Source: Kineosporia succinea (GTDB taxonomy: Bacteria > Actinomycetota > Actinomycetes > Actinomycetales > Kineosporiaceae). From it: 64,000 nt of DNA. Each line of letters opens with the position of its first letter. Position 1 is the stretch's first letter. Under the pieces are notes generated by a model, which made no database searches, was not told the origin of the DNA, and saw only the letters and a program-made list of their open reading frames with translations. Below are positions 1 through 64,000 of the stretch, in pieces. Made by a program: the position numbers and the translations under genes. Where the stretch lies: NCBI RefSeq assembly GCF_030811555.1, contig NZ_JAUSQZ010000001.1, positions 6,135,241 to 6,199,240 of the forward strand. Reading direction: 5' to 3'.

Positions 1-1111
1 GGATCCCGGTCATCCAGGCGCTCTTGGCGAGCCGGGCGCCGAGGCAGTAGTGCACCCCGAACCCGAACGACAGGTGGGTCTTGTCCTCGCGGTTCACGTC
101 GAACTCGTTCTTGGTGTCGCCGTGGTTCTTCGGGTCACGCCCGATACCGGCGAAGTCGACGAGCATGACGTCTCCCTTGGACACCTGGTGCCCGCCGATC
201 TCGACGTCCTGGGTCGCGAACCGGAACGGCAGGTGCGCCACCGGGGACTCGACCCGGAGGGTCTCCTCGAACACGTCGTCCCACGAGACCGCGCCGGACC
301 GCACGTCCGCCAGCAGTTTCGGGTCGTTCATGAGCGCGACCGAGGCGTGGGCCAGGGCGTTGACCAGGGTCTCCGAACCGGCCCCGAGGAGCAGGTGGAG
401 CGTCCCGATCATCTCCGAGTCGCTGAGGGCCGAGCCGTCCTCGTTCTTCGCGGCGATCATCCCCGAGGTCAGGTCGTCGCCCGGGTTGGCGCGCTTGTAG
501 GCGACCAGCTCGGTGATGGCGTCCTGCCACTGCTCGAGGTTGGCCTCGGCCACGTCGCTGGAGATCCGGGTGTCGATGTTCTTGTGGCCGCCGGCCAGCA
601 CGTCGGCGCGGCGCTCCTCCGGGACGCCGAACAGGTCGCACATGAGCCGGGTGGGCAGCTCCATGTGGAACAGGCCCTTGAGGTCCACCACCGTGCCGGG
701 TTCCTGAGCCGCCAGGTTGTCGAGCAGCTCACCGACCGTCGCCTCGATCTTCGGCTTCATGGCGTCGACCCGGCGCTGGGTGAACGCGCGCAGCAGCAGG
801 CTCCGCAGCCGGGCGTGGTCGGCGCCGTCCTGGGTCGCCATCGTGTCCATGGCCGCCCACGTGATCAGGGGCCAGCCGTTGGAGATCTCGCCCCGGATGT
901 ACTCCGGCCAGCTCTTGCGCGGGTTCTTGGACCACAGTTCCTGGTTGCCCATGATGGCCTTGCCGAGCTCGTAGTCGTGCACCGACCACGCGAGCACGCC
1001 GTCGGGCAGCTCGACCCGGGCGATGGGCCCCTGGTCGCGCAGCTTGTCGGTCTCCCCATGGGTGTCGGCGCCATCGGGGTCCAGAACGTACGGGCACACA
1101 CTGGCAGACAT
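1..1111 (-). CDS. Cytochrome P450, C-terminus cut by window edge
   Basis: Bacterial class I cytochrome P450, a haem monooxygenase that would hydroxylate or epoxidise an enediyne-core intermediate. The 370 codons visible start at an ATG (1109-1111, MSASVCPYVLDPDG). The I-helix AGSET motif lies near residue 245, the K-helix EETLR near 285, and the haem loop FGFGVHYCLG has its Cys ligand at residue 356. Only the last 30-40 residues are missing past base 1. It is divergent from the small-subunit/GMC pair across about 320 bp. A P450, a small protein and a GMC oxidase together recall, from memory, the E7/E8/E9 genes of C-1027-type clusters. The family is certain; the substrate is inferred. Confidence 0.93.
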   Translation of the reverse strand, partial: MSASVCPYVLDPDGADTHGETDKLRDQGPIARVELPDGVLAWSVHDYELGKAIMGNQELWSKNPRKSWPEYIRGEISNGWPLITWAAMDTMATQDGADHARLRSLLLRAFTQRRVDAMKPKIEATVGELLDNLAAQEPGTVVDLKGLFHMELPTRLMCDLFGVPEERRADVLAGGHKNIDTRISSDVAEANLEQWQDAITELVAYKRANPGDDLTSGMIAAKNEDGSALSDSEMIGTLHLLLGAGSETLVNALAHASVALMNDPKLLADVRSGAVSWDDVFEETLRVESPVAHLPFRFATQDVEIGGHQVSKGDVMLVDFAGIGRDPKNHGDTKNEFDVNREDKTHLSFGFGVHYCLGARLAKSAWMTGI

Positions 1112-1429
1112 CGTCACGACCTCCACAGCCGTTGATTTCGGTTCGCCGGAAGATACGAGCACACCGCCCGACTCCCGCCGCCCACGCTAGGCAGCGGGCC
1201 CGGCACGGGTCTTCCTCTGGCTTGCGCACTCTCGTTCGCTGAGGCCACCCGGGTCCCGGGGCGTGAGAGCGCACGGCAGGAGGCGGCCGGGGTGCGGGGA
1301 CCGGGTCGAGACTGTCGTCAGGGCCGGCGTCCCGCACGTGGGCCCGCCGGCATTCCGAGCCGGAGCAGAGTCCGGAGCGGAGAGCCGCATCACGAAGCCG
1401 GATCACCAAGCCGACCAGGGACGGGTTGC
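1112..1429. other. Divergent intergenic region, P450 / small subunit
   Basis: A 318-bp non-coding region between two divergent starts, presumably carrying both promoters. I see no gene with a convincing ribosome-binding site. An imperfect dyad sits near 1225-1275, where TGCGC-A-CTCTC is answered by GAGAGCGCA. I could not identify -10/-35 boxes with confidence. Confidence 0.4.
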
Positions 1430-2014
1430 ATGGACCAGCGGTACCCGGGACTCAGCCCGGATCAGATCCTGACCCTCGAAGCGTTCGCCGACACCGTGAT
1501 TCCCGGCCGGCGGCGCAGTGAGGACGACGTGGCGATCAGCGGGGTGCACGACACCCCGGGCGCGGTCGAGGCGGGGGCCCTGGACGTGCTCACCGACCCG
1601 GCCGCCGGACTCTCCGACGGGATCGGGGAGATGGCCGACCTGCTGCACGAGCGGGTGACCGAACTGATTCCGGCCGAACAGGTTCCGTCCCCGTCCGTGG
1701 TGGACGGCCGGGAGGTCCCGGTCTTCGTGCGGCTCACCTACGAGCAGCGCCGCCTGGTGGTCGCCGCGCTCACCGAGTCGTCGTACCCCGAACGCGAGAT
1801 CTGGTTCCTGGTGGCGCTGTTCGCGTACATGGCCTACGACAGCGCGCCGCACCTGGACACCGCCAAGGCCGTGCGGGACGGGCATCCGGGGCTCCTGCAG
1901 CTCGGTTTCGACCAGCCCGGCGACGACGGCCTCTGGCGCAACGACAAGCCCGGGTACGGCCGCCCGACCGCCCGGCCCCGGCCGGGGACCGACGAGAGAG
2001 GGAACCTGCCGTGA
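1430..2014 (+). CDS. Small partner of GMC oxidoreductase (gluconate 2-dehydrogenase subunit 3-like, DUF5987 type)
   Basis: A 194-residue protein resembling the small subunit that accompanies GMC flavoproteins; such subunits assist folding, export or FAD loading of the large subunit. It begins MDQRYPGLSPDQ, and the N-terminal LTLEAFADTVIPG motif is the typical opening of gluconate-dehydrogenase-subunit-3-like proteins. The ATG at 1430 is chosen because family homology begins there; the upstream open frame is low-complexity. Its stop overlaps the GMC start (GTGA, 2011-2014), so the two are translationally coupled and probably act together. It sits where C-1027-type clusters carry an unassigned E8 gene (from memory). 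Confidence 0.75.
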   Translation: MDQRYPGLSPDQILTLEAFADTVIPGRRRSEDDVAISGVHDTPGAVEAGALDVLTDPAAGLSDGIGEMADLLHERVTELIPAEQVPSPSVVDGREVPVFVRLTYEQRRLVVAALTESSYPEREIWFLVALFAYMAYDSAPHLDTAKAVRDGHPGLLQLGFDQPGDDGLWRNDKPGYGRPTARPRPGTDERGNLP

Positions 2015-3606
2015 GCGCGGTCGAGAGCGTGGACGTGGTGGTCATCGGCAGCGGCTTCGGGGGTGCGATCCCCGCCTATCACCTGGCCGCCGGCGGCGCC
2101 CGCGTGGTGGTGCTGGAACGCGGGCCCTGGCTCAGCAGCGGGGAACTCGAGCACAGCTTCAAGTTCGGCAGCTCGGCCACCCGGGCGTTCGACTTCACCG
2201 CGGGGTCCGGGATGAGCGTGCTGGGCGGGAACTGCGTGGGCGGCGGCAGCGTCGTGTACTTCGCGGCGATGCCCCGGCCGCCGGCCTTCGTCTTCGAGCG
2301 TCAGGGCAGCCTGGGCCGCCGGATCTGGCCCCGGGCGCTGTCCCGGGAGACGCTGAACCCCTGGTACGACCGGGTGACCGAGTCGGTGCAGGTCGAGGAC
2401 GCGACCTGGAAGGACATCAGCTACGGCGGCGGCCTGTGGGGGGCGCTGTGCGACCACGCCGGCCGCACCGCCAACCCGCTGCCCAGCGCGGTGGACGGTG
2501 AGAAGTGCGTGGACTGCAACTGGATGATGGCCGGGTGCCGGTTCGACGCGAAGAAGTCCCTCACCCTGAACTACCTGCCGGCGGCGGTGGCCCACGGCGC
2601 GCAGATCCGCCCGCTGCACGAGGTGCAGCAGATCACCCGGGAGGGCCAGGAGTACCTGGTCCACTTCCGCACGGTCGACCCCGTCGACTACCGGGTCCTG
2701 GGTGAGGAGGGCACGCTGCGGGCCGCCGTCGTGATCGTGGCCGCCGGCGCCGGGGCCACCCCGGTGATCCTGCAGCGCTCGGAGCCCGCCCTCGGGGCGA
2801 TGCCGCACGGGGTGGGACGGTACTTCTCCGGCAACGGGGAGCGCCTGAACGTCGTGGAGATCGACGAGGAGCGGGTCCGCTCCGTCCTGGGCCTGCAGGG
2901 GCGCAACGGCGGCGGCTACTCGGCCTTCCAGGTGGGACGCGGCCCGGTCGTGGCCAACTGGGACAAGCTCGACGCCGCGCTGCCGGAGTTCGAGCGGTAC
3001 TCCCTGGAACAGCTCTACTTCCCACCGGGTCTGGGCACCGTCCTGGCCCGGGCCGGGGGTCCCTCCCCGGACTGGTTCGGGCTGGACAAGAAGGAGCTCC
3101 TGGCCCGCTGGCAGTCCTGGCTGATCATCTTCGAGATGATCGAGGACGACAACGAGGGGGTGTTCGGTCCGCCGCCGCCGACCGGCAACTCGGTGCGGCT
3201 GGCCCAGCAGACGCTGGGCCGGGGGACCCTGCGCTACCGGCCCCGGCCGAGCACCCTGGCGGCCTGGGCCCGGGCCGACGCGGACATCTCCGACATCGTC
3301 GGGCGCGACGGCCTCGGCGTGGCCCGGCCCTGGACCAACGACCTGGTCGGCGCGTACACCGTGCACCCGCTGTCGTCCTGCCGGGTCGGTGACGACCCGG
3401 CCACCTCCGCCCTCGACAACGGTCACGAGTTGTACGGTCACCCGGGAATTTTCGTCACCGACGGGTCGGCCGTGCCGACCGCGCTGACGGTGAACCCCTC
3501 GATGACCATCGCCGCGATGGCCGAGCGGGCGGTCCCGAACATCGTCCGGCGCCTGCGGGAGGCGGGTCGCCCGGTCCGCTACGGCGCCCCGGTCCCCGTT
3601 CCCTGA
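2011..3606 (+). CDS. GMC-family FAD oxidoreductase (cholesterol-oxidase-like)
   Basis: A 531-residue flavoprotein alcohol oxidase or dehydrogenase. The N-terminal FAD-binding motif VVIGSGFGGA and LERG dinucleotide-fold end are at residues 10-40. A Cys-rich segment CVDCNWMMAGC lies near 165-176, as in cholesterol-oxidase-like GMC enzymes. The C-terminal active-site region has VHPLSSC with the catalytic His, then TVNPSMTIAAMAER with the conserved Asn. The GTG start overlaps the upstream stop. By position and partner it corresponds to the E9-type oxidoreductase of nine-membered enediyne clusters (from memory) and would oxidise a hydroxyl on the enediyne core. No signal peptide is visible, so it is cytosolic. 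The exact substrate is unknown. Confidence 0.88.
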   Translation: MSAVESVDVVVIGSGFGGAIPAYHLAAGGARVVVLERGPWLSSGELEHSFKFGSSATRAFDFTAGSGMSVLGGNCVGGGSVVYFAAMPRPPAFVFERQGSLGRRIWPRALSRETLNPWYDRVTESVQVEDATWKDISYGGGLWGALCDHAGRTANPLPSAVDGEKCVDCNWMMAGCRFDAKKSLTLNYLPAAVAHGAQIRPLHEVQQITREGQEYLVHFRTVDPVDYRVLGEEGTLRAAVVIVAAGAGATPVILQRSEPALGAMPHGVGRYFSGNGERLNVVEIDEERVRSVLGLQGRNGGGYSAFQVGRGPVVANWDKLDAALPEFERYSLEQLYFPPGLGTVLARAGGPSPDWFGLDKKELLARWQSWLIIFEMIEDDNEGVFGPPPPTGNSVRLAQQTLGRGTLRYRPRPSTLAAWARADADISDIVGRDGLGVARPWTNDLVGAYTVHPLSSCRVGDDPATSALDNGHELYGHPGIFVTDGSAVPTALTVNPSMTIAAMAERAVPNIVRRLREAGRPVRYGAPVPVP

Positions 3607-3695
3607 GGCTGCTCCGCGAGAGCCCTTCCCGGGAGCCCGTTCCCCTCGTCCTCACCGGCCCGACGACCGTCCGGGCCCCGCGACAGGAGGTATGC

Positions 3696-4232
3696 ATGTT
3701 CTTCGAACGCCACACCGATCTGGAGACGGCCTTCCCGGAGGTCTTCCGGCAGATGACCTCTCGCTCCTACCAGGACGAGAAGGCCCAGCGCCTGGAGGTG
3801 GTGGAGCACCGCTGCGACATCACCGACGCGGGCTCGGGGCGGATCACCGTGGTGAGCCGCCGCACCAGCCCGGCGGGCAGCGTGCCGGAACTCATCCGCG
3901 CCATGGTGAAACCCACGCTGACCGTCACGGAGACGGAGAGCTGGCACGCCCCGGACGGCGGGCCCGGTCGGCAGGGAGACTTCTCCGTCCAGGTCTCGGG
4001 GGCGCCGATCGCGGTGAAGGGCACCGTGCACCTGGACCCGGCCGGCACCGGCTGCCGGCTCACCTTCGAGGGGGAGCTGCGCACGACCGTCCCGCTCTTC
4101 CGCTCGGCGATCGAGTCGGCGGCCTCGGGCCGGGTCATCGACACCATCGAGGCCGAGTTCGCCCTCCTGCAGGACATCTTCCGCCCCGGCGCCGCCACCG
4201 ACGGTGCGGCCCGCCGGTCCGTCGACCAGTGA
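3696..4232 (+). CDS. DUF2505-like (SRPBCC-fold) protein
   Basis: A 178-residue protein resembling the actinobacterial DUF2505 family, a helix-grip (SRPBCC/START-like) fold with a hydrophobic cavity. It opens MFFERHTDLETAF, has the ETESWH segment near residue 85, and ends with the long helix VIDTIEAEFALLQDIF expected of the fold. A perfect AGGAGG lies 5 bases before the ATG. It sits 89 bp after the GMC gene and 26 bp before the next gene, inside the thioesterase/flavin-reductase operon. I do not know this family as a regular enediyne component. A ligand-binding, carrier or cyclase-like role for a polyene or enediyne is possible but only inferred from the fold. Confidence 0.72.
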   Translation: MFFERHTDLETAFPEVFRQMTSRSYQDEKAQRLEVVEHRCDITDAGSGRITVVSRRTSPAGSVPELIRAMVKPTLTVTETESWHAPDGGPGRQGDFSVQVSGAPIAVKGTVHLDPAGTGCRLTFEGELRTTVPLFRSAIESAASGRVIDTIEAEFALLQDIFRPGAATDGAARRSVDQ

Positions 4233-4258
4233 CCGCCCGACCCGAAGAGGAGATCACC

Positions 4259-5056
4259 GTGCCCGCCTCACCCGACATCCTGAGTGCGTTCGACCACGAC
4301 ACCCACGCCCTGCTGACCATGATCGACGCGATCCCCGAAGCGGACTGGGAACGCGACACCCCGGCCGAGGGCTGGACGGTGCGCGACCAGGTGGCCCACG
4401 TGGCGTTCGTCTTCGACCTGGCCCGCTCGGCGTGCGCCGACCCCCCGGCCTTCTCGGCCGCGCTGGCCGCCGTCGCCGAGCACGGCTTCGAGCAGGCCGT
4501 GAACGGTGCCCTCGTCCCCTGGGGGGCCGGCACCACCCAGGACGTGCTGGGCCGTCTGCGGCAGGCCCGCTCCGCGGTGGCGCAGGCCCTGTCCGAGGTC
4601 AGCACACCGACCGTGCCCTGGCTGCAGAACCCCCTGCCGCCGGACGTCCTGACCATGGCCGGGATGCTGGAGACGCTCGCCCACGGGCAGGACATCGCCG
4701 ACGCGGTCGGGGTCGTGCGCGAGCACACCGACACGCTGGCCTACATCGTGCACTTCGTGCACCGCACCCGCGACTTCGGCTACCTGGGAACCGATCTCAC
4801 GCCACCGGAGAACGAGTTCCGGTTCGAGGTGGAACTGCCGTCGGGCCGGGTCCTGGAGGTCGGCCCGACGGACAGTCCCGACGTCGTGCGCGGCCCGGCC
4901 CTGGACCTGTGCCTGCTGGCCGCCCGCCGACGGCACGTGGACGACCTCGCGCTGACGGCCACCGGCCGGGCCGCCGAGTGGCTCCCGCTGGCCCAGGCCT
5001 ACCGCGGGCCGGGGGGTGCCGGCCGCAGGCCGGGCCAGTTCGCCGCGGCACAATAG
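4259..5056 (+). CDS. TIGR03084-like DinB/MDMPI-fold protein
   Basis: A 265-residue protein of the mycothiol-dependent maleylpyruvate isomerase-like (DinB) superfamily, closest by eye to the TIGR03084 metal-binding group. The N-terminal domain has the hallmark WTVRDQVAHVAF (metal His) near residue 42, and a second His lies in LETLAHGQD near 143. The C-terminal part (180-265) has the LCLLAARRRHVDDLAL pattern of the MDMPI C-terminal domain. The GTG start is preceded by GAGGAG. Relatives use thiols such as mycothiol or are metal-dependent hydrolases or transferases. Lying inside an enediyne operon, it could modify or detoxify a thiol-reactive intermediate; this is inference. Confidence 0.75.
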   Translation: MPASPDILSAFDHDTHALLTMIDAIPEADWERDTPAEGWTVRDQVAHVAFVFDLARSACADPPAFSAALAAVAEHGFEQAVNGALVPWGAGTTQDVLGRLRQARSAVAQALSEVSTPTVPWLQNPLPPDVLTMAGMLETLAHGQDIADAVGVVREHTDTLAYIVHFVHRTRDFGYLGTDLTPPENEFRFEVELPSGRVLEVGPTDSPDVVRGPALDLCLLAARRRHVDDLALTATGRAAEWLPLAQAYRGPGGAGRRPGQFAAAQ

Positions 5057-5091
5057 GTTTCGACGGGGGAGATGGGGATCCGGGACCTTCG

Positions 5092-5532
5092 ATGAAGGAC
5101 TACTACGAGATCACGCATGTCGTCGGGTTCGAGGAGACGAACCTTGTCGGTAACGTCTACTACGCCAACTACGTGCGCTGGCAGGGCCGCTGCCGCGAGA
5201 TGTTCCTGTTCGAGCGGGCCCCCGCGGTCCTGCGCGCGGTCCAGGACGACCTGAAGCTGTTCACCATCCGGGTGAGCTGTGAGTTCTTCTCCGAGCTGAC
5301 GGCCTTCGACCCGATCTCGATCCGCCTGCGCCTGGTCGAGCTGGCGCAGACGCAGGTGGAGTTCTCCTTCGAGTACCTGCTGGTGAGAGACGGTGAGGAG
5401 CGGCTGGTGGCGACCGGCCGGCAGCGCATCGCCTGCATGCGGGGGCCGAACGGGGCCACCCGTCCCTGTCCGGTGCCGGCCGAGCTGGTGTCGGCGCTGA
5501 AGCCGTATTCGATGCATGGAGGGGTACGTTGA
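5092..5532 (+). CDS. tebC: Enediyne hot-dog thioesterase (E10/CalE7 type)
   Basis: A 146-residue single-domain thioesterase of the 4-hydroxybenzoyl-CoA-thioesterase-like hot-dog fold that releases the linear polyene from the ACP of the enediyne PKS. The diagnostic segment GNVYYANYVRWQGRCREM near residues 19-37 contains the Asn and Arg that this family uses in place of a catalytic Asp/Glu. Length is normal for SgcE10/CalE7/DynE7. The ATG at 5092 gives the conserved MKDYYEITHVV opening. Its stop overlaps the next start (TTGA, 5529-5532). It is not adjacent to the PKS, unlike many clusters: the SgcJ-type, DinB and DUF1702 genes lie between. Confidence 0.95.
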   Translation: MKDYYEITHVVGFEETNLVGNVYYANYVRWQGRCREMFLFERAPAVLRAVQDDLKLFTIRVSCEFFSELTAFDPISIRLRLVELAQTQVEFSFEYLLVRDGEERLVATGRQRIACMRGPNGATRPCPVPAELVSALKPYSMHGGVR

Positions 5533-6062
5533 CGTCGTCCGGGCACGAGGAGCGAGGGGTGGTCGAGGGGCATTTCCGTTCCGTGATGGGATGCTTCGTC
5601 ACCGGCGTCACCGTCATCTCGGTCGGCGGGGAGTGGGTGCACGGCATGACGGCGAACGCGTTCACCTCGGTCTCGCTGGAGCCGCCGATGGTGCTGGCCT
5701 GCGTGGCCGACACCGCCAGGATGAACCGGTGCATCGAGCAGCAGGGCAGTTTCGGGGTCTCCGTGCTGAGCCAGGAGCAGCACTCGACCGCGCGGCTGTT
5801 CGCCCGCCCGGCCCGGGAGCACGGCCTGCCGCAGTTCGACGAGGTGGGCTGGCATCCCGGGCCGGTCACCGGGGCCCCGCTCATCGACTCGGCCCTGGCC
5901 TGGCTGGAATGTGACGTGGTGCAGGCCTATCCGGGGGGTGACCACGTCATCTACGTGGGCCGGGTGCTGGGCTGCGTGATCGGGGCGCCGGGGGCGCCGC
6001 TGACGTTCTGGAACGGCCGGCTCGGGGCGGGAGCGCCCGCGGAGGGCACCCTGTCGCACTGA
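5529..6062 (+). CDS. Flavin reductase (HpaC/E6-type)
   Basis: A 177-residue NAD(P)H:flavin reductase-like protein (flavin_reduct domain) that supplies reduced flavin to a two-component monooxygenase. Family features are FRSVMGCFVTGVTVIS near the N-terminus, the flavin-binding GMTANAFTSVSLEPPMVL near residues 40-57, and VLSQEQ near 80. It resembles the E6 gene of nine-membered enediyne clusters; SgcE6 serves the C-1027 flavin-dependent hydroxylase. A TTG start overlaps the thioesterase stop; an internal GTG at 5559 is an alternative. A strong bidirectional terminator follows at once. A possible partner in the window is the FAD monooxygenase downstream of the PKS, but no partner is proven. Confidence 0.88.
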   Translation: MTSSGHEERGVVEGHFRSVMGCFVTGVTVISVGGEWVHGMTANAFTSVSLEPPMVLACVADTARMNRCIEQQGSFGVSVLSQEQHSTARLFARPAREHGLPQFDEVGWHPGPVTGAPLIDSALAWLECDVVQAYPGGDHVIYVGRVLGCVIGAPGAPLTFWNGRLGAGAPAEGTLSH

Positions 6063-6072
6063 CCGGGCACCG

Positions 6073-6118
6073 CGAACGGCCCGGTCACCTGGGAACATCC
6101 AGGTGACCGGGCCGTTCG
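6073..6118. terminator. Bidirectional hairpin terminator
   Basis: Perfect 20-bp inverted repeat (arms 6073-6092 and 6099-6118) with a 6-nt loop, lying between two convergent genes that end at 6062 and 6132. There is no U-tract, as is usual in high-GC actinobacteria. Confidence 0.88.
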
Positions 6119-6131
6119 GTGTGCGGGGCGA

Positions 6132-6530
6132 TCAGGCCGGCGCGTTGCGGGGGGTGTTCTGGTAGGCGGCCAGCTTCCAGGAGCCCTCGGCCCGGGAGAG
6201 CACCCAGACCGCCCGGATGGCGTTGCCCGCCTGCACTTCCTGGTCACCGGCGTAGAGCACGCCCCCCTCGGTCACCACGGCCACCGCGCCCTCGGCCAGG
6301 GGGGTGATCGCGATCGGGGTGCCGGTGACCCGGGTGCCCTGGTAGGGGCCGGCGTACGCGGCGCGCAGGAACTCGCGGATCTTCTCGCGCCCCTGCAGGA
6401 AACGGCCCGGCAGGGTCATCGTGCCCTCGGCGACGAACAGGTCGGCGAACGCGTCGGAATCATGCGCGGCCCAGGCGGAAACCACGGCGGGCAGCACGTC
6501 GGTGGGCGAATCGATCGTCGGTGCGGTCAT
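6132..6530 (-). CDS. SgcJ/EcaC-type NTF2-fold (SnoaL-like) protein
   Basis: A 132-residue cone-shaped NTF2/SnoaL-fold protein of the SgcJ/EcaC group (TIGR02246-like). Family features are AWAAHDSDAFADLF, EGTMTLPG, YQGTRVTGTP and the C-terminal KLAAYQNTP. SgcJ belongs to the C-1027 cluster, where it is reported to help the PKS and thioesterase pathway rather than act as a classical enzyme. Its presence next to a PksE-type PKS strengthens the nine-membered assignment. The ATG at 6528-6530 is preceded by AGGAG. It is a single gene, transcribed leftward and convergent with the thioesterase/flavin-reductase operon. Confidence 0.9.
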   Translation of the reverse strand: MTAPTIDSPTDVLPAVVSAWAAHDSDAFADLFVAEGTMTLPGRFLQGREKIREFLRAAYAGPYQGTRVTGTPIAITPLAEGAVAVVTEGGVLYAGDQEVQAGNAIRAVWVLSRAEGSWKLAAYQNTPRNAPA

Positions 6531-6733
6531 GATCGGCTCCTGTCGGTGAACGGAGTGGTGAAAGGGGTTGGTGCCTGGCGATCGTCTCCCGGCGGGCACC
6601 GGGCGAGCACCCTTCGGCGTGCTCGTCTTCGGCGGCCGGATTCGTGCGGGTAGAATGCTGATCCCCCGACGACCAGGCGGCGCGGTGGCCCTGGGCCCGC
6701 GCTCCGCCCGATGCGGATAACGGCGGTGAACGG

Positions 6734-7246
6734 ATGTCGGTCGATGCGGTGCGGGATCTTCTGCTGGCCCAGCTGGCGGAGGTGCGTCAGGATGCCGTCG
6801 GTCAGTTCGAGGGCCTGAGCGAGGCCCAGGCCCACGAGCACGTGGGGCCCGGTCACAAGAACATGCTCGGCCTGCTCCACCATCTCACCGTGGCCTGCGA
6901 ACGGTTCTGGGTGCGCGCCGTTTTCGCCGCCGACCAGCAGGCCGTGCGCGACTTCCGGATCGATCCGGCGGCCCCCGAGGGAGGCGTGCCGTGGCTGGTC
7001 GCGCCGGAGGTCCCCACGTCCCAGGTGATCGATCGCTACCTGGGCGAGGTGGCGCTCGTCGACGACTTGCTGACCCGCTGTGACCTCGACGAGCCGGTGC
7101 GCTGGTGGCCGCTGTGGCGCAGCGACCAGCGTCCCGTCTCGCTGGCGGAGGTCGTGCTCGCGGTGATCCTCGAAACCGCCAGTCACAACGGGCAACTGGC
7201 CGGTGCGCGGCATCTCCTCGTGGGCAGCGGTGTCACCCACCACTGA
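6734..7246 (+). CDS. DinB/DUF664-family protein
   Basis: A 170-residue four-helix DinB-fold protein (DUF664-like). The metal-binding histidines are visible in LLHHLTVACERFW near residue 49 and in ASHNGQLAGARHL near the C-terminus. Relatives are metal-dependent, often thiol-linked (mycothiol or bacillithiol) transferases or hydrolases. Its TGA (7244-7246) directly abuts the convergent DUF1702 gene stop (7247-7249), leaving no room for a terminator. It is the second of three DinB/MDMPI-fold proteins in the first 20 kb. Its role in the cluster is unknown; thiol-dependent modification or protection is a guess. Confidence 0.8.
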   Translation: MSVDAVRDLLLAQLAEVRQDAVGQFEGLSEAQAHEHVGPGHKNMLGLLHHLTVACERFWVRAVFAADQQAVRDFRIDPAAPEGGVPWLVAPEVPTSQVIDRYLGEVALVDDLLTRCDLDEPVRWWPLWRSDQRPVSLAEVVLAVILETASHNGQLAGARHLLVGSGVTHH

Positions 7247-8257
7247 TCAGGCCGGTGCGCCGGCCCTCTCGCCGGTCAGGGCCTGCCAGCGCCCGGCGAT
7301 CGTCTGGCGCCACTGCTCGTACAGCGGGCGGCCCACGCCCACCGGTGAGGAGTCGCCCGGCCGGGTGTCGAGCCCGAGCTGGTGCGCCGCCGCCACGTCC
7401 AGTCCGGTGAGCGCGGCGACGGACCGCGCCGAGCTGTCCGGGACCAGACCGGAGTAGCTGCGCGCGGTTGCCGCGAACACGGCCCCGACCGCGAGCTGCG
7501 CGGCGTCCGGCCCGGCCTGTTGCTGCAGCGAGGTCAGGGCGGGCGCGTCGGCGCCCCCGGCGAAACAGGCGGCGAGGCCGACCCCGCCCCACAGGTCGCT
7601 GCGGCGCCCGGCGGCGAATCCGCCCACGGCGCCGGCCACGTCGTCCACCCGGCCGCCGTGGATGAACCACAGCGCCCGGCCGATGCCCTGGTCGCACACG
7701 CGCTGGAAGTAGCCGGCATCGCCGTCCCACGGGTAGCCCGGCTCCCGGCGCTGGCGGCCCACCACCCGGTCGGTCTCGAAGAAGGCCCGGTCGAACCCGT
7801 AGCCGTCCACCGCCAGCCACGACATCACGGGATGGAACGGCGAGGCCGGGAGGTCGGGCACGACGTCCTTCCAGAGCGGGCGCGGCAGCCGGGCCATCGC
7901 GAAGCCGATGCCGATGTAGGCCAGGAACAGGTGGCGGCCCGCGTCACCGGTCAGCAGGGTCCGCACCCGGTCGCCGCCGCGCGGCATGCGGTCGAGGATC
8001 GTGAGGGCCATCGTGACGCCCTCGTAGGCGAAACCCTGCAGGGCCGGGTCCACCAGGGCCACCCGCAGGTCGAGTTCGGGCAGCCGGGCGCCGTCGATGC
8101 CCCACTCGAAGCCGCAGATCACCGCCCGGGCCACCGATTCCAGGTCCGGGCGCGGCCGGGTTCCCGGCGGCAGCGGGAACCCGCGCCGCACCGCCCCGAC
8201 CTCGTCCAGCGCGGGTGCGAGGATCTGGCGCCGCAGGGCGCCGGTCACCGTGGCCAT
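7247..8257 (-). CDS. unbL: DUF1702-family enediyne cassette protein (UnbL type)
   Basis: A 336-residue protein matching the DUF1702 family, which is largely defined by the unbL gene of enediyne warhead cassettes; its biochemical function is unknown. Recognisable features are the N-terminal RRGFPLP, the central FAYEGVTMALTILD and GGDRVRTLL, and the GPLF-like segment replaced here by YIGIGFAMARLPRP near 140-155. The ATG (8255-8257) is preceded by GGAGG; a longer upstream reading is less likely. It is divergent from the PKS with 280 bp between, so the two may share a control region. The usual cassette companions UnbU and UnbV are not in this window. Confidence 0.85.
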   Translation of the reverse strand: MATVTGALRRQILAPALDEVGAVRRGFPLPPGTRPRPDLESVARAVICGFEWGIDGARLPELDLRVALVDPALQGFAYEGVTMALTILDRMPRGGDRVRTLLTGDAGRHLFLAYIGIGFAMARLPRPLWKDVVPDLPASPFHPVMSWLAVDGYGFDRAFFETDRVVGRQRREPGYPWDGDAGYFQRVCDQGIGRALWFIHGGRVDDVAGAVGGFAAGRRSDLWGGVGLAACFAGGADAPALTSLQQQAGPDAAQLAVGAVFAATARSYSGLVPDSSARSVAALTGLDVAAAHQLGLDTRPGDSSPVGVGRPLYEQWRQTIAGRWQALTGERAGAPA

Positions 8258-8537
8258 CGTTTTCCTCCACGCGGTCCAGGTCTCTTTCCCGTCCGTCCGA
8301 GGGTAGGCCGGGCGCGGTGCGGGGGCCTTGTCGGGACGTGCGGTGTGCTCGGGAAGCGGAATACTCTGCCCGCCCGCCGGATCCGCCGGGTAGGCCACGG
8401 ATCAATAAGGGCGCCAGGCGCTCTCGGTGCTGTGATGGCTGCACGCATCAGATGGCCCGGCCGAGCGGGCCGGACCCGTCCGGATCCCCGGACGCCGCAG
8501 TGAGCAACGGAATGCTCCGACGGGAGGGGCTGTACCG
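8258..8537. promoter_or_regulatory. Divergent control region, DUF1702 gene / PKS
   Basis: A 280-bp gap between divergent starts; it must contain the promoters for the PKS operon and the DUF1702 gene. Two similar short blocks, GCGGAATACTC (about 8357) and ACGGAATGCTC (about 8508), could be paired regulator sites. I see no certain -10/-35. Confidence 0.4.
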
Positions 8538-11500
8538 GTGGACGATCGCATTGCAGTAGTCGGCCTGGGGCTACGGTACCCGGACGCAGACACGGTTCAG
8601 GATTTCTGGGACAACATCCTGGCCGGTCGCCGGGCGTTCCGGAACCTGCCCGCCAGCAGGATGAATCCGGCCGACTACTGGTCGGCCGACCCGCAGGCAC
8701 CCGACCGGTTCTACAGCCGGCGGGCCGCGGTCCTGCGCAACTTCGAGTTCGACCGGGCGCGGTTCGCGATCAGTGGCACGACCTTTCGCGCCACCGACCT
8801 GACCCACTGGCTGGCGCTGACCGTGGCCGAGGAGGCCTGGGCGGACGCGGGTCTGGAGACGGAAGACCCCTCGGCCCGGCCCCTGCGGGAGCGAGCGGCG
8901 GTGGTCCTGGGGAACTCCCTGACGGGTGAGTTCAGCCGGGCGTCGATCATGCGGGTGCGCTGGCCCTACGTGCGCCGGACGGTGGGCGAGGCCCTGGCCG
9001 GCCGGGGCTGGGACAGTGCCGAGGTCGCCGGTTTCCTGGACACTCTCGAGAGCGACTACAAGGCCCCGTTCGCTCCGGTGGGGGTGGACACCCTGGCCGG
9101 CGGCCTCTCGAACACCATCGCCGGAAGGATCTGCAACTACTTCGATTTCAAGGGCGGCGGGTACACGGTCGACGGGGCCTGCTCGTCCTCCCTGCTGTCG
9201 GTGGTCAATGCCGCCCAGCTGCTGCGCAGCGGTGACGTCGACGTGGTCCTCAGCGGAGGGGTGGACCTGTCCATCGACCCGTTCGAGGTGATCGGCTTCG
9301 CCAAGACCGGTGCCCTCGCGGCGCACGAGATGCGGGTGTACGACGCCGAGTCCCAGGGATTCTGGCCGGGCGAGGGCTGCGGTGTCCTCGTGCTGATGCG
9401 CGAGGCGGACGCGCTGGCCCGGGGCGCCCGGATCTACGCCGTGATCTCCGGCTGGGGCATCTCCTCCGACGGCGCCGGCGGCTTGACCCGCCCGGAGGAG
9501 ACCGGTCACCGGCGGGCCCTGCGCCGGGCCTACGACCGGGCGGGACAGCCGATCTCGACCGTCTCGTACTTCGAGGGACACGGGACCGGGACGGCCGTCG
9601 GCGACGAGACCGAGATCCGCGCCCTGAGCGGTGCCTTCGCCGAGGGAGGCGGCCGCGACCGGGTGGCCCTGGGCACGGCCAAGGGGAACATCGGGCACAC
9701 CAAGGCCGCGGCCGGTGCCGCCGGGCTGATCAAGGCCTGCCTGACCCTCAGTCATCAGCTGATCCCCCCGGGCACCGGCCAGAAGACCCCGCACCCGGCC
9801 CTGACCGGCTCCTCGCTGCACGTGCCCCGCACGCTCGAGCTGTTCCCGTCCGGGCCGACACCGCGGGTCGGGGTCTCGGCGATGGGCTTCGGCGGTATCA
9901 ACGCACACCTCGTGGTCGAGGCGCCGGCCGGCGTGCCGCGGCGCGCGACGATCGACCGGCGCAGCCGGGACCTGGTCGCGGGACGCCAGGACGGCGAGCT
10001 CCTGGTGCTGGCCGCGCCCACGAGAACGGCTCTGCTGGAACGGATCGACACGGTCGCCCGGCGCCTGGCGCCGATGTCCTACGCCGAGATCACCGACCTG
10101 GCCGGGGAACTGGCCGCCGCGGTGCACCCGGCGCACACCTGGCGCGGTGCGGTGGTGACGAGCGACCCCGACGTCGCGGTCGAGCGGCTGGGCGAGCTGC
10201 GCACGGCGGTCGAGCACGGCCGACCGGGCGATCCCGGGCGGGGCGTGCTGTTCGTGCCCGCCCGATCCGGGCGGCCCGCCCCGGCCCGGATCGGCTTCCT
10301 CTTCCCCGGACAGGGGGCGCCACCGCGCTCGGGCACCTTCCTGGCCTCCCGGTTCCCGCAGCTGGACGTCCCGGCGGCACCCGACGTGCCGGGGGAGCCG
10401 CACGAGACCCAGGTCGTCCAGCCGCGCACCGTGGCCCTGTCGGTACAGGCCCTGGCCGTGCTGCGCCACCTCGGGATCGAGGCGAGCGGTGCCGTCGGGC
10501 ACAGCCTCGGCGAGGTCAGCGCCCTGCACTGGGCCGGGGCCCTGAGCGCGGCGGAGGCCGTGGACCTGGCCACCACCCGCGGCGACGTGATGGCCCGCGA
10601 GAGCATCACGGGCGGCACGATGGCGGGGATCTTCGCCCCGTCCGACGTCGTCCAGGGCCTGCTGGTCGAGCCCACCGTGATCGCCGGGTACAACGGGCCC
10701 CGGCAGATCGTGGTGGCCGGGCCGGTGGCCGCGGTCCGGCAGACCATGGCGGCGGCGCAGCGGGCCGGGATCGCCGGCGCCGAGCTGTCGGTGTCGCACG
10801 CCTTCCACTCCCCGGACGTGGCCCCGGCGGTCCGGGCCTTCGAGAAAGTCCTGACCGAGAGCCATTTCGGGGACGTCGGACGGCACGTCGTGTCGACCGT
10901 GACCGGGGAACCGCTCACCGCGCCGGACACCCAGGCGCAGCGGGACGAGGTGCTGCGCTCCTACCTGACCCAGCAGATCGCGGCACCCGTGCGGTTCGCC
11001 GACGCCCTGGGCGTCCTGGCCGGACAGGTCGACCTGCTGCTCGAGGTCGGTCCCGGCCGGACCCTGACCGGTCTGGCCGCCGAGTCCTGGCCGGGCACCC
11101 CGTGCCTGCCGGTGCAGGCGGACTCCGACAGTGCGATCCCGCTGCTGACCGCACTGGGAGCCTGCTTCGCCGCCGGGGCCCCGATCGACCTGGCCGAGCT
11201 GTTCAGCGGGCGGCTGGTGCGCCCGCTGCCGGCCGAGATGACCTTCCTGACCAACCCGTGCGAGGCGGCCCCCGACACCTTCGCGGGCGGCAGGCAGGAC
11301 AGCGACGCCGGGGACCCGGCGAGCGAGATGACCCAGGTGACCGAGGCGAGCAGCGCTGCCGGCGCTGTCGGGGCTGCCGGCGCTGTCGGGGTCGACGACC
11401 AGGAACCCCTTTCCGTCCTGCGCCGTGTCGTGGCCCAGCACATGGAACTACCGCTGGAGCACATCACCCCGGACCTGCATCCACTCGACGAGCTGCACCT

Positions 11501-14480
11501 GAGCTCCATCACGGTCTCGCAGCTGGCGGTCGAGACCTCCCGGCAACTCGGCAAGGGGCCCCTGTCGGCCGCCACCAACCTCGCCACGGTCACCCTGAGC
11601 GAACTGGCCGAAGCCATCGCGGCCACCGGCGCCGCCGACGAGCAGTCCACGGACGCGTTCAGCGGCATCGAGCCCTGGGTCCGGGCCTACCGCACCGACT
11701 ACGCGCCCGCCGCGTCCCCCGCCCCGTCCGAACCCGTCCCGGGCACCTGGACGGTCCTGGGCGCCACGCACGAGGAGGCCGCGGCGACCGCCACCGCCCT
11801 GGCCACCGAACAGGTCGGCGACGGCGTCCTGGTGGTCGTCGACGAGCGGCGGCCGCTGACCACCGGAGCCCTGCGCGAGGGCGTCCGGGCCGTTCTGGAG
11901 TCCCCCGGCAGCCGGCTGGTGGTGATCGACGCGGGGGAGCAGGGGGCCGCCGCGTTCACCCGCTCCTTCGCCCTGGAACACCCCGAGGTCCCGACGATCT
12001 GCCTGACCGTCGGCCGGCTGCCCCAGGTGAGCGAGCTTCCCGCCCTGGTGGCCCGGGAGGTCCGGGCCCAGGCGACGGGCACCTGGCTGGAGACCCGGCT
12101 GGACAGCATCGGCGTGCGCCGCCGCCCCCGGCTGGAGCTGTGGCCGGTTCCCGACGCCTCCGACCGGGCCCCGCTGGACCCGGGGGACGTCCTGCTCGTC
12201 ACCGGCGGCGGCAAGGGGATCGCGGCCGAGGCCGGCCTCGCCCTGGCCCGCCGCTGGGGAATCCGGCTCGCCCTGATCGGCCGCTCCGGTCCCACCGGCG
12301 ACCCGGAGCTCGCCGCCAACCTGAAACGCATGGAGGACAGCGGTGTCCGGTTCGCCTACGCCCGGGCCGACGTGACCTCCCCGACGCAGGTGGCCGCGGC
12401 GGTGCGCTCCCTCACCGAACAGCTCGGCCCGGTCCGCGGCCTGGTGCACGGAGCCGGGCTCAACGAGCCGACCCGGGTGGAACAGCTCACCGACGAGCAG
12501 ATCGAGGCCGCGCAGGCCGTGAAGGTCGGTGGTCTCGAGACCGTCCTGGCCGCGCTCGACCCGGGCGCCCTGCGCCTGCTGGTCGGCTTCGCCAGCATCA
12601 TCGGGCGGGCCGGCCTGGACGGCGAGGCCCACTACGCGGCGGCCAACGAACGGCTCACCGCCCGCTGCGAGGAGTTCGCGACCACCCACCCGGACTGCCG
12701 GGTGCACTCCCTGGAGTGGTCGGTCTGGTCCGGCGCCGGGATGGGGGAGCGGCTCGGGGTGCTGCACGCGCTGCTGCGTCGCGGCATCTCCCCGATCTCC
12801 CTCGACCAGGGGCTGGACGTGCTGGTCCGGCTGCTGGAGGCCCCGGACGTCCCGGTCACCCTGGTGGTCAGCGGGCGCACCGGTGACTGGGCCACGTTGT
12901 CCTCCGACCGTCCCGACCTGCCGCTGGGCCGGTTCCTGGAGAAGGTCCAGGTCGACTACCGCGGGGTGGAACTCGTCGCCGACAGCGCCCTGAGCCTGGA
13001 GCGCGACCCGTACCTGGTCGACCACTGGCTGGACGGCGACCACCTGTTCCCGGCCGTGATCGGCCTGGAGGCGATGAGCCAGGTCGCCGGCGCCGCCGCC
13101 GGCCTGCGCGGTCCGCTCCAGGTGACCGAGGTCGAGTTCCTGCGCCCCGTGGTCATTCCCGCCCAGGGCGAGGAGACGCTGAGGATCTGCACGCTGGTGG
13201 AGGGCGACACCGTCCGGGCCGTGGTCCGCGTCGGGGCCACCGGCTTCGCGGCCGACCACTTCCGGGCCACGTTCCGGATGCGCCCACCGACCACCGACGC
13301 GCCGCCGGCCCCGCTCGTGCCGGCCGGGGCGTCCCTGCCGGCCGGTGACCTCTACGGCTCGTTGTTCTTCCAGGGCAAACGGTTCCAGCGGGTGCGGACC
13401 TACCTCGACCTGGGGGCCCGGCGCGCCGTCGCGGAACTGGACGCCCACGACCACGACCAGTGGTTCGCCGAGTACCTGCCCGACCAGAGGGTGCTGGGCA
13501 GTCCGGGGGTGCGCGACGCGATGATGCACGCGCTGCAGTGCTGCGTGCCGAACGCGGTCCTGCTGCCGGTCGGGGTGGGCCGGATCGACCTGGCACCGGA
13601 CTTCGGTGACGGACCGGTCCTGCTGCACGCCAACGAGATCGGGCAGCGCGGCGACGACTACTTCTACGACGTGGTGGCCCGCGACCCCTCGGGCCGGGTC
13701 CTGGAGTACTGGGAGGGCATGCACCTGCGGGCGGTCCGGCCCTCCGACAGCCCACCGGTGGCCGCGCTCATGGCCGCCCACGTGCAGCGCGACCTGGAGG
13801 TGATCGGGGACACCGAACTCGCGGTCGGGATGGACGGTTCGGCCGCGACCGGGGAACGGGGAGACGGCACCCGCCGGGCCATGGCCCGGGCCCTCGGCCG
13901 CGACGTCCAGGTCCGCCATCGCCCCGACGGGCTCCCGGAGGTCGACGGGGAACACGTGACCGTCTCGCACGCCGGTGCCCTGACCGTGGTGGTGGTCGGG
14001 ACCGACTCCGTCGCCTGCGACCTGGAGCCGGTGGGCGAGCGCCCGGCCGACACCTGGGCGGCCATGCTGGGACCGGCCGGGGCGGCCGCCTCGGCCCTGC
14101 TGCGCCAGGTGCCCGGCGCCGACGCCCAGGTCGAGAACACCCGGGTCTGGGGCGCCGTCGAATGCCTGCGCAAGCTGGGGCGCTTCGACGAGGCCCTGAC
14201 CGTGCCGGCCGACGCGAGGCAGGGGCACTGGACCCGTCTGGAGGCCGGTCGCACCCGGCTGTTCAGCCGCGTCATCGCCGGGGACGGCACCGGCGGCCGG
14301 CTCGTGCTCACCGTCGCCCTGCCCGCCGCCGGCCCGGCCGGACCCGTTCAGGGACACCGGATCGCAGCATCCACGGATAAGGACGGCGGACGGCACCGAC
14401 CTACAGTCGGTGAGGAAGCCGGGACGGCGTCCCACCCTGCCGGAACCCGGCGGGGTCGTGAAGGGGAGGAACAGTCATGA
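8538..14480 (+). CDS. pksE: Iterative enediyne polyketide synthase (PksE: KS-AT-ACP-KR-DH-PPTase)
   Basis: A 1980-residue single-module iterative type I PKS that builds the polyene precursor of an enediyne core. Domains: KS 5-455 with Cys215 (DGACSSS), His348 (EGHGTGT) and His387 (NIGHTKA); AT about 570-870 with Ser656 (GHSLGE) and a malonyl-type HAFHS; ACP about 955-1035 with phosphopantetheine Ser990 (LSSITVSQL); KR about 1210-1450 with VTGGGKGIA and Tyr1366 (HYAAAN); DH about 1480-1710 with His1496 (DHWLDGDHLFP); C-terminal PPTase about 1740-1950 with ACDLEPV and the WGAVECLRK helix, which self-loads the ACP. The order is diagnostic for PksE. GTG start with GGGAGGGG upstream. An 18-bp tandem duplication lies in the AT-ACP linker. 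The stop overlaps the next gene by four bases. Confidence 0.97.
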   Translation: MDDRIAVVGLGLRYPDADTVQDFWDNILAGRRAFRNLPASRMNPADYWSADPQAPDRFYSRRAAVLRNFEFDRARFAISGTTFRATDLTHWLALTVAEEAWADAGLETEDPSARPLRERAAVVLGNSLTGEFSRASIMRVRWPYVRRTVGEALAGRGWDSAEVAGFLDTLESDYKAPFAPVGVDTLAGGLSNTIAGRICNYFDFKGGGYTVDGACSSSLLSVVNAAQLLRSGDVDVVLSGGVDLSIDPFEVIGFAKTGALAAHEMRVYDAESQGFWPGEGCGVLVLMREADALARGARIYAVISGWGISSDGAGGLTRPEETGHRRALRRAYDRAGQPISTVSYFEGHGTGTAVGDETEIRALSGAFAEGGGRDRVALGTAKGNIGHTKAAAGAAGLIKACLTLSHQLIPPGTGQKTPHPALTGSSLHVPRTLELFPSGPTPRVGVSAMGFGGINAHLVVEAPAGVPRRATIDRRSRDLVAGRQDGELLVLAAPTRTALLERIDTVARRLAPMSYAEITDLAGELAAAVHPAHTWRGAVVTSDPDVAVERLGELRTAVEHGRPGDPGRGVLFVPARSGRPAPARIGFLFPGQGAPPRSGTFLASRFPQLDVPAAPDVPGEPHETQVVQPRTVALSVQALAVLRHLGIEASGAVGHSLGEVSALHWAGALSAAEAVDLATTRGDVMARESITGGTMAGIFAPSDVVQGLLVEPTVIAGYNGPRQIVVAGPVAAVRQTMAAAQRAGIAGAELSVSHAFHSPDVAPAVRAFEKVLTESHFGDVGRHVVSTVTGEPLTAPDTQAQRDEVLRSYLTQQIAAPVRFADALGVLAGQVDLLLEVGPGRTLTGLAAESWPGTPCLPVQADSDSAIPLLTALGACFAAGAPIDLAELFSGRLVRPLPAEMTFLTNPCEAAPDTFAGGRQDSDAGDPASEMTQVTEASSAAGAVGAAGAVGVDDQEPLSVLRRVVAQHMELPLEHITPDLHPLDELHLSSITVSQLAVETSRQLGKGPLSAATNLATVTLSELAEAIAATGAADEQSTDAFSGIEPWVRAYRTDYAPAASPAPSEPVPGTWTVLGATHEEAAATATALATEQVGDGVLVVVDERRPLTTGALREGVRAVLESPGSRLVVIDAGEQGAAAFTRSFALEHPEVPTICLTVGRLPQVSELPALVAREVRAQATGTWLETRLDSIGVRRRPRLELWPVPDASDRAPLDPGDVLLVTGGGKGIAAEAGLALARRWGIRLALIGRSGPTGDPELAANLKRMEDSGVRFAYARADVTSPTQVAAAVRSLTEQLGPVRGLVHGAGLNEPTRVEQLTDEQIEAAQAVKVGGLETVLAALDPGALRLLVGFASIIGRAGLDGEAHYAAANERLTARCEEFATTHPDCRVHSLEWSVWSGAGMGERLGVLHALLRRGISPISLDQGLDVLVRLLEAPDVPVTLVVSGRTGDWATLSSDRPDLPLGRFLEKVQVDYRGVELVADSALSLERDPYLVDHWLDGDHLFPAVIGLEAMSQVAGAAAGLRGPLQVTEVEFLRPVVIPAQGEETLRICTLVEGDTVRAVVRVGATGFAADHFRATFRMRPPTTDAPPAPLVPAGASLPAGDLYGSLFFQGKRFQRVRTYLDLGARRAVAELDAHDHDQWFAEYLPDQRVLGSPGVRDAMMHALQCCVPNAVLLPVGVGRIDLAPDFGDGPVLLHANEIGQRGDDYFYDVVARDPSGRVLEYWEGMHLRAVRPSDSPPVAALMAAHVQRDLEVIGDTELAVGMDGSAATGERGDGTRRAMARALGRDVQVRHRPDGLPEVDGEHVTVSHAGALTVVVVGTDSVACDLEPVGERPADTWAAMLGPAGAAASALLRQVPGADAQVENTRVWGAVECLRKLGRFDEALTVPADARQGHWTRLEAGRTRLFSRVIAGDGTGGRLVLTVALPAAGPAGPVQGHRIAASTDKDGGRHRPTVGEEAGTASHPAGTRRGREGEEQS
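11355..11390 (+). repeat. 18-bp perfect tandem duplication in PKS linker
   Basis: Two identical 18-bp units (11355-11372 and 11373-11390) encode AAGAVG twice in the Ala/Gly linker before the ACP. In frame, so linker length changes by six residues per unit. Confidence 0.9.
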
Positions 14481-15781
14481 CCAGTCGCGGCCATGCCGTG
14501 GTCATCGGGGGAAGCATCGCGGGACTCCTGACCGCACGGGTGCTCTCGGACCACTTCGAGCAGGTCACGGTGCTGGACCGCGACCAGCTGCCGGAAGGGC
14601 CCGACACCCGCCGGGCCGTGCCCCAGGGACACCACATCCACGCGCTCCTGGCCCGGGGCCAGCAGATCCTCTCGGACCTGTTCCCCGGCTTCGTCGAGGA
14701 GCTGGTGGCCAAAGGAGTCCCGATCGGCGACTTCGGAACCAGCCTGACCTGGTACTTCAACGGCGTCCCGATCCAGAAGACGCCCACGGGCACCACCTGC
14801 GTGGCGGCCGGCCGCCCGCTCCTGGAGCGCAGCATCCGGGCCCGGGTGGCCCAGCTGCCGACGGTCGAGGTGCGCGACGGCGTCGAGGTCCTGGGATGGA
14901 CGCACACCGCCGACCGCGGTCGGGTCACCGGGGTGAGTGTGCAGGAGCCGGGCGGTCGTCAGGAGCTGGAGGCCGACCTGGTGGTCGACGCGTCGGGCCC
15001 CGGATCCCGCTCACCCCGCTGGCTGGAGGATCTCGGCTATCCGGCCCCGCGCCAGGACAGCGTGAAGATGGACCTGATCTACACCACCCAGGACTTCTAC
15101 GGCCCCCTGGACGAGGACCCGATCGGCGACGACATCGCCATGCTGCCGGTGGCGACCCCGAAAATGCCGCGGGGAGCCATCTTCGCGCGACTCGGCGACC
15201 GGTACGCCATCTCGCTGACCGGCATCCTCGGCGACCAGCCCCCGACTGACCGCGAGGGCCTGCTCGCCTACACCGACAGCCTCCCCGTCCCCGAGATCGC
15301 CCGCGCGGTGCGGCTGGCCGCACCGATGGGGGAGGCCAAGTCGTTCCGGTTCCCGGCCAGCGTCCGGCACCGCTACGACAAGATGCGCGCCTTCCCCGAC
15401 GGGCTGCTCGTGCTCGGCGACGCCTTCAGCCGGTTCAACCCGGTCTACGGCCAGGGCATGACCGTCGCCGCGCTGGCCGCGGAACTGCTCGCCCACCACC
15501 TGGCCGAGGGGCCGGTGCGGCCCGCGCGGTTCCACCGGGCGCTCAGCGGGCGGGTGAACGCGGCCTGGAGCATGGCGGCCGGCGCCGACCTGGGATTCCC
15601 CGGGGTGCAGGGAAAACGCACCCCGGCCACGGTGATCGGCAACGCGTACATCACCCGGATGCAGCGCGCGGCGGCCACCGATCCGGTGCTGTCGCGGACC
15701 TTCCTGCGGGTCGCCGGGCTGGTGGACCCCCCGACCGCACTGCTGCGGCCCTCCGTGGTGGGCCGCACACTGGCCGGCTGA
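14477..15781 (+). CDS. FAD-dependent monooxygenase coupled to the PKS
   Basis: A 434-residue flavoprotein of the PHBH/squalene-epoxidase-like group. The FAD-binding Rossmann motif is GGSIAGLLTARVL near residue 10, with LDRDQLPEG following the second strand. DASGPGSRSPRWL near residue 170 and LVLGDAFSRFNPVYGQGMT near 312-330 are the GD motif region that contacts FAD. The ATG overlaps the PKS stop (ATGA) behind GGAGG, so it is made together with the PKS. A likely role is epoxidation or hydroxylation of the enediyne core, generating the epoxide for the hydrolase encoded next. That order of steps is inferred from gene order. Confidence 0.85.
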   Translation: MTSRGHAVVIGGSIAGLLTARVLSDHFEQVTVLDRDQLPEGPDTRRAVPQGHHIHALLARGQQILSDLFPGFVEELVAKGVPIGDFGTSLTWYFNGVPIQKTPTGTTCVAAGRPLLERSIRARVAQLPTVEVRDGVEVLGWTHTADRGRVTGVSVQEPGGRQELEADLVVDASGPGSRSPRWLEDLGYPAPRQDSVKMDLIYTTQDFYGPLDEDPIGDDIAMLPVATPKMPRGAIFARLGDRYAISLTGILGDQPPTDREGLLAYTDSLPVPEIARAVRLAAPMGEAKSFRFPASVRHRYDKMRAFPDGLLVLGDAFSRFNPVYGQGMTVAALAAELLAHHLAEGPVRPARFHRALSGRVNAAWSMAAGADLGFPGVQGKRTPATVIGNAYITRMQRAAATDPVLSRTFLRVAGLVDPPTALLRPSVVGRTLAG

Positions 15782-15931
15782 CCAGGACCCACCGACGCAC
15801 CACCCGTCACGACACCTGCACACCCGGCCCGGTGGTGCGGACCACGCCCGGAATCCGCACCCGGAGGACCGTTCCCGCACACCGGAAGAAGGGCCACTAT
15901 CATGGCGTTCGACCCGACGGAGGAGCTTGTC

Positions 15932-17089
15932 ATGCAGCCTTTCCAGGTCCACATCCCCGATGCCGACATCGAGGAACTCCGACGGCGCCTGACCCAGACC
16001 CGCTGGCCCGACCTCGTCGACGTCGGCTGGGAGCGCGGCGCCCCACTGTCGTACATCAAGGAACTCGCCGAGTACTGGCGCGACGATTTCGACTGGCGCG
16101 CCCAGGAGAGCCTGATCAACCAGTACCCCCAGTTCACCACCGAGATCGGTGGCGACACGATCCATTTCCTGCACGTGCGCTCGCCGGAGCCGGACGCGAC
16201 GCCGATGCTGATCACGCACGGCTGGCCCGGTACGCCGTTCGAATTCCTTGATGTCATCGGCCCTCTCACCGATCCCCGGGCCCACGGCGGCGACCCGGCC
16301 GACGCGTTCCACCTCGTCATCCCCTCGCTGCCCGGCTTCGGGCTGTCGGGCCCGACGAAGACCACCGGGTGGGACCTGGGCCGGATCGCGTTCGCCTGGA
16401 CCCAGCTGATGGCCGGGCTCGGCTACGAGAAGTACGTCGCGCAGGGCGGTGACATCGGTGCCTTCACCTCACTGCTGCTGGGGGTGATGGACGCCCCGCA
16501 CCTGCTCGGCGTGCACGTCAACCTGCTGCAGACCAACCTCAGCGGCGAGCCCGGTGAGGAGGAGACGCTCACCGACGACGACCGCACCCGGCTGGCCCGC
16601 TCCGACTACTTCATGTCCCAGCTCGCCGGCCCGATGACGATGCAGTCGATGCGCCCGCACGTGATCGGCTACATGGTGAACGACTCGCCGGTGTCCCAGC
16701 TGGCCTACCTGCTGGAGATGTTCCGGTGGTGGGCGCAGACCGAGAAGCTCCCGGAGGACGCGGTGGCCCGCGACCGGATGCTGGCGCACATCTCGCTGTT
16801 CTGGTTCACCGCGACGGGTGGCTCGGCCGCGCAGGCGCACTACGAGCTGAAGCCGTACCTGCCCATCAACACCCTGATCGGCCGGTCCCCGACGATCGAG
16901 GTGCCCGTCGGGGTCGCGGTCTACCCCGGGGCCCTCTTCCACCCGGTGCGCAGCCTGGCCGAACGGGACTTCAAGCAGATCGTGCACTGGAAGGAACTCG
17001 AGCGGGGCGGCCACTTCTCGGCCATGGAGGAGCCGGACCTGTTCGTGGACGACGTGCGGGAGTTCGGCCGGACGCTGAAGAGTCTCTGA
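15932..17089 (+). CDS. Epoxide hydrolase (alpha/beta hydrolase, SgcF/KedF type)
   Basis: A 385-residue epoxide hydrolase with an N-terminal EHN domain and a C-terminal alpha/beta-hydrolase domain. The oxyanion motif HGWPG is near residue 96, the nucleophile is Asp174 in QGGDIG, and the catalytic His361 lies in GGHFSAMEEP. Enediyne epoxide hydrolases (SgcF, NcsF2, KedF) open the core epoxide to a vicinal diol and are typical of nine-membered clusters. The ATG at 15932 follows GGAGGAG at ideal spacing; an in-frame ATG at 15902 is an alternative adding ten residues. It lies 150 bp after the monooxygenase and before a strong terminator, ending the PKS operon. Confidence 0.9.
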   Translation: MQPFQVHIPDADIEELRRRLTQTRWPDLVDVGWERGAPLSYIKELAEYWRDDFDWRAQESLINQYPQFTTEIGGDTIHFLHVRSPEPDATPMLITHGWPGTPFEFLDVIGPLTDPRAHGGDPADAFHLVIPSLPGFGLSGPTKTTGWDLGRIAFAWTQLMAGLGYEKYVAQGGDIGAFTSLLLGVMDAPHLLGVHVNLLQTNLSGEPGEEETLTDDDRTRLARSDYFMSQLAGPMTMQSMRPHVIGYMVNDSPVSQLAYLLEMFRWWAQTEKLPEDAVARDRMLAHISLFWFTATGGSAAQAHYELKPYLPINTLIGRSPTIEVPVGVAVYPGALFHPVRSLAERDFKQIVHWKELERGGHFSAMEEPDLFVDDVREFGRTLKSL

Positions 17090-17102
17090 CCCCACGGTCA
17101 CA

Positions 17103-17136
17103 GCGACGGGGCGGACCTCCCGGTCCGCCCCGTCGC
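17103..17136. terminator. Terminator of the PKS-oxygenase-epoxide hydrolase unit
   Basis: Perfect 15-bp inverted repeat (17103-17117 and 17122-17136) with a 4-nt loop, 13 bp after the epoxide hydrolase stop. Confidence 0.87.
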
Positions 17137-17210
17137 GGCACCACATCGGCGAGAAGCTCGCTCGCACCACGTGTCCGGCTCGTGCATCCACGGGAAAGGT
17201 GACCCCCACC

Positions 17211-17891
17211 GTGAGCCCTCGCAAGCTTGACCCGCAGGCCCGCGCCACCCTGCTGGAGATCGCCGCCCGGCTCCTGGCCGTGGAGGGTCCGCGGGCCCTG
17301 TCGGCCCGGCGCATCGCCGCCGAGGCCGGAAGCTCGACCATGCCGCTGTACAGCCATTTCGGCCGGATGGACGGGCTGGTGCGGGAGATCGTGCGCGAAG
17401 GGTTCGTGCGCATGGACCAGTACCTCGAGGCCGTCACCCCGTCCGCGGATGCGGTCGCGGACATGTGCACGCTGGGCCGGGCCTACCGGCGCAACGCGAT
17501 CGTCAACCGCCACCTCTACCAGGTCATGTTCGGCGCGGACACGCTGACCGGGTTCAGCCTCACCGACGACGACCGGCAGCGCGGGCGTTACGTGCTGATC
17601 CACGTGGTCAACTGCGCCCAGCGGTGCATCGACTCCGGGCGGTTCCGGCGCGTCGAGGCCGAGACGGTCGCCCACCAGATGTGGTTCGCCACCCACGGTC
17701 TGGTCTCGCTCGAGCTCGGTGACTACCTGATGGCGCCGCTCGACGCCGACCGGGCCTTCGAGTCGCAGCTCGAGGCTCTGATGATCGGCGCCGGCGACCA
17801 GCCCGAGGCCGCGATCCGCTCGGTCGAGACCTCCCGCCGCCGCACCTTGCTGGAGGTCCAGGGGGTCGGTCCGCAGGCCAGCACCGGCTGA
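17211..17891 (+). CDS. TetR-family transcriptional regulator
   Basis: A 226-residue TetR-type repressor. The N-terminal HTH (about residues 10-60) shows LSARRIAAEAGSSTMPLYSHFGRMDGLVREIV, with the usual YxHFxxxxxL signature; the rest is the ligand-binding domain. The GTG at 17211 is chosen because GGGAAAGG lies at workable distance; a GTG at 17199 would leave that site too close. It is separated from the PKS unit by a terminator and is convergent with an AraC gene. It may control the cluster, but no matching operator was identified nearby. Confidence 0.88.
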   Translation: MSPRKLDPQARATLLEIAARLLAVEGPRALSARRIAAEAGSSTMPLYSHFGRMDGLVREIVREGFVRMDQYLEAVTPSADAVADMCTLGRAYRRNAIVNRHLYQVMFGADTLTGFSLTDDDRQRGRYVLIHVVNCAQRCIDSGRFRRVEAETVAHQMWFATHGLVSLELGDYLMAPLDADRAFESQLEALMIGAGDQPEAAIRSVETSRRRTLLEVQGVGPQASTG

Positions 17892-17921
17892 GACCCCCGC
17901 CGCAGGGCGGTTTCGCCGGGC

Positions 17922-18653
17922 TCAGGCGGGATGCGGGACCTGCACGGCGAACGGTGCCGGCAGAACCGGGGGATCCAGGGGCGATGGCGGTCTCAGGCGA
18001 AAGTGCCGTGCCGGTGTGCTCTTTCCTGGTGTCACCTCCAGCTGGCCTCCGGACCCGAGCACCGGGCGGTCGTGCGTGGGCGACCCGCCACGGGCCGAGG
18101 CGAGGGAGAAGAGGTGCCACCGGCCGGCCGGCACGTTCTCGATCCGGAACCGGCCCGGGCCGGGCAGCACGGTGCAGGCGACCGGCACGCTCCGGGGCGT
18201 CGGCTCGGGAAAGGCGCCCACGAACACGGTGCCGGCCAGATCGACGGAACACTCGAGCTGGCCGGTGATGTCCTGGGCGGCACCGAAAGACGGCGGGGGC
18301 GGGGCCAGGACGAGCGTGCGGTAGCCGTCGTTCGCCCGGAACTCCCGCGGGGGCATGCCCACGTTGTGCTTGAACTGGGTGCTGAAGGTCCCGCTGCTGG
18401 AATATCCCACCAGCGTGCCGATGTCGGTGACGCTCAGGCCGCTGGTCAGCAGCAGCCGCTTGGCCTCGGCCAGGCGCAGGGCGCGCAGGAACCGCCCGGG
18501 TGGGATGCCGGTGACTTCCTGAAAAACGCGGTTGAAGTGGAACTTGCTGAACATCGCGATCTGGGCCAGCTGGGCGTTGGTGAAGGTTCTCCCGACGTCC
18601 GCCTCCATGGCCCGTACCGCCAGTGCGATCGAATCGACGGTTGAGAGCCTCAT
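17922..18653 (-). CDS. AraC-family regulator with N-terminal HTH
   Basis: A 243-residue AraC-type regulator with the two helix-turn-helix units at the N-terminus (about residues 5-105) rather than the usual C-terminus. Visible are FTNAQLAQIAMFSKFHFNRVFQEVTG, then LRLAEAKRLLL and the second unit VTDIGTLVGYSSSGTFSTQFKHNVGMPP. The remaining 130 residues resemble an effector or carbohydrate-binding-like beta domain (GTVFVGAF, AGRWHLFS). The ATG at 18653 is preceded by GAGGGG. Promoter-side DNA to 18779 is open. The target is unknown. Confidence 0.87.
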   Translation of the reverse strand: MRLSTVDSIALAVRAMEADVGRTFTNAQLAQIAMFSKFHFNRVFQEVTGIPPGRFLRALRLAEAKRLLLTSGLSVTDIGTLVGYSSSGTFSTQFKHNVGMPPREFRANDGYRTLVLAPPPPSFGAAQDITGQLECSVDLAGTVFVGAFPEPTPRSVPVACTVLPGPGRFRIENVPAGRWHLFSLASARGGSPTHDRPVLGSGGQLEVTPGKSTPARHFRLRPPSPLDPPVLPAPFAVQVPHPA

Positions 18654-18779
18654 CGCCGTCCCCCTCGGCTGATACGTGACCCAAGCCCGGCTCACGCCCC
18701 CGGATATCACATAACAGGTGTCATTCTACTTGCGGGTCGCCGGTGGGGCAATGCACCGGCAACCGCTCACCGACGAGCA

Positions 18780-19007
18780 TCAGGCCGGTGAACGAGGAGG
18801 CCGCCCCGCCTCGGGACCCACCACGGAATCGAGGCCGCACGCTCTGATCATCCGAACGAGTTCGCCGTCGCTGCTGGTGATTTCCAGCCTGGCCCCCACC
18901 CGCTTGAGAGCGAGGGAGAGCCGGGCCACCGCCTCGATCACCGCAAGATCGGTGACCGTGCCCGTGGGCCAGTGGATCACCATCGTCGTCGGCGATTCGT
19001 CGGTCAT
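18780..19007 (-). CDS. Small STAS-like protein
   Basis: A 75-residue protein whose pattern, a hydrophobic strand (TTMVIHWPTG), helix (LAVIEAVARLSLALKRVG), strand (ARLEITSS), then LVRMIRACGLDSVVG, matches the core of a STAS domain, as in small anti-anti-sigma-like or ATPase-regulatory proteins. It is shorter than a full STAS domain. An in-frame stop lies just upstream, so the ATG at 19007 is the only good start; there is no clear Shine-Dalgarno. It follows the MDMPI-like gene by 79 bp in the same direction. Function is not known. Confidence 0.6.
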   Translation of the reverse strand: MTDESPTTMVIHWPTGTVTDLAVIEAVARLSLALKRVGARLEITSSDGELVRMIRACGLDSVVGPEAGRPPRSPA

Positions 19008-19086
19008 GACGATGCAGACGGACGTGGGCCCGGCAATTCATCGGTGCCCGGGGTCGCGGCCCCGAGGAACCGGTCGGCGGACGCGC

Positions 19087-19818
19087 TCATGTCGGCAGCC
19101 CGGCCCGCCGGGAGCGACGGGAGAGCGGCGCCGGCTCGACGATCACCCGGGCCACGCGCAGCATACGCTCACGCACCGGTGCCTTCGTCGCGGTCCGGAT
19201 CCGGGTTCTCAGGATCGGCAGGCCTTCACCGCTCAGCCCGGCCAGCCCGGCGGGGCGCCCGGCCATGGCCAGGACCAGGTCCTCGGCGCTGCCGGTCACC
19301 ACCGGGCCATCTCCGTGACACCATCCGGTGTCATGGGCGGTCAGGCGGAGCCCGCTCAGCCGCGATCCCACCGCGTAGCCGGGGACCGGACGCTGGGCCA
19401 GGTGGTCGAAGGCGATGTGCAGCGCGGGTTCTGGGATCGTGCGCCGGATGCCCAGCGGGCGGCGGATGTCGAGGTCGTGGAGCACGACGTCGGCCAGGAC
19501 GGGGTCGTACCCGGAGAAGGGGATCGTGCACGTCGAGCCCGCCCGGCGACGCAGGTCCCCGACCAGGGCGCGATCGTCCCGGCGCGCCGCCCGTCGGGTC
19601 AGGATCAGGTTCCAGCGGTCGAGATCGCCTGCGGTGAGTGCGATTCCCAGGTAGATCTTGGGCTGGGCCAGACGCAGGTACGTCGTCAGGTGGGCGGCCA
19701 CCTCATGGATGGTCCAGGCCGAGCACAGGCTGGGCAGCGCCATGTGCTCCGGCGGGAGGGAGGCCAGGACGTCGGCCACGGCCCGGCGCTGCTCGACGAG
19801 GAGGTCGTGTACCCGCAT
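19087..19818 (-). CDS. Maleylpyruvate isomerase-family (mycothiol-dependent type, DinB-fold) protein
   Basis: A 243-residue protein of the MDMPI N-terminal domain family (DinB superfamily, TIGR03083-like). The metal site is visible as WTIHEVAAHLTTYL near residue 35, and the third His lies in LADVVLHDLDIRRPLG near 110. The C-terminal third (GDGPVVTGSAEDLVLAMAGRPAGL) is the usual MDMPI tail domain. Members use mycothiol or act as unassigned metal enzymes. It runs leftward 68 bp behind the carboxyltransferase gene. It is the third DinB/MDMPI-fold protein around the enediyne genes. Substrate unknown. Confidence 0.8.
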   Translation of the reverse strand: MRVHDLLVEQRRAVADVLASLPPEHMALPSLCSAWTIHEVAAHLTTYLRLAQPKIYLGIALTAGDLDRWNLILTRRAARRDDRALVGDLRRRAGSTCTIPFSGYDPVLADVVLHDLDIRRPLGIRRTIPEPALHIAFDHLAQRPVPGYAVGSRLSGLRLTAHDTGWCHGDGPVVTGSAEDLVLAMAGRPAGLAGLSGEGLPILRTRIRTATKAPVRERMLRVARVIVEPAPLSRRSRRAGLPT

Positions 19819-19886
19819 ACGTCGAGAGTAGGCCGGGCGCGGGCCGCAACCGTCTTGTCAGGAGCGGCCCGCGCCCGCGCCGGGCG

Positions 19887-21533
19887 CTACTGGGGGGCGT
19901 TGCCGTGCTTGCGCTCGGGCCCGGTCAGGCGCTTGCCGGACAGCATCTCCAGCCCGGCGGCGATGGCGGCCCGGGTCAGGGCCGGGTCGACGATGTCGTC
20001 GACCAGTCCGCGCTCGACGGCGAAATCGGGGCTCATCATCGTCTCCTGGTACTGCTGGGCGAGGCTCGCACGCAGGCGCGCCGGATCGCCGGCCGCGGCC
20101 ATCTCGCGGCGGTGAACGACGTTGACGGCCGCCTCGGCGCCCATCACCGCGACCTCGTTGGTCGGCCACGCCAGCGCGAGGTCGGCGCCGATCGAACGGG
20201 AATCCATGACGATGTACGCACCTCCGTAGGCCTTTCGCAGGATGACCTGGATCCTGGGCACGGTCGCCTCGCAGTAGGCGTACAGCAGCTTGGCACCCCG
20301 CCGGATGATCCCCCCGTGCTCCTCGGAGACCCCCGGGAGAAACCCCGGGACGTCGACCAGCGTCACCAGGGGGATGTTGAAGGCGTCGCAGAAGCGGACG
20401 AAACGCGCGGCCTTCTCGGCGGCCTCACCGTCCAGCACCCCGGCCAGCACCAGGGGCTGGTTGGCGACGGTGCCCACCACCTGCCCGTCGATGCGGCCGA
20501 GGGCACACAGGACGTTCGTGGCCCAGTTCTCGTGCACCTCCATGAACTCGCCGTCGTCGAGGATCTCGGCCAGGACGAGCCGCATGTCGTACGGCTGGGC
20601 CGGGTCGACCGGGACGATGTCGGCCAGCGCCGGGCGCAGGTCGGCGACGGCGTTGCGCGGCGGTTGCGCCGGTGGCAGTTCCAGGTTGTTGGCCGGCAGC
20701 AGCGACAGCAGGTAGCGCACCTCCTGCAGCGCGCTCTCCTCGGTGTCGCACACGAAGCTCGCCACGCCGGAGACCGTGCCGTGCACCTGCGCGCCGCCCA
20801 GCTCGTTGTGGGTGACCTTCTCGCCGGTGACCGCGGCCACGACGTCCGGCCCGGTCAGGTACATCTGAGAGGTCTCGCGCACCATGAACGTGAAGTCGGT
20901 CAGGGCCGGGGAGTACGCCGCTCCGCCCGCGCACGGCCCGAGCACGACGCTGATCTGGGGAATGACCCCGGACGCCTGGACATTTCGCCGGAAGATCCCC
21001 CCGAACCCGTCGAGGGCCAGGGCACCGTCCTGGATCCGGGCCCCGCCGCTGTCGTTGAGCCCGATCAGGGGTGCGCCGACGCGGACGGCCAGGTCCATCA
21101 GGTGCTGGATCTTGGACGCGTGGGCCGGTCCCAGGGAGCCACCGGAGACCGTGAAGTCCTGCGCGTAGACGAAGACCTTGCGCCCGTCGACGGTGCCGGA
21201 TCCCGTGACCACCCCGTCGGTGTGGGGCCGCTTCCCGTCCGGGCCGGGCGCCCGCCGGTACAGGCCGAGCTCGGTGAAGGAGCCGTCGTCGAGCAGCAGG
21301 GCCAGGCGCTCCCGGGCCGTCAGCTTGCCCAGCCGGTGCTGACGCTCGACGGGGCGGGCCTGGCCGGTCTCGATCCGGCTGCGCAGCTCCTGCCGCCGGG
21401 TGCGCACCTGCTGCATGGTCGGCCGGACGGGCGACGGCGGGCTGAGGGTCTCGGGCGGGGGCGGTGAAACCACCGGCCGGGGGCGGCGGTTGACGTCCGG
21501 TCTGACCGGCGCGGGCAGAAGAATCTCGCTCAT
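19887..21533 (-). CDS. Acyl-CoA carboxylase carboxyltransferase (beta) subunit
   Basis: A 548-residue biotin-dependent carboxyltransferase of the PccB/AccD type, transferring CO2 from carboxybiotin to acetyl- or propionyl-CoA. The fold's two crotonase-like halves are clear: LTARERLALLLDDGSF and VFVYAQDFTVSGGSLG, LNDSGGARIQDG in the first, and LVTLVDVPGFLPG, AYGGAYIVMDS in the second. A Pro-rich N-terminal tail of about 45 residues is extra. GGAGG precedes the ATG. No biotin carboxylase/BCCP subunit is in the window, so it must pair with one encoded elsewhere. It could supply malonyl-CoA to the PKS, but it may equally be a housekeeping or unrelated enzyme. Confidence 0.92.
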   Translation of the reverse strand: MSEILLPAPVRPDVNRRPRPVVSPPPPETLSPPSPVRPTMQQVRTRRQELRSRIETGQARPVERQHRLGKLTARERLALLLDDGSFTELGLYRRAPGPDGKRPHTDGVVTGSGTVDGRKVFVYAQDFTVSGGSLGPAHASKIQHLMDLAVRVGAPLIGLNDSGGARIQDGALALDGFGGIFRRNVQASGVIPQISVVLGPCAGGAAYSPALTDFTFMVRETSQMYLTGPDVVAAVTGEKVTHNELGGAQVHGTVSGVASFVCDTEESALQEVRYLLSLLPANNLELPPAQPPRNAVADLRPALADIVPVDPAQPYDMRLVLAEILDDGEFMEVHENWATNVLCALGRIDGQVVGTVANQPLVLAGVLDGEAAEKAARFVRFCDAFNIPLVTLVDVPGFLPGVSEEHGGIIRRGAKLLYAYCEATVPRIQVILRKAYGGAYIVMDSRSIGADLALAWPTNEVAVMGAEAAVNVVHRREMAAAGDPARLRASLAQQYQETMMSPDFAVERGLVDDIVDPALTRAAIAAGLEMLSGKRLTGPERKHGNAPQ

Positions 21534-21704
21534 GGCCCTCCTTACTGGCGTCTGATCAGCCTTCAGCTTGGACCGGCCGGTCACCGCCAACGTCTCCTGA
21601 AATGCGTTGGTTGAGCGGCAAATGCGATAACCATGTTGGATAACCACGTCATCCGTGCGACAATCCGGCGGCTGTCTCCCGTGGTTCCCGGCGGACGGCA
21701 GAAA

Positions 21705-21746
21705 GCCCGGGACACCACAGCCGTCGTGCGGCTGAAGGTCCCGGGC
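21705..21746 (-). terminator. Two-part hairpin downstream of the AhpD/membrane-protein operon
   Basis: Outer perfect 9-bp stem (21705-21713 with 21738-21746) enclosing an inner perfect 6-bp stem (21718-21723 with 21729-21734). It lies about 70 bp beyond the membrane-protein stop, in the leftward direction. Short GGGGTGCTGCC direct repeats lie between. Confidence 0.6.
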
Positions 21747-21814
21747 GTCGCTGCGTGCCGTGCCGGGGTGCTGCCGGGGTGCTGCCAGGGTATTGGTGGG
21801 GTGTTGCTGGGAGG

Positions 21815-22585
21815 CTAGGCCGGGGTGGCCTGCGGTGCCGGGGCCCCGGCGGTCGCCGGGCGGGAGGTGACGCCGTAACTGGTCATGAGCTCACGGCGTT
21901 CCTTCCACAGGTGGGTCAGGGCGAAGACGAAGATGGTGGAGCCGATCACGTTGGCCACGAAGTGCCACCAGATCCGGTAGGTCCATAGGCCCGGCCCCGG
22001 ATCCATCAGCCCGAACCAGGTCGACAGGCCGATCGCCTTCTGCGCCCCGAAGGCGATCGAGAGCGTCAGCACCAGGTGCTCGATGCCGTGGATTCCCTGC
22101 ATCCACACGCCCATACGGCCCCAGCGGCGGCTTCCCAGACCTCGCGCGACCAGCGGGCGGGTCAGGACCACCACGCCGGCCAGGCCCGCCAGGAAGATGG
22201 AATTTCCCACCAGGTGCAGGATTTCCATCCCCAGGCTCGGTTTGCCGGCCGGGCTGCCGACCAGGGAGCCGAAGCCGTTGGACAGGCCGTTGCCCCAGGG
22301 CGTCATCCACGGTTTGGTCTCGGGGTGCCCGACCCAGTAGCCGACCTGGGCGAAATGCTCTCCGGCGTGCCCGATCTGGCCGACCGCACCGATGACGACC
22401 ACACTGGTCGCGCCCCAGAACTGCCAGGGGCGGGCGCCGTGGCGCTGGGCGCGGTACAGCACGAGCACGGCCGCCCACATCGCGATCATCCACCAGAGCA
22501 GCCCGACGGCGCCGAGAACGTCCCAGCCCGTGGCCGTGGTTCCCATGTCCATGGACATGGGCATGTTCTGCATGTCTTTGTGCAC
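21815..22585 (-). CDS. His/Met-rich integral membrane protein, unknown function
   Basis: A 256-residue protein with about five membrane helices (near residues 15-37, 50-75, 120-142, 162-185, 208-230). The N-terminus is Met-rich (MQNMPMSMDMG). Histidines sit at or inside helix ends in recurring patterns: GHAGEH, LHLVGN, IHGIEH, WWHFVAN. That suggests a bound metal or haem, but no family was recognised with certainty. The GTG start follows GAGGGG. It begins 5 bp after the AhpD-like gene, so the two form an operon and probably work in the same redox process. It is not the UnbU protein as far as I can judge. Confidence 0.75.
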   Translation of the reverse strand: MHKDMQNMPMSMDMGTTATGWDVLGAVGLLWWMIAMWAAVLVLYRAQRHGARPWQFWGATSVVVIGAVGQIGHAGEHFAQVGYWVGHPETKPWMTPWGNGLSNGFGSLVGSPAGKPSLGMEILHLVGNSIFLAGLAGVVVLTRPLVARGLGSRRWGRMGVWMQGIHGIEHLVLTLSIAFGAQKAIGLSTWFGLMDPGPGLWTYRIWWHFVANVIGSTIFVFALTHLWKERRELMTSYGVTSRPATAGAPAPQATPA

Positions 22586-22589
22586 CGGT

Positions 22590-23177
22590 CTACCCCTCTG
22601 CGGCTGCGGCGGGGCCTGGCCGGCGCGCATCGGGCCGCACGTACCCCTGGGCGATGATGACTTTCGCGTGCTCGTCGTACAGCGCGCGGCCCTCGGGTGC
22701 GAAGGTGCCGAGCCCGTCGACGTAACGGTTGAACATGCAGAACGCGGCCGCGATCAGCACCGTGTCGTGGAGCTCGAGGTCGGTGGCGCCTTCCTCGCGG
22801 GCAGCGGTGATCAGCGCGGTGGTGACGGTGCGGCCGCCCGCCTGCACCGCGCCCGCAATCCTCAGCAGGGCCTTCATTTTCGCGGAGACCGGGGCCGAGT
22901 CGAGGTCGGCGTGCACCTGGTCGACCAGGTCCCAGCCGGCCTCGAGCTGCGCCGCCGCGAAGGCGGAGTGGGAGGTGGAGCAGAACTGGCACTCGTTCAG
23001 CCCGGAGACGTAGGCCGCCAGCAGCTCACGCTCACCCCGGCTGAGCGGATGCGGTTCGCTGCGAAGCAGGGCTTCTGCCAGTGCGTTCAGGGGGCCGGCC
23101 GTCTCGGGCCGGTACTGCATGGGCCCCCGGACGCCGGGAAATTCCTTCTCGTCGACGCCTAGGTCGATGTGTGCCAC
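22590..23177 (-). CDS. AhpD/carboxymuconolactone decarboxylase-family peroxidase-like protein
   Basis: A 195-residue protein of the AhpD-like fold. The active motif ECQFCSTSH (residues about 62-70) supplies the CxxC pair and proton-relay His/Glu of peroxidase-related enzymes. TALITAAREEGATDLELHDTVLIAAAFCMFNRYVDGL is the conserved second half (a helix pair ending in NRYVDGL). Such proteins reduce peroxides or accept electrons in thiol redox chains. It is the first gene of a two-gene leftward operon with a His-rich membrane protein. Two 14-bp direct repeats lie 37-67 bp upstream of the start and may bind a regulator. Confidence 0.88.
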   Translation of the reverse strand: MAHIDLGVDEKEFPGVRGPMQYRPETAGPLNALAEALLRSEPHPLSRGERELLAAYVSGLNECQFCSTSHSAFAAAQLEAGWDLVDQVHADLDSAPVSAKMKALLRIAGAVQAGGRTVTTALITAAREEGATDLELHDTVLIAAAFCMFNRYVDGLGTFAPEGRALYDEHAKVIIAQGYVRPDARRPGPAAAAEG

Positions 23178-23467
23178 GTGATCAGGCTCCTCGTCTGCCC
23201 GCCGCGTACAGGCATCGACCGCGAACTGGTATCGACCGCGAACTCCGACACCTGCCGAATGCTGAACCAGCGCGTTGTCCCATGTGCTCCGGCGAAGCTA
23301 CCAACGGTGTGTCGGCGCTGTGAAGGCTCGTCCCGCAACACCGCATTCTGGAAGAAGTACCGCCTCGTCCGAGGCGGGCGGCCGGGCCGCCGGGCCGCCG
23401 GATCCCGGACGACGGCCCGGCAATGGGCTCCGCCGAACGACTTTCACCGTCGGCGAGCGAGTCTCGC
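23178..23467. other. Non-coding gap with direct repeats
   Basis: About 290 bp between the AhpD-like start and the end of the next leftward gene. Apart from the direct repeats at 23214-23244 I see no gene here; short open frames lack ribosome-binding sites and recognisable sequence. Confidence 0.5.
23214..23244. promoter_or_regulatory. Tandem 14-bp direct repeats upstream of AhpD-like operon
   Basis: ATCGACCGCGAACT occurs at 23214-23227 and again at 23231-23244, a 17-bp period. Same-face spacing upstream of a start suggests a regulator binding site; which protein binds is unknown. Confidence 0.5.
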
Positions 23468-24289
23468 TCAGGCGACCAGGGACGCGCTGCGCTCCCACAA
23501 CTCCTGGGCGAGCACCGCGTCCTCGATCTGGGGGTTGGTCTTCTTCGGCACCCGGTCGACGACGTAGTAGGCGCCGGACTGCCAGGTCTGCCCGGGCGTC
23601 CCGTCGATGTAGTGGGCCAGCGTGCGCCCGCCGACCTCGGGAGCGGCCAGGAAGCGACGTCCGAGCCAGGTCTGCCACAGGAACCGGGTGGGGCTGCTGG
23701 TGTCCGAGCCCATGCTGGTGGCCACGTTGCCCGGGTGGAAGCTGACCGCGTTCAGTCCCTGGTCGTGGTAGCGGCGGTGCAGTTCCCGGGTGAACAGGAT
23801 GTTCGCGAGTTTGGCGTCACCGTAGGCCTTGTCGGCCGTCCACCTCCGCTCGTTGCCGAGGTCGTCGAGGTCCAGTCGTCCGAAGATGCGGGACGCCTCG
23901 CTCGAGGTCTGCACGAGGGTCGCCTTCGAGGCGAGGAGGGTGTCGAGCAGCAGGGTGGTCAGCAGGAACGGCGCGAGATGGTTGACCTGGAGGGTCTTCT
24001 CGAATCCGTCGCCGGTCCGCTCGCGCCGGAAGTTCTGCCCGGCGTTGTTCGCGAGCACGTCGATGCGGGGGTAGGCCTCGCGCAGTTCGGCGGCGAGCCG
24101 GCGCACCTGGGCCAGCTCGGTGAAGTCGGCCAGGTGCCGGGGTGCGCCGAGCTCGTCGGCGATCGCGTTGGTGCGCCGGGGGTTTCGCCCGACGATGACG
24201 ACGTTCTCGCCCTGGCCCCTGAGGCGGCGGGCGGCCGCGGCCCCGATGCCGTCGCTCGCGCCGGTGATGATGATGGTTCGGCTGGTCAT
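23468..24289 (-). CDS. Short-chain dehydrogenase/reductase
   Basis: A 273-residue classical-type SDR. The cofactor motif TGASDGIG is at residues 9-16, the NNAG motif near 83, and the active-site YGDAKLAN (YxxxK) near 155. An Arg (GRNPRR) after the second strand suggests NADP(H) preference. It resembles retinol-dehydrogenase/WW-domain-oxidoreductase-like SDRs. It is divergent from a MerR gene, and the 71-bp gap carries a MerR-type promoter for this gene, so it is very likely the regulator's target. The start has no Shine-Dalgarno and lies close to the predicted transcription start, so the mRNA may be leaderless. Substrate unknown. Confidence 0.88.
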   Translation of the reverse strand: MTSRTIIITGASDGIGAAAARRLRGQGENVVIVGRNPRRTNAIADELGAPRHLADFTELAQVRRLAAELREAYPRIDVLANNAGQNFRRERTGDGFEKTLQVNHLAPFLLTTLLLDTLLASKATLVQTSSEASRIFGRLDLDDLGNERRWTADKAYGDAKLANILFTRELHRRYHDQGLNAVSFHPGNVATSMGSDTSSPTRFLWQTWLGRRFLAAPEVGGRTLAHYIDGTPGQTWQSGAYYVVDRVPKKTNPQIEDAVLAQELWERSASLVA

Positions 24290-24297
24290 GGCCGCTA

Positions 24298-24328
24298 AGC
24301 TAAATCCTCACACGGACGTAAGATTCAA
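24298..24328 (-). promoter_or_regulatory. MerR-type promoter with 19-bp spacer
   Basis: On the minus strand a -35 TTGAAT (24323-24328) and a -10 TTAGCT (24298-24303) are separated by exactly 19 bp, the overlong spacer that MerR proteins correct. Within it the dyad CTTAC-N6-GTGAG (24307-24322) resembles actinobacterial MerR operators. It drives the SDR gene. Confidence 0.68.
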
Positions 24329-24360
24329 GTGGCTGTGACGCACGGCACGAAGGGGTCAGC

Positions 24361-24726
24361 GTGAAGATCGGGGAGCTCGCCGAACGGGCCGGTGTCAGCG
24401 TGCGCTCGCTGCGCTACTACGAGGAGCAGGGGCTGCTCACGAGTGAGCGCAGCCCGGGCGGGCACCGGCAGTACGCCGAGGGCGACGTCGACCGGGTGCT
24501 GTATCTGCAGCGGCTCTACGCGGCGGGGCTGTCGAGCCAGACGATCCTGTCGGTGATGCCGTGTCTGCTCTCGCCGAGCGAGGCGACCAACGAGGCGGCC
24601 TTCGCGCACATGGTCGAGGAGCGCGACAGGCTCAGGGCCCACATCGCCGGGCTGACCCAGACGCTGGAGTCGCTGGAGGAGCTGATCACGCTGAACCGCC
24701 GCAGCCGCGGGCGGCTGGAACGGTAG
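24361..24726 (+). CDS. MerR-family regulator
   Basis: A 121-residue MerR-type activator. The N-terminal winged HTH is MKIGELAERAGVSVRSLRYYEEQGLL, followed by the wing RSPGGHRQY, and the dimerisation coiled coil is near residues 75-110. No Cys-based metal site is evident (one Cys near residue 63), so the signal is probably an organic or redox compound. The GTG start is preceded by AGGGG. It is divergent from the SDR, whose promoter has the typical 19-bp spacer. Confidence 0.92.
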   Translation: MKIGELAERAGVSVRSLRYYEEQGLLTSERSPGGHRQYAEGDVDRVLYLQRLYAAGLSSQTILSVMPCLLSPSEATNEAAFAHMVEERDRLRAHIAGLTQTLESLEELITLNRRSRGRLER

Positions 24727-24965
24727 AAGGGGCAAGGCCGGAAGGTACATCTCCCATCGGGACATGGGCTCGGGAAAGAAGTCTCCCTGCGGCCGGTGCA
24801 CGATTGACCGGTCGTGGCGTCAGGACACGAAAGCTTGGCTTCGCGCAGGGAGACCATCTGCGGCTACAGGTCAAGGGCGCGGCCTGCGACCGAGGTGGGA
24901 CAGGTGCCTTCTGTGCGACGATTTCCGGCTATGTCGGCTGCGGTCAAGAGCGATGGGAACGGCAG

Positions 24966-25373
24966 ATGCATGACGCGCTGAGGGCAGCGCTGGAACCTGT
25001 CCTTCGGGACGTGCGAGAAGCGTCAGACCTGACGGCTGACATTGATGAATCTCTCGCGGATCCGGATGATGGAGAGCAGCCCTGGGTGTGGTTCCGGATT
25101 CTGCGGGCGGGAACTCGCGTGGGGGTCGATCCCTGGGGTGTCCCGGTCGAGAACGTGGCCGGTATCGCGGAGGAGGTGCAGGACGCGGTGATCGAGACCT
25201 ACGGCGATCGTGGTACGCCGCGTCCGTGGCCTGCGTGTCCGTTGCACCAACAGAAGCACAAGTTGCTCGTGGCGATCGTCGAAGACCCCGCTCCTCACGC
25301 TGCCTGGGTGTGCACCCGCGAAGGTGGGCAGCGAGAGGTCTCAGAGGTCGGAGGATTGTCCGGTCTTCGTTGA
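24966..25373 (+). CDS. Conserved actinobacterial hypothetical protein
   Basis: A 135-residue soluble acidic protein. I recognise only a general pattern common in actinobacterial hypothetical proteins: a C-terminal stretch WPACPLHQQKHKL, followed by a strand ending in AAWVCTREG, reminiscent of a small zinc-ribbon-like or immunity-type fold. The ATG at 24966 has a weak GGAACGG upstream. It follows the MerR gene by about 240 bp of featureless DNA and is convergent with RidA. No function is proposed. Confidence 0.55.
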   Translation: MHDALRAALEPVLRDVREASDLTADIDESLADPDDGEQPWVWFRILRAGTRVGVDPWGVPVENVAGIAEEVQDAVIETYGDRGTPRPWPACPLHQQKHKLLVAIVEDPAPHAAWVCTREGGQREVSEVGGLSGLR

Positions 25374-25430
25374 GGTGGAATGTTGAGGTGGAATGGGGTG
25401 GCTGCGAGACCTCGCCGTGCGGACGGCGCG

Positions 25431-25838
25431 CTAGTCGAGCACGGCGGTGACCTCGATCTCCACCAGGTGCTCGGGAATGTCGAGGGCGGCCACGCCGATC
25501 AGGGCGGCGGGTGCCTGCACGGTGATGCCCAGACGGGCGGACGCACGCTCGACGCCTTCGAGGAAGAGCGGCATCTGGTCGGGGATCCAGTTGGCGACGT
25601 AGGCGGTCAGGCGCACGGCGTGGCTGAAGTCCGCGCCGGCCGCGGCCAGGGCGGTGGCGGCGTTCAGGTAGCTCTGCTCGACCTGGGCGGCGAGGTCGCC
25701 CTCACCCACGGTGGTGCCCTCGGCGTCCCAGCTCACCTGCCCGGCCACGTAGACGGTCTTCGACCCGGTGGCGACGGCGACGTGCCGGTAGACGGGGATC
25801 TGCGGGAGCCCGGCGGGGTCGATCAGCTGCACGGCCAT
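25431..25838 (-). CDS. ridA: RidA/YjgF-family deaminase
   Basis: A 135-residue RidA-type protein, the family that hydrolyses reactive enamine/imine intermediates; some members have other roles. Visible features are VYVAGQVSWDAEG near residue 30, YLNAATALAAAGADFSHAVR near 60, and the C-terminal PAALIGVAALDIPEHLVEIEVTAVL with the conserved GVAAL-Ile segment. The usual catalytic Arg position (xxRxxxxV) appears altered, so it may belong to a non-archetypal RidA subgroup. It is divergent from an HxlR regulator across 101 bp, which suggests control by it. Confidence 0.85.
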   Translation of the reverse strand: MAVQLIDPAGLPQIPVYRHVAVATGSKTVYVAGQVSWDAEGTTVGEGDLAAQVEQSYLNAATALAAAGADFSHAVRLTAYVANWIPDQMPLFLEGVERASARLGITVQAPAALIGVAALDIPEHLVEIEVTAVLD

Positions 25839-25939
25839 GGTGCGGTTCCTCTCGTGGTCTCTTGTGGTGACTCGGAAACCGTAGGAGAGTGTGCGCTGAA
25901 CTGGAAGAACGCACTTTTCCGAAACCGAGGAACCTTCAG

Positions 25940-26317
25940 GTGACCCAGCAGATCGCCGGTATTCCCGCCGACGCCGACATCTCCCGCGCCGACTCCCTGG
26001 CCCGCGAGATCTTCTCCGACGTGGCCAACAAGTGGGCGCTGCTGATCATCGAGACGATCGGTGACGGCACCCTGCGTTTCAGCGAGCTGCGCGACCGGGT
26101 CGAGGGCATCAGCCACAAGATGCTCACGCAGAACCTGCGCATGCTCGAGCGCAACGGCCTGGTGACCCGCACCGTGCACCCGACCGTCCCGCCCCGGGTG
26201 GAGTACACGCTCCTGGAGGCCGGGCAGGCCCTGCGCGCCACGGTCGACCTGATGTGCGAGTGGACGCAGTACTACCTGAGCGACATCGAGTCCGCCCGCA
26301 GCCGCTACCAGGCCTGA
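25940..26317 (+). CDS. HxlR-family regulator
   Basis: A 125-residue HxlR-type winged-helix regulator. Diagnostic features are VANKWALLIIETIGDGTLRF near residue 27, RFSELRDRVEGISHKMLTQNLRMLERNGLV with the recognition helix, and PPRVEYTLLEAGQAL. The GTG at 25940 follows GAGGAA; an in-frame upstream ATG at 25889 gives a longer but less typical N-terminus. No Cys is placed for thiol sensing near the N-terminus in the chosen form. It is divergent from RidA and probably regulates it. Confidence 0.88.
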   Translation: MTQQIAGIPADADISRADSLAREIFSDVANKWALLIIETIGDGTLRFSELRDRVEGISHKMLTQNLRMLERNGLVTRTVHPTVPPRVEYTLLEAGQALRATVDLMCEWTQYYLSDIESARSRYQA

Positions 26318-26321
26318 CCCC

Positions 26322-26678
26322 TCACGCGTTCTCCGGCGCGGTCAGGGCGCACAGCCGCTGCCGGGTCTGCTCGATCACCGCCTGCTGGGCGTCCAGCCGG
26401 TCGGCGACGGCGTCCAGCTGCGCGCGCAGGCCGGGGCACATCCGCAGCTGCACCCGGTCCCGGTCCGACCCGATGCACTCCAGGTACTCGCGGATGGTCG
26501 CCGTCGCCAGACCCGCCGCGATCAGCGCCCGGATCTTCGCCACCCGCGCCACGTCGGACTCGGCGTACACCCGGTAGCCGTTGCCCCCGCGCGTGGGCAC
26601 GAGCAGGTCGCAGTCCTCGTAGTGCCGCAGCGAGCGCGTGCTCGCCCCCGTCCGTGCGGCGAGCTCACCGATCAGCAC
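26322..26678 (-). CDS. MerR-family regulator
   Basis: A 118-residue MerR-type protein. The winged HTH reads IGELAARTGASTRSLRHYEDCDLLV, the wing is RGGNGYRVYAE, and the coiled coil lies near residues 75-110. A single Cys in EDCDLL is close to the DNA-binding domain. The GTG start follows a G-rich GGGGG site. It is convergent with the HxlR gene (4 bp apart) and lies downstream of a quinone oxidoreductase gene in the same direction, with 111 bp between, so it could autoregulate or control that gene. Confidence 0.88.
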   Translation of the reverse strand: MLIGELAARTGASTRSLRHYEDCDLLVPTRGGNGYRVYAESDVARVAKIRALIAAGLATATIREYLECIGSDRDRVQLRMCPGLRAQLDAVADRLDAQQAVIEQTRQRLCALTAPENA

Positions 26679-26789
26679 CGTGCCCCCTGACGTCGACCTT
26701 CGCACCGTCCTGTTCCGGGCAACCGGCCGGCGGGACGCGATCTTCCACGACGTCGGCACACCGATCCGGGTGCCCGGCCGCGCGGGCCC

Positions 26790-27692
26790 TCACGCGGGGG
26801 AGACGAGCACGACCGTCGTGCCGGGTACACACCCGGCGGCGTGCCGGGTGTGCACGGCGGGCAGGTCCGTCAGGGGCACCCGGCGGGCGACGTCGATGAT
26901 CAGCTCGCCCGTGCACACGCGAGCCACCAGGTCGGCCAGCTGATCGCTGTCGTTGCGCGGGGCCAGGGAACACTCGAAGAGGCCGGAGACATCGGTGAGG
27001 TGCCGGCCGAGGGGCCCCGGCGCGTCCGTCATGTGCGGGGTGGTGGGCGCGAGATCGAGGACGGCGTGGACCGTTTCGCTGCCCGTGCCCCCGGCGTCGT
27101 CGAGGGGGAGAACGAGAACCTCGTCGGCACCCCCCGCCCGGACCCGTCCCGCGCCGCCCGGTGTGGCCGTGGCGATCACGTGAGCCCGGAGCTCCTTGGC
27201 CAGCTGCACGGCGTACCCGCCGGCGGCCCCGTCCGCGCCGTGGATCAGGACCCGCTGCCCGGCCCGCGGGCGGCCGTGGCCGTGGCCGAACACCGCCTGC
27301 CAGGCGCTGAGCCCGGCGAACGGCAGCGCCGCCATGTCACTCAGCGGACGGTTCCGCGGGGCCCCCGTCAGCACGTCGGCCGGTGCGATCACGAACTCCG
27401 CCGCGGCCCCGGGCGCGCTCAGCGGCAGGAGCCCGACGACCCGGTCGCCCACCGCGACGCTGTCCACCCCGTCTCCCAGCGCGTCCACCATTCCCGCCAC
27501 ATCGACCCCGGGGGTGTGCGGCAGCTGAACGGGAAGTGCCGTGTGACCGGCGCGGATGCGCGCGTCGAGGGCGGTGAACGACGTGGCGGCCACCCGCAGG
27601 CGAACCTCGCCCGGGCCGGGCACGGGAATCTCGACCTCCTCGAGACGCAGCACCTCCGGGCCACCGAACTCGTGAAAACGCACTGCTCTCAT
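26790..27692 (-). CDS. NADP-dependent quinone oxidoreductase (MDR family)
   Basis: A 300-residue zinc-independent medium-chain reductase. The GroES-like half begins MRAVRFHEFGGPEVL. The cofactor half has the motif GADGAAGGYAVQLA near residue 148 in place of the usual GAAGGVG. No zinc ligands are visible. Members reduce quinones or enones with NADPH. The N-terminal half is clearly similar to the oxidoreductase at 28739-29668 on the other side of the XRE gene. The two face away from a shared regulator and both have the same 17-bp palindrome upstream. The cofactor half is more divergent, and the ribosome-binding site is weak. Confidence 0.88.
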   Translation of the reverse strand: MRAVRFHEFGGPEVLRLEEVEIPVPGPGEVRLRVAATSFTALDARIRAGHTALPVQLPHTPGVDVAGMVDALGDGVDSVAVGDRVVGLLPLSAPGAAAEFVIAPADVLTGAPRNRPLSDMAALPFAGLSAWQAVFGHGHGRPRAGQRVLIHGADGAAGGYAVQLAKELRAHVIATATPGGAGRVRAGGADEVLVLPLDDAGGTGSETVHAVLDLAPTTPHMTDAPGPLGRHLTDVSGLFECSLAPRNDSDQLADLVARVCTGELIIDVARRVPLTDLPAVHTRHAAGCVPGTTVVLVSPA

Positions 27693-27759
27693 GGCGGGAA
27701 CCTGCTTCCGGACGTGGTGGAGACTTCTCCCAACGTCGCAGGTCACGTCGTGCCGGGCC

Positions 27760-27776
27760 TGGGCCGGACTGGCCCA
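27760..27776. promoter_or_regulatory. 17-bp palindromic operator TGGGCC-N5-GGCCCA (copy 1)
   Basis: Perfect inverted repeat with 6-bp arms and a 5-bp centre (GGACT), in the divergent gap between an oxidoreductase (27692) and the XRE regulator (27816). An identical-arm copy lies at 28648-28664. Confidence 0.75.
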
Positions 27777-27815
27777 CCCTCCCGGACGACGTACCTCACC
27801 AGGCACACTGGCACC

Positions 27816-28670
27816 GTGGAGCAGTTCGAGTTCGGCGCCGCCGTGCGCCAGTTGCGAGAGGGTACATCCCCCGAGTCCGTGGGGCTGCCGGTCGGCGGTC
27901 GACGCGTGCGCGGACTGCGGCGTGAGGAACTCGGCGACCTCGCGGGCATGTCCGCCGACTATGTGCGCCGCCTCGAGCAGGGCCGCAGCCACCCCTCCGC
28001 CGGCGTGGTCAACGCCATCGCCCGAGCCCTGCGCGCCGGCCGGGCCGACTACGAGAGGCTCTGCGCGCTCGCCGGATACGCGGCCGCGAGCGGTCAGGTG
28101 CCGACCGACCTCGGGCCCGGCGCGCTGCGGCTGCTCGAGCGTTTCCCCGACACCCCGATGTTCGTCTCCGACGCGGCCATGAACCTGATCGCCGTCAACA
28201 GCGCCTTCCTGTCCCTGGAGCACTGGGACCTCACCGGCGACCGCTGGGACTGGAACGTCGCCTGGCGCACCTTCTGCGACCCGTTCAACGGGTTCCGGCA
28301 GTCCGCGGCCGACGCCACCGACCACGAGGCGATCCTCGTCGCACGCCTGCGCGGCGCCGTGCTGCGCTACTCCTCCGACCGGGCGCTCGCCGAGCTGGTC
28401 GACGAGATGCGTACCCACAGCTCGATGTTCGACACCCTGTGGCGTGAACCCCGGCCGGTCAGCGCCTACGAGAGCAGCGCGACGTTCGTTCACCCGGACG
28501 GCGAGGCGGTCACGCTGGTGGGGAACCTGCTGGCCATCCCGGGTGACGACCTGGCGGCCCTGATGCTGACCGCGGCCCCCGGTTCGGCCGACGCGTCCCG
28601 GCTCTCGGAGATGGTCGGGTCCGCCTCCGGGCCCGCGGTCGTGAGGGTGGGCCAATCCGGCCCAGGATGA
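27816..28670 (+). CDS. XRE-family regulator with MmyB-like ligand domain
   Basis: A 284-residue regulator. The N-terminal HTH_XRE domain (residues about 10-80) has RGLRREELGDLAGMSADYVRRLEQGR and the family hallmark RRVRGLRREEL. The C-terminal MmyB-like (PAS-like) domain spans 95-265 with DTPMFVSDAAMNLIAVN and the WREPRPVSAYESSATFVHPDG segment; in MmyB it binds a fatty acid. The GTG start is supported by homology beginning at EFGAAVRQLRE. This class is usually encoded beside the SDR or quinone reductase it controls. Here it lies between two oxidoreductases and is flanked by two copies of the same palindrome, one inside its own last codons. Confidence 0.92.
   Translation: MEQFEFGAAVRQLREGTSPESVGLPVGGRRVRGLRREELGDLAGMSADYVRRLEQGRSHPSAGVVNAIARALRAGRADYERLCALAGYAAASGQVPTDLGPGALRLLERFPDTPMFVSDAAMNLIAVNSAFLSLEHWDLTGDRWDWNVAWRTFCDPFNGFRQSAADATDHEAILVARLRGAVLRYSSDRALAELVDEMRTHSSMFDTLWREPRPVSAYESSATFVHPDGEAVTLVGNLLAIPGDDLAALMLTAAPGSADASRLSEMVGSASGPAVVRVGQSGPG
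28648..28664. promoter_or_regulatory. 17-bp palindromic operator TGGGCC-N5-GGCCCA (copy 2)
   Basis: Same 6-bp arms and 5-bp spacing as the site at 27760-27776, with a different centre (AATCC). It overlaps the last codons of the XRE gene and lies 75-91 bp before the next oxidoreductase start. Confidence 0.75.
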
Positions 28671-28738
28671 TCGCGGGGGAACCTGAGACGTTGGTCGACG
28701 TCACCCCGGCGGCACCATCACGAGAGCAGGTTCTCCCC

Positions 28739-29668
28739 ATGAAGGCAGTACGTTTCCACGAGGTCGGCGGTCCCGAGGTCCTTCGCTACGAGGACGTCGA
28801 GCTGCCCACCCCCGGCGCCGGTCAGGTGCGGGTCAAGGTGGCGGCCTCGGCGTTCAACGCCGCCGACAACGGCATGCGGGCGGGTTTCCTGCCGATCCCG
28901 GTGGTGCTGCCGCACGTGCCCGGCTACGACGTCTCGGGCACCGTCGACGCGCTCGGCGACGAGGTCGAGGGGCTGCGAACGGGGGACGCGGTGGTCGGGT
29001 TCCTGCCGATGGAGCGGGACGGCGGGGCGGCCGAGTACGTGATCGCCCCGGCCTCGGCCCTGGTCGCCGCCCCCACCACCGTTCCGCTGGCCGATGCGGC
29101 CGGGCTGCCCTCGGTCGCGCTGACCGCCTGGCAGGCCGTGTTCGACGACGGTGACCTGAAAGCCGGTCAGCGGGTGCTGATCAACGGTGCCGGTGGCGTG
29201 GTCGGCAAGTACGCGATCGCCCTGGCCGGGCGGGCAGGTGTGCACGTGGTCGCGACCGCCACCTCCCGCAGCGCCGAGGCGGTGCGGGCGGCCGGCGCCG
29301 ACGAGATCGTCGACTACACCACCACGGACCTGCTGACCGCGCTCGACGAGCCGGTCGACGTGCTGATCAACCTCGCCCCGATCGACCCCGAGCGCTTCAC
29401 CGCGCTCGTGGCCCTCGTCCGCGACGGCGGCAAGGTCGTCAGCACCACGGCGTTCATGGCGACCCCGAGCGACGAGACGCGCGGCGTCACCGCGGCGACC
29501 GTGTTCGTGCTGCCGAACCGCGAGCGTCTGACCGAGCTGGTCTCCCTCGTCGACAAGGGGGAGCTGACGATCGAGGTCACGCGCCGCATCCCGCTGGCCG
29601 AGCTGCCGGCCCTGCACGCCGAGGCCGCCGCCGGGCGGATCGCGGGCAAGGTCGTCGTGCTGGCCTGA
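28739..29668 (+). CDS. NADP-dependent quinone oxidoreductase (MDR family)
   Basis: A 309-residue zinc-independent MDR protein. It has MKAVRFHEVGGPEVL at the N-terminus, the NADPH-binding GAGGVVGKYAIAL motif near residue 147, and SRSAEAVRAAGADEIVDY after the second strand. The C-terminus IAGKVVVLA is typical. The ATG at 28739 is preceded by AGCAGG. It is similar in sequence to the leftward oxidoreductase at 26790-27692, as if both derive from a duplication around the regulator. It is predicted to be controlled by the XRE protein through the palindrome at 28648-28664. Confidence 0.92.
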   Translation: MKAVRFHEVGGPEVLRYEDVELPTPGAGQVRVKVAASAFNAADNGMRAGFLPIPVVLPHVPGYDVSGTVDALGDEVEGLRTGDAVVGFLPMERDGGAAEYVIAPASALVAAPTTVPLADAAGLPSVALTAWQAVFDDGDLKAGQRVLINGAGGVVGKYAIALAGRAGVHVVATATSRSAEAVRAAGADEIVDYTTTDLLTALDEPVDVLINLAPIDPERFTALVALVRDGGKVVSTTAFMATPSDETRGVTAATVFVLPNRERLTELVSLVDKGELTIEVTRRIPLAELPALHAEAAAGRIAGKVVVLA

Positions 29669-29670
29669 GT

Positions 29671-29742
29671 CACCCGGCCAGGCCGTCATCAGCCTGTCAG
29701 GTCGTCATCACCCGGCCAGGCCGTCATCAGCCTGTCAGGTCG
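29671..29742. repeat. 38-bp tandem duplication
   Basis: The unit at 29671-29708 is repeated at 29709-29742 (34 of 34 bases identical before it diverges). It spans the gap between two convergent genes; the second copy contains the last codons and stop of the SDR gene, while the first copy is non-coding. Confidence 0.9.
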
Positions 29743-30671
29743 GACGAGACCGCCCAGAGGCGGGTGGCGAGGTCAGGGTCGAGCGCCCACTGCATGACCC
29801 CGTGAGGGTGCTGGGCCAGATCGGCGTCGTCGGGCACGGTGTAGGCCTCCCGGCAGTCGTCGAGGTAATGGCCGCCGGTGCGGGCGAATTCCGGCAGGAG
29901 AGCGGCGACCAGCGTGGTCGCCGCTCCCTGCCCGACGGTCTTGTAGGTGAAGACGCCCGCGGCCTCGGCGGCGTCCAGCGACGCCTTCTGCCGGGGGGTG
30001 AAGTGCCGTTGCAGGCCGGTGGCCACCCCGCCGGGGTTGACCGTGTTGGCGACGATCCCATCGTCCCGCCAGAGCCGGGTCGCCTCGACGCCGAACAGGG
30101 AGTTCGCCGTCTTCGACCGGGCGTAGGCCAGCTGCGGATCGTAGGGCCGCCGGTCGAACTGGAGATCGTCGAAGTCGACGCCGCTGCGCATGTGCGCCGT
30201 GGAGCTGAGTGTGACCACGCGCGCCCCGCCGCGTTCGTGAGCTCCCCGGCGCAGCGCCGGGAGCAGGCCCGTGGCCAGCGCGAAGTGCCCGAGGTGGTTC
30301 GTGGCCAGCTGCAGTTCCCACCCACGCGACGTGCGCCGCGGCCCGCCGGTGACGACACCGGCGTTGTTGATCAGCAGGTGCAGGGGCTGGTCCCAGGCGG
30401 CGACGAACCGGGCGATGGACGCCGGGTCGCTCAGGTCGAGGAACCGGACGGTGGCGTTCAGGCAATCCGTGGCGGCGGCCTGACCGGCGGCGACGTCGCG
30501 CACGGCGAGGGTGACCGCGGCACCGGCACCGGCGAGGACCCGGGCGGTCTCGGCCCCCAGGCCGGACGAGGCGCCCGTGACGATCGCGCTCACCCCGGTG
30601 AGGTCGTGCCCGCGAGCGACGTCGGTGGCCGTGGACGTGGCCGAGAACGACGTGGTGATGAGAGGAGCCAT
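29727..30671 (-). CDS. Short-chain dehydrogenase/reductase
   Basis: A 314-residue classical SDR. The cofactor motif TGASSGLG lies near residue 32, NNAG near 103, and the active-site YARSKTAN (YxxxK) near 185. Ser of the triad is in VVTLSSTAHM. It resembles light-dependent protochlorophyllide reductase/WWOX-type SDRs of actinobacteria. The ATG at 30671 is preferred to an upstream ATG because GAGGAGC-type sequence lies at good distance on the coding strand. It is divergent from a TetR gene across 51 bp with a dyad operator; its 3' end runs into a 38-bp tandem repeat. Confidence 0.88.
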   Translation of the reverse strand: MAPLITTSFSATSTATDVARGHDLTGVSAIVTGASSGLGAETARVLAGAGAAVTLAVRDVAAGQAAATDCLNATVRFLDLSDPASIARFVAAWDQPLHLLINNAGVVTGGPRRTSRGWELQLATNHLGHFALATGLLPALRRGAHERGGARVVTLSSTAHMRSGVDFDDLQFDRRPYDPQLAYARSKTANSLFGVEATRLWRDDGIVANTVNPGGVATGLQRHFTPRQKASLDAAEAAGVFTYKTVGQGAATTLVAALLPEFARTGGHYLDDCREAYTVPDDADLAQHPHGVMQWALDPDLATRLWAVSSDLTG

Positions 30672-30686
30672 GAGCTGACTATACAA

Positions 30687-30704
30687 AGACTGCATATTGC
30701 GTCT
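30687..30704. promoter_or_regulatory. TetR operator candidate AGAC-N3-ATAT-N3-GTCT
   Basis: An 18-bp interrupted palindrome in the 51-bp gap between the SDR and TetR starts. The AGAC, ATAT and GTCT blocks are perfectly symmetrical. Confidence 0.65.
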
Positions 30705-30722
30705 AGTTGGTAGCGTGGACGC

Positions 30723-31301
30723 ATGCCGTCAGCCGACCACGCATCCGAGCCCGCCGTCGGCGACGCCGCCCGCCGTGAGGCGGTGCTGCAGTCGGCGCTG
30801 CAGACCTTCGGGCGCTACGGCTACCGCAAGACCTCGATGGACGACATCGCCCGCGAGGCGCGCATCTCCCGGCCCGGCCTGTACTTCCTGTTCTCCTCCA
30901 AGAGTGGCCTCTTCCGCGCCGCCGCCGACCGCGGGATCAACGACGACCTGGACCAGGCCGCCCAGGCGCTCGCCACCGCCTCCCGCTCACCGGCCGAGCG
31001 GGTCCTGGCAGCGTTCGACTGCTGGGCCGGCCGGTACGTCGGGCCGATGCGCGACGTGACCGCCGTCCTCGAGGGCAACCCCGATCTGCTGGGGCCAGCT
31101 GCCCGCAGCGGCCCGGAGCGGTTCGAGCACCTGCTGACCGCTGCCCTGGGCGAGGCCGGCATCACTGCGGCGCAGGCGGTGGCGCAGACCCTCATCAGTG
31201 CCTCGATCGGCATCAAGCACCAGGTCGCCACCCGGGAGGAGTACGGCACCCGGATGGCGACCGCCATCGGCCTTCTCGTGCCTGACCCCACGGCCGGTTG
31301 A
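30723..31301 (+). CDS. TetR-family regulator
   Basis: A 192-residue TetR-type repressor. The HTH (residues 16-62) reads VLQSALQTFGRYGYRKTSMDDIAREARISRPGLYFLFSSKSGLFRAA in several blocks, with the YxxFxSKxxL signature. The remainder is an all-helical ligand domain. It begins with ATG about 18 bp after a symmetrical operator and is divergent from the SDR gene, so it most likely represses that gene and itself. No strong Shine-Dalgarno is seen. Confidence 0.9.
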   Translation: MPSADHASEPAVGDAARREAVLQSALQTFGRYGYRKTSMDDIAREARISRPGLYFLFSSKSGLFRAAADRGINDDLDQAAQALATASRSPAERVLAAFDCWAGRYVGPMRDVTAVLEGNPDLLGPAARSGPERFEHLLTAALGEAGITAAQAVAQTLISASIGIKHQVATREEYGTRMATAIGLLVPDPTAG

Positions 31302-31318
31302 CCGGCGAGGACACCCGC

Positions 31319-32575
31319 TCAGAGGCTCAGCACCAGCAGGGCGGCCACCACCAGGACGTCGTACCCGGCGACGGTCCGGTCGAACGTCTGCAGCGGCAGA
31401 GGCCCCGCCGGGGTGCTCACCAGGGTCAGCCCGGTGGAGCGGCGGGCCAGGTGACGGCGCCCGAGCACCAGCGGCCCGGTGATCAGCAGCACGAGCCCGG
31501 CCACGGGGGACGCGCCCACGGTCGCCGCGGCCAGCACCGTGACGCCGGCGCCGACGCCGAGCACCGGGGCGAACATCCCGGCCACCAGCGCGCCGCGACC
31601 CCAGATGCGCTGCAGCGCGGGGGACATCAGCCAGCTCTCGCCGACCCGGGCGACGGCCAGGGCCAGCCCGTACTGCAGCACCACGAGCAGCACGAGCGCC
31701 GCACCCGGGCCGAGCAGGCGATCGGCGACAAGGGCGGTCAGCACCAGCCCGGCCGCGCCGAGGAGCCCGCCGGACATCGCCCGCCACAGGACGACCACCG
31801 ACACCGCCACGGGACGCCGGGTGCGGAACACGAACGCCGGCATGGCGGAACGCGTCGCGGGCCCCTGACGCTCGTGCACGGCCTGCACGATGTCGCCGTC
31901 CAGGGCCAGGATCCCGGCGTTCACCGACCAGCGGTTGGTGTGGGCCCGCGTGAGCTGCCAACGGGGGACGACGGGGTTGGCTCGCGGGGCGGCGAACCCT
32001 GAGGGCCGGCGCTGGATGGCCGTGGCGACCGTGGCGCCGAGCCCGACGGCCACGCCGGTGGGCGTCGACCAGGCCTGGCCGGCGGCCAGCGTCAGGGCCG
32101 CGATGACGAGCGCGGCGGCGACCAGGCCGACCAGGGCCGGGGCGTCCCGCTTCTGGAGCCAGAGCGTCATGACCACAGCCGTGACGAGCACCAGGGCCGT
32201 GCTCAGGGCGACCGGGGCGAGCGGCCAGCCCATGGCCCGGGCCGTCAGCACGGCCAGCGCGACGAGCACCACGACGACCGCGCTCGCCGCCGCCCAGGTG
32301 AGCAGGTGCTGGTGGCCGAGCACGTCACCGGTCGGCAGCCACTGCAACTGCGCGGCGGACGCGGCGACCGGCCCGGCGAAGAACAGCACCTGCACCCAGA
32401 CCCCGGCCACCGCCAGGGCGACGGACAGGGCCAGCAGCGCCGGTGAGAAGCCGCGGTCCTGGGCGGTGTTCAGCAGGCCGGGCAGCAGATGCCCGCCCAC
32501 GTTCCACACCACGGAAGCCGACATGGGCACGGTGATCAGGGCGACGACCGCGTCCTCGGCGGTGGGGCGCCTCAC
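31319..32575 (-). CDS. ABC transporter permease-like membrane protein
   Basis: A 418-residue polytopic membrane protein with about eleven hydrophobic helices and no other recognisable domain. The GTG start (32573-32575) overlaps the stop of the ATPase gene by four bases, so it is translated with it and is presumably its membrane partner. A central loop with the segment VPRWQLTRAHTNRWSVNAG separates two helix bundles. The family (ABC-2-like or other export permease) cannot be named from sequence alone. Longer reading frames upstream belong to the ATPase coding region. Confidence 0.75.
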   Translation of the reverse strand: MRRPTAEDAVVALITVPMSASVVWNVGGHLLPGLLNTAQDRGFSPALLALSVALAVAGVWVQVLFFAGPVAASAAQLQWLPTGDVLGHQHLLTWAAASAVVVVLVALAVLTARAMGWPLAPVALSTALVLVTAVVMTLWLQKRDAPALVGLVAAALVIAALTLAAGQAWSTPTGVAVGLGATVATAIQRRPSGFAAPRANPVVPRWQLTRAHTNRWSVNAGILALDGDIVQAVHERQGPATRSAMPAFVFRTRRPVAVSVVVLWRAMSGGLLGAAGLVLTALVADRLLGPGAALVLLVVLQYGLALAVARVGESWLMSPALQRIWGRGALVAGMFAPVLGVGAGVTVLAAATVGASPVAGLVLLITGPLVLGRRHLARRSTGLTLVSTPAGPLPLQTFDRTVAGYDVLVVAALLVLSL

Positions 32576-33189
32576 CGGTTCACCCGGCCGGTGAGCCGCA
32601 CCTGCGGGCAGTCCAGGGCCTTCAGCAGCACGGGGTCGTGGCTGGAGAGCAGAATGCAGCGCTCGGGGGTGAGCAGGGCGAGCAGTTCCCGGGCGAGCAT
32701 CTCGACGCCGGCCCGGTCGAGGTGGGCCTCGGGCTCGTCGAGCAGGAGAACGCTCCACGGCCGCACGCGCGCCGAGGCCAGGGCGACCCGCCGGCGCTGG
32801 CCGGAACTCAGGGCGGTGGGCCTGTGACCGCCCAGGTCCGGCACCCCGAACGCGTCCAGCGCCGCCTGCACCGACGCGCCCGGGGGCGACGGGGCCAGCA
32901 GCATCAGGTGGTCGATGACGGTGAGCCCGGGCAGCCAGGTGAAGTCGTTGAGAATGCCGTAGACCGCCAGCCAGTGCTCCGCCGACGACGGGTGCGAGGG
33001 CCGCCCGAAGATCTCGACGGTGCCGGCGTCCATCGGCGTGGCGCCGGACAGACAGTCCAGAAGCGTCGACTTCCCGGCCCCGTTCGGGCCGGTCAGGGCC
33101 ATGACGCCGCCCGCCGGCAGGGTGAGGGAGACGTCGGTGAGAACGGATTCGGAGCCGTAGCGTTTGCTCACGCCGGTGACACGCAACAT
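32572..33189 (-). CDS. ABC transporter ATP-binding protein
   Basis: A 205-residue ABC ATPase. Walker A is GPNGAGKST near residue 35, the signature motif is LSSGQRRRVALA near 127, Walker B is VLLLDEPEAHLD near 146, and the switch His is in LLSSHDP near 178. The short length and single permease partner fit the small exporter class (CcmA/drug or lipid export-like). It forms a coupled two-gene operon with the permease and is divergent from the MFS pump gene. The substrate is unknown. Confidence 0.93.
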   Translation of the reverse strand: MLRVTGVSKRYGSESVLTDVSLTLPAGGVMALTGPNGAGKSTLLDCLSGATPMDAGTVEIFGRPSHPSSAEHWLAVYGILNDFTWLPGLTVIDHLMLLAPSPPGASVQAALDAFGVPDLGGHRPTALSSGQRRRVALASARVRPWSVLLLDEPEAHLDRAGVEMLARELLALLTPERCILLSSHDPVLLKALDCPQVRLTGRVNR

Positions 33190-33298
33190 CGCAGAACCCT
33201 AGGGCACGGTGCCCATGGCGGGCGCCGGTGGGGAGTACTGCCGGTACCGGCTACGGCAGGCTCTCCTCGAAGGCGACCGGCCCGGCTTCACTGGCAGC

Positions 33299-34732
33299 AT
33301 GACGCACCTCACCGGCGGCCGGACGACTGCCCTTCCCGGCTCCGGGGCGACCCGGCAGCTGACCGGGCACCCGACCGCGATCCTGGCCATCATCCTGGTC
33401 AGCTACTTCATGATCCTGCTCGACAACTCGGTCATCTTCACCGGACTGCCCAGTGTCCAGGCCGGTCTCAGGCTCTCGACCGCCGAGCTGTCGTGGATCC
33501 AGGACGCGTACACCCTGGTCTTCGGCGGCCTCCTCCTGCTCGGCGCGCGGGCCGGTGACCTGATCGGGCGCGTGCGCCTGTTCGTGGTGGGGCTGGGAGT
33601 CTTCGGGCTCGCCTCGCTGGCGATCGGCCTGTCCCCGGCCGGCTGGTGGATGATCACGGGACGCGCGGTGCAGGGCATCGGCGCGGCCGTCGTGGCGCCC
33701 ACCTCCCTGGCCCTGATCACCAGTTCCTTCGAGGGCGAGGCCCGGCGCCGGGCGGTGGCGCTGTACGCCGCCACGGCCGGGATCGGCGCGAGCCTGGGCA
33801 TGCTCGTCGGTGGCGCGTTCACCGCCTGGATCTCGTGGCGCGCGGCCTTCCTGATCAACGTGCCGATCGCCGCGGCCATGATCGTCGGGGCCCGGGCCGT
33901 GCTGACCGAGACCCCGCGCCGGCAGGGACGCTTCGACGCCCTGGGAGCCGTCTGCGCCACCCTCGGCATCGGGGCGCTGGTGTTCGGCTTCATCGAGGCC
34001 GGGGACGCCGGCTGGTCCTCGGTGCGGGTCGTGACCTCCCTGACCGCCGGCGTCGTGCTGCTGGTCGTCCTCCTCGCCCACGAGGCCCGGGCCGAGCAAC
34101 CGATCATGCCGCTGCGCCTGTTCCGCAGCCGCGAGCGCAGCGGTGCCTACGCCGCCCGGGTGCTCTATCTGGGCGCCATGATGGGATTCTTCTTCTTCAC
34201 CACCCAGTTCCTGCAGAACGTCTACGGTTTCAGCCCGCTGCAGGCCGGCCTGGGCTTCCTGCCGATGACCCTGGTGAACTTCGCCGTCGCGATGGCCGTC
34301 GGGCGCCTGGGCCCTCGCGTCTCCAACGCGCTGCTCCTGGCCGCCGGCACCACGCTGACCCTGGCCGGCGTGTTCTGGCTGAGCCGGGCCGGGCTGGGGG
34401 ACAGCTACGGCACGGCCGTCGCCCTGCCCATGGTGCTGATCGGGGCCGGCCAGGGACTGGCCTTCGCACCGCTGACCAACGCCGGAATCGCCGGGGTCCG
34501 TCCGGCCGACGCGGGCGCGGCCTCCGGGCTGGTGAACACCGCCCATCAGCTGGGATCGGCGCTGGGACTGGCCGTGCTGGTGGCGATCTCGGCCGGCACC
34601 GGTAGCTCCTCGGTGGCCGCGGTGACCCACCAGTTCCACGAGGCCATGAGCGGCAGCGCCGCGTTCCTGGCCCTGGCGCTCGCGGTGGTACTGGTCGTCG
34701 TCGTCCCCGCCGCCCGCCGCCCACGCTCGTGA
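33299..34732 (+). CDS. MFS drug-efflux transporter (DHA2/EmrB-QacA type)
   Basis: A 477-residue major facilitator of the 14-helix DHA2 family, a proton-driven drug exporter. Motif D1-like FMILLDNSVIFTGLPSV in the first helix, motif A GARAGDLIGRVRLF near residue 80, and motif C GASLGMLVGGAFTAWISWRAAFLINVP (in pieces) near 160-185 are visible. The ATG at 33299 follows the family's usual short N-terminus. Regulators and oxidoreductases surround it; no cognate repressor is adjacent. It could export an antibiotic but is more than 16 kb from the enediyne genes. A weak 6-bp hairpin follows at 34763-34780. Confidence 0.92.
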   Translation: MTHLTGGRTTALPGSGATRQLTGHPTAILAIILVSYFMILLDNSVIFTGLPSVQAGLRLSTAELSWIQDAYTLVFGGLLLLGARAGDLIGRVRLFVVGLGVFGLASLAIGLSPAGWWMITGRAVQGIGAAVVAPTSLALITSSFEGEARRRAVALYAATAGIGASLGMLVGGAFTAWISWRAAFLINVPIAAAMIVGARAVLTETPRRQGRFDALGAVCATLGIGALVFGFIEAGDAGWSSVRVVTSLTAGVVLLVVLLAHEARAEQPIMPLRLFRSRERSGAYAARVLYLGAMMGFFFFTTQFLQNVYGFSPLQAGLGFLPMTLVNFAVAMAVGRLGPRVSNALLLAAGTTLTLAGVFWLSRAGLGDSYGTAVALPMVLIGAGQGLAFAPLTNAGIAGVRPADAGAASGLVNTAHQLGSALGLAVLVAISAGTGSSSVAAVTHQFHEAMSGSAAFLALALAVVLVVVVPAARRPRS

Positions 34733-34851
34733 CCGGGGACGATTCGGTGGCTGACGCCTGGGCCGGGTCCTCGAACCCGGGGTGGCCCGTCCCCGCGACC
34801 GATCCGGAGGCGGTGCGCCCTCTGGGGGACCTCTCGATGCGGTGGCTGGGA

Positions 34852-35835
34852 TCAGAGCACGACGACGAGCTTGCCCTGTGACGAGTTGGCCTCCATCCGC
34901 GCGTGGGCGTTCGCCACACCTTCGAGGTCGTAGATGATCTCGATCGGGACCTTCGCGAGGCCGGCCGCGACGTCGTCGAGGAAGCGCTGCAGCACGTCGG
35001 CCGGAAGGTCGGACGCCTCGCCCGAGTAGGCGGTCAGGCGCACCCCGCGGGGGATGTAGCTGATCGGGTAGAACTCCTTCACCGTCCACTCGTTCGAGAG
35101 CATGCCGGTGAAACAGACCACGCCGTGACGCGCGGTCGCCCTCAGGGTGTCGGGAAGCGTGGGGGTGCCCACGAGTTCGAGGGCGGTGTCGACGCCCTCG
35201 GGCAGGATGGCGCGGGTGTGCTCGGCCACGTGACCGTCGTCGATCAGGACGTGGTCCACCCCGAGATCGAGCAGGAGCTCGGCCTTCGCCGGGGCGCGGG
35301 TGGTGGACAGCACGGTCATGCCCAGCCGCTTGGCCAGGGCGGCCGTGGCCAGGCCGACGGACGACGTGCCGCCCCGGATCAGGATGCTCTGGCCGGGGCG
35401 GGCGTCGAGGCCGTCGGTGAGGGAACCGTAGGCGGTCTGCAGCATCTCGGGTACGGCACCGAGGGTGGCCCAGTCGAGGTCGGAGCGGAACGGGATGACC
35501 TGGGTGACCGGGACGCAGGTGTATTCGGCGTAGCCGCCGTCGAAGCGGCGACCCATCTCGCCCATCATGGTCATGACCTGCCGACCGGGTTCGAAGGTGC
35601 CGGTGGGGTCATGGTCGACGACACCGGTCGCCTCGATCCCCAGCACTCTCGGGAAGGTGACGTCGCCGCCCGAATGGCCCAGGCGCGTCATCAATTCCGA
35701 TCGGTTGAGGCCGAAAGACCTCACCTGGATGCGAACCCAGCCGGGGCGGGGTTCGGGCACCGGGAGGTCGCGCACGTGGAAGTTCGTGACCGGGCCGGGG
35801 GCGTCCAGGACCACGGCCCGCATCGTTGTGCTCAT
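34852..35835 (-). CDS. Zinc-independent alcohol dehydrogenase/quinone oxidoreductase
   Basis: A 327-residue MDR-family reductase. The GroES-like half contains GWVRIQVRSFGLNRSEL, and the cofactor half contains RGGTSSVGLATAALAKRLG near residue 152, followed by STTRAPAKAELL, with Arg suggesting NADPH. No zinc ligands are seen. Its ATG overlaps the PadR stop (35832-35835), so the regulator and enzyme are co-translated. The enzyme's substrate is unknown. Confidence 0.9.
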   Translation of the reverse strand: MSTTMRAVVLDAPGPVTNFHVRDLPVPEPRPGWVRIQVRSFGLNRSELMTRLGHSGGDVTFPRVLGIEATGVVDHDPTGTFEPGRQVMTMMGEMGRRFDGGYAEYTCVPVTQVIPFRSDLDWATLGAVPEMLQTAYGSLTDGLDARPGQSILIRGGTSSVGLATAALAKRLGMTVLSTTRAPAKAELLLDLGVDHVLIDDGHVAEHTRAILPEGVDTALELVGTPTLPDTLRATARHGVVCFTGMLSNEWTVKEFYPISYIPRGVRLTAYSGEASDLPADVLQRFLDDVAAGLAKVPIEIIYDLEGVANAHARMEANSSQGKLVVVL

Positions 35836-36362
35836 GGCGTCTCCTCGGCTTCGGCGAGTTGTTCTCGCAACCAGGCTTTCTCGGCCGTGCTGGTGGCGCG
35901 GGCGGTCAGCAGGACGCCCTGCCGGTACGGGTCGTGGATCTCGGCGGCGTGCAGCGGGCGGTCGCCGTCGTAGAAGAAGCTGGCCGGCTGCTCGAGAAAG
36001 GCCAGGCGCCGGGCGAGAACGGCCTGGCGTGCGGCCGCGTCGGGCAGGAGCGACAGGAAGGCCAGGACCAGGATGAAGCGGCCGCCGTCGGTGATGTCGT
36101 GGCCGTCGGCCTCGCGCAGGATCTGTTCCAGGCGCCGCCGCCCGGCGTCGGTCAGGTGCAGCGTCTTGCGGGAGGCCGCGCCCGTGCCCGGCTCGATCTG
36201 CTCGCTGAGCAGCCCGGCCGCGGTCAGCCGCTTGAGCGCGGGGTAGATCGTGCCGTCACTCATCGGGCGCGCGTAGCCGTGCAACTGCTCCATGCGGCGC
36301 CGCAGCTCGTACCCGTGCAGGGGGCCCTCGGCCAGGAACCCCAGGATCATCAGCTCGATCAC
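35832..36362 (-). CDS. PadR-family regulator
   Basis: A 176-residue PadR (Vir-type) regulator. The winged-helix N-terminal domain has MILGFLAEGPLHGYELRRRM, MSDGTIYPALKRLTAAGLL and RKTLHLTDAGRRRL. The C-terminal helical domain includes FLSLLPDAAARQAVLARRLAFLEQ. GTG start. It is the first gene of a two-gene operon with the oxidoreductase. An inverted repeat CGATGT-ATGAA-ACATCG lies 38-54 bp upstream and contains ATGT/ACAT half-sites typical of PadR operators. Confidence 0.92.
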   Translation of the reverse strand: MIELMILGFLAEGPLHGYELRRRMEQLHGYARPMSDGTIYPALKRLTAAGLLSEQIEPGTGAASRKTLHLTDAGRRRLEQILREADGHDITDGGRFILVLAFLSLLPDAAARQAVLARRLAFLEQPASFFYDGDRPLHAAEIHDPYRQGVLLTARATSTAEKAWLREQLAEAEETP

Positions 36363-36399
36363 ACCGACAGCTTACCCCTCGATTCGATATGCCTCGGTT

Positions 36400-36416
36400 C
36401 GATGTATGAAACATCG
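36400..36416. promoter_or_regulatory. PadR operator candidate CGATGT-N5-ACATCG
   Basis: Perfect 6-bp inverted repeat with a 5-bp centre upstream of the PadR operon. TTCGATAT (36383-36390) nearby repeats half of it. Confidence 0.6.
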
Positions 36417-36518
36417 GGCCGCGCCGCGTGCCATGGCTCTCGACGCCGGTTTCCCGATCAGGAAACGGCCGGCCGGGCTAGAGTCACCCTGTCCGCTTTG
36501 TCGCGCAAGGTGGGAGTC

Positions 36519-37505
36519 ATGCCCGACCCTCGGCCTGATGAGAAGCCGGTGGACGTCGACGCCCAGCTGTCGGCCGCAGCCTCGCTGGAAGACCTGTTCG
36601 CCCTGGCCCGACGCCATCTCCTGGGCGAGCGCTCCACGGGGGCGGTCGCGCGCCGGTCGGGACTGGGGGAGTCGACCGTCTACGCGTTCCGCAGCGGCCG
36701 GAAGCTGTCGGCCGCGTCCTTCGCGCGTCTGGTGGCCACGTACGATCCGCAGCGGCAGGTGGCCTGGCACGAAGCCTGGGACCGCCTGTTCGTGACGGAG
36801 GCTCAGGCCCGCACGACGGTGGACACTCCTTCGCCGCCCGGGATCTCGGCGCCTGGTGCCGTCTCCGCCACCGCGGGGGAGCCCTCGCCGAAGGGGCCGG
36901 GCGGGAGCGGAGTGCGCCGGCTCCGGCAGACCGGGCTCCTCGTCGGAGCGCTCCTGGCGGGTGTCGTCATCGGTGCCGGGGGAATCACGTTCGCGGCCGG
37001 TGATCCCGAGGCCGCCCCCTCCGGCGCGGGCTGCCCGAACCCTCCGCTGGAGACGATGGGGGCCTTCACCTCCGAGCCCGGGGCGAGTCGGGTCGGCGTC
37101 TCCGTCACGACGATCTCCTACACGTACTACGAGGCGTACTCACCCATGATCCAGGTAGGCGCAGGGCTGAGCGGGCCGGTTCCGGGTGATCAGCACCTGC
37201 ACTTCGTCACCTGGGCGGACCCCACGACGAAAGACTCCACCCCACAACGCAATCCTGGCAACGGCCGGTACTACCCGTCGCCGGAGGTGGTGCCGACCGG
37301 TGACGGCTGTGTCAACCTGCCGCGCGGCGAGATGGGATACGGAGGCTTCACCGGGATGCGGGTGCGCTACTACCTGATGCTGGTGCCCGAGGCCGAGTCC
37401 CAGGACTTCGAGCGCCTGGGCAACGCTCAGGACGGATTCACCGGGAACGAGCTGCACGCCCGGCGAGTGGTCAGTCTGGGCTACCTGGAACTCCAGACCG
37501 GCTGA
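36519..37505 (+). CDS. HTH protein with one membrane helix and an exported C-terminal domain
   Basis: A 328-residue bitopic protein. Residues about 20-90 form an XRE-like HTH (STGAVARRSGLGESTVYAFRSG) followed by WHEAWDRLF. A Pro/Gly-rich linker follows, then a single membrane helix (about 135-155, LLVGALLAGVVIGAGGI). The outside domain (160-328) has two Cys (GAGCPNPP and GDGCVNLP) that could form a disulphide, and a VSVTTISYTYYEAYSP segment; no known family was recognised. AAGGTGGGAG precedes the ATG. It is convergent with the bitopic/GTPase gene pair (13-bp gap). The architecture suggests a membrane receptor linked to gene control. Confidence 0.75.
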   Translation: MPDPRPDEKPVDVDAQLSAAASLEDLFALARRHLLGERSTGAVARRSGLGESTVYAFRSGRKLSAASFARLVATYDPQRQVAWHEAWDRLFVTEAQARTTVDTPSPPGISAPGAVSATAGEPSPKGPGGSGVRRLRQTGLLVGALLAGVVIGAGGITFAAGDPEAAPSGAGCPNPPLETMGAFTSEPGASRVGVSVTTISYTYYEAYSPMIQVGAGLSGPVPGDQHLHFVTWADPTTKDSTPQRNPGNGRYYPSPEVVPTGDGCVNLPRGEMGYGGFTGMRVRYYLMLVPEAESQDFERLGNAQDGFTGNELHARRVVSLGYLELQTG

Positions 37506-37518
37506 TCCGGCGTGGAAC

Positions 37519-38496
37519 TCAGTCCGGTGGGACCGGGAGGGCCTGCACGGGCGGGGCGAGGGTCACGGTCCACTCGCTCTGGCGCCCCTTCGAGGACACC
37601 GTGACGTGGGCGACGGGCTGAGCCTGATCCGGCTCTTCCAGTGTGAAGCTGCACTGGCTCCCCGGCCTCCGCTCCTGATCGAGAAGTGTTGCGAGAGGAC
37701 GGCTGCTGTCCGGCCACGCCGTTTCCAGAACCTTCTCGGCGGTCTGTCGGTCGGGACTGGCCAGGGCCTGGCAGACGGCCGTGCCGCGCCGGTCGGCCTG
37801 CGCCGGATCCAGGGCCGGATCCAGGGCCGGGTCGGGGTCGGGCCCCGAAGACCACAGGGGACGCAGAACCAGGAGCAGGGGCACGGCCAGGGCGACGGCG
37901 ACGACCGCTCGCACGGCGCGCGACCGTCCTGGTCCCGGACGCGGTGAGGCGGTCGCCCGATGCCCCGGCTCGCGGGACGCCGCCCTGCCATCCGTCGGCA
38001 GCGTCAGGACCCGGAGCGGTTCACCGGCGCGAACCGGCAGGACGATCGGCTCGGCGGATCGGGCGGGCAGCTCCTCCTGCGCGGTCCAGGCTCGCTGGAG
38101 GTCGCCGGCCACCGCATCGCGGCAGCGCTGCAGGTCCTGCGCGGTCCAGGGGGCGTTCGTGGAGGTCATGCCGGCGGGAAGGATCCAGCCGAAGGTGACG
38201 ATGACGCCTCGTCCCGAACGGTCCACCGGGGCGCCGTCCAGCCCGAATCGGGCCGATTCCAGGGGCTCCTTGCGGAATACCGTCCGGACGCCCCCGGCGA
38301 GGTGGGTCAGGAACACCGTGCCCGGAGGGCTGGTCCCCGGCGGGAGCGAGCGGATCAGCTGCTCCGAGGCCGGGGTGCCCAGACGCTGCTCGTCCGCGAC
38401 CAGCAGCTGGTAGCCGATGTCTCTTCCCCGGCTGTAGAGAAAGGGGACGACCCGGCGCCCGCCGCCCTCGCGCTCACCGGTCATGGTGCCGGTCAA
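37519..38496 (-). CDS. Bitopic protein paired with membrane GTPase
   Basis: A 325-residue protein of unknown family. The N-terminal cytosolic domain (about 15-175) includes VVPFLYSRGRDIGYQLLVAD and TVFLTHLAGGVRTVFRKE; the pattern faintly recalls the N-terminal domain of GTPase-associated proteins in actinobacterial conflict systems, but this is not established. One membrane helix lies near 197-217 (VVAVALAVPLLLVLRPLW). The outer tail has a DPALDPALDPA repeat (12-bp DNA repeats near 37808-37835) and a pair of Cys (AVCQALAS, SQCSFTLEE). The start overlaps the GTPase gene end by about 23 bp, so the two are co-translated. Confidence 0.65.
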   Translation of the reverse strand: MTGTMTGEREGGGRRVVPFLYSRGRDIGYQLLVADEQRLGTPASEQLIRSLPPGTSPPGTVFLTHLAGGVRTVFRKEPLESARFGLDGAPVDRSGRGVIVTFGWILPAGMTSTNAPWTAQDLQRCRDAVAGDLQRAWTAQEELPARSAEPIVLPVRAGEPLRVLTLPTDGRAASREPGHRATASPRPGPGRSRAVRAVVAVALAVPLLLVLRPLWSSGPDPDPALDPALDPAQADRRGTAVCQALASPDRQTAEKVLETAWPDSSRPLATLLDQERRPGSQCSFTLEEPDQAQPVAHVTVSSKGRQSEWTVTLAPPVQALPVPPD

Positions 38497-39694
38497 GATT
38501 CGATTCCGGGTAGTCGTGGTCCAGCTGCTGGACGCGGTTGCGGGCCCAGAGGTACAGGTACTGGTAGGCGTCCTTCCTGCCCCGAAGCCGTTCTCCGCCC
38601 TCGATGTTGAAGGTCGTCTGCGGAGCCTCGTGGGGCGAGTCGGGCCGGTCCAGCTGCAGCGCCAGCGCGACGATGCCGAGATTGATCGACAGGCTCGTCC
38701 TCAGCAGCAGCCAACGGGACATGCGCCGCACGACGGAACCCTCACGCGTGGTGGGGGCGGTGGCCGAGTCGGTCATCCGCCGTCGTGACTCCTGCAGGCA
38801 GGCCAGAGCAAACGGGACATCGACGTTGACCGGCCGGAACCGGGCGTCCGGCAGCTTGGGCCAGGGCTGGTCGACGGAGAAGTCGAAGTACTGGTTCCCG
38901 ACCGCACTCGCCGGAATGACCTTCAGCCCCTTCTCGTGGTGCGTCAGGGGGAGAAAGTCTTCCTGCTCGCGGAGAAACGCGATCACGTCGGGCAGGACGT
39001 ACTTGTGTTCCGTCAGGAAGTCCCACTTCGTGATGAGGAGATGACAGACCCCCTCACATGTCAGGAAGACGCTGACGATGTTGTAGAAGTTCTCGTTGAA
39101 GCGGCTCCTGACCGTATGGACCGTCTCCCCCTTGTGGGAGCGGGCGTTATCGTCCTCGCCCAGGTCCAGGAGCATGCAGATGTCCTCACCGTCCAGCAGC
39201 CCGAAAACGGCGTGCGACGTGGTGATCTCCGGGAGGAACTGGCGGGCGGTCTCGGTGTCCCTCTGCAACGACCGCAGATTCTCGCCCGGGAAATCGGCCG
39301 TCTGGAAGCTGAGCACGACCCGTTCCCGATGTTCCTCCTGCAGCATGACCTGGAGCTTCCACTCCCGCATGCTGGAAGGCTGCTGCTCTGTCGCCCGGGG
39401 TCGCGCGGCGGTACTGTAGCCAGGCATCGGTGACGGATCGCCATCACCCGCCCCTGGCGTATGGGGTCCCTTCTCGGGGATGAAACGAACACCGTTCCTG
39501 CGGAACATCAGCGTTCGTTGCATGGCCAGCATCAGCATCGTCTTACCGGACGACATGTATCCGAGGAAGACGATGTTGATCGGAGCGGCCAGCCGGCGGA
39601 TGAGGAGCACCTGTCTGACCCAGAGCCAGAGCAGGGTCACCACGTAGCCCACCACGGCGAGCGCAACCACAGCGAGAACGATCAAAGGGTTCAC
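38474..39694 (-). CDS. Membrane-anchored TRAFAC-like P-loop GTPase
   Basis: A 406-residue protein from the GTG at 39694 (GAGG upstream). One N-terminal membrane helix (about 4-30, VLAVVALAVVGYVVTLLWLWV) is followed by a GTPase-like domain. G1/Walker A is GYMSSGKT at residues 45-52, a G3-like DFPGENL lies near 135, and the G4-like specificity motif is ITKWD near 225. It resembles the DO-GTPase type found in actinobacterial NTP-dependent conflict or signalling systems; I rank this as probable, not certain. The C-terminal segment after 320 is helical. It overlaps the next gene, and a 58-nt palindrome precedes it. It may relay an outside signal detected by its bitopic partners. Confidence 0.72.
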   Translation of the reverse strand: MNPLIVLAVVALAVVGYVVTLLWLWVRQVLLIRRLAAPINIVFLGYMSSGKTMLMLAMQRTLMFRRNGVRFIPEKGPHTPGAGDGDPSPMPGYSTAARPRATEQQPSSMREWKLQVMLQEEHRERVVLSFQTADFPGENLRSLQRDTETARQFLPEITTSHAVFGLLDGEDICMLLDLGEDDNARSHKGETVHTVRSRFNENFYNIVSVFLTCEGVCHLLITKWDFLTEHKYVLPDVIAFLREQEDFLPLTHHEKGLKVIPASAVGNQYFDFSVDQPWPKLPDARFRPVNVDVPFALACLQESRRRMTDSATAPTTREGSVVRRMSRWLLLRTSLSINLGIVALALQLDRPDSPHEAPQTTFNIEGGERLRGRKDAYQYLYLWARNRVQQLDHDYPESNLDRHHDR

Positions 39695-39729
39695 GAGGAC
39701 CTCATCAGCGTCACGACGGGGAGTCTCAT

Positions 39730-39820
39730 CGGCCCGGCGAGGCGCCACCTGGTGAAGCGGCGCACCGGACTCGGTACGCCGTTTCACCAGGTGGCGCCGT
39801 CAGGCTCCCTCGCCGGGCCG
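39730..39820. repeat. Large nested palindrome (58-nt hairpin plus outer arms)
   Basis: Inner perfect 16-bp arms at 39741-39756 and 39783-39798. The 26-nt centre pairs further (CGGCG 39758-39762 with CGCCG 39777-39781; ACCG 39764-39767 with CGGT 39772-39775; loop GACT), giving an almost unbroken 58-nt hairpin. An outer 11-bp pair (39730-39740 with 39810-39820) is offset by an 11-nt bulge. It lies between the leftward propeller gene end (39944) and the GTPase start (39694); it could be a terminator, an attenuator or a palindromic mobile relic. Confidence 0.85.
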
Positions 39821-39884
39821 GACGTGATCAGGATCCGTGGAGGTCGTTCGTGGCGACAAGGTGATCACGGGCCGCCTTCTCCCG

Positions 39885-39935
39885 GGAGAGCCCGGGACCT
39901 CTCCCGAGAGCCCCGCGAGAGCCCCGCGAGAGACA
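39885..39935. repeat. GC-rich short repeats before propeller-gene stop
   Basis: An 11-bp direct repeat, AGCCCCGCGAG, occurs twice in tandem near 39908-39930, next to an inverted repeat of CTCCCGGGAGAG/CTCTCCCGAG type near 39884-39906. Probably part of the transcription end of the leftward propeller gene. Confidence 0.5.
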
Positions 39936-39943
39936 GCCGGAGG

Positions 39944-42076
39944 TCAGGTCACCACGATCTTGCCGGTGTTCTGCGGGTAGATCGGGTCGTTGTAGAAGTA
40001 CTCACCCGGGCGCTCGAAGGTGTGCTGGAACGACTGCCCGGGCATCAGTGTCCCGGTGTCGAACTCGTACTCGAAGAAGCTCACCGCCCCGTGCGCCGAG
40101 GCGTTGCCGGCCGGGTTCACGAACGTGATCGTCGTGCCCCTGGGCACCCGGAGATGCTGCGGCGACATGGCGTTCTGGGCGACCAGGTTCTCGGTGGGGC
40201 CCGGCCCGTTGTTCCACACCCGCCCCAGCGTCACGGTGTTCCCGGCGGTCTCGCCGCTCACCGCGGCGGTGCGGATCTGATTGCGTTGGGACGGGGGAGT
40301 GGGCGCCGGCGCGGGCGTCACCTTGCCGTTCAGTTTGAAGGCCCACAGATGATCGCCGCGGGGGATGTCGGGGTAGGGCAGGCCGTTGCCGCCGGCGAAC
40401 ACCGCGAGGTACTGCTCACCGTCGATCTCGTAGGCGATCGGGCTGGTGTGCACGCCCGCGCCGCACTGGAAGCTCCAGAGGATCTCGGCGGTCTCGTCGT
40501 CCATCGCGTGCAGCACCCCGTCGGGACCGCCCTGGAACATCACCCGGCCGCCGGTGGTGAGGATGCCGTTGCCGTGCGCCAGTGACCACTCCCGCTCGAT
40601 GCTCCACACCACCGTGTTGTCGCGCGGGTCGACCGCCGCGATGCCGCCACCGAAGTACTCGCCCAGCGGGCGCGCGGTGTTGACCCGGCCGCCGACGGTG
40701 TTCGAGTACGCCGAGTTGATCAGGCCGTAGCCCACGTACAGCCAGCCGGTGTTCGGGTTGAACGACACGTGGGCCCAGTCGGCGCCGCCCCCGGCCCCGG
40801 GGAAGATGATGGTCGCGCGGTCCCAGAACGTGTCGAACGCGCCGCCGACCGGGTAGAACGGCACCGGGCGGGTCGCGTTGTCGAAGCGCGGCTTCTGCGG
40901 CATGAACGACTCGCCACCGGGAAAGGGCTGGGTGGGCGCGGTCTTCTGGCGCCGGTCCTGCGGCACCGGCTTCTCGGTCACACCCTGCACCGGTGTGCCG
41001 TCGCGGCGGTCGAGGACGAAGTACATGCCGACCTTGCTGCCGTAGGCCACGATCTTGCGGGTGCGGCCCTTGACCGTGATGTCGGCCAGCACCGGTGCCA
41101 TCACGTTGTCGTAGTCCCAGATGTCGTGGTGCACGGACTGGAAGTGCCAGCGCCGCCGCCCGGTCTTGGCGTCCAGGGCCACGATGCAGTTCGCGAACAG
41201 GTTGTCGCCCGCCCGCGTCGAGCCGTTGGTGCGCGGGTACGGATTGCCGAAAGTCCAGTACACCAGGCCCAGATCGGGATCGACCGCCGGATGGATCCAC
41301 GGCACCGCGCCACCGGTCTTCCAGCTCTCGCCCTCCCAGGTGTCACCGCCGAACTCGTCGGGCCCGGGGACGGCCCAGAACGTCCACCTCAGCTCGCCCG
41401 TGCGGGCGTCCAGCGCGTAGGCCCGCCCCCGTGCGCCCGCCGTGCTGCCCTGCATGCCCACGTAGATCAGCCCGTCCCAGTGCACCACCGCCCCGGCCAG
41501 CGAGCCGATCGAGCCGCCGCACTGCCCGTTCGCCGGGTCGCACGGCTCCGGGCTGCCCGCCGAGGTGTCTTCGGTGAGAAGCAGGGTCTTCCAGACGACC
41601 TGGCCGGTCTTCTTGTTCAGGGCGTAGACGTGGTTGTCGCCGGCGATGGTGAACACCCGATCGGCGTCGAGCGCCACGCCCCGCATGTTGATGCGGTCGG
41701 TGCCGACGTTCGTCTTCCACCGCGTGGCGCCGGTGCGCCCGTCGATCGCGAAGACGTTCTGCTGCTGCGTCTGCACGTACAGCACGCCCTTCTCGGCCAC
41801 CACCGTGCTCTGCTGAGCCTGCGAGGTGTCGCCACCCTCGAGGTTCACGTGCCAGGCCCCACCCAGCCGGCTCACGTTCTTCCGGGTGATCTGCCGGAGG
41901 GGGGAGTAGTTCTGGTTGCCGTAGTTGCCGCCCACCTTCGGGAAGCTGGCCCCGACCGGCCCGAAACTGCCCGGCTGGGGCGGGGTCACGGCGGCCTGGG
42001 CCTCCTGGGCCGACGTGGCCAGCACGGCACCGGCGGTGAGAGCGGAGGATCCGGTCAGGAACATGCGACGGTGCAT
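39944..42076 (-). CDS. Exported PQQ-type beta-propeller dehydrogenase with cupredoxin-like tail
   Basis: A 710-residue exported protein. The Tat-like signal peptide is MHRRMFLTGSSALTAGAVL with AQEAQA before cleavage. Residues about 50-600 are an eight-blade PQQ-dehydrogenase-type propeller with repeated blades such as VFAIDGRTGATRWKTNVG, VYALNKKTGQVVWKTLL, AYALDARTGELRW and LHAMDDETAEILW. The C-terminal 90 residues are cupredoxin-like (ITFVNPAGNASAHG, GEYFYNDPIYP), but the Cys and Met copper ligands expected near the end are absent, so type-1 copper binding is unlikely. GAGGAG lies before the ATG at 42076; an upstream ATG would bury the signal peptide. Divergent from a ThuA gene. Substrate unknown. 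Confidence 0.85.
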   Translation of the reverse strand: MHRRMFLTGSSALTAGAVLATSAQEAQAAVTPPQPGSFGPVGASFPKVGGNYGNQNYSPLRQITRKNVSRLGGAWHVNLEGGDTSQAQQSTVVAEKGVLYVQTQQQNVFAIDGRTGATRWKTNVGTDRINMRGVALDADRVFTIAGDNHVYALNKKTGQVVWKTLLLTEDTSAGSPEPCDPANGQCGGSIGSLAGAVVHWDGLIYVGMQGSTAGARGRAYALDARTGELRWTFWAVPGPDEFGGDTWEGESWKTGGAVPWIHPAVDPDLGLVYWTFGNPYPRTNGSTRAGDNLFANCIVALDAKTGRRRWHFQSVHHDIWDYDNVMAPVLADITVKGRTRKIVAYGSKVGMYFVLDRRDGTPVQGVTEKPVPQDRRQKTAPTQPFPGGESFMPQKPRFDNATRPVPFYPVGGAFDTFWDRATIIFPGAGGGADWAHVSFNPNTGWLYVGYGLINSAYSNTVGGRVNTARPLGEYFGGGIAAVDPRDNTVVWSIEREWSLAHGNGILTTGGRVMFQGGPDGVLHAMDDETAEILWSFQCGAGVHTSPIAYEIDGEQYLAVFAGGNGLPYPDIPRGDHLWAFKLNGKVTPAPAPTPPSQRNQIRTAAVSGETAGNTVTLGRVWNNGPGPTENLVAQNAMSPQHLRVPRGTTITFVNPAGNASAHGAVSFFEYEFDTGTLMPGQSFQHTFERPGEYFYNDPIYPQNTGKIVVT

Positions 42077-42247
42077 GAACACTCCTCGGGTGTGTACCAC
42101 TGAGCGGTACGAACGATCCATCGAACGGTAGACCCGATCCGAGCCGGGCGACAAGACTGTCCGGAACAAAAGCTTTCGCCACGATTCGGGAACCTCTATC
42201 GTCGTAGCCCATACCGACGTGACACCCGTGAACCACCAGGTGGACCG

Positions 42248-43273
42248 GTGAAATCAGTTCCGTTCCGCGCACTGTCGCGCAAGCGAAGGGACGAGCACGT
42301 GAACATTCGGTACGGCATCAAGAGCGGCCCCCTCCTCGTGGCCGTCATCACCGTGGTCATCGTCTGGGCCCTGAGCGGAATCGCCCGCCCGGCAGCCAGT
42401 CCCGGCGGCAGGCCCCAGGGGGCGCAGCAGCTCGGTGAACCCGACTACGGCGTCTGCCGCGGCACCGACCCGAAGTGCTACCACGACTGGGGCAACGTCA
42501 GCCCGGAGAACGGCGTGAGGGTCCTGGTCTACAGCCGCACCGCCGGCCCCCGCCACGCCAACCTCGGCCCGGCCCTCGCGGCCGGGCTCAACCCACCGCT
42601 GACCGACGCGAACGCCGCCCAGAAAGGCCTAGTCGCACTCGGTGCCGCCAACGGGTTCAGCGTCGACCACACCGAGGACGTGACCCAGCTGGCCAGTGCG
42701 GGCACCCTGCTGAAGTACGACGCGGTCGTGTTCCTCAGCACCACCCGCGACACGCTCGACGACGGCGCCCAGACCGCACTGCGTCAGTACGTCCGCGCCG
42801 GAGGCGGATTCGTCGGCATCCACAACGCGTTCGGCACCGAGTACAACTGGCCCTGGTACGAAGGGCTGCTCGGCAACGCCAACTTCTACGACCACGGCCC
42901 CTACCAGGCCGGCACCGTGCGAACCCTCGACCGCAGGGACGCGTCCACGAAATCCCTTCCGGCGAGCTGGGAGTACAAGGACGAGTGGTACAACCTCGTG
43001 CCCTTCCCGTCCCGGGTGCGGGTGCTCGCCACCGTCGACGAGAAGAGCCTCACCCAGGGCGTCACCGGCAACCTCGGGCATCCCGGTCACGGCGACTACC
43101 ACCCCGTCGCCTGGTGTCAGTACTACGACGGCGGAAGGGCTTTCCTGACCACTCTCGGCCACGGGCAGACCGCTTTCGACCCGGCCTCCACGAACGCGGG
43201 CGACAGGAACTTCCAGAAGCTCGTCGTCGGAGGAATCCTCTCCGCCGCCGGGGCCCAGCCGTTCTGCCGGTGA
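42248..43273 (+). CDS. ThuA-domain secreted/anchored protein
   Basis: A 341-residue protein with a basic N-terminus and one hydrophobic helix (about 28-48), so it is membrane-anchored or exported. Residues about 95-335 form a ThuA-like (glutamine-amidotransferase-type fold) domain: VLVYSRTAGPRH, YDAVVFLSTTRDTLDD, YVRAGGGFVGIHNAFGTEY, then the PVAWCQYYDGGRAFLTTLGH ending typical of ThuA proteins. A GTG at 42299 after AAGGGACG is an equally plausible, shorter start. It is divergent from the PQQ-type propeller gene; such pairs often concern sugar or sugar-acid oxidation. A strong terminator follows. Confidence 0.86.
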   Translation: MKSVPFRALSRKRRDEHVNIRYGIKSGPLLVAVITVVIVWALSGIARPAASPGGRPQGAQQLGEPDYGVCRGTDPKCYHDWGNVSPENGVRVLVYSRTAGPRHANLGPALAAGLNPPLTDANAAQKGLVALGAANGFSVDHTEDVTQLASAGTLLKYDAVVFLSTTRDTLDDGAQTALRQYVRAGGGFVGIHNAFGTEYNWPWYEGLLGNANFYDHGPYQAGTVRTLDRRDASTKSLPASWEYKDEWYNLVPFPSRVRVLATVDEKSLTQGVTGNLGHPGHGDYHPVAWCQYYDGGRAFLTTLGHGQTAFDPASTNAGDRNFQKLVVGGILSAAGAQPFCR

Positions 43274-43330
43274 ACGTGACGCGCACCCAGGCGTCCGAGG
43301 ACGAGTGACCGAACGTCAGGCGCAGCAAAG

Positions 43331-43365
43331 AACACCCCCTGTACCGCATCGGTACAGGGGGTGTT
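43331..43365. terminator. Bidirectional terminator
   Basis: Perfect 15-bp inverted repeat (43331-43345 and 43351-43365) with a 5-nt loop between the convergent ThuA (ends 43273) and shikimate dehydrogenase (ends 43371) genes. Confidence 0.9.
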
Positions 43366-43370
43366 GCCCG

Positions 43371-44216
43371 TCAGGCGGTTTCAGTGGCGACCAGTTCGCG
43401 GAAGTGTTCCGTCATGGCCGCGGCATCGGGGGTGCGGCCCGTGATGAGCGTGAACGTCTCGAGCGCCTGATGCACGGTCATCCCGGAACCGTTCAGCGTT
43501 CGGCAGCCCCGGGCGGCGGCCGTTCTCAGCAGTTCGGTCTGCAGGGGCCGGTAGACGATGTCGGCCACCCAGTGACGCGGCTGCAGGAGCCCCGGGTCGA
43601 AGGGCAGGCCCGGGCGGGCCGCCATTCCTGTGGGTGTGCAGTGGACGAAGCCGTCGGGATCCGGCCCCAGCTGACCGGTTTCGATCGCGGTGACCTCGGA
43701 GGCCGGGAACAACCCGGCCAGACGATCGGCGAGCGTGTGCGCCCGGTCGGGACGCACGTCCACGATGCGAAGCCGCCGTACGCCCAGGGTGAGCAGCGCG
43801 TGCCCCACCGACATCCCCGCCCCGCCGGCCCCCACCAGGGCCACGCACCCGAGCGGGACGTCCGGCAGGCCGGCCCGGAAGGAACGCGTGAAGCCGGTCC
43901 AGTCGGTGTTGCGGCCCAGCCGCCGGCCCTCGCGCAGGAGCACCGTGTTCACGCTGCCGAGCTCGGTGGCGAGATCGTCGAGTTCGTCGAGGTACGGCAG
44001 CACCCGGGTCTTGACGGGATGAGTGATGTTCAGCGCGTCGAACCCGAGAACCTCGGCCATCCGCAGCAACTCGCTGACGTCCTCGGTGCCGAGCTCGACG
44101 GTGCGGTAGATGTACGCCAGGCCCAGGCGATCGGCCGCGCGCATGTGCAGCGCGGGCGTCAGGGAGGGCCCGACCCCCGACCCGATGAGCCCGACCAGGA
44201 ACCGGTGCTCACCCAC
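43371..44216 (-). CDS. Shikimate/quinate 5-dehydrogenase
   Basis: A 281-residue NAD(P)-dependent shikimate or quinate dehydrogenase that interconverts quinate/shikimate and their 3-dehydro forms. The substrate-binding motif GSGVGPSLTPALH, catalytic NITHPVKT (Lys69), NTDWTGF and the nucleotide-binding GAGGAGMSVGHALL are all present, and TLNGSGMTVHQALETF closes the domain. The Asp in RIVDVRPDRA after the strand suggests NAD+, as in catabolic quinate/shikimate dehydrogenases. It is the last gene of a leftward operon and overlaps the dehydroshikimate dehydratase by 8 bp, pointing to catabolism rather than aromatic amino-acid synthesis. Confidence 0.92.
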   Translation of the reverse strand: MGEHRFLVGLIGSGVGPSLTPALHMRAADRLGLAYIYRTVELGTEDVSELLRMAEVLGFDALNITHPVKTRVLPYLDELDDLATELGSVNTVLLREGRRLGRNTDWTGFTRSFRAGLPDVPLGCVALVGAGGAGMSVGHALLTLGVRRLRIVDVRPDRAHTLADRLAGLFPASEVTAIETGQLGPDPDGFVHCTPTGMAARPGLPFDPGLLQPRHWVADIVYRPLQTELLRTAAARGCRTLNGSGMTVHQALETFTLITGRTPDAAAMTEHFRELVATETA

Positions 44217-45978
44217 GACGGGCCTCCCGGGACTGCGCGGCCAGCCGGACGGGGGCGTTGGCGGCTCCGTATCCGTCGTAACCGCCGATCCGCTGCAGCA
44301 CCTCGAAGAAGACCGAACCCACGGTGGCCGTGTAGAAGTGGATGAACTCGCCCTGGCCATCGCGGTCGTACATCAGCCCGAGCGCGCGGAAACGGTCGAG
44401 GCGCGCCGGGTCGAGGGCGAAGCGCGCCGCGAGGTCTTCGTAGTAGTTGCCCGGTACCGGCAGGGCCTCGACGCCGTGGGCCCGCAGCCTTTCGGCGACG
44501 GCCACGACGTCATCGGTGCGGAACGCCACGTGCTGGGCGAGCGCCCCCGGCCGGGCCGCGGCCGGGGCGACGTTCAGCACGAGCCGCACCCGGTGCTCCG
44601 GATCGGTCATGACCTGGCTGCTGATCAGCCCGGACGGCCCGGCGACCTGGGCGCTGCCGTCGACCTCCAGCCCGAGCAGGCTGCGGTGGAACAGGGTGGC
44701 CTCGGCGATGTCCTCCCAGGGCTGCACCAGGTTCACGTGGTCGATCGCGGTGACCGCGGAGCTCTCGGGACGCGGCGCCCCGTGGTCGAACTCGGCGATC
44801 CAGGGGGGCACGGTGGAGACCGGGCACAGGAAGATCTGGGTCCCGTCGGGGGCGGTGACGGCGTGCAGGGCGTCTTCGCCCTCGTGCACGCGCCGGAAGT
44901 CGGACGGGATGTGGAGCGTGCGGGCGCGGGCCAGGGCCGCGGGGGCGTCGGTGAGGTCGAACCCGAGGGCGGCGAGGTGGGGTCGGGGGGACGGGGCCTC
45001 GTTCACCACGACGCGGGCCGAGCCGCTGGTCCAGAGCCGGGCCGGGCGGGAACGGTGCGCGCCCCGGTAGTGGAAGCCGAGGTGAGCGAGCAGGGGCTCG
45101 ACGGTCTCGGGGGTGCGGGCACGGATCTCGGCGAAGGTGAAGGCGCCGGGCGCCGGCGCGGGTGGCCGGGCGGACGCACCGGCCGTCTCCAGAAGATCGA
45201 TGAGGGAGCGCAGGGCGTGCGCGGCGGTGCGACCGGGGTCGGTCTGCCGGAACACGTCGTTGAACACCTCCAGCGACAGCGGCCCGGTGTACCCGGCGCG
45301 CAGCACGTGCGCCAGGAAGCCCGGCAGGTCGAAACCGCCCTCGCCCGGGAAGAGCCGGTGATGGCGGCTCCAGCTGAGCACGTCGAGGCTCAGCACCGGG
45401 GCGTCGGCCAGTTGCACGAAGAAGATCTTCTCGCCCGGGATGTCGCCGATCGCCGCCGGGTCGTGCCCCCGCGAGAGGATGTGGAAGGAGTCCAGGCAGA
45501 GGCCGAGGCTCGGCTCGTCGACCTCCTGCACGAGCCTCCAGGCCTGACGGTAGTCGTCGACGTAGCGGCCCCAGGCCAGGGCCTCGTAGGCGATGCGCAC
45601 GCCGTGATCGGCGCCCAGCCGGGCCAGCGTGCGCAGCTGGCCGGGCATCGCGCCGGGATCCACGGCGGTGGCGACGTTGCTGCACAGCAGAACCGTGTCG
45701 ATCCCGAGACGCCGCATGAGCGTGAACTTGGCCGCGGCCCGGCGCAGGTTGTCGTCGAAGACCGCCGGGGGCACGCCCTCGATGTCGCGCAGCGGCTGGT
45801 AGAGCTCCAGCCTCAGCCCGAGCCGGTCGGCCAGGGCGCGGATCTCCTCGGGGGACTCGGGCGCCACCACCAGGTCGGGCTCGAACAGCTCGATCCCGTC
45901 GAACCCGGCCCGGGCGCAGGCGTGCATCTTGCCGACCAGGTCGCCGCTGAGCGACACCGTCGCCGTCGAGAGTCTCAC
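44209..45978 (-). CDS. qsuB: 3-dehydroshikimate dehydratase, QsuB type (TIM barrel + HPPD-like domain)
   Basis: A 589-residue two-domain enzyme converting 3-dehydroshikimate to protocatechuate. The N-terminal half (1-270) is a sugar-phosphate-isomerase/AP-endonuclease-2-like TIM barrel with metal ligands in EALAWGRYVDDY, LGLCLDSFHIL, FVQLADAP and LSLEVFND. The C-terminal half (about 290-570) is a 4-hydroxyphenylpyruvate-dioxygenase-like fold (AIDHVNLV, HVAFRTDDV, FFEVLQRIGGYDGYG), as in QsuB of Corynebacterium. It overlaps both neighbours by a few bases. Together with the dehydrogenase it channels quinate/shikimate to protocatechuate; no protocatechuate dioxygenase is in the window. Confidence 0.92.
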   Translation of the reverse strand: MRLSTATVSLSGDLVGKMHACARAGFDGIELFEPDLVVAPESPEEIRALADRLGLRLELYQPLRDIEGVPPAVFDDNLRRAAAKFTLMRRLGIDTVLLCSNVATAVDPGAMPGQLRTLARLGADHGVRIAYEALAWGRYVDDYRQAWRLVQEVDEPSLGLCLDSFHILSRGHDPAAIGDIPGEKIFFVQLADAPVLSLDVLSWSRHHRLFPGEGGFDLPGFLAHVLRAGYTGPLSLEVFNDVFRQTDPGRTAAHALRSLIDLLETAGASARPPAPAPGAFTFAEIRARTPETVEPLLAHLGFHYRGAHRSRPARLWTSGSARVVVNEAPSPRPHLAALGFDLTDAPAALARARTLHIPSDFRRVHEGEDALHAVTAPDGTQIFLCPVSTVPPWIAEFDHGAPRPESSAVTAIDHVNLVQPWEDIAEATLFHRSLLGLEVDGSAQVAGPSGLISSQVMTDPEHRVRLVLNVAPAAARPGALAQHVAFRTDDVVAVAERLRAHGVEALPVPGNYYEDLAARFALDPARLDRFRALGLMYDRDGQGEFIHFYTATVGSVFFEVLQRIGGYDGYGAANAPVRLAAQSREARRG

Positions 45979-46808
45979 CGGTGCCTCCCCGGCCCGGGCG
46001 CGGCCGGATCGAGGGGGGCCGGGGCGAGGAAGGTCGGCAGCAACGACGGCGGGATCGGGCCCTTGTTGCGCCGCCCGGACTGCCGCTCCTCCCAGGCGTG
46101 GGCCAGGATCCCGACGCTGCGGCTCAGCACGAAGAACCCCCGCGCCAGCTCGGGTTCGAAGCCGAGCTCGGCGTAGATGACGGCGGTCGCCCCGTCGATG
46201 TTCATCGGCACCGGATCGAGCCGGGCCTCCACCGCCAGGGCCGCGCTCAGGTGGTGCCCGGCGACCACGCCGGTCTCGACCGCCTCGGCCACCAGACCGA
46301 GCAGAGGGTCACGCCGCGGATCGCGGGGATGGAAGCGATGACCGAAACCCGGCAGGTAGCGAGACCTCTGACGCCACCGGTCGGTCACCTCGAGGGCCGC
46401 GGCCTCGGCCGTGACGCCGGTGCCGGTCAGCGCGACCACCTCGTCGAGCAGCGCGACGCACTGCTGCCCCGCGCCGCCGTGCGAGTCGCCGAGCGTGTTG
46501 ACCGCCGAGGCCATCGCGTTGTTGATACCGATGCCGCAGGTGACGGCCATCCGGGCGACGGCGATCGAGGGAGCCTGCGGGCCGTGGTCGAAGGCCGCCA
46601 CGATCGCCGCCTGCAGCAGGGCGGCCTGGCCGGGCGTGGGCCGGTCGCCGCGCACGAGCAGCCACATGCCGGTGACCAGGTCGGTCTGCCCGATCAGCTC
46701 CTGCACGGGGATGCCGCGATACTCCACCTCACCGGGCGCGATGCGGGTGACGGCCGTGGCCCACCAGTCGCTGACCTGCTCGAGAGTGGCCGGTTCGTAA
46801 CGGCTCAT
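45975..46808 (-). CDS. Citryl-CoA lyase-like (citrate synthase family) protein
   Basis: A 277-residue short citrate-synthase-fold protein of the citryl-CoA lyase-like group. Visible are YRGIPVQELIG at the N-terminus, the conserved active-site stretch LPGFGHRFHPRDPR near 155-168, and PMNIDGATAVIYAELGF near 198-214. Such proteins cleave or form a C-C bond in a CoA thioester. It overlaps the CoA transferase upstream and the dehydratase downstream (ATGA-type), so it is in the same operon. A CoA transferase plus lyase would activate and cleave a citrate- or citramalate-like acid; the actual acid is not known. Confidence 0.82.
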   Translation of the reverse strand: MSRYEPATLEQVSDWWATAVTRIAPGEVEYRGIPVQELIGQTDLVTGMWLLVRGDRPTPGQAALLQAAIVAAFDHGPQAPSIAVARMAVTCGIGINNAMASAVNTLGDSHGGAGQQCVALLDEVVALTGTGVTAEAAALEVTDRWRQRSRYLPGFGHRFHPRDPRRDPLLGLVAEAVETGVVAGHHLSAALAVEARLDPVPMNIDGATAVIYAELGFEPELARGFFVLSRSVGILAHAWEERQSGRRNKGPIPPSLLPTFLAPAPLDPAAPGPGRHR

Positions 46809-47980
46809 GCCCGCCCCCGCAGCCGGTCGAGCTCGGCGTTGTGCTCACCCAGCGCGGGTGGCGCCGACGTCGGGTGCAGGGCACGGCCGTCGAGATGCAC
46901 CCCGTTGCTGCTGGTGCGCACGGACCGCCCGGCCGGGACCGCACCCGGGGGGAACGGCACGTCGTGGAAGAACTCCCGGTGCGCCAGCTGCGGCGACTGC
47001 ACGGCCGCGGCCACCGTCAGGATGCGCGCGGCGGGCACCCCGGCTCCCGAGAGCTCCTTCTCCCAGGACGCCGCGTCGCGCCGGGCCAGGGCCGCGTCGA
47101 GCGCGGCGTTCAGCGCGGAACGGTTGGCCTTGCGCAGCTCCCGGGAGGCGAAGCGCCCGTCGTGCACCAGGTCGGGCCGCTCGACGATCCGGCACAGCGT
47201 CTCGAACTGGGACTGCCGGTTCGCGGCGATGTTCAGCGGGCCGTCGGCCGCGTGGAAGGTGCCCGAGGGCGCCGCGGTGGCGTTCTGGTCGCCCATCGGC
47301 TGCGTCTCCACCCCGCTGATCAGGTAGTTCGACACGGCCCAGCCCATCGCCGACAGCGAGGCCTCGAGCATCGACACGTCGAGGAACGCGCCTCCCCGCC
47401 CGGCCGCCCGACCGGCCAGGGCGCTGCTGATCGCGAACGCCGCCATCAGCCCGCCCACACTGTCGCTGACCGGGAAACCGATGCGCAGCGGGGCGGTCTC
47501 GGCCGTGCCGGTGATGCTCATCATGCCGGACAGGCCCTGGATCACCTGGTCGTAGGCGGGCGCCTGGCTGTCGGGCCCGTGCTGGCCGAAACCGGTGATG
47601 GCGCAGTAGATCAGCTGGTCGTTCAGGTCACGCAGCACATCCCAGTCGTAGCCCAGTCGCCGCAGCACCCCGGCCCGGTAGTTCTCGAGCAGCACGTCGG
47701 CGCCGCGCACCAGATCCTCGAACGCGGAGCGCCCCCCGGGCGACTTCAGGTCCAGCTCGAGCGACTTCTTGCCGGCGTTCTGGGCCAGGAACGAGGTGCC
47801 GATGCCCTGCTCGTTGAGCGCGGCGTCGGGGCCGAGATGCCGCGCCAGATCGCCTTCTCCGGGTTTCTCGACCTTGATCACCTCCGCGCCCATCAGGCCC
47901 AGCTGGTAGCTGCAGTAGGGACCGGCCAGGACGTTGGTCAGGTCCAGCACGCGAATGCCGGCCAGGGGTAGCTCTCTCAC
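46805..47980 (-). CDS. CaiB/BaiF family (class III) CoA transferase
   Basis: A 391-residue class III CoA transferase. The N-terminal signature LAGIRVLDLTNVLAGPYCSYQLGLMGAEVIKVE (in pieces), the catalytic Asp region within QAPAYDQVIQGLSGMMS, and PMGDQNATAAPSGTFHAADG are typical. It moves CoA between organic acids through a glutamyl/aspartyl intermediate. It is encoded 38 bp after IclR and overlaps the citryl-CoA-lyase-like gene by four bases. The partner gene suggests a dicarboxylate or tricarboxylate substrate; the family alone does not define it. Confidence 0.92.
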   Translation of the reverse strand: MRELPLAGIRVLDLTNVLAGPYCSYQLGLMGAEVIKVEKPGEGDLARHLGPDAALNEQGIGTSFLAQNAGKKSLELDLKSPGGRSAFEDLVRGADVLLENYRAGVLRRLGYDWDVLRDLNDQLIYCAITGFGQHGPDSQAPAYDQVIQGLSGMMSITGTAETAPLRIGFPVSDSVGGLMAAFAISSALAGRAAGRGGAFLDVSMLEASLSAMGWAVSNYLISGVETQPMGDQNATAAPSGTFHAADGPLNIAANRQSQFETLCRIVERPDLVHDGRFASRELRKANRSALNAALDAALARRDAASWEKELSGAGVPAARILTVAAAVQSPQLAHREFFHDVPFPPGAVPAGRSVRTSSNGVHLDGRALHPTSAPPALGEHNAELDRLRGRA

Positions 47981-48018
47981 TCGTGCCTCTTCCCGCGGCG
48001 CCAGTGCCGCACAACGAC

Positions 48019-48777
48019 TTACCCCTCGAAGGGATGAGTGAACCCTCGCCGGGTCATCTGCGCGCAGACCTCACGCAGAGCCGCGACGAAACCCTCGACC
48101 CGCTCGTCGGTGAAGCGGGCGGTGGGCCCGCTGATCGTCAGCGCCGACCCGACCCGGCCGGAGCGGGTCAGCACCGGCACCGCCACCGCCGACACCCCGA
48201 CCTCCCGCTCGCCGTGACTGAGCGCGAAACCGGCCTCGCGGGCCCGTTGCACCCCCTCGGCCAGCCGGGGCCCGGCATCGGGCACCGGAGCGGTGGCCGC
48301 GACGCGCTCGCGCAGACTCCCGGTGGCCTCCAGGAGAAGGATCTTGGACGAGGCGCCTCCCCACAGGGGGAGCTGGTCGCCGACGTGCACCACGTGCCGC
48401 AGGGTCTGCGTGCTCTGCTGCTGGGCGATACAGACCCGCTGAACATCGCGCCGCACGTAGAGATTCACGGTCTCGCTGGTGCTCTGCGACAGCTCACGCA
48501 TCAGGGCCCGGAACTCCTCGGGCAGCTCCCAGCCCTGGCGGGCCAGGTACGCCCATCGCCACAGGCCCGGGCCGGCCGTGATGCCGCGCGCGGTGCTCCA
48601 GACCAGACCGTTCTGCTCGAGGGTGTGGATCAGGCGCACCGCGGTGGTCTTGGCCAGAGCGGTCTCGGCGACGATCTCGGAAACCGTGACAGTGGTGCGC
48701 TCCTCGCTGAGCAGGGCCAGGATCTCGACGGCGCGCTGAACGCTGCGGACTCCTCCTGCAGTGCCCTCGTTGTCCAT
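48019..48777 (-). CDS. IclR-family regulator
   Basis: A 252-residue IclR-type regulator. The N-terminal winged helix has VQRAVEILALLSEERTTVTVSEIVAETALAKTTAVRLIHTL in blocks; the effector domain has LHVGDQLPLWGGASSKILL-like and GREVGVSAVAVPVL patterns with SALTISGPTARF. It is located between two divergent catabolic operons, being the first gene of the leftward one. A perfect dyad (48913-48929) lies between it and the rightward operon. Its ligand is probably an acid from the pathway. It is likely to control both directions. Confidence 0.93.
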   Translation of the reverse strand: MDNEGTAGGVRSVQRAVEILALLSEERTTVTVSEIVAETALAKTTAVRLIHTLEQNGLVWSTARGITAGPGLWRWAYLARQGWELPEEFRALMRELSQSTSETVNLYVRRDVQRVCIAQQQSTQTLRHVVHVGDQLPLWGGASSKILLLEATGSLRERVAATAPVPDAGPRLAEGVQRAREAGFALSHGEREVGVSAVAVPVLTRSGRVGSALTISGPTARFTDERVEGFVAALREVCAQMTRRGFTHPFEG

Positions 48778-48912
48778 GGACGGGTCCCCTTTCGGCCGGT
48801 GGATGACGGTGCTGACGTCGTGGTCGGGATCAGCCTGTCACCACGGGCCGTAGGCCGATTCTTCGGGGATGAATCCTTGCTAACCGCCCGAATCACCCCG
48901 TACGTTACACCA

Positions 48913-48929
48913 GGACCGTATAGCGGTCC
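48913..48929. promoter_or_regulatory. IclR operator candidate GGACCG-TATAG-CGGTCC
   Basis: Perfect 6-bp inverted repeat with an A/T-rich centre, 37 bp before the aldehyde dehydrogenase start and 136 bp from the IclR start. The centre TATAG could overlap a -10 element. Confidence 0.7.
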
Positions 48930-48965
48930 ATGAGTCCCATCTAGTGGTTCACGCGAAGGAGCGCC

Positions 48966-50444
48966 ATGCTGAGGGACCTTCTCCGGGCTGCCGCCGACTC
49001 CGAGGTGATCGACGCCCCCGCCTACGTTGACGGCGAATGGATCCGCTCGGGAACGAGTTTCGAGCGGGTCGGGCCGTACCTGCGGGAGGTGGTCACCCGG
49101 GCCTGGACACCCGGCGAGCAGGCCGTGGTGCGGGCGCTCGAGGCCGCCGCCCGGGGCGCCACCGTGGTCGCGAGGTGGTCACCGGCCCGCCGGGCGGGTG
49201 TGCTGGACCGGGCCGCCGAGCTCGCCGCGCGGCACCGCGACGCCCTGGCGCTGGTCATCGCGCGGGAACTGGGCAAGCCGGTGTCCGACGGCGGCAAGGA
49301 GATCGACCGGCTGGCCGACACTTTCCGCATCTGCGCCCACGAGGCCCGCCGCATCGGTGGTGACGTGCTGCCGGTCGCCGGGTGGGACAACGGCGTCGGC
49401 AACACGGCGCTGACCTACCGCGCACCCCTCGGCGTCGCGCTGGTGATCACCCCGTTCAACGCCCCCGCGAACCTGCTGGCGCACAAGCTCGGCGCCTCGT
49501 TCGCGGCCGGCAACACCACGATCGTGAAGTCGCCGCCGCAGGCTCCCGGGGTGTCCGCGGCCGTGGTCGCGTTGCTGCTGGAAGCCGGAATGCCGGGTGA
49601 GGCGGTGCAATTGCTGCACGGCGGCGGGGAACTCGGTGCGCGGCTGTGCGGGGCCGACGAGGTGGCGGTGATCAGCTTCACCGGCAGCGCGGCCACGGGC
49701 GAGGCGGTGGCCCGGGCGGCCGGGGCCAAGCGGCTGGTGCTGGAGCTGGGCGGCAACGCCGCCACGATCGTCTGCGACGACGCCGATGTCGAGGCCGCCG
49801 CCCGCGTCTGCGCCCGCACCGGCTACTCCAACTCCGGCCAGAGCTGCATCAGTGTGCAGCGCATCTACGCCCACCGGTCGGTGCTCGAGGAGTTCGTCGC
49901 GGTGCTCACGAAGGAGGTCGCGCGACTGCGCGTGGGCGACCCGGTCGAGGCCGGCACCGACGTCGGGTCGATGGTGGACGCGGCGGCCGCCTCGCGGGTG
50001 CAGGCGTGGATCGAGGAGGCGGTGGCCGAGGGCGCCGATCTGGCCTGTGGCGGTGATCGTGACGGCGCGACGTTGCAGCCCTCGGTGGTCGTGAACCCGC
50101 GCCCCGACGCCACTCTCGTGCGGCAGGAGGCGTTCGGTGCGGTGGTGGCCGTGCTGCCGTTCGACGACTTCGACGAGGTGCTGGCCGAGTGCAACCGCAG
50201 CCGGTTCGGCCTGCAGGCGGGCATCTTCACCCAGCGCCTCGACCGCACGCTGCAGGCCTGGCGCGAGCTCCAGGTCGGGGCGGTCGTCGTGAACGGCTCG
50301 TCCAACTACCGCCTCGACCACGTGCCGTTCGGCGGGGTCAAGGACTCCGGGTTCGGCCGGGAGACGCCCTCGAGCATGATCGAGGACTACACCCAGGTGA
50401 AAACGCTTATCGTGCGGAACCTCTCGATCTGGGGGAACGAATGA
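48966..50444 (+). CDS. Aldehyde dehydrogenase
   Basis: A 492-residue NAD(P)+-dependent aldehyde dehydrogenase. The general base is Glu260 (LVLELGGN), the nucleophile Cys294 (SGQSCIS), and the nucleotide fold segment is FTGSAATGEAVARAAG near 235. The end VPFGGVKDSGFGRE is typical. It resembles the lactaldehyde/glycolaldehyde-type subfamilies. AAGGAG precedes the ATG. It is the first gene of the rightward operon and overlaps the TPP enzyme by four bases, suggesting that it oxidises an aldehyde made by that enzyme. The substrate is not known. Confidence 0.93.
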   Translation: MLRDLLRAAADSEVIDAPAYVDGEWIRSGTSFERVGPYLREVVTRAWTPGEQAVVRALEAAARGATVVARWSPARRAGVLDRAAELAARHRDALALVIARELGKPVSDGGKEIDRLADTFRICAHEARRIGGDVLPVAGWDNGVGNTALTYRAPLGVALVITPFNAPANLLAHKLGASFAAGNTTIVKSPPQAPGVSAAVVALLLEAGMPGEAVQLLHGGGELGARLCGADEVAVISFTGSAATGEAVARAAGAKRLVLELGGNAATIVCDDADVEAAARVCARTGYSNSGQSCISVQRIYAHRSVLEEFVAVLTKEVARLRVGDPVEAGTDVGSMVDAAAASRVQAWIEEAVAEGADLACGGDRDGATLQPSVVVNPRPDATLVRQEAFGAVVAVLPFDDFDEVLAECNRSRFGLQAGIFTQRLDRTLQAWRELQVGAVVVNGSSNYRLDHVPFGGVKDSGFGRETPSSMIEDYTQVKTLIVRNLSIWGNE

Positions 50445-52174
50445 CCACGCCGTCGGGCACCGCCGCGCACGTCCTGGTCCAGCAACTGGAGACCTACGGC
50501 GTCGAGTACGTCTTCGGCACCTGCGGGCACACCAACATCGCGCTGCTCGACGCGCTGGCGAACAGCTCGATCGAGTTCGTCATCGCCCGGCACGAGCAGT
50601 CCGCCGCGCACGCCGCCGACGGGTACGCCCGGGCCAGCGGCAAGACCGGCGTGGTGCTCATGCACGTCGGGCCGGGCCTGATGAACGGCGTGACCGGCGT
50701 CGCCACGGCCGCTTTCGACTCGGTTCCCCTGGTCGGGATCAGCGGTGACGTGCCCTCGTACTACGCCGGCCGGCACCCGCACCAGGAGGTGAACCTGCAC
50801 GCCGACGCCGACCAGACCGCGATCTACCGGTCGTTCGTCAAGCGCGCCTGGACCGTTCACCGCGTCGAGGACCTGACCCGTCACACCGAGCGCGCGTTCT
50901 GGACCGCCACCTCGGGGCGACCCGGCGCCGTGCTGCTGAACGTGCCGATGGACGTGTTCTCCCGGCCGCTGTCCTCGGTGAGAATTCCCGCCCTGCCGGG
51001 CAACACCGACCTGCCCCACCCGACCCGCCACCAGATCGACCGCATCGCCGACCTGCTCACCCGGGCCGCGCGTCCGTTGATCTACGTCGGTGGTGGGCTC
51101 CGGGACCACACCGAAGACCTGCTCGCCCTGGCCGAGCACCTCGACATCCCCGTCGCACACTCGCTCATGGCCAAGGGCACGGTGCCCGACCGGCATCCGC
51201 TGCTCATGGGCATGACCGGCTTCTGGGGCCTGGAACTCACCAACGAGTACACCCGCACCGCCGACGTGGTGCTCGCCCTGGGCACACGCTTCGCCGAGAC
51301 CGACTCCAGCTCCTGGGATCCCGCGTACACCTGGGGCTTCCCGCCGGGGCGCCTGATCCAGGTCGACCTGGACCCGGCCGAGATCGGGCGCAACTACCCG
51401 GTCGAGATCGGTGTGGTGGCCGATGCCGGCGAGACCGTGGCCGCCGTGAGACGGGCCGTGAGCGCCACCGCGCCCGACGGCGTGCATCGTGAGGGTCTGA
51501 GGGAACGCATCACGGCCGTGCGCACCGAGCTGTTCGAGAGCAGCCGCGAGCGGGGCACCTCGGACGCGTTCCCGTTGCGGCCCGAGCGGATCCTGCGGGA
51601 TCTGCGCGACGTGCTGCCCGACGACGCGATCCTCGTCACCGATGTCGGCTGGAACAAGAACGGCGTGGCGCAGTGCTACGAGCTGCCCGAGGGCGGGCGG
51701 TTCATCACCCCGGGGGGATTGTCCACCATGGGTTTCGGGCCCGCCGCGGCGGTGGGTGTGCAGACGGCGCAGCCCGCGCGAACCGTGGTCGCGCTCATCG
51801 GTGACGGCGGTATGAGCGCCCAGCTGCCGGCGCTGCCGATGGCCGTGGAGCAGGGGCTGCCGGTGGTCTTCGTGGTGATGAACAACCGCGCACACGGCAC
51901 GATCGCCGATCTGCAGGCCGCGAACTTCGGTGCGAGCTACGGCTGCGAGTTCCGCGACCGCGACGGCAACGCGTACTCCCCGGACTTCGCCGCTCTCGGG
52001 CGGGCCTGCGGCGCCGACGGCTATCGGCCCACGTCGGCCGACGAGTTCCGCAAGCACCTGCAGGAGGCGGTCGCGAACCGCCGCACCGCCGTGGTCGACG
52101 TGGCCATGGTCAACGAGCCGGTCCCCACTCCCGGCCACTGGAACATCAAAGACATCTACCAGGGCCGTTTCTAG
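50441..52174 (+). CDS. Thiamine-diphosphate-dependent decarboxylase/lyase (acetolactate-synthase-like)
   Basis: A 577-residue TPP enzyme with all three domains. The activating Glu52 lies in ARHEQSAAHAADGYARASG, and the TPP/Mg site is IGDGGMSAQLP followed by VVMNN. The fold is close to acetolactate synthase and sulfoacetaldehyde acetyltransferase or benzoylformate decarboxylase groups. It is unlikely to be biosynthetic IlvB because it lies in a catabolic operon with an aldehyde dehydrogenase and an importer and has no small subunit nearby. It would produce an aldehyde from an imported 2-oxo acid or acyl-CoA. The ATGA overlap supports co-translation. Confidence 0.9.
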   Translation: MTTPSGTAAHVLVQQLETYGVEYVFGTCGHTNIALLDALANSSIEFVIARHEQSAAHAADGYARASGKTGVVLMHVGPGLMNGVTGVATAAFDSVPLVGISGDVPSYYAGRHPHQEVNLHADADQTAIYRSFVKRAWTVHRVEDLTRHTERAFWTATSGRPGAVLLNVPMDVFSRPLSSVRIPALPGNTDLPHPTRHQIDRIADLLTRAARPLIYVGGGLRDHTEDLLALAEHLDIPVAHSLMAKGTVPDRHPLLMGMTGFWGLELTNEYTRTADVVLALGTRFAETDSSSWDPAYTWGFPPGRLIQVDLDPAEIGRNYPVEIGVVADAGETVAAVRRAVSATAPDGVHREGLRERITAVRTELFESSRERGTSDAFPLRPERILRDLRDVLPDDAILVTDVGWNKNGVAQCYELPEGGRFITPGGLSTMGFGPAAAVGVQTAQPARTVVALIGDGGMSAQLPALPMAVEQGLPVVFVVMNNRAHGTIADLQAANFGASYGCEFRDRDGNAYSPDFAALGRACGADGYRPTSADEFRKHLQEAVANRRTAVVDVAMVNEPVPTPGHWNIKDIYQGRF

Positions 52175-52218
52175 GCCCGTCCTGCCGCACACTCCAACGA
52201 CGAAGTGAGGGCGACGAC

Positions 52219-53358
52219 ATGTTCACTGCTCGGCGCATGGCTGTTCCGGTTCTCGTGGTGCTCGCACTGGCCGCCTGCGGCAAGCCGGGGGCCGACGAGG
52301 GCACGACCTCATCGGGTGACGGCCCGATCAGGTTCGCGATCGCGGACGCCCAGAGCGGCCAGCTCAGCTCGCTGGGCGCCTGGGAGCTGAAGGGCGCCAA
52401 ACTGGCCGTGGAGGAGTTCAACGCGGCCGGCGGTGTCGACGGCCGCACGGTCGAGCTGACCGTCTTCGACACCCAGGGCGACCCCACCACGGGAACCTCG
52501 ATCGCGCAGAAGGTCTCCTCCGGCGGGTTCACCGCCATGCTCGGCACCGCCGAGAGCGCGGTGACGCAGGCGATGAACCCGATCCTGCGGCAGGCGAGGA
52601 TCCCGAGCATCACGTCCGGGCAGTCCCCGGCGATCGCCGCGCTGGGCAGCCCGTTCCAGTTCTACAACGGGCCCACGAGCGTCACCTACGACGAGACGCT
52701 CGCCGAGCACCTCGTCGACGACCAGGGGTTCAAGACCTTCGCGATGGTCACGAACAACGGCGGCTACGGCGCGGGCGAGCACGACGCGTTCCTGGCCGCG
52801 CTGAAAGACCGCGGCATCACGCCGACCGACGACAAGGTCGTGACCGTCGACCAGAAGGACTTCAGCTCGATCCTGACCTCGATCCGCTCGAAGAAGCCCG
52901 ACGTGCTGTTCATCGGCGCCGAGGAGGTCGAGGCCGGCCTGATCGCCAAGCAGGCCCGGGAGCTGGGCGTGGAGTCGGTGTTCGCCGGGGCCGCGCCGCT
53001 GGCCACACCGGTCTACATCGAGACGGCGGGGGAGAAGAACGCCGAGGGCACGATCGTCAGCACGCCCTATCTGAGCAACGAGGAGACGGACGCGTCGAAG
53101 GCCTTCGCCGAGGCGTACCAGAAGGCGTACGGCGAGGAGGCCGAGATGCACGGCGCCAAGGCCTACGACGGCGCACAGATCTTCCTGGCCGCGCTGAAGA
53201 GCACCGGCGGTGAGGGCGGGCAGAAGCTGGCCGACGCCATCCGGGCCACGCAGCACCAGGGCCTGCTCGGCGACTTCACCTACGACGAGCAGGGCGTGGG
53301 CATCCACCAGACCAAGATCGGCGAGATCACGGCCGGTCAGCTCACCGCGGTGTCCTGA
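52219..53358 (+). CDS. livJ: Branched-chain-amino-acid-type ABC substrate-binding lipoprotein
   Basis: A 379-residue periplasmic-type binding protein of the LivJ (Peripla_BP_6) family. The lipobox is LAAC with lipidated Cys20, so it is tethered outside the membrane. Features are IRFAIADAQSGQLSSLG, LAVEEFNAAGGVDGRTVEL and the second lobe DVLFIGAEEVEAGLIAKQAREL. Members bind amino acids but also aromatic or hydroaromatic acids, amides and other compounds. It begins 44 bp after the TPP enzyme and 9 bp before LivH. Given the neighbouring operons, an organic acid is a reasonable ligand. Confidence 0.93.
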   Translation: MFTARRMAVPVLVVLALAACGKPGADEGTTSSGDGPIRFAIADAQSGQLSSLGAWELKGAKLAVEEFNAAGGVDGRTVELTVFDTQGDPTTGTSIAQKVSSGGFTAMLGTAESAVTQAMNPILRQARIPSITSGQSPAIAALGSPFQFYNGPTSVTYDETLAEHLVDDQGFKTFAMVTNNGGYGAGEHDAFLAALKDRGITPTDDKVVTVDQKDFSSILTSIRSKKPDVLFIGAEEVEAGLIAKQARELGVESVFAGAAPLATPVYIETAGEKNAEGTIVSTPYLSNEETDASKAFAEAYQKAYGEEAEMHGAKAYDGAQIFLAALKSTGGEGGQKLADAIRATQHQGLLGDFTYDEQGVGIHQTKIGEITAGQLTAVS

Positions 53359-53367
53359 GGACCGGCC

Positions 53368-54237
53368 GTGCAGGTACACATCCAGACCCTCATCGGCGGC
53401 CTGTCGCTGGGCGCCATCTACGCCCTGGTGGCCCTGGGCTTCTCGCTGGTCTACCGCACCATGGGCCTGGTCAACTTCGCCCACGGCCAGGTCGTCATGA
53501 TCGGGGCGTTCACCGCCTCCACGTTCTACATGACCACCCGCCTGCCGTTCTGGCTCGCGATCGTCACGGCCTGCCTGGTCACCGGCCTGCTCGGCCTGGT
53601 CATCGAGCGGGTGCTGCGGCCGCTCGAGGGCCGCGACTTCGACCTGATGCTGATCGGCACCATCGGCTTCGGCGTCATGCTCGAGGCGCTGGCCGTGATC
53701 ATCTGGGGCGCGACCGGCCGGGCCGTGCCCTCACCGATCACGACCCAGCCCCTGGACATCGGCGGGATCCGCATCCGCACCTACAGTCTCGTGGTGCTGG
53801 CCGTCGCCGCGGCGGCCACGATCGCGCTGGTGCTGTTCCTGCAGCGCACCCGGCTCGGTGCCGCCATGCAGGCCGTGGCGATGGACCCGGAGGCCGCCAC
53901 CGCGGTCGGTATCCACGTCGGGCGCAGCAACGCGATCGCCTTCGCCATCGGTGCCGGCCTGGCCGCTCTCGCCGGTGGCCTGGCCGGGCCCCTGCTCTAC
54001 GTGAACGCCACGCTCGGCGGCACGATCGGCATCAAGGGGTTCGCGGCGGCCATTCTCGGCGGGTTCGGCAACGTGCAGGGCGCGATCCTGGGCGGTCTGG
54101 GCATCGGCATCCTCGACGCGTTCGCGGCCGGGCAGTTCGAGGGCTACTCCGAGCTGGTCGTGTTCGTGGTCTTCGCGGTGCTCATCATGATCGTGCCGAC
54201 CGGGATCTTCGGGGAGAGGACGGTGAACCGGGCGTGA
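53368..54237 (+). CDS. livH: ABC transporter permease LivH type
   Basis: A 289-residue inner-membrane permease with eight predicted helices. It has the family opening LIGGLSLGAIYALVALGFSLVY and MGLVNFAHGQVVMIGAF, and the EAA-like GIKGFAAAILGGFGNVQGAILGGL near residue 225-250. GTG start; its stop overlaps the next start (GTGA). Part of the five-component Liv-type importer. Confidence 0.93.
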   Translation: MQVHIQTLIGGLSLGAIYALVALGFSLVYRTMGLVNFAHGQVVMIGAFTASTFYMTTRLPFWLAIVTACLVTGLLGLVIERVLRPLEGRDFDLMLIGTIGFGVMLEALAVIIWGATGRAVPSPITTQPLDIGGIRIRTYSLVVLAVAAAATIALVLFLQRTRLGAAMQAVAMDPEAATAVGIHVGRSNAIAFAIGAGLAALAGGLAGPLLYVNATLGGTIGIKGFAAAILGGFGNVQGAILGGLGIGILDAFAAGQFEGYSELVVFVVFAVLIMIVPTGIFGERTVNRA

Positions 54238-56015
54238 AGCGCACAGCGCTCGTGATAACAGGCCTGGCTGCGCTCCTGCTCCTGCTCCTGCCCTACACCC
54301 TCGGCCCCTACGCGATGCACGTCGCCGACGTCACCGTGCTGTTCGCCCTGCTGGCCATCGGTCTCGGCCTGGCCATGGGCATCGCCGGGCAGATCAATCT
54401 GGCCCAGGTCGCGTTCTTCGGCATCGGCGCCTACACCGTCGCGATCCTGACCACCGAGCACGGGTACGGGTTCTGGGTCTCGGCGGTGCTCGGGGTGCTC
54501 GCCACGGTGCTGTTCGGCCTGGTGGTGGGGTTGCCCGCGCTGCGCGTGCAGTCGCACTACCTCGGCATCGTCACCCTCGGCCTGGCCCTGGCGTTCACCA
54601 GCTGGGTCACGAACTCCTCGATCACCGGTGGGGCCGAGGGAATTCCGGGCATCCCGGCGCCGTCTTTCCCGGGCGTCGACCTGTACGACCAGTACCTGTA
54701 CTACTACCTCGAGATCGGCGTGTTCGCAGCCGGTCTCGCGTTCGCGCTGTTCCTCGTCGGCACCCGGCTGGGCCGGCGGATGAAGGCCATGCGCGACGAC
54801 TCGATCGCGGCCGGCTGCCTCGGCGTCAACGTGCCGTTCCTGCGGCTGCTCGCGTTCGGCGTCGCGAGCGTCTACGGCGGGGTCGCGGGGGTGCTGTACG
54901 CCGGGCTGATCCACTACGTCTCGCCCGAGTCGTTCAGCATCGCCACCATGTTCCTGCTCCTGGCCATGGTGATCATCGGCGGACGCCAGAGCGTGTGGGG
55001 CTGCGTCATCGGTGCGGTCGTGCTCGCCCTGATCCGCGAATGGCTCGTCGACGCAGCGACCTACGCGCAGCTCGGGTACGGCACGGTGGTGGTGCTGGCC
55101 GTGGTGTTCGCGCCGACCGGTCTGGCCGGTCTGCCCGCCCGTCTTCCCTGGTTCCGCAGTCACCCCGACCGGGCCACCCTGCGTCCCCTCGCCCTCCAGA
55201 CGGTTGACGACGCACTCAGCCGGCCCGGCGCGTCCGTCGGCATTTCGGAGGTGAGCAAGAACTTCCGCGGTCTGCAGGCTCTCGACCGGGTGAGCCTGAG
55301 CGTGGCGCCGGGCAGCATCCGCGGTGTCGTCGGGCCCAACGGCTCGGGCAAGACCACCCTGCTGAATGTGCTGTCGGGGCTGTACGTCCCGTCGTCGGGG
55401 CGGTTCACGATGGATGACGACGACCTCACCGCCTCGAGCGCGGCGAGACTCTCGCACCGGGGAGTCGCGCGCACGTTCCAGAACCTGCGCCTGTTCTCGG
55501 CTCTCACCGTGCAGCAGAACGTGATGGTGGCGCTGGACCGTTCGCGGTCGGTGTCGGTCATGGCCTATCTGCTCGCGCCCTGGCGGGTTCTCGGCGACGA
55601 GCGGCGTCTGCGGCGGCGCTCGGCCGAGATCCTCACCGAGTTCGGCATCGCAGAGTACGCCCAGGAGCGGCCTTCGGCCCTGCCCTACGGAATCCAGCGC
55701 CGGGTCGAGCTGGCCCGGGCGATCGCGGGCGACCCGCGGGTGCTGCTGCTCGACGAGCCGGCGGCCGGCCTGAACGGGCAGGAGGTCAGCGAGCTGGCCT
55801 CGATCGTGCGCGCGATCCGCGACACCGGCGTCACCGTGATCCTGGTCGAGCACAACATGGGCCTGGTCATGTCGCTGTGCGACCAGGTCACGGTGATGGC
55901 GCAGGGCACGGTGATCGCCGACGGCCCGCCCGCCCGGGTGGTCACCGAACCGGAGGTCGTCGAGGCCTACCTGGGCGATCTCGTACCCGACCCCGACGGA
56001 GGGCTGACGACATGA
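54234..56015 (+). CDS. LivM-LivG fusion: permease plus ATP-binding protein
   Basis: A 593-residue fusion. Residues 1-300 are a LivM-type permease (GLAMGIAGQINLAQVAFFGIGAYT, ALRVQSHYLGIVTLGLALAF, LRLLAFGVASVYGGVAGVLYAG). Residues about 338-590 are the LivG ATPase: Walker A GPNGSGKTT, signature-like LPYGIQRRVELARA, Walker B VLLLDEPAAGL, and switch HNMGLVM. Separate genes are common; here one polypeptide carries both, which fixes their 1:1 ratio. GTG start overlaps LivH and the stop overlaps LivF. Both halves look intact. Confidence 0.92.
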   Translation: MKRTALVITGLAALLLLLLPYTLGPYAMHVADVTVLFALLAIGLGLAMGIAGQINLAQVAFFGIGAYTVAILTTEHGYGFWVSAVLGVLATVLFGLVVGLPALRVQSHYLGIVTLGLALAFTSWVTNSSITGGAEGIPGIPAPSFPGVDLYDQYLYYYLEIGVFAAGLAFALFLVGTRLGRRMKAMRDDSIAAGCLGVNVPFLRLLAFGVASVYGGVAGVLYAGLIHYVSPESFSIATMFLLLAMVIIGGRQSVWGCVIGAVVLALIREWLVDAATYAQLGYGTVVVLAVVFAPTGLAGLPARLPWFRSHPDRATLRPLALQTVDDALSRPGASVGISEVSKNFRGLQALDRVSLSVAPGSIRGVVGPNGSGKTTLLNVLSGLYVPSSGRFTMDDDDLTASSAARLSHRGVARTFQNLRLFSALTVQQNVMVALDRSRSVSVMAYLLAPWRVLGDERRLRRRSAEILTEFGIAEYAQERPSALPYGIQRRVELARAIAGDPRVLLLDEPAAGLNGQEVSELASIVRAIRDTGVTVILVEHNMGLVMSLCDQVTVMAQGTVIADGPPARVVTEPEVVEAYLGDLVPDPDGGLTT

Positions 56016-56731
56016 TCACGGTTGCCCCGCGTCCTCTCGTGGTGGAGGACCTGCGCGTGCGGTACGGCGGGGTGCTCGCCGTCGACGGGGTCTCGTTCAC
56101 CGTCGAGCCGGGCCGCTGCCTGGGCATCATCGGCGCCAACGGGGCGGGCAAGACCTCGACCCTGAAAGCGGTGATGGGCCTGGTGTCCCGCTCGTGCACC
56201 GGCATGAAACTGGGGGACGTGGACCTGGCCCGGGTGCGTGCGCGGGACGTGGTGCGGCACGGGATCGGGTACGTGCCGGAGGGACGTCACGTGTTCGGCG
56301 GGCTCACCGTCGCCACGAACCTCGAGCTGGGCGCCTATTCGAGGCGTTCGGGGCTGCGGGAGCGTCAGGAGGAGGTGTACGAGCTGTTCCCGGTGCTGGC
56401 CGAGATGCGGCGCCGGCTGGCCGGGGCGCTGTCGGGCGGGCAGCAGCAGATGCTGGCGATCGGGCGGGCGCTGATGTCCGGGCCCGACCTGCTCATCCTC
56501 GACGAGCCGTCGATGGGCCTGTCGCCGAAACTGGTCGGGCAGGTGCTGGAATCGCTGCTGGCCCTGCGGGAACGGGGCCTGTCGGTGCTGCTGGTCGAGC
56601 AGAACGCGTGGCTGACGTTCGAGGCCAGCGACACCTGCCTGGTGATGGAGAACGGGACGGTGGCACTGGCCGGTTCGGCGGGGGAACTGCGGCACGACGA
56701 ACGGGTGCGAAGGATCTATCTGGGGCTGTGA
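56012..56731 (+). CDS. livF: ABC transporter ATP-binding protein LivF type
   Basis: A 239-residue second ATPase of the Liv importer. It has Walker A GANGAGKTST, signature LSGGQQQMLAIGRAL, Walker B LLILDEPSMGLSP, and switch in LLVEQNAW. GIGYVPEGRHVFGGLTVATNLELGA is diagnostic of LivF. ATG overlaps the fusion gene's stop. Last gene of the rightward operon, followed by 124 bp that contains a 16-bp palindrome. Confidence 0.94.
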   Translation: MITVAPRPLVVEDLRVRYGGVLAVDGVSFTVEPGRCLGIIGANGAGKTSTLKAVMGLVSRSCTGMKLGDVDLARVRARDVVRHGIGYVPEGRHVFGGLTVATNLELGAYSRRSGLRERQEEVYELFPVLAEMRRRLAGALSGGQQQMLAIGRALMSGPDLLILDEPSMGLSPKLVGQVLESLLALRERGLSVLLVEQNAWLTFEASDTCLVMENGTVALAGSAGELRHDERVRRIYLGL

Positions 56732-56794
56732 GCCGCCGGCTGGTTCTGAGCAGTCTCGAATAAGTGCCGGGGGTGGCGCCGGGGGAGAATCGCC

Positions 56795-56810
56795 GCGGAC
56801 GTACGTCCGC
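56795..56810. promoter_or_regulatory. 16-bp perfect palindrome
   Basis: GCGGACGTACGTCCGC is a perfect palindrome, 46 bp before the membrane-protein start. The ACGT-centred form suits a TetR or MarR-type site, but no regulator can be matched to it; it could also be a hairpin after livF. Confidence 0.45.
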
Positions 56811-56855
56811 CGGTCGTTCAGCCGTGGTGCCCGTTCCGCCGAGAGGGGCCAGAAG

Positions 56856-57833
56856 ATGAGCCAGTCGTTGTCCGGTCAGGTTTCACCCGTGCCGCCCGAG
56901 CCACCCGCGCGGGAGCGGTCGTCCCTCTTCGTCAGCGGCGTCTTCCCCCGGCACCGCGGGCGCCTCCTGGCGCTGTCGGCGGTGGCGGGGGTGCTGCTGG
57001 CGTACGTGTGGTCGGCGGAGTTCGTGGACAACCAGATCGGATCCCGCGCCGCGGACGCCATTCTCGGGCACGACGCGGCCGCGACCCCGATCGCCGGGCT
57101 GCTGTCCGGCACGGTCTTCGCCTTCGTGACCGGACTGGCCGGCACGTTCACGGCCTGCAACATCGCGGTTTTCGGGGCGGTCGGGCCGCTGGTGGGGCAG
57201 GAGCAGGACGGGCCGGGCCGGCTGCGCCGCACCCTGGCACCGATCGGGTGGATCGCGGCCGGCATGATCCCGGTCTCGGCGCTCTACGGGGTGCTGGTCG
57301 GGGTGATGGGCACCCACATGCCGCAGTTCTCGCTCACCCGTGAGCCCGGCCTGCAGCCCCGGATCGTGCAGGCCATGGTGGTTTTCGGGATCATCGGGCT
57401 GGTGATGATCGTGCTCGGGCTGGCCGCGGCCGGTCTGGTGCCCGATCCGCTGGCCGGGGTGTCACGGCGTTTCCCGCAGGCGCCGCTGGTGCTCATGGGC
57501 GTGCTCATCGGCGCCTTCCTCATCGGCCGGCCGTACCCGTTGTTCCGGCAGCTCTTCCACGACGCGGCCGAGAAACGCAACCCGCTCTACGGCGCCACGG
57601 CCTTCACCCTCCAGTCGCTGGGCAACATCCTGATCATGGCGGTGCTCGTGCTGGCGCTGGCCTATCTGACGGGTGAACGGCTGCAGAGAGCGCTGGCGCG
57701 CAACCCTTCTCGCGTCGCGGCGGTCACGGCCGGGGCGTTCCTGGTGGCCGGGGTGTTCATGGTCGTCTACTGGGACCTGCGCATCCTCGGCCGTTTCGAC
57801 TACATCTGGTTCCCGACCGCGCCCTGGAACTGA
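56856..57833 (+). CDS. Seven-helix integral membrane protein, unknown function
   Basis: A 325-residue protein with about seven hydrophobic helices (near 36-56, 80-110, 125-150, 168-192, 208-224, 250-270, 285-308). One Cys is in a helix with GTFTACNIAVFGAVGPL, a pattern loosely like DsbD/CcdA-type membrane electron carriers but without the paired Cys. ATG with GAGAGGGG upstream. It lies downstream of the Liv operon, separated by 124 bp, and is convergent with the CGNR gene (8 bp). No function is proposed. Confidence 0.75.
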   Translation: MSQSLSGQVSPVPPEPPARERSSLFVSGVFPRHRGRLLALSAVAGVLLAYVWSAEFVDNQIGSRAADAILGHDAAATPIAGLLSGTVFAFVTGLAGTFTACNIAVFGAVGPLVGQEQDGPGRLRRTLAPIGWIAAGMIPVSALYGVLVGVMGTHMPQFSLTREPGLQPRIVQAMVVFGIIGLVMIVLGLAAAGLVPDPLAGVSRRFPQAPLVLMGVLIGAFLIGRPYPLFRQLFHDAAEKRNPLYGATAFTLQSLGNILIMAVLVLALAYLTGERLQRALARNPSRVAAVTAGAFLVAGVFMVVYWDLRILGRFDYIWFPTAPWN

Positions 57834-57841
57834 GCCCGGCC

Positions 57842-58345
57842 TCAATCGCCCCGGCGCTGCCGGTAGGCGCGGGTCTTGTGACGGTTTCCGCAGACCTCCA
57901 TCGAGCACCAGCGCCCGCCGCCGCTGCGGGAGGTGTCGTGGAAGGCCCATCGGCAGTCGTCGGAGGCGCACAGTTTCAGCCGGCGCCAGGTGCCCGCCGC
58001 CACGCTGACCGCGACCGTCTCGACGATGGTGTCGAGCGCGGGGACGCCCGTGGCGGCGGTGAGCCGCAGGGCGCCGGTGGGGCCGGGGGTCAGGTGCAGC
58101 GGGAATTCGGTGAGGGGTGAGGGGGTGCCGTCACCGAGGGCTGTGCGCAGGGACTCGCGCAGTGACAGGGCGGTGCCCAGGGCGGTGGGGGACGTGGTGG
58201 CGGGCAGGTCGTGCGCGGCGAACCACGCGGACAGGGCCTGTGCGGACGTGAGGTCGTCGGTGCTCACGTGGTCGTGCCCGTGCCGGCTGAAGGAGCGCAG
58301 GTCAAGCGTGTTCACGAACTCCTCGACCAGCCCCAGATCCGTCAC
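57842..58345 (-). CDS. CGNR zinc-finger (ABATE-domain) regulator
   Basis: A 167-residue protein. The N-terminal ABATE-like domain starts DLGLVEEFVNTLDLR. The C-terminal zinc finger is CASDDCRWAFHDTSRSG followed by WCSMEVCGNRHKTRAYRQR, containing the CGNR motif and four Cys ligands. Members act as transcription regulators near small catabolic enzymes. GTG start at 58345. Divergent from an epoxide hydrolase; a 9-bp inverted repeat lies between them. Confidence 0.9.
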   Translation of the reverse strand: MTDLGLVEEFVNTLDLRSFSRHGHDHVSTDDLTSAQALSAWFAAHDLPATTSPTALGTALSLRESLRTALGDGTPSPLTEFPLHLTPGPTGALRLTAATGVPALDTIVETVAVSVAAGTWRRLKLCASDDCRWAFHDTSRSGGGRWCSMEVCGNRHKTRAYRQRRGD

Positions 58346-58367
58346 GACACCACTATAAGCGATATCT

Positions 58368-58389
58368 GGTGTTGACCGAAGTCGACACC
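58368..58389. promoter_or_regulatory. Inverted repeat between CGNR regulator and epoxide hydrolase
   Basis: GGTGTTGAC-CGAA-GTCGACACC: 9-bp arms with one mismatch and a 4-bp centre in the 61-bp divergent gap. An A/T-rich TATAAGCGATATC lies beside it. Confidence 0.62.
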
Positions 58390-58406
58390 GGCTTTAGGTT
58401 TCAGGG

Positions 58407-59537
58407 GTGTCGAATACATCGAGTCCCCTGCTTCAGGTCGCCCCCGAAGAACTCGACGACCTGACCGCCCGCCTGCGCCGCACCCGGTTCGCGCGTCCGT
58501 GGCCCCTCGAGCCCTGGCGGGCCGGTACCGGCGGTGACGACCTGCGCCGCCTCGTCACCTACTGGGCCGACGGCTACGACTGGCGCGCGCACGAGAGGCG
58601 GATCAACGCCCTGCCGCACCATTTCGCCGACCTCGACGGCACCCCCGTGCACTATCTGCGCTACGACGCCGAGCGCGAGGGCGCCCTGCCGATCGTCGCG
58701 ACCAACGGCTGGCCCAGCTCGTTCCTGGAGATGACCGAGCTGGCGCAACGTCTTTCGAACCCCTCCCGGTACGGCGGCCGGCCCGAGGACGCGTTCACCG
58801 TCATCGTCCCGAGCATCCCCGGGTACGGTTTCTCCCCGCAGCGGCCGACTCTCGACGGAACGCCCACGCACGAGCTGTGGCACCGTCTCATGCGCGACGA
58901 GCTCGGCTTCACCCGCTACGGCGCGCACGGCAGCGACCTCGGCGCGGGCATCACGGGGCGCATGGGCCATGCCGAACCCCTCGTGGGCATCCATCTCACG
59001 GCCATCGACAACGCCCCCCGCCCCTTCGAGACCGAACTGACGGACGCCGAGCGCACCTACCAGCGCGCGTGGGCGAAGTGGGTGGCCGACGAGGGGGCCT
59101 ACGAACACCAGCAGGGCACGCGCCCGCTCACCCTGGCCCAGGGGCTGGGTGACTCCCCGGCGGGTCTGCTGGCCTGGATCCTGGAGAAGTACCGGGCCTG
59201 GAGCGACTGCGGCGGCGACGTGTCCACCCGCTTCAGCGACGACTTCCTGCTCACCCAGGCGTCGCTGTACTGGTTCACCGACACGATCTCGACCTCGTTC
59301 CGCCCGTACTACGAACGCGCCCGGGCCGGCAGCGTGCAGCACGTGAAGGTCGAGGTGCCCACCGCCGTGGCGGTTTTCCCGGCGGACCTGGGCGCCCCGC
59401 CGTTGCGCAGCTGGGCCGAGCGGATCTACCACCTCACCCGCTTCACCGAGATGCCCCGGGGCGGGCACTTCGCCGCCCACGAGGAACCCGAGCTGCTGGC
59501 GAACGACATCACCGCGTTCTTCCGGGAGCTGGGCTGA
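58407..59537 (+). CDS. Epoxide hydrolase (EHN + alpha/beta hydrolase)
   Basis: A 376-residue epoxide hydrolase of the same family as the one at 15932. NGWPSS replaces the HGWPG motif of the first, a change of the residue before GWP that may affect the oxyanion hole. The nucleophile is Asp177 (AHGSDLG) and catalytic His354 lies in GGHFAAHEEPE. It is away from the enediyne genes and next to a CGNR regulator, so it is more likely catabolic or detoxifying. The A/T-rich leader may be short. Confidence 0.9.
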   Translation: MSNTSSPLLQVAPEELDDLTARLRRTRFARPWPLEPWRAGTGGDDLRRLVTYWADGYDWRAHERRINALPHHFADLDGTPVHYLRYDAEREGALPIVATNGWPSSFLEMTELAQRLSNPSRYGGRPEDAFTVIVPSIPGYGFSPQRPTLDGTPTHELWHRLMRDELGFTRYGAHGSDLGAGITGRMGHAEPLVGIHLTAIDNAPRPFETELTDAERTYQRAWAKWVADEGAYEHQQGTRPLTLAQGLGDSPAGLLAWILEKYRAWSDCGGDVSTRFSDDFLLTQASLYWFTDTISTSFRPYYERARAGSVQHVKVEVPTAVAVFPADLGAPPLRSWAERIYHLTRFTEMPRGGHFAAHEEPELLANDITAFFRELG

Positions 59538-59565
59538 TCCGGCGCGCGGCGATCGGCAGTTCAAG

Positions 59566-59582
59566 TACAAGGTTTCTTTGTA
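59566..59582. promoter_or_regulatory. Operator TACAA-N7-TTGTA (copy 1)
   Basis: Inverted repeat with perfect 5-bp arms and 7-bp centre, 13 bp before the HTH regulator start. The same arrangement lies upstream of the flavohemoprotein gene (61629-61645). Confidence 0.75.
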
Positions 59583-59594
59583 TAAAATCGCGGC

Positions 59595-60272
59595 ATGGCC
59601 GAATCCACCTCCTCGCCGGGGCGTGCTGCGAAGGGGGCCGACTCGCAGCGTCCCGATGAGGCGCGCACCCGCCGCGACGAGGTCCTGGCGTCGCTGCGGG
59701 CTCGCCGGGAACCGGCGAGCATTGTCACCCTGGCCTCTGAACTGGGCTTTCACCCGAACACGGTGCGGTTCCACCTGGACGCGCTGACCAGTAGCGGTCA
59801 GGTGGAACAGGTCACGGTGCCCCGGTCCGGCCCGGGGCGGCCCGCACTGATGTTCCAGGCCCACCGCGGCATGGACCCGGCCGGCCCGCGTAACTACCAG
59901 CTGCTGGCCGAGGTGCTGGTGGACGATCTGGGCGACGACCCGGAGCCCGGCCGCCGGGCGCTGCGGGCCGGGGAGGCCTGGGGTACGCGGCTGGGACGGG
60001 CGCGAGCGGGAGCGGCCGACGGGACGGAGCCCCTGATCGGGCTGCTCGGCGAGCTGGGGTTCGCGCCCGAGCTGCGGGCCGGGGGAACCCAGGTGGGCCT
60101 GCACCACTGCCCGTTCCTGGAGCTGGCGACCGACCGCTCGGCCGTGGTGTGCCCGCTGCACCTGGGCATCGTGCGCGGGGCGATGGCCGAGCTCGATCCC
60201 TCGGTGCGGGTGGAGGGTCTGGATCCGTTCGTCGAGCCGGACCTGTGCCGTATCCGGCTCTCCCGCTCGTGA
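59595..60272 (+). CDS. Cys-containing HTH regulator (probable nitric-oxide sensor)
   Basis: A 225-residue winged-helix regulator. The HTH is VTLASELGFHPNTVRFHLDAL near residues 45-70, with the wing RSGPGRPALMF. The C-terminal half has Cys172 (HHCPF), Cys186 (VVCPLH) and Cys218 (DLCRIRL), three conserved cysteines that in related ArsR/SufR-like regulators hold an iron-sulphur cluster. It is convergent with the flavohemoprotein gene and shares an operator with it, so NO-responsive control is likely. ATG follows the operator closely, and the regulator probably represses itself. Confidence 0.85.
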   Translation: MAESTSSPGRAAKGADSQRPDEARTRRDEVLASLRARREPASIVTLASELGFHPNTVRFHLDALTSSGQVEQVTVPRSGPGRPALMFQAHRGMDPAGPRNYQLLAEVLVDDLGDDPEPGRRALRAGEAWGTRLGRARAGAADGTEPLIGLLGELGFAPELRAGGTQVGLHHCPFLELATDRSAVVCPLHLGIVRGAMAELDPSVRVEGLDPFVEPDLCRIRLSRS

Positions 60273-60315
60273 GCGAGGCATCCGAACGCTGGTGAGAACG
60301 GCCGGTGAGAACGAA

Positions 60316-60357
60316 GGACGCCGGGCGCGCGGGGAGGGGGCCGCGGGCCCGGCGTCC
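60316..60357. terminator. Bidirectional terminator
   Basis: Perfect 11-bp arms (60316-60326 and 60347-60357) enclosing an inner CGCGG/CCGCG stem (60328-60332 with 60341-60345), between convergent genes ending at 60272 and 60371. Confidence 0.85.
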
Positions 60358-60370
60358 GGTCTCGGAGCGG

Positions 60371-61576
60371 TCAGCCGGCCTGCTGCCAGGTGTCGGAGCC
60401 GAAGACCTCGTAGTGGATGCGGTCTTCGGGCAGGCCCCGTTGCAGCAGACCGGCCCGCACCACCTGCATGAACGGGACCGGACCGCACAGGTAGGCCTCG
60501 GCGTCCGGAGGCAGGGGGATGTCGGCGGTCGTCACGCGACCGGCACGAATCTCGGTGTGGTGCACGGCGTCCAGGGTTGTCGGGTCCTCGTACCAGACCT
60601 GGTGCCGGAAGTCCCGCATCCGGGATCCGTGGTGCAGCACCTCCGCCCGCAGCGGGTGACGCTCGGCGCTGCGTTCCGCGTGCACCATGACGACCGGGCG
60701 CTGCGGACGTGAACGGGCCAGGTGCCCGAGCATCGAGGCCATCGGGGTGATGCCCACGCCGGCGCTGATCAGCAGCAGGGGCGTGGTGCCGGGGGGCGGG
60801 GTGAGGTTGCCGAACGGAGGGCTGACCGGCAGCTTGCTGCCCACCGGGAAGTGGTCGATCAGGTGGCCCGAGACCAGGCCGTCGGGCCGGCCGTTCGTTC
60901 CGCGGACCCGGCGCACCGTGATCCGCAGCGAGTCACCGCCCGGGGCCCGGGACAACGAGTACTGCCGCAGCTGCCGGCCGCCGTCGGGCAGGTCCACCGC
61001 CACGGTCACGTACTGCCCCGGCCGGAAGTGGGGCGCCGCAGCGCCGTCCAGCGCCGTCAGGACGAAAGACACCGTGTCGAGCGCCTCCTCGTGGCGCTCA
61101 CTGATCTCGTAGTCGCGGAAGCTGCTCGTCGGATCGACGCCCTGCGTGGCGTACAGGCGGGCCTCCACCCCGATGAACCTGCAGGCCATCAGCCAGTAGA
61201 CCTCGTCCCAGGCGGCAGCCACCGTCGGGGTCAGCGCATCGCCCAGGACCGTGCCCACAGCGCGCATCAGGTAACGCCCGACCAGGGTGTACTGCTCCGG
61301 CTGGATGCCCAGCGAGGCGTGCCGGCCGGCCACCCGCTCGAACATGGCGTGCATGGGCGGCCCGGCGCCGATCAGGCTGAGCGCGAACCCCGCGACGGCC
61401 CCGGCCAGGGCCCGTTTCTGCTGACCGCTCGCCTGCGCGCTGCGGCTGAAAATGTTCCACAGCTCCGGGTTCTCGCTGAGCATCGAGTCGTAGAACTCGG
61501 ACGAGATCTCGTCCAGGTGGGCGGCGACGACCGGGGCGGTGGCGCGGATGACGGGTTCGTGAGCCGAGGACAGCAC
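60371..61576 (-). CDS. hmp: Flavohemoprotein (nitric oxide dioxygenase)
   Basis: A 401-residue flavohemoglobin converting NO and O2 to nitrate using NAD(P)H. The globin domain (1-140) has the distal Tyr29 (EFYDSML) and proximal His near 85 (GRHASLG). The FAD domain has RQYSLSRAPGG, and the NAD(P) domain has SAGVGITPMASML near 270 and EAYLCGPVPFMQ near 360. The ATG is located 52 bp after the operator copy at 61629-61645. It is the effector of the NO module with the Cys-containing regulator. Confidence 0.95.
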   Translation of the reverse strand: MLSSAHEPVIRATAPVVAAHLDEISSEFYDSMLSENPELWNIFSRSAQASGQQKRALAGAVAGFALSLIGAGPPMHAMFERVAGRHASLGIQPEQYTLVGRYLMRAVGTVLGDALTPTVAAAWDEVYWLMACRFIGVEARLYATQGVDPTSSFRDYEISERHEEALDTVSFVLTALDGAAAPHFRPGQYVTVAVDLPDGGRQLRQYSLSRAPGGDSLRITVRRVRGTNGRPDGLVSGHLIDHFPVGSKLPVSPPFGNLTPPPGTTPLLLISAGVGITPMASMLGHLARSRPQRPVVMVHAERSAERHPLRAEVLHHGSRMRDFRHQVWYEDPTTLDAVHHTEIRAGRVTTADIPLPPDAEAYLCGPVPFMQVVRAGLLQRGLPEDRIHYEVFGSDTWQQAG

Positions 61577-61628
61577 GGCGTTCTCCTCAGGGAGACCAGA
61601 TGGAGGCTGATTGCCTACCCCTTATTTA

Positions 61629-61645
61629 TACAAAACACAGTTGTA
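61629..61645. promoter_or_regulatory. Operator TACAA-N7-TTGTA (copy 2)
   Basis: Same perfect 5-bp arms and 7-bp centre as copy 1; arms extend by one base (ATACAA/TTGTAT). It lies 53-69 bp upstream of the flavohemoprotein start in an A/T-rich stretch likely to hold its promoter. Confidence 0.78.
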
Positions 61646-61804
61646 TTTATTCAAGTAGCGGGACGAACGCAGCGCTCGCTCTCGCGGCGGCGGAACGTCA
61701 TGAGGTGGCTGGAACGCCCACCTCTCGGCGCCCATGACCTGCCCCGAGTCTGAATCGCCGACGCAGCCACCGGCATGCGCGCCGCCATCGGGCACCATGG
61801 CCGG

Positions 61805-62237
61805 ATGCGCCTTCACGCCGACGAAGCCAGAGACCGGTTCGCCGCGGCCCGGGTCGCCCGCCTGGCCACCGTGTCGGGGGAAGGCGTGCCCCATCTGGTG
61901 CCCGTCACGTTCGCCGTGCTGGAGCGCCGGATCGTCTTCGCCGTCGACGACAAACCCAAGACCACCACGCAACTGCGCCGCCTCGAGAAACATCACGGCG
62001 CAACCGGCGGTGTGCCTGCTGGTGGACGAGTACCACGACGACTGGACCCACCTGTGGTGGGCGCGCGCCGACGGAGCCGCCACCATCCACGACAGCGACG
62101 AGGCCGCCGTCGACGCACTCGCCGCTCGCTACCCGGCCTACCAGGAGCGCCGGCCCTGCGGTCCGGTCGTGTCGGTCGAGGTGAGCCGTTGGAGCGGCTG
62201 GAGCTTCACCCCGCCCGACGGCCACCGATCGCACTGA
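61805..62237 (+). pseudogene. Frameshifted PPOX-class (F420-type, TIGR03668-like) oxidoreductase
   Basis: A split-barrel flavin/F420-binding protein of the pyridoxamine-phosphate-oxidase-like family, broken by a frameshift. From the ATG at 61805 one frame encodes ARVARLATVSGEGVPHLVPV through TTTQLRRLEK; the correct continuation (NITAQPAVCLLVDEYHDDW to RWSGWSF) is in the next frame, ending at 62237. Dropping one A in the AAA run at 61988-61990 restores a single 143-residue protein of normal length. Either a recent inactivation or a sequence error in a short homopolymer. F420 use is inferred from the family. Confidence 0.78.
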
Positions 62238-62289
62238 TGTCCTTTCCGCGGGCACCGCACGGGCTGAGGGCGGTGGTGGTTTCCGGCGT

Positions 62290-63822
62290 TCAGCAGGTCT
62301 CGGGCGCCGGTTGGGTGTACGGGTTGTAGGTGTAGTTCAGGTCGAACGGGGTGGCTGACCTGTGGTAGATCCGCATCAGCAGCGCCGGATCGGTAGCCAG
62401 TGCGCCGTGCGGCAACTGGTCGCTGTGGTCGTCCCAGCGCCACGGCGCGTTGGCGGCGTTCGCATTGAAATTGTCTCCCCGGAAGACGCCCCAGCTGGCA
62501 AAGGTTTTCGGGCAGTTGCGGTGCTGCCACAGCCCGCCGGGGGCGAAGATGCTGACCAGTTCGTAGTCGGGCTTGGCGATGTCCACGTCGTTCGGCACCT
62601 GACCGGTGGCTCCGGGCCAGTACTCGACGCGAGAACCGCTCACGTACCGGCCCAGCGGGGGCGTCCAGTCGTCTCGGTGGGCGACCCGGACGGCGTGTGA
62701 CTTGGGGTCGATGTCGATCAGCGGGCGGCGCGGGCCGACCGTGGGCATCGGGAACCCCACGGTGCTCCCGCCCCGCGTCAGGGGCTCGATCATCAGCCGG
62801 CCGTCGATGCTCTCGGTGAGCTTGGACAGTTCGCTGCCCTCGGGAGTGAACGAGAAGAAGTCGTGGTGAGCCACCGTGACCGCGGCCTGCAGCGACCCGA
62901 CGGGGGTGCCGTCCCGTTTCACCGTGAGCAGGACGCCCTCCATGTCGTTCTCGTGCTTGTCGTAGGTGTTCCAGCCCTGCGACTCCCAGTCTCGCGGGTG
63001 GTAGAACGCGTACAGCACGAACCAGTGCGAGGGGGTCTCGACCACGGAGAAGTAGGCGGTGCCCTTGAGCAGTTCCCGGCGGTCGGCGTTCTCCCAGTTG
63101 TTCCGGGTGTCCCAGTCCCCGTCGTAGTCCACCGGTGCCAGATAGTCCCAGTGCCTGGTCGGTGCCGTGCGCTGGAGAATGTACGGCGCCCAGTACGAGG
63201 CCACGAACCGGTCGTACGGGCGCTCGGTCACCACCGGAGGTGGTGGTGGCGGCGGTGGGAGCGGTGGTGCGGTGACGGACGAGAGCTCGGCGTACGCCGC
63301 CCGGACGTTCGAATCGCCGCCCTCCAGGGCCGTGAACCGGATCCGGAGGTCGTTCAGGCGCGCCTGCTCCAGTGCCGGCAGCGGGAGGGAACGCCACGTG
63401 TACCCCTGCCCGGAGGGGACAGTCGTGGTGGCGATCCCGGCCCCGAGGCTGACGGCCTCGACCCGCAAGCGGGTGCCGGCACCGGTATTGGCATAGAACC
63501 AGAGCACCGGTGTGGCCGTCCCGGCACCGATCGCGTGGTCGGCCAGGTGCATCTCGGTCACCCGGCCGGGCTGGGAGCCGTAGATGAAGTCGTCGTGCTC
63601 GACCGGTGCCGGCTGCCGGACGTCGTCGTCGACCGCCGACCAGGCCGGGCCGGTGGTGCCGGTCCACTGCCGCAGGACGTCGGCCGTCGGCCGCAGGACC
63701 ACCCGGGCCTGTGCCTGTGCCGGGCTGGACCCCGAACCGGTGGACGTCACGGTGAGGGCGACGGCGACGGCGAGGCCGACGGCGATCAGCCGGCCAGGAC
63801 GCATACGGATCCATCGAGTCAT
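62290..63822 (-). CDS. Secreted protein with poly-Pro linker, VPS62-like C-terminal domain
   Basis: A 510-residue exported protein. The signal peptide is MTRWIRMRPGRLIAVGLAV with a cut near AQAQA. The first domain (about 45-190) is beta-rich with no family recognised (HDDFIYGSQPGRVTEMHLADH). A run of eight prolines near residue 195 links it to a second domain, where DYDGDWDTRNNWENA, YAFYHPRDW, HENDMEG and YELVSIFAPGGLW resemble VPS62-like/DUF946 proteins; this is tentative. A Cys is the last residue. The ATG at 63822 follows GAGGGA; an upstream ATG at 63945 is unlikely. It is probably a cell-surface or secreted enzyme or binding protein. Confidence 0.7.
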   Translation of the reverse strand: MTRWIRMRPGRLIAVGLAVAVALTVTSTGSGSSPAQAQARVVLRPTADVLRQWTGTTGPAWSAVDDDVRQPAPVEHDDFIYGSQPGRVTEMHLADHAIGAGTATPVLWFYANTGAGTRLRVEAVSLGAGIATTTVPSGQGYTWRSLPLPALEQARLNDLRIRFTALEGGDSNVRAAYAELSSVTAPPLPPPPPPPPVVTERPYDRFVASYWAPYILQRTAPTRHWDYLAPVDYDGDWDTRNNWENADRRELLKGTAYFSVVETPSHWFVLYAFYHPRDWESQGWNTYDKHENDMEGVLLTVKRDGTPVGSLQAAVTVAHHDFFSFTPEGSELSKLTESIDGRLMIEPLTRGGSTVGFPMPTVGPRRPLIDIDPKSHAVRVAHRDDWTPPLGRYVSGSRVEYWPGATGQVPNDVDIAKPDYELVSIFAPGGLWQHRNCPKTFASWGVFRGDNFNANAANAPWRWDDHSDQLPHGALATDPALLMRIYHRSATPFDLNYTYNPYTQPAPETC

Positions 63823-64000
63823 CGGGCATCCCTCGGTGATCGTGATCGAGCTGATGTGAAGGCAGCCTGACCCACCGAGGACGGGGCCATGAGGAGTACT
63901 CGTGGGAAACCCTTCGCGGTCCCGCCTCGGACGTGGGTCACTCACGGGCCGTCCGTCGAAGAGGACGTCGTGGGACGATCCTCCGCCGGCCCCGTCCGCG
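63823..64000. other. Right-edge non-coding region
   Basis: The last 178 bases are upstream of the secreted-protein gene and presumably contain its promoter. I see no further gene start or clear repeat. Confidence 0.4.

Follow-up and report, generated by a model that had tools for sequence, protein, structure and literature searches.

Enediynes of the neocarzinostatin and C-1027 kind are natural products that cut DNA. Eleven enediynes and four cycloaromatised forms had been characterised by 2016, and the enediyne polyketide synthase (PKS) cassette is defined in the same source by the genes E3, E4, E5, E and E10 (PMC5181780). The E2 gene is described there as a predictor of nine-membered clusters, whereas ten-membered clusters are reported to carry R3 and no E2 (PMC5181780). 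Among the nearest described systems are C-1027, represented here by plasmid SGLP1 (NZ_CP013739.1), and neocarzinostatin from Streptomyces carzinostaticus, for which the title of reference 13 in PMC5181780 indicates two iterative type I PKSs and from whose cluster two epoxide hydrolases are described as having been used in PMC3725421.

The locus analysed here belongs to the actinomycete Kineosporia succinea, whose genome consists of one 8.07-Mb contig, and was entered through a window of 64,000 nucleotides (positions 6,135,241 to 6,199,240 of NZ_JAUSQZ010000001.1) to which all coordinates refer, negative values lying to its left. Judged from gene content, it is likely to be a full biosynthetic cluster for an enediyne with a nine-membered core, with a product predicted to be chromoprotein-free and of neocarzinostatin type, not C-1027. 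All gene types named by the initial annotation (PksE, E10-type thioesterase, DUF1702, SgcJ-type, flavin reductase, P450, small-subunit/GMC pair, FAD monooxygenase and epoxide hydrolase) are present, but the partial cluster that it described, ending at 17136, was an appearance created by the window edge, which cuts the cluster. To the left, the cluster runs on for about 34 kb, and this flank contributes the core genes E3, E4 (UnbV) and E5 (UnbU) together with tailoring genes; to the right, it continues to 23177 through genes with homologues in other enediyne loci, giving a span of about 57 kb (−34185 to 23177). The enediyne PKS cassette is thus complete, and it is accompanied by the accessory genes E2–E6, E8, E9, E11 and J, an E7-like P450 and two SgcF-type epoxide hydrolases, with PksE intact.

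The first gene to enter the window, a cytochrome P450 of 416 aa (1–1111, reverse strand, from −139; Pfam P450), is 74% identical to a P450 in a cluster of Asanoa siamensis. It is followed on the forward strand by homologues of C-1027 E8 (1430–2014; DUF5987, 43%), E9 (2011–3606; a GMC oxidoreductase, 67% over 530 aa) and E11 (4229–5056; TIGR03084, 53%). Between E9 and E11, overlapping the latter by 4 bp, lies a DUF2505 protein (3696–4232, forward; Pfam 1.6e-31), presumably START-like, whose AlphaFold model has a mean pLDDT of 44 and is too poor for use. The forward genes continue with the E10 thioesterase (5092–5532) and the E6 flavin reductase (5559–6062; 46% to C-1027 E6). Beyond them are a SnoaL/NTF2-like SgcJ homologue (6132–6530, reverse), 52% identical to SgcJ and with 4i4k and 4ovm, both named SgcJ, as best PDB matches, and a DinB/mycothiol-S-transferase family protein (6734–7246, forward; Pfam MST 1.2e-20). 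For neither this protein nor the DUF2505 protein was a homologue found in 80 loci (E<=1e-8, over half the length). An E2 homologue of the DUF1702 family (7247–8257, reverse) precedes pksE (8538–14480, forward), whose stop is overlapped by a FAD-dependent monooxygenase gene (14477–15781, forward) with 54% identity to a C-1027 protein encoded at 39812–41167 of the reference record. The epoxide hydrolase EH1 (15902–17089, forward) shares 313 of 385 residues (81%) with 4i19 and is 50% identical to SgcF of C-1027. The right-hand portion comprises a TetR regulator (17199–17891, forward; homologue in 12 of 80 loci), an SgcR2-like AraC regulator (17922–18653, reverse; 40% to C-1027 R2), an acyl-CoA carboxylase carboxyltransferase subunit (19887–21533, reverse; Pfam; homologue in 21 of 80 loci, the best four at 67–72%), a DUF6008 protein (21815–22585, reverse) with 55% identity to the E10 neighbour in a congener (G005), and a CMD-family protein (22590–23177, reverse) with 53% identity to a CMD protein of the C-1027 cluster and a homologue in 12 of 80 loci.

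SgcJ and SgcF-type epoxide hydrolases mark nine-membered clusters, and the nine-membered type proposed by the initial annotation finds support in the E2-type DUF1702 gene, in SgcJ and in the two SgcF-type epoxide hydrolases, as well as in the E3, E4 and E5 genes of the left flank (−29247 to −25022). The DUF1702 protein at 7247–8257 is closer to SgcE2 (52%) than to SgcE3 (36%) and falls in the E2 clade (52 sequences, local support 99); when 19 DUF1702 sequences were added the E2 grouping was kept (55 sequences), with branch support down to 0. Its E3-type relative in the left flank shows a slight preference for SgcE3 (243 bits) over SgcE2 (221) and lies in the E3 clade (74 sequences, support 81), and a third DUF1702 copy, at −21014, is an outlier. 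That the locus might instead be a ten-membered cluster of dynemicin or calicheamicin type receives some encouragement from PksE, which groups with long branches that include the congener, whose thioesterase is 68% identical to DynE7, and from the left DUF1702 copy, which lies near that of the congener. The E10 thioesterase likewise matches CalE7 at 66%, almost equal to its 69% to 4i4j, a structure that does not differ from C-1027 E10 across the aligned part (100%). The same thioesterase, however, is just 46% identical to DynE7, and the presence of an E2-type gene, of J and of two SgcF-type epoxide hydrolases makes a ten-membered cluster unlikely.

PksE itself is a single, intact open frame of 1980 aa with the complete KS-AT-ACP-KR-DH-PPTase order that had been read from the sequence, in which KS, AT, KR and DH were identified through Pfam, and ACP and PPTase were recognised solely from aligned motifs. 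Its active-site motifs include Cys215, His348 and His387 of the KS, GHS of the AT, DELHLSS of the ACP, and VACDLE and WGAVECLRK of the PPTase-like C-terminus. Identity to SgcE of C-1027 is 47% over 1947 aa, and the best identity is about 51%. In the tree, where the ten-membered side is represented by proxies (the congener, with its DynE7-like thioesterase, and CalE7-like loci) and by no named reference, the protein is placed among PksE proteins, as the initial annotation had anticipated, but on a long deep branch outside the 79-sequence group that contains SgcE, so that the tree alone leaves ring size unsettled. Some genomes in the nine-sequence PksE group that contains it are, by bit score, without a clear E2.

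The cassette is unusually scattered: PksE lies 3 kb from E10 and some 35 kb from E5 and adjoins neither of them, and in none of 82 comparison loci are both genes separated from it. As a unique trait, this arrangement is weakened by the 15 of the 82 loci (13 with full flanks) in which E4 or E5 was not found in the 10-kb flanks, and by the published description of E5 or E10 lying apart from E (PMC5181780). A mosaic core, with E3–E5 derived from a lineage other than that of E, was also considered but is not shown by the gene trees: E4 groups with loci L067 and L071 (support 99), which are also found in the nine-sequence group of the PksE tree, while the left E3-type copy groups with that of the congener (support 94) and the positions of E5 and E10 have little support.

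The initial annotation had favoured a C-1027-like product, and the extent of the shared core gives this reading some basis. Homologues of E, E2–E6, E8–E11, J, SgcF, the alkylhydroperoxidase, R1/R2, the O-methyltransferase (52%), the FAD monooxygenase, the PEP/FAD-NAD pair (42% for the PEP-binding and 48% for the FAD/NAD protein) and the antiporter (36%) are all found here, the last three at the left edge, and most core genes match their C-1027 counterparts at 42–69%. Gene order is nevertheless not alike, and among tailoring homologues the P450s reach 28–32% and the C-1027 adenylation enzyme is 28% identical to the ligase of this cluster. For the C-1027 NDP-sugar, aminomutase, condensation and carrier protein, and aminodeoxychorismate genes, the region yielded no counterpart beyond one weak antisense stretch to SgcA1; among these are the sugar and tyrosine-type genes that the initial annotation proposed to look for in the left flank. 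No apoprotein was found either: nothing in the whole genome exceeds the cut-off for the neocarzinostatin family (PF00960; best 19.1 bits against a cut-off of 25). The halogenase, moreover, is 23% identical to that of C-1027, and the cluster holds a second iterative PKS, compared with one type I PKS listed in the C-1027 stretches examined, for which the plasmid gene table is incomplete. A C-1027-like product was rejected on the missing aminomutase, condensation, aminodeoxychorismate, deoxysugar and apoprotein counterparts, and a producer of this kind is extremely improbable.

The periphery of the predicted nine-membered cluster looks neocarzinostatin-type instead. The neocarzinostatin-type set comprises a second iterative PKS, a ligase, an O-methyltransferase, a P450 and two epoxide hydrolases, and all of these are present here, the second PKS with the order KS-AT-DH-KR-ACP and the ligase as an aryl-CoA ligase alongside several P450s. 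The comparison was made through structures and descriptions, not through the neocarzinostatin cluster sequence: besides EH1, EH2 is 61.5% identical to 5f4z and the O-methyltransferase has 3i53, which we take to be NcsB1, as its best match, all three entries presumably being structures from the neocarzinostatin cluster. In contrast to neocarzinostatin, neither an apoprotein nor, within the cluster, sugar genes came to light, and there is an additional tryptophan-type halogenase, which begins 18 bp behind the ligase in an open frame with GxGxxG and WxWxIP motifs. Against plasmid proteins, the iterative PKS reaches at most 34% and the halogenase at most 43% among the eight matches listed for each, with no characterised pathway named for either. 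The product of the iterative PKS is most likely a naphthoate, and the halogenase would act on this aromatic acid, though a tryptophan-type enzyme could use another substrate. Chlorine on the core would by itself be no sign of the halogenase, as capture of chloride has been proposed for jejucarbosides (PMC10381858). N1999A2 is presumably a possible product type.

Of the loci compared, the one that comes closest in its periphery is a cluster, so far uncharacterised, in Asanoa siamensis NBRC 107932 (L076; L127–L130), which shares the iterative PKS (61–62%), ligase (56%), the P450 noted above, O-methyltransferase (61%), MFS transporter (60%), FAD monooxygenase (62%) and EH2 (62%), together with a hydrolase, a glyoxalase and a FAD-linked oxidase. 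Its core, by contrast, is C-1027-like, with a PksE 65% identical to SgcE and 47% to the PksE described here; it carries NDP-sugar-type genes, and no homologue of the halogenase was found in 80 kb of its locus. The dynemicin-like cluster of the congener shares the E3-E4-E5-E-E10 genes and the DUF6008 neighbour, but differs in its DynE7-like thioesterase, in having a single E3-type DUF1702 in 80 kb and in a PksE 42% identical to that of K. succinea. The scattering of the cassette could also be read as the mark of a decayed or hybrid locus, in which dispersed nine-membered genes make no enediyne and the aromatic PKS and halogenase form a separate pathway. Since PksE, the halogenase and both epoxide hydrolases are open frames with catalytic motifs, and since the aromatic genes also accompany an enediyne cluster on one contig in A. 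siamensis, decay of this sort seems quite unlikely.

Read from known enzyme families, the pathway of the predicted nine-membered enediyne would begin with the synthesis of a linear polyene by PksE, its release by the E10 thioesterase and its conversion by the accessory proteins into a bicyclic enediyne core, which the FAD monooxygenase and the epoxide hydrolases would epoxidise and then open to a diol. The separate iterative PKS would supply the aromatic acid, to be modified by P450s and the O-methyltransferase, chlorinated by the tryptophan-type halogenase and activated by the aryl-CoA ligase for attachment. Self-protection would probably rely on export (MFS, antiporter) and on small binding or sacrificial proteins. 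A more specific proposal, which we regard as speculative and rather doubtful as a whole, is that of a nine-membered enediyne with neither carrier nor sugar, assembled by a deep PksE lineage whose cassette is fully dispersed. In this proposal, the ligase operon would have recruited the tryptophan-type halogenase, which would chlorinate the aromatic acyl group, and small proteins of glyoxalase-fold, DUF2505 and DinB/mycothiol type would take over self-protection from the chromoprotein.

With at least 540 PksE-like stretches in genomes, one further orphan cluster is not rare in itself, and this one is of a known enediyne kind. Its predicted product is probably new, as the decoration genes differ, pointing to an aromatic group that probably bears chlorine and to the absence of both sugar and carrier protein. 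A PCR survey designed on the E5/E and E/E10 junctions, such as that described in PMC5181780, would probably miss the cluster, because both adjacencies are broken. The predicted decoration is new, and the occurrence of a shared aromatic tailoring set on two core lineages, in K. succinea and in Asanoa, points to exchange between enediyne cores and their peripheries.

The enediyne cluster spans 43 called genes from -34185 to 23177 (negative positions lie left of the window; window coordinate + 6135240 = genome coordinate) on the single 8,065,021-base contig of the source genome, where the window occupies 6135241-6199240. Genes were called with a custom codon-usage script that yields predicted start positions, and the edges were placed there because edge genes have homologues in other enediyne loci. 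Pfam and NCBIfam scans recovered every gene type named in the initial annotation, and the left flank supplies the missing core genes sought there: E4/UnbV (-29247..-27304, +), E5/UnbU (-27307..-26246, +) and an E3-type DUF1702 gene (-25996..-25022, +). The PksE gene (8538-14480) is one uninterrupted open frame; of the complete domain order initially described, KS, AT, KR and DH stand as domains, and ACP and PPTase were recognized only through motifs in alignment to SgcE. No other enediyne-type PKS was seen among the 20 matches in this genome: the next-best is partial (35%) and inside a 4366-aa frame. Elsewhere, at G000:C1:7498000-7524000, long frames of 2007-4366 aa that resemble type I PKS genes are probably a modular PKS cluster.

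The C-1027 comparison covered 38 of 41 annotated proteins of L013 and 24 of 31 of L134, two stretches of the C-1027 record, with hypothetical, replication and transposase genes left out; several Sgc labels are presumed assignments. Identities to counterparts are 47% for E, 52% for E2, 46% for E4, 58% for E5, 46% for E6, 43% for E8, 67% for E9, 69% for E10, 53% for E11, 52% for J, 54% for the FAD monooxygenase and 32% for the E7-like P450; epoxide hydrolases EH2 (-12406..-11240, -) and EH1 match SgcF at 56 and 50%. The three leftmost genes, encoding a cation/proton antiporter (-34185..-32884, +), a PEP-binding protein (-32849..-31518, +) and an FAD/NAD-binding protein (-31525..-29669, -), are 36, 42 and 48% identical, respectively, to counterparts on the C-1027 plasmid. 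Toward the right edge, of the 80 PksE loci compared (best 80 of at least 540 candidates), 12 have a homologue of TetR and 21 one of the acyl-CoA carboxyltransferase (19887-21533), and a DUF6008 gene is 55% identical to one adjoining E10 in the congener G005. The best four carboxyltransferase homologues are 67-72% identical, though PksE itself reaches about 50%; the enzyme could possibly be a dedicated malonyl-CoA supply. A third epoxide hydrolase-like gene (58407-59537, 40% to SgcF) lies about 41 kb right of EH1.

The C-1027-like product first suggested is not borne out by the periphery. A 138-kb region spanning the cluster and its surroundings yielded no homologues of the C-1027 genes for NDP-sugars, the aminomutase, condensation and carrier proteins or aminodeoxychorismate, save one SgcA1 stretch (32% over 116 residues) on the strand opposite an iterative PKS (KS-AT-DH-KR-ACP, -11202..-5914, -), whereas the C-1027 O-methyltransferase (52%), P450s and adenylation enzyme (28%) have homologues. 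The cluster's O-methyltransferase (-18630..-17635, -) has 3i53 as its top structure match, and EH1 and EH2 share 313 of 385 and 236 of 384 residues with 4i19 and 5f4z, all three of which we take to be structures from the neocarzinostatin producer. The left flank also carries an AMP ligase (-5660..-3975, +), a halogenase (-3956..-2391, +), an FAD-linked oxidase (-2314..-1007, -), an alpha/beta hydrolase (-993..-136, -) and three P450s (-19914..-18706, +; -16457..-15207, +; -139..1111, -), together with genes for an alkylhydroperoxidase-like protein (-24913..-23855, +), AraC (-22836..-22327, +) and StrR-like (-22283..-21306, -) regulators, a ferredoxin/FAD reductase (-17449..-16457, +), MFS (-14965..-13586, +), DUF1905 (-13524..-13222, +) and glyoxalase-like (-13164..-12802, +) proteins and a 101-aa protein (-12735..-12430, -). 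A complete nine-membered, neocarzinostatin-type enediyne cluster is, in our judgement, the probable overall explanation.

Ring size was considered through PksE and DUF1702. The closest PksE among the best 80 of at least 540 confirmed candidates, from a scan of genome contigs that may omit the source genome and near genomes, is 51% identical, or 53% across the columns aligned for the tree. In a FastTree phylogeny of 83 rows, the window PksE falls among PksE proteins, as anticipated, on a long branch (0.94), inside a four-row set (with G005 and two Nocardia brasiliensis) and a nine-row set; the midpoint root is arbitrary, and FastTree warns that long-branch placement is unsure. The E2 gene is given as a predictor of nine-membered clusters in section 8 of PMC5181780. 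The DUF1702 search of the nine-row group took in six loci and left out L084: E2-type copies occur in L064 and L071, none in L067 or L038, and no clear one in L035 or L083. The nine-membered prediction therefore draws on E2, J and the epoxide hydrolases rather than the PksE phylogeny. A DUF1702 tree of 127 rows assigns the window copy to the E2 clade, which has 52 rows and local support 99. The left copy scores 243 bits against SgcE3 and 221 bits against SgcE2, with 43% identity to each, and falls in the E3 clade of 74 rows (support 81). With 19 rows added, the groups (55 and 76 rows) do not overlap, and the E2 branch has support 0, which lowers confidence in the nine-membered explanation and raises it for a ten-membered enediyne cluster; we still consider the latter improbable. 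E2-type copies occur in 4 of 11 named genomes searched. A third DUF1702 copy (-21014..-19911, +; L008:16986-18089) forms a very long branch outside both clades, and none of 74 comparison loci having any copy carries three in its flanks.

The layout differs from that of the comparison loci: E10 lies 3 kb from PksE, with E2, a DinB-family gene and J in between, and E5 about 35 kb away. The comparison took in 82 loci, among them Asanoa, G005, the C-1027 record and L043, a near copy of that record; matches had to reach 70% coverage, and most flanks were 10 kb long. Both genes sit no more than 1.5 kb from E in 31 of these loci, E10 alone does so in 42 and E5 alone in 9, and in 0 is neither gene that close.

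The same periphery set occurs on one contig of Asanoa siamensis, with identities of 61-62% (iterative PKS), 56% (ligase), 74% (P450), 52% (hydrolase), 60% (MFS), 50% (glyoxalase), 62% (FAD monooxygenase and EH2), 61% (O-methyltransferase), 46% (FAD oxidase) and 53% (101-aa protein). Its PksE, however, is 65% identical to SgcE and 47% to that of Kineosporia, and its contig carries NTP-transferase, 4,6-dehydratase and epimerase-type genes not found in the Kineosporia cluster. The Asanoa cluster (G013:C9:40001-120000, L127-L130) pairs a C-1027-like core with a neocarzinostatin-like periphery; its glycosyltransferase genes of GtrA/GT2 and PMT type seem out of the ordinary in an enediyne cluster. 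Across 17 genomes selected among the hosts of the 80 loci, the iterative PKS has matches at E <= 1e-200 in 10 and exceeds 50% identity only in Asanoa (62%) and Amycolatopsis vastitatis (60%).

The 521-aa halogenase, starting 18 bp downstream of the ligase on the same strand, has tryptophan 5- and 6-halogenases as top PDB matches and is 23% identical to the C-1027 halogenase. No homologue was found in the flanks of the 80 PksE loci (best 80 of at least 540), and among 99 genomes from the order a match at E <= 1e-100 occurs in just 1, the source genome itself. On the simplest reading of the sequence, it would chlorinate the aromatic acid. The gene set, open frames and motifs are established directly. 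In this family PksE forms a polyene that E10 releases; a nine-membered core would then form and undergo diol formation, an aryl acid of the predicted type would be supplied, chlorinated, methylated and attached, and the product may be exported without a carrier protein. Among the matches listed in open-licence PMC literature, we recognized no Kineosporia or Asanoa enediyne cluster and no halogenated neocarzinostatin-type enediyne; at least two listed papers, PMC10073151, whose content is unrelated, and PMC6562664, contain both "enediyne" and "Kineosporia", and chlorinated cycloaromatised enediynes are described in PMC10381858.

No PF00960 apoprotein scored above cut-off anywhere in the genome. 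Below the threshold there were 14 stretches, the best at 19.1 bits, each within a frame of 1685-4555 aa, and such matches also occur in 4 of 14 control genomes. In place of an apoprotein, the MFS, antiporter, glyoxalase-like, DUF2505 and DinB-family proteins are putative self-protection factors. The DUF2505 gene sits within the close-spaced E8-E6 run; PMC8488855 terms the START-type CalU16 a calicheamicin resistance protein.

Congener G005 carries an E3-E4-E5-E-E10 cassette (G005:C6:62741-142740, L103-L106). With 68% identity between its E10 thioesterase and DynE7, dynemicin-like and nine-membered-type enediyne clusters both appear, from these gene comparisons, to be present within a single small genus.
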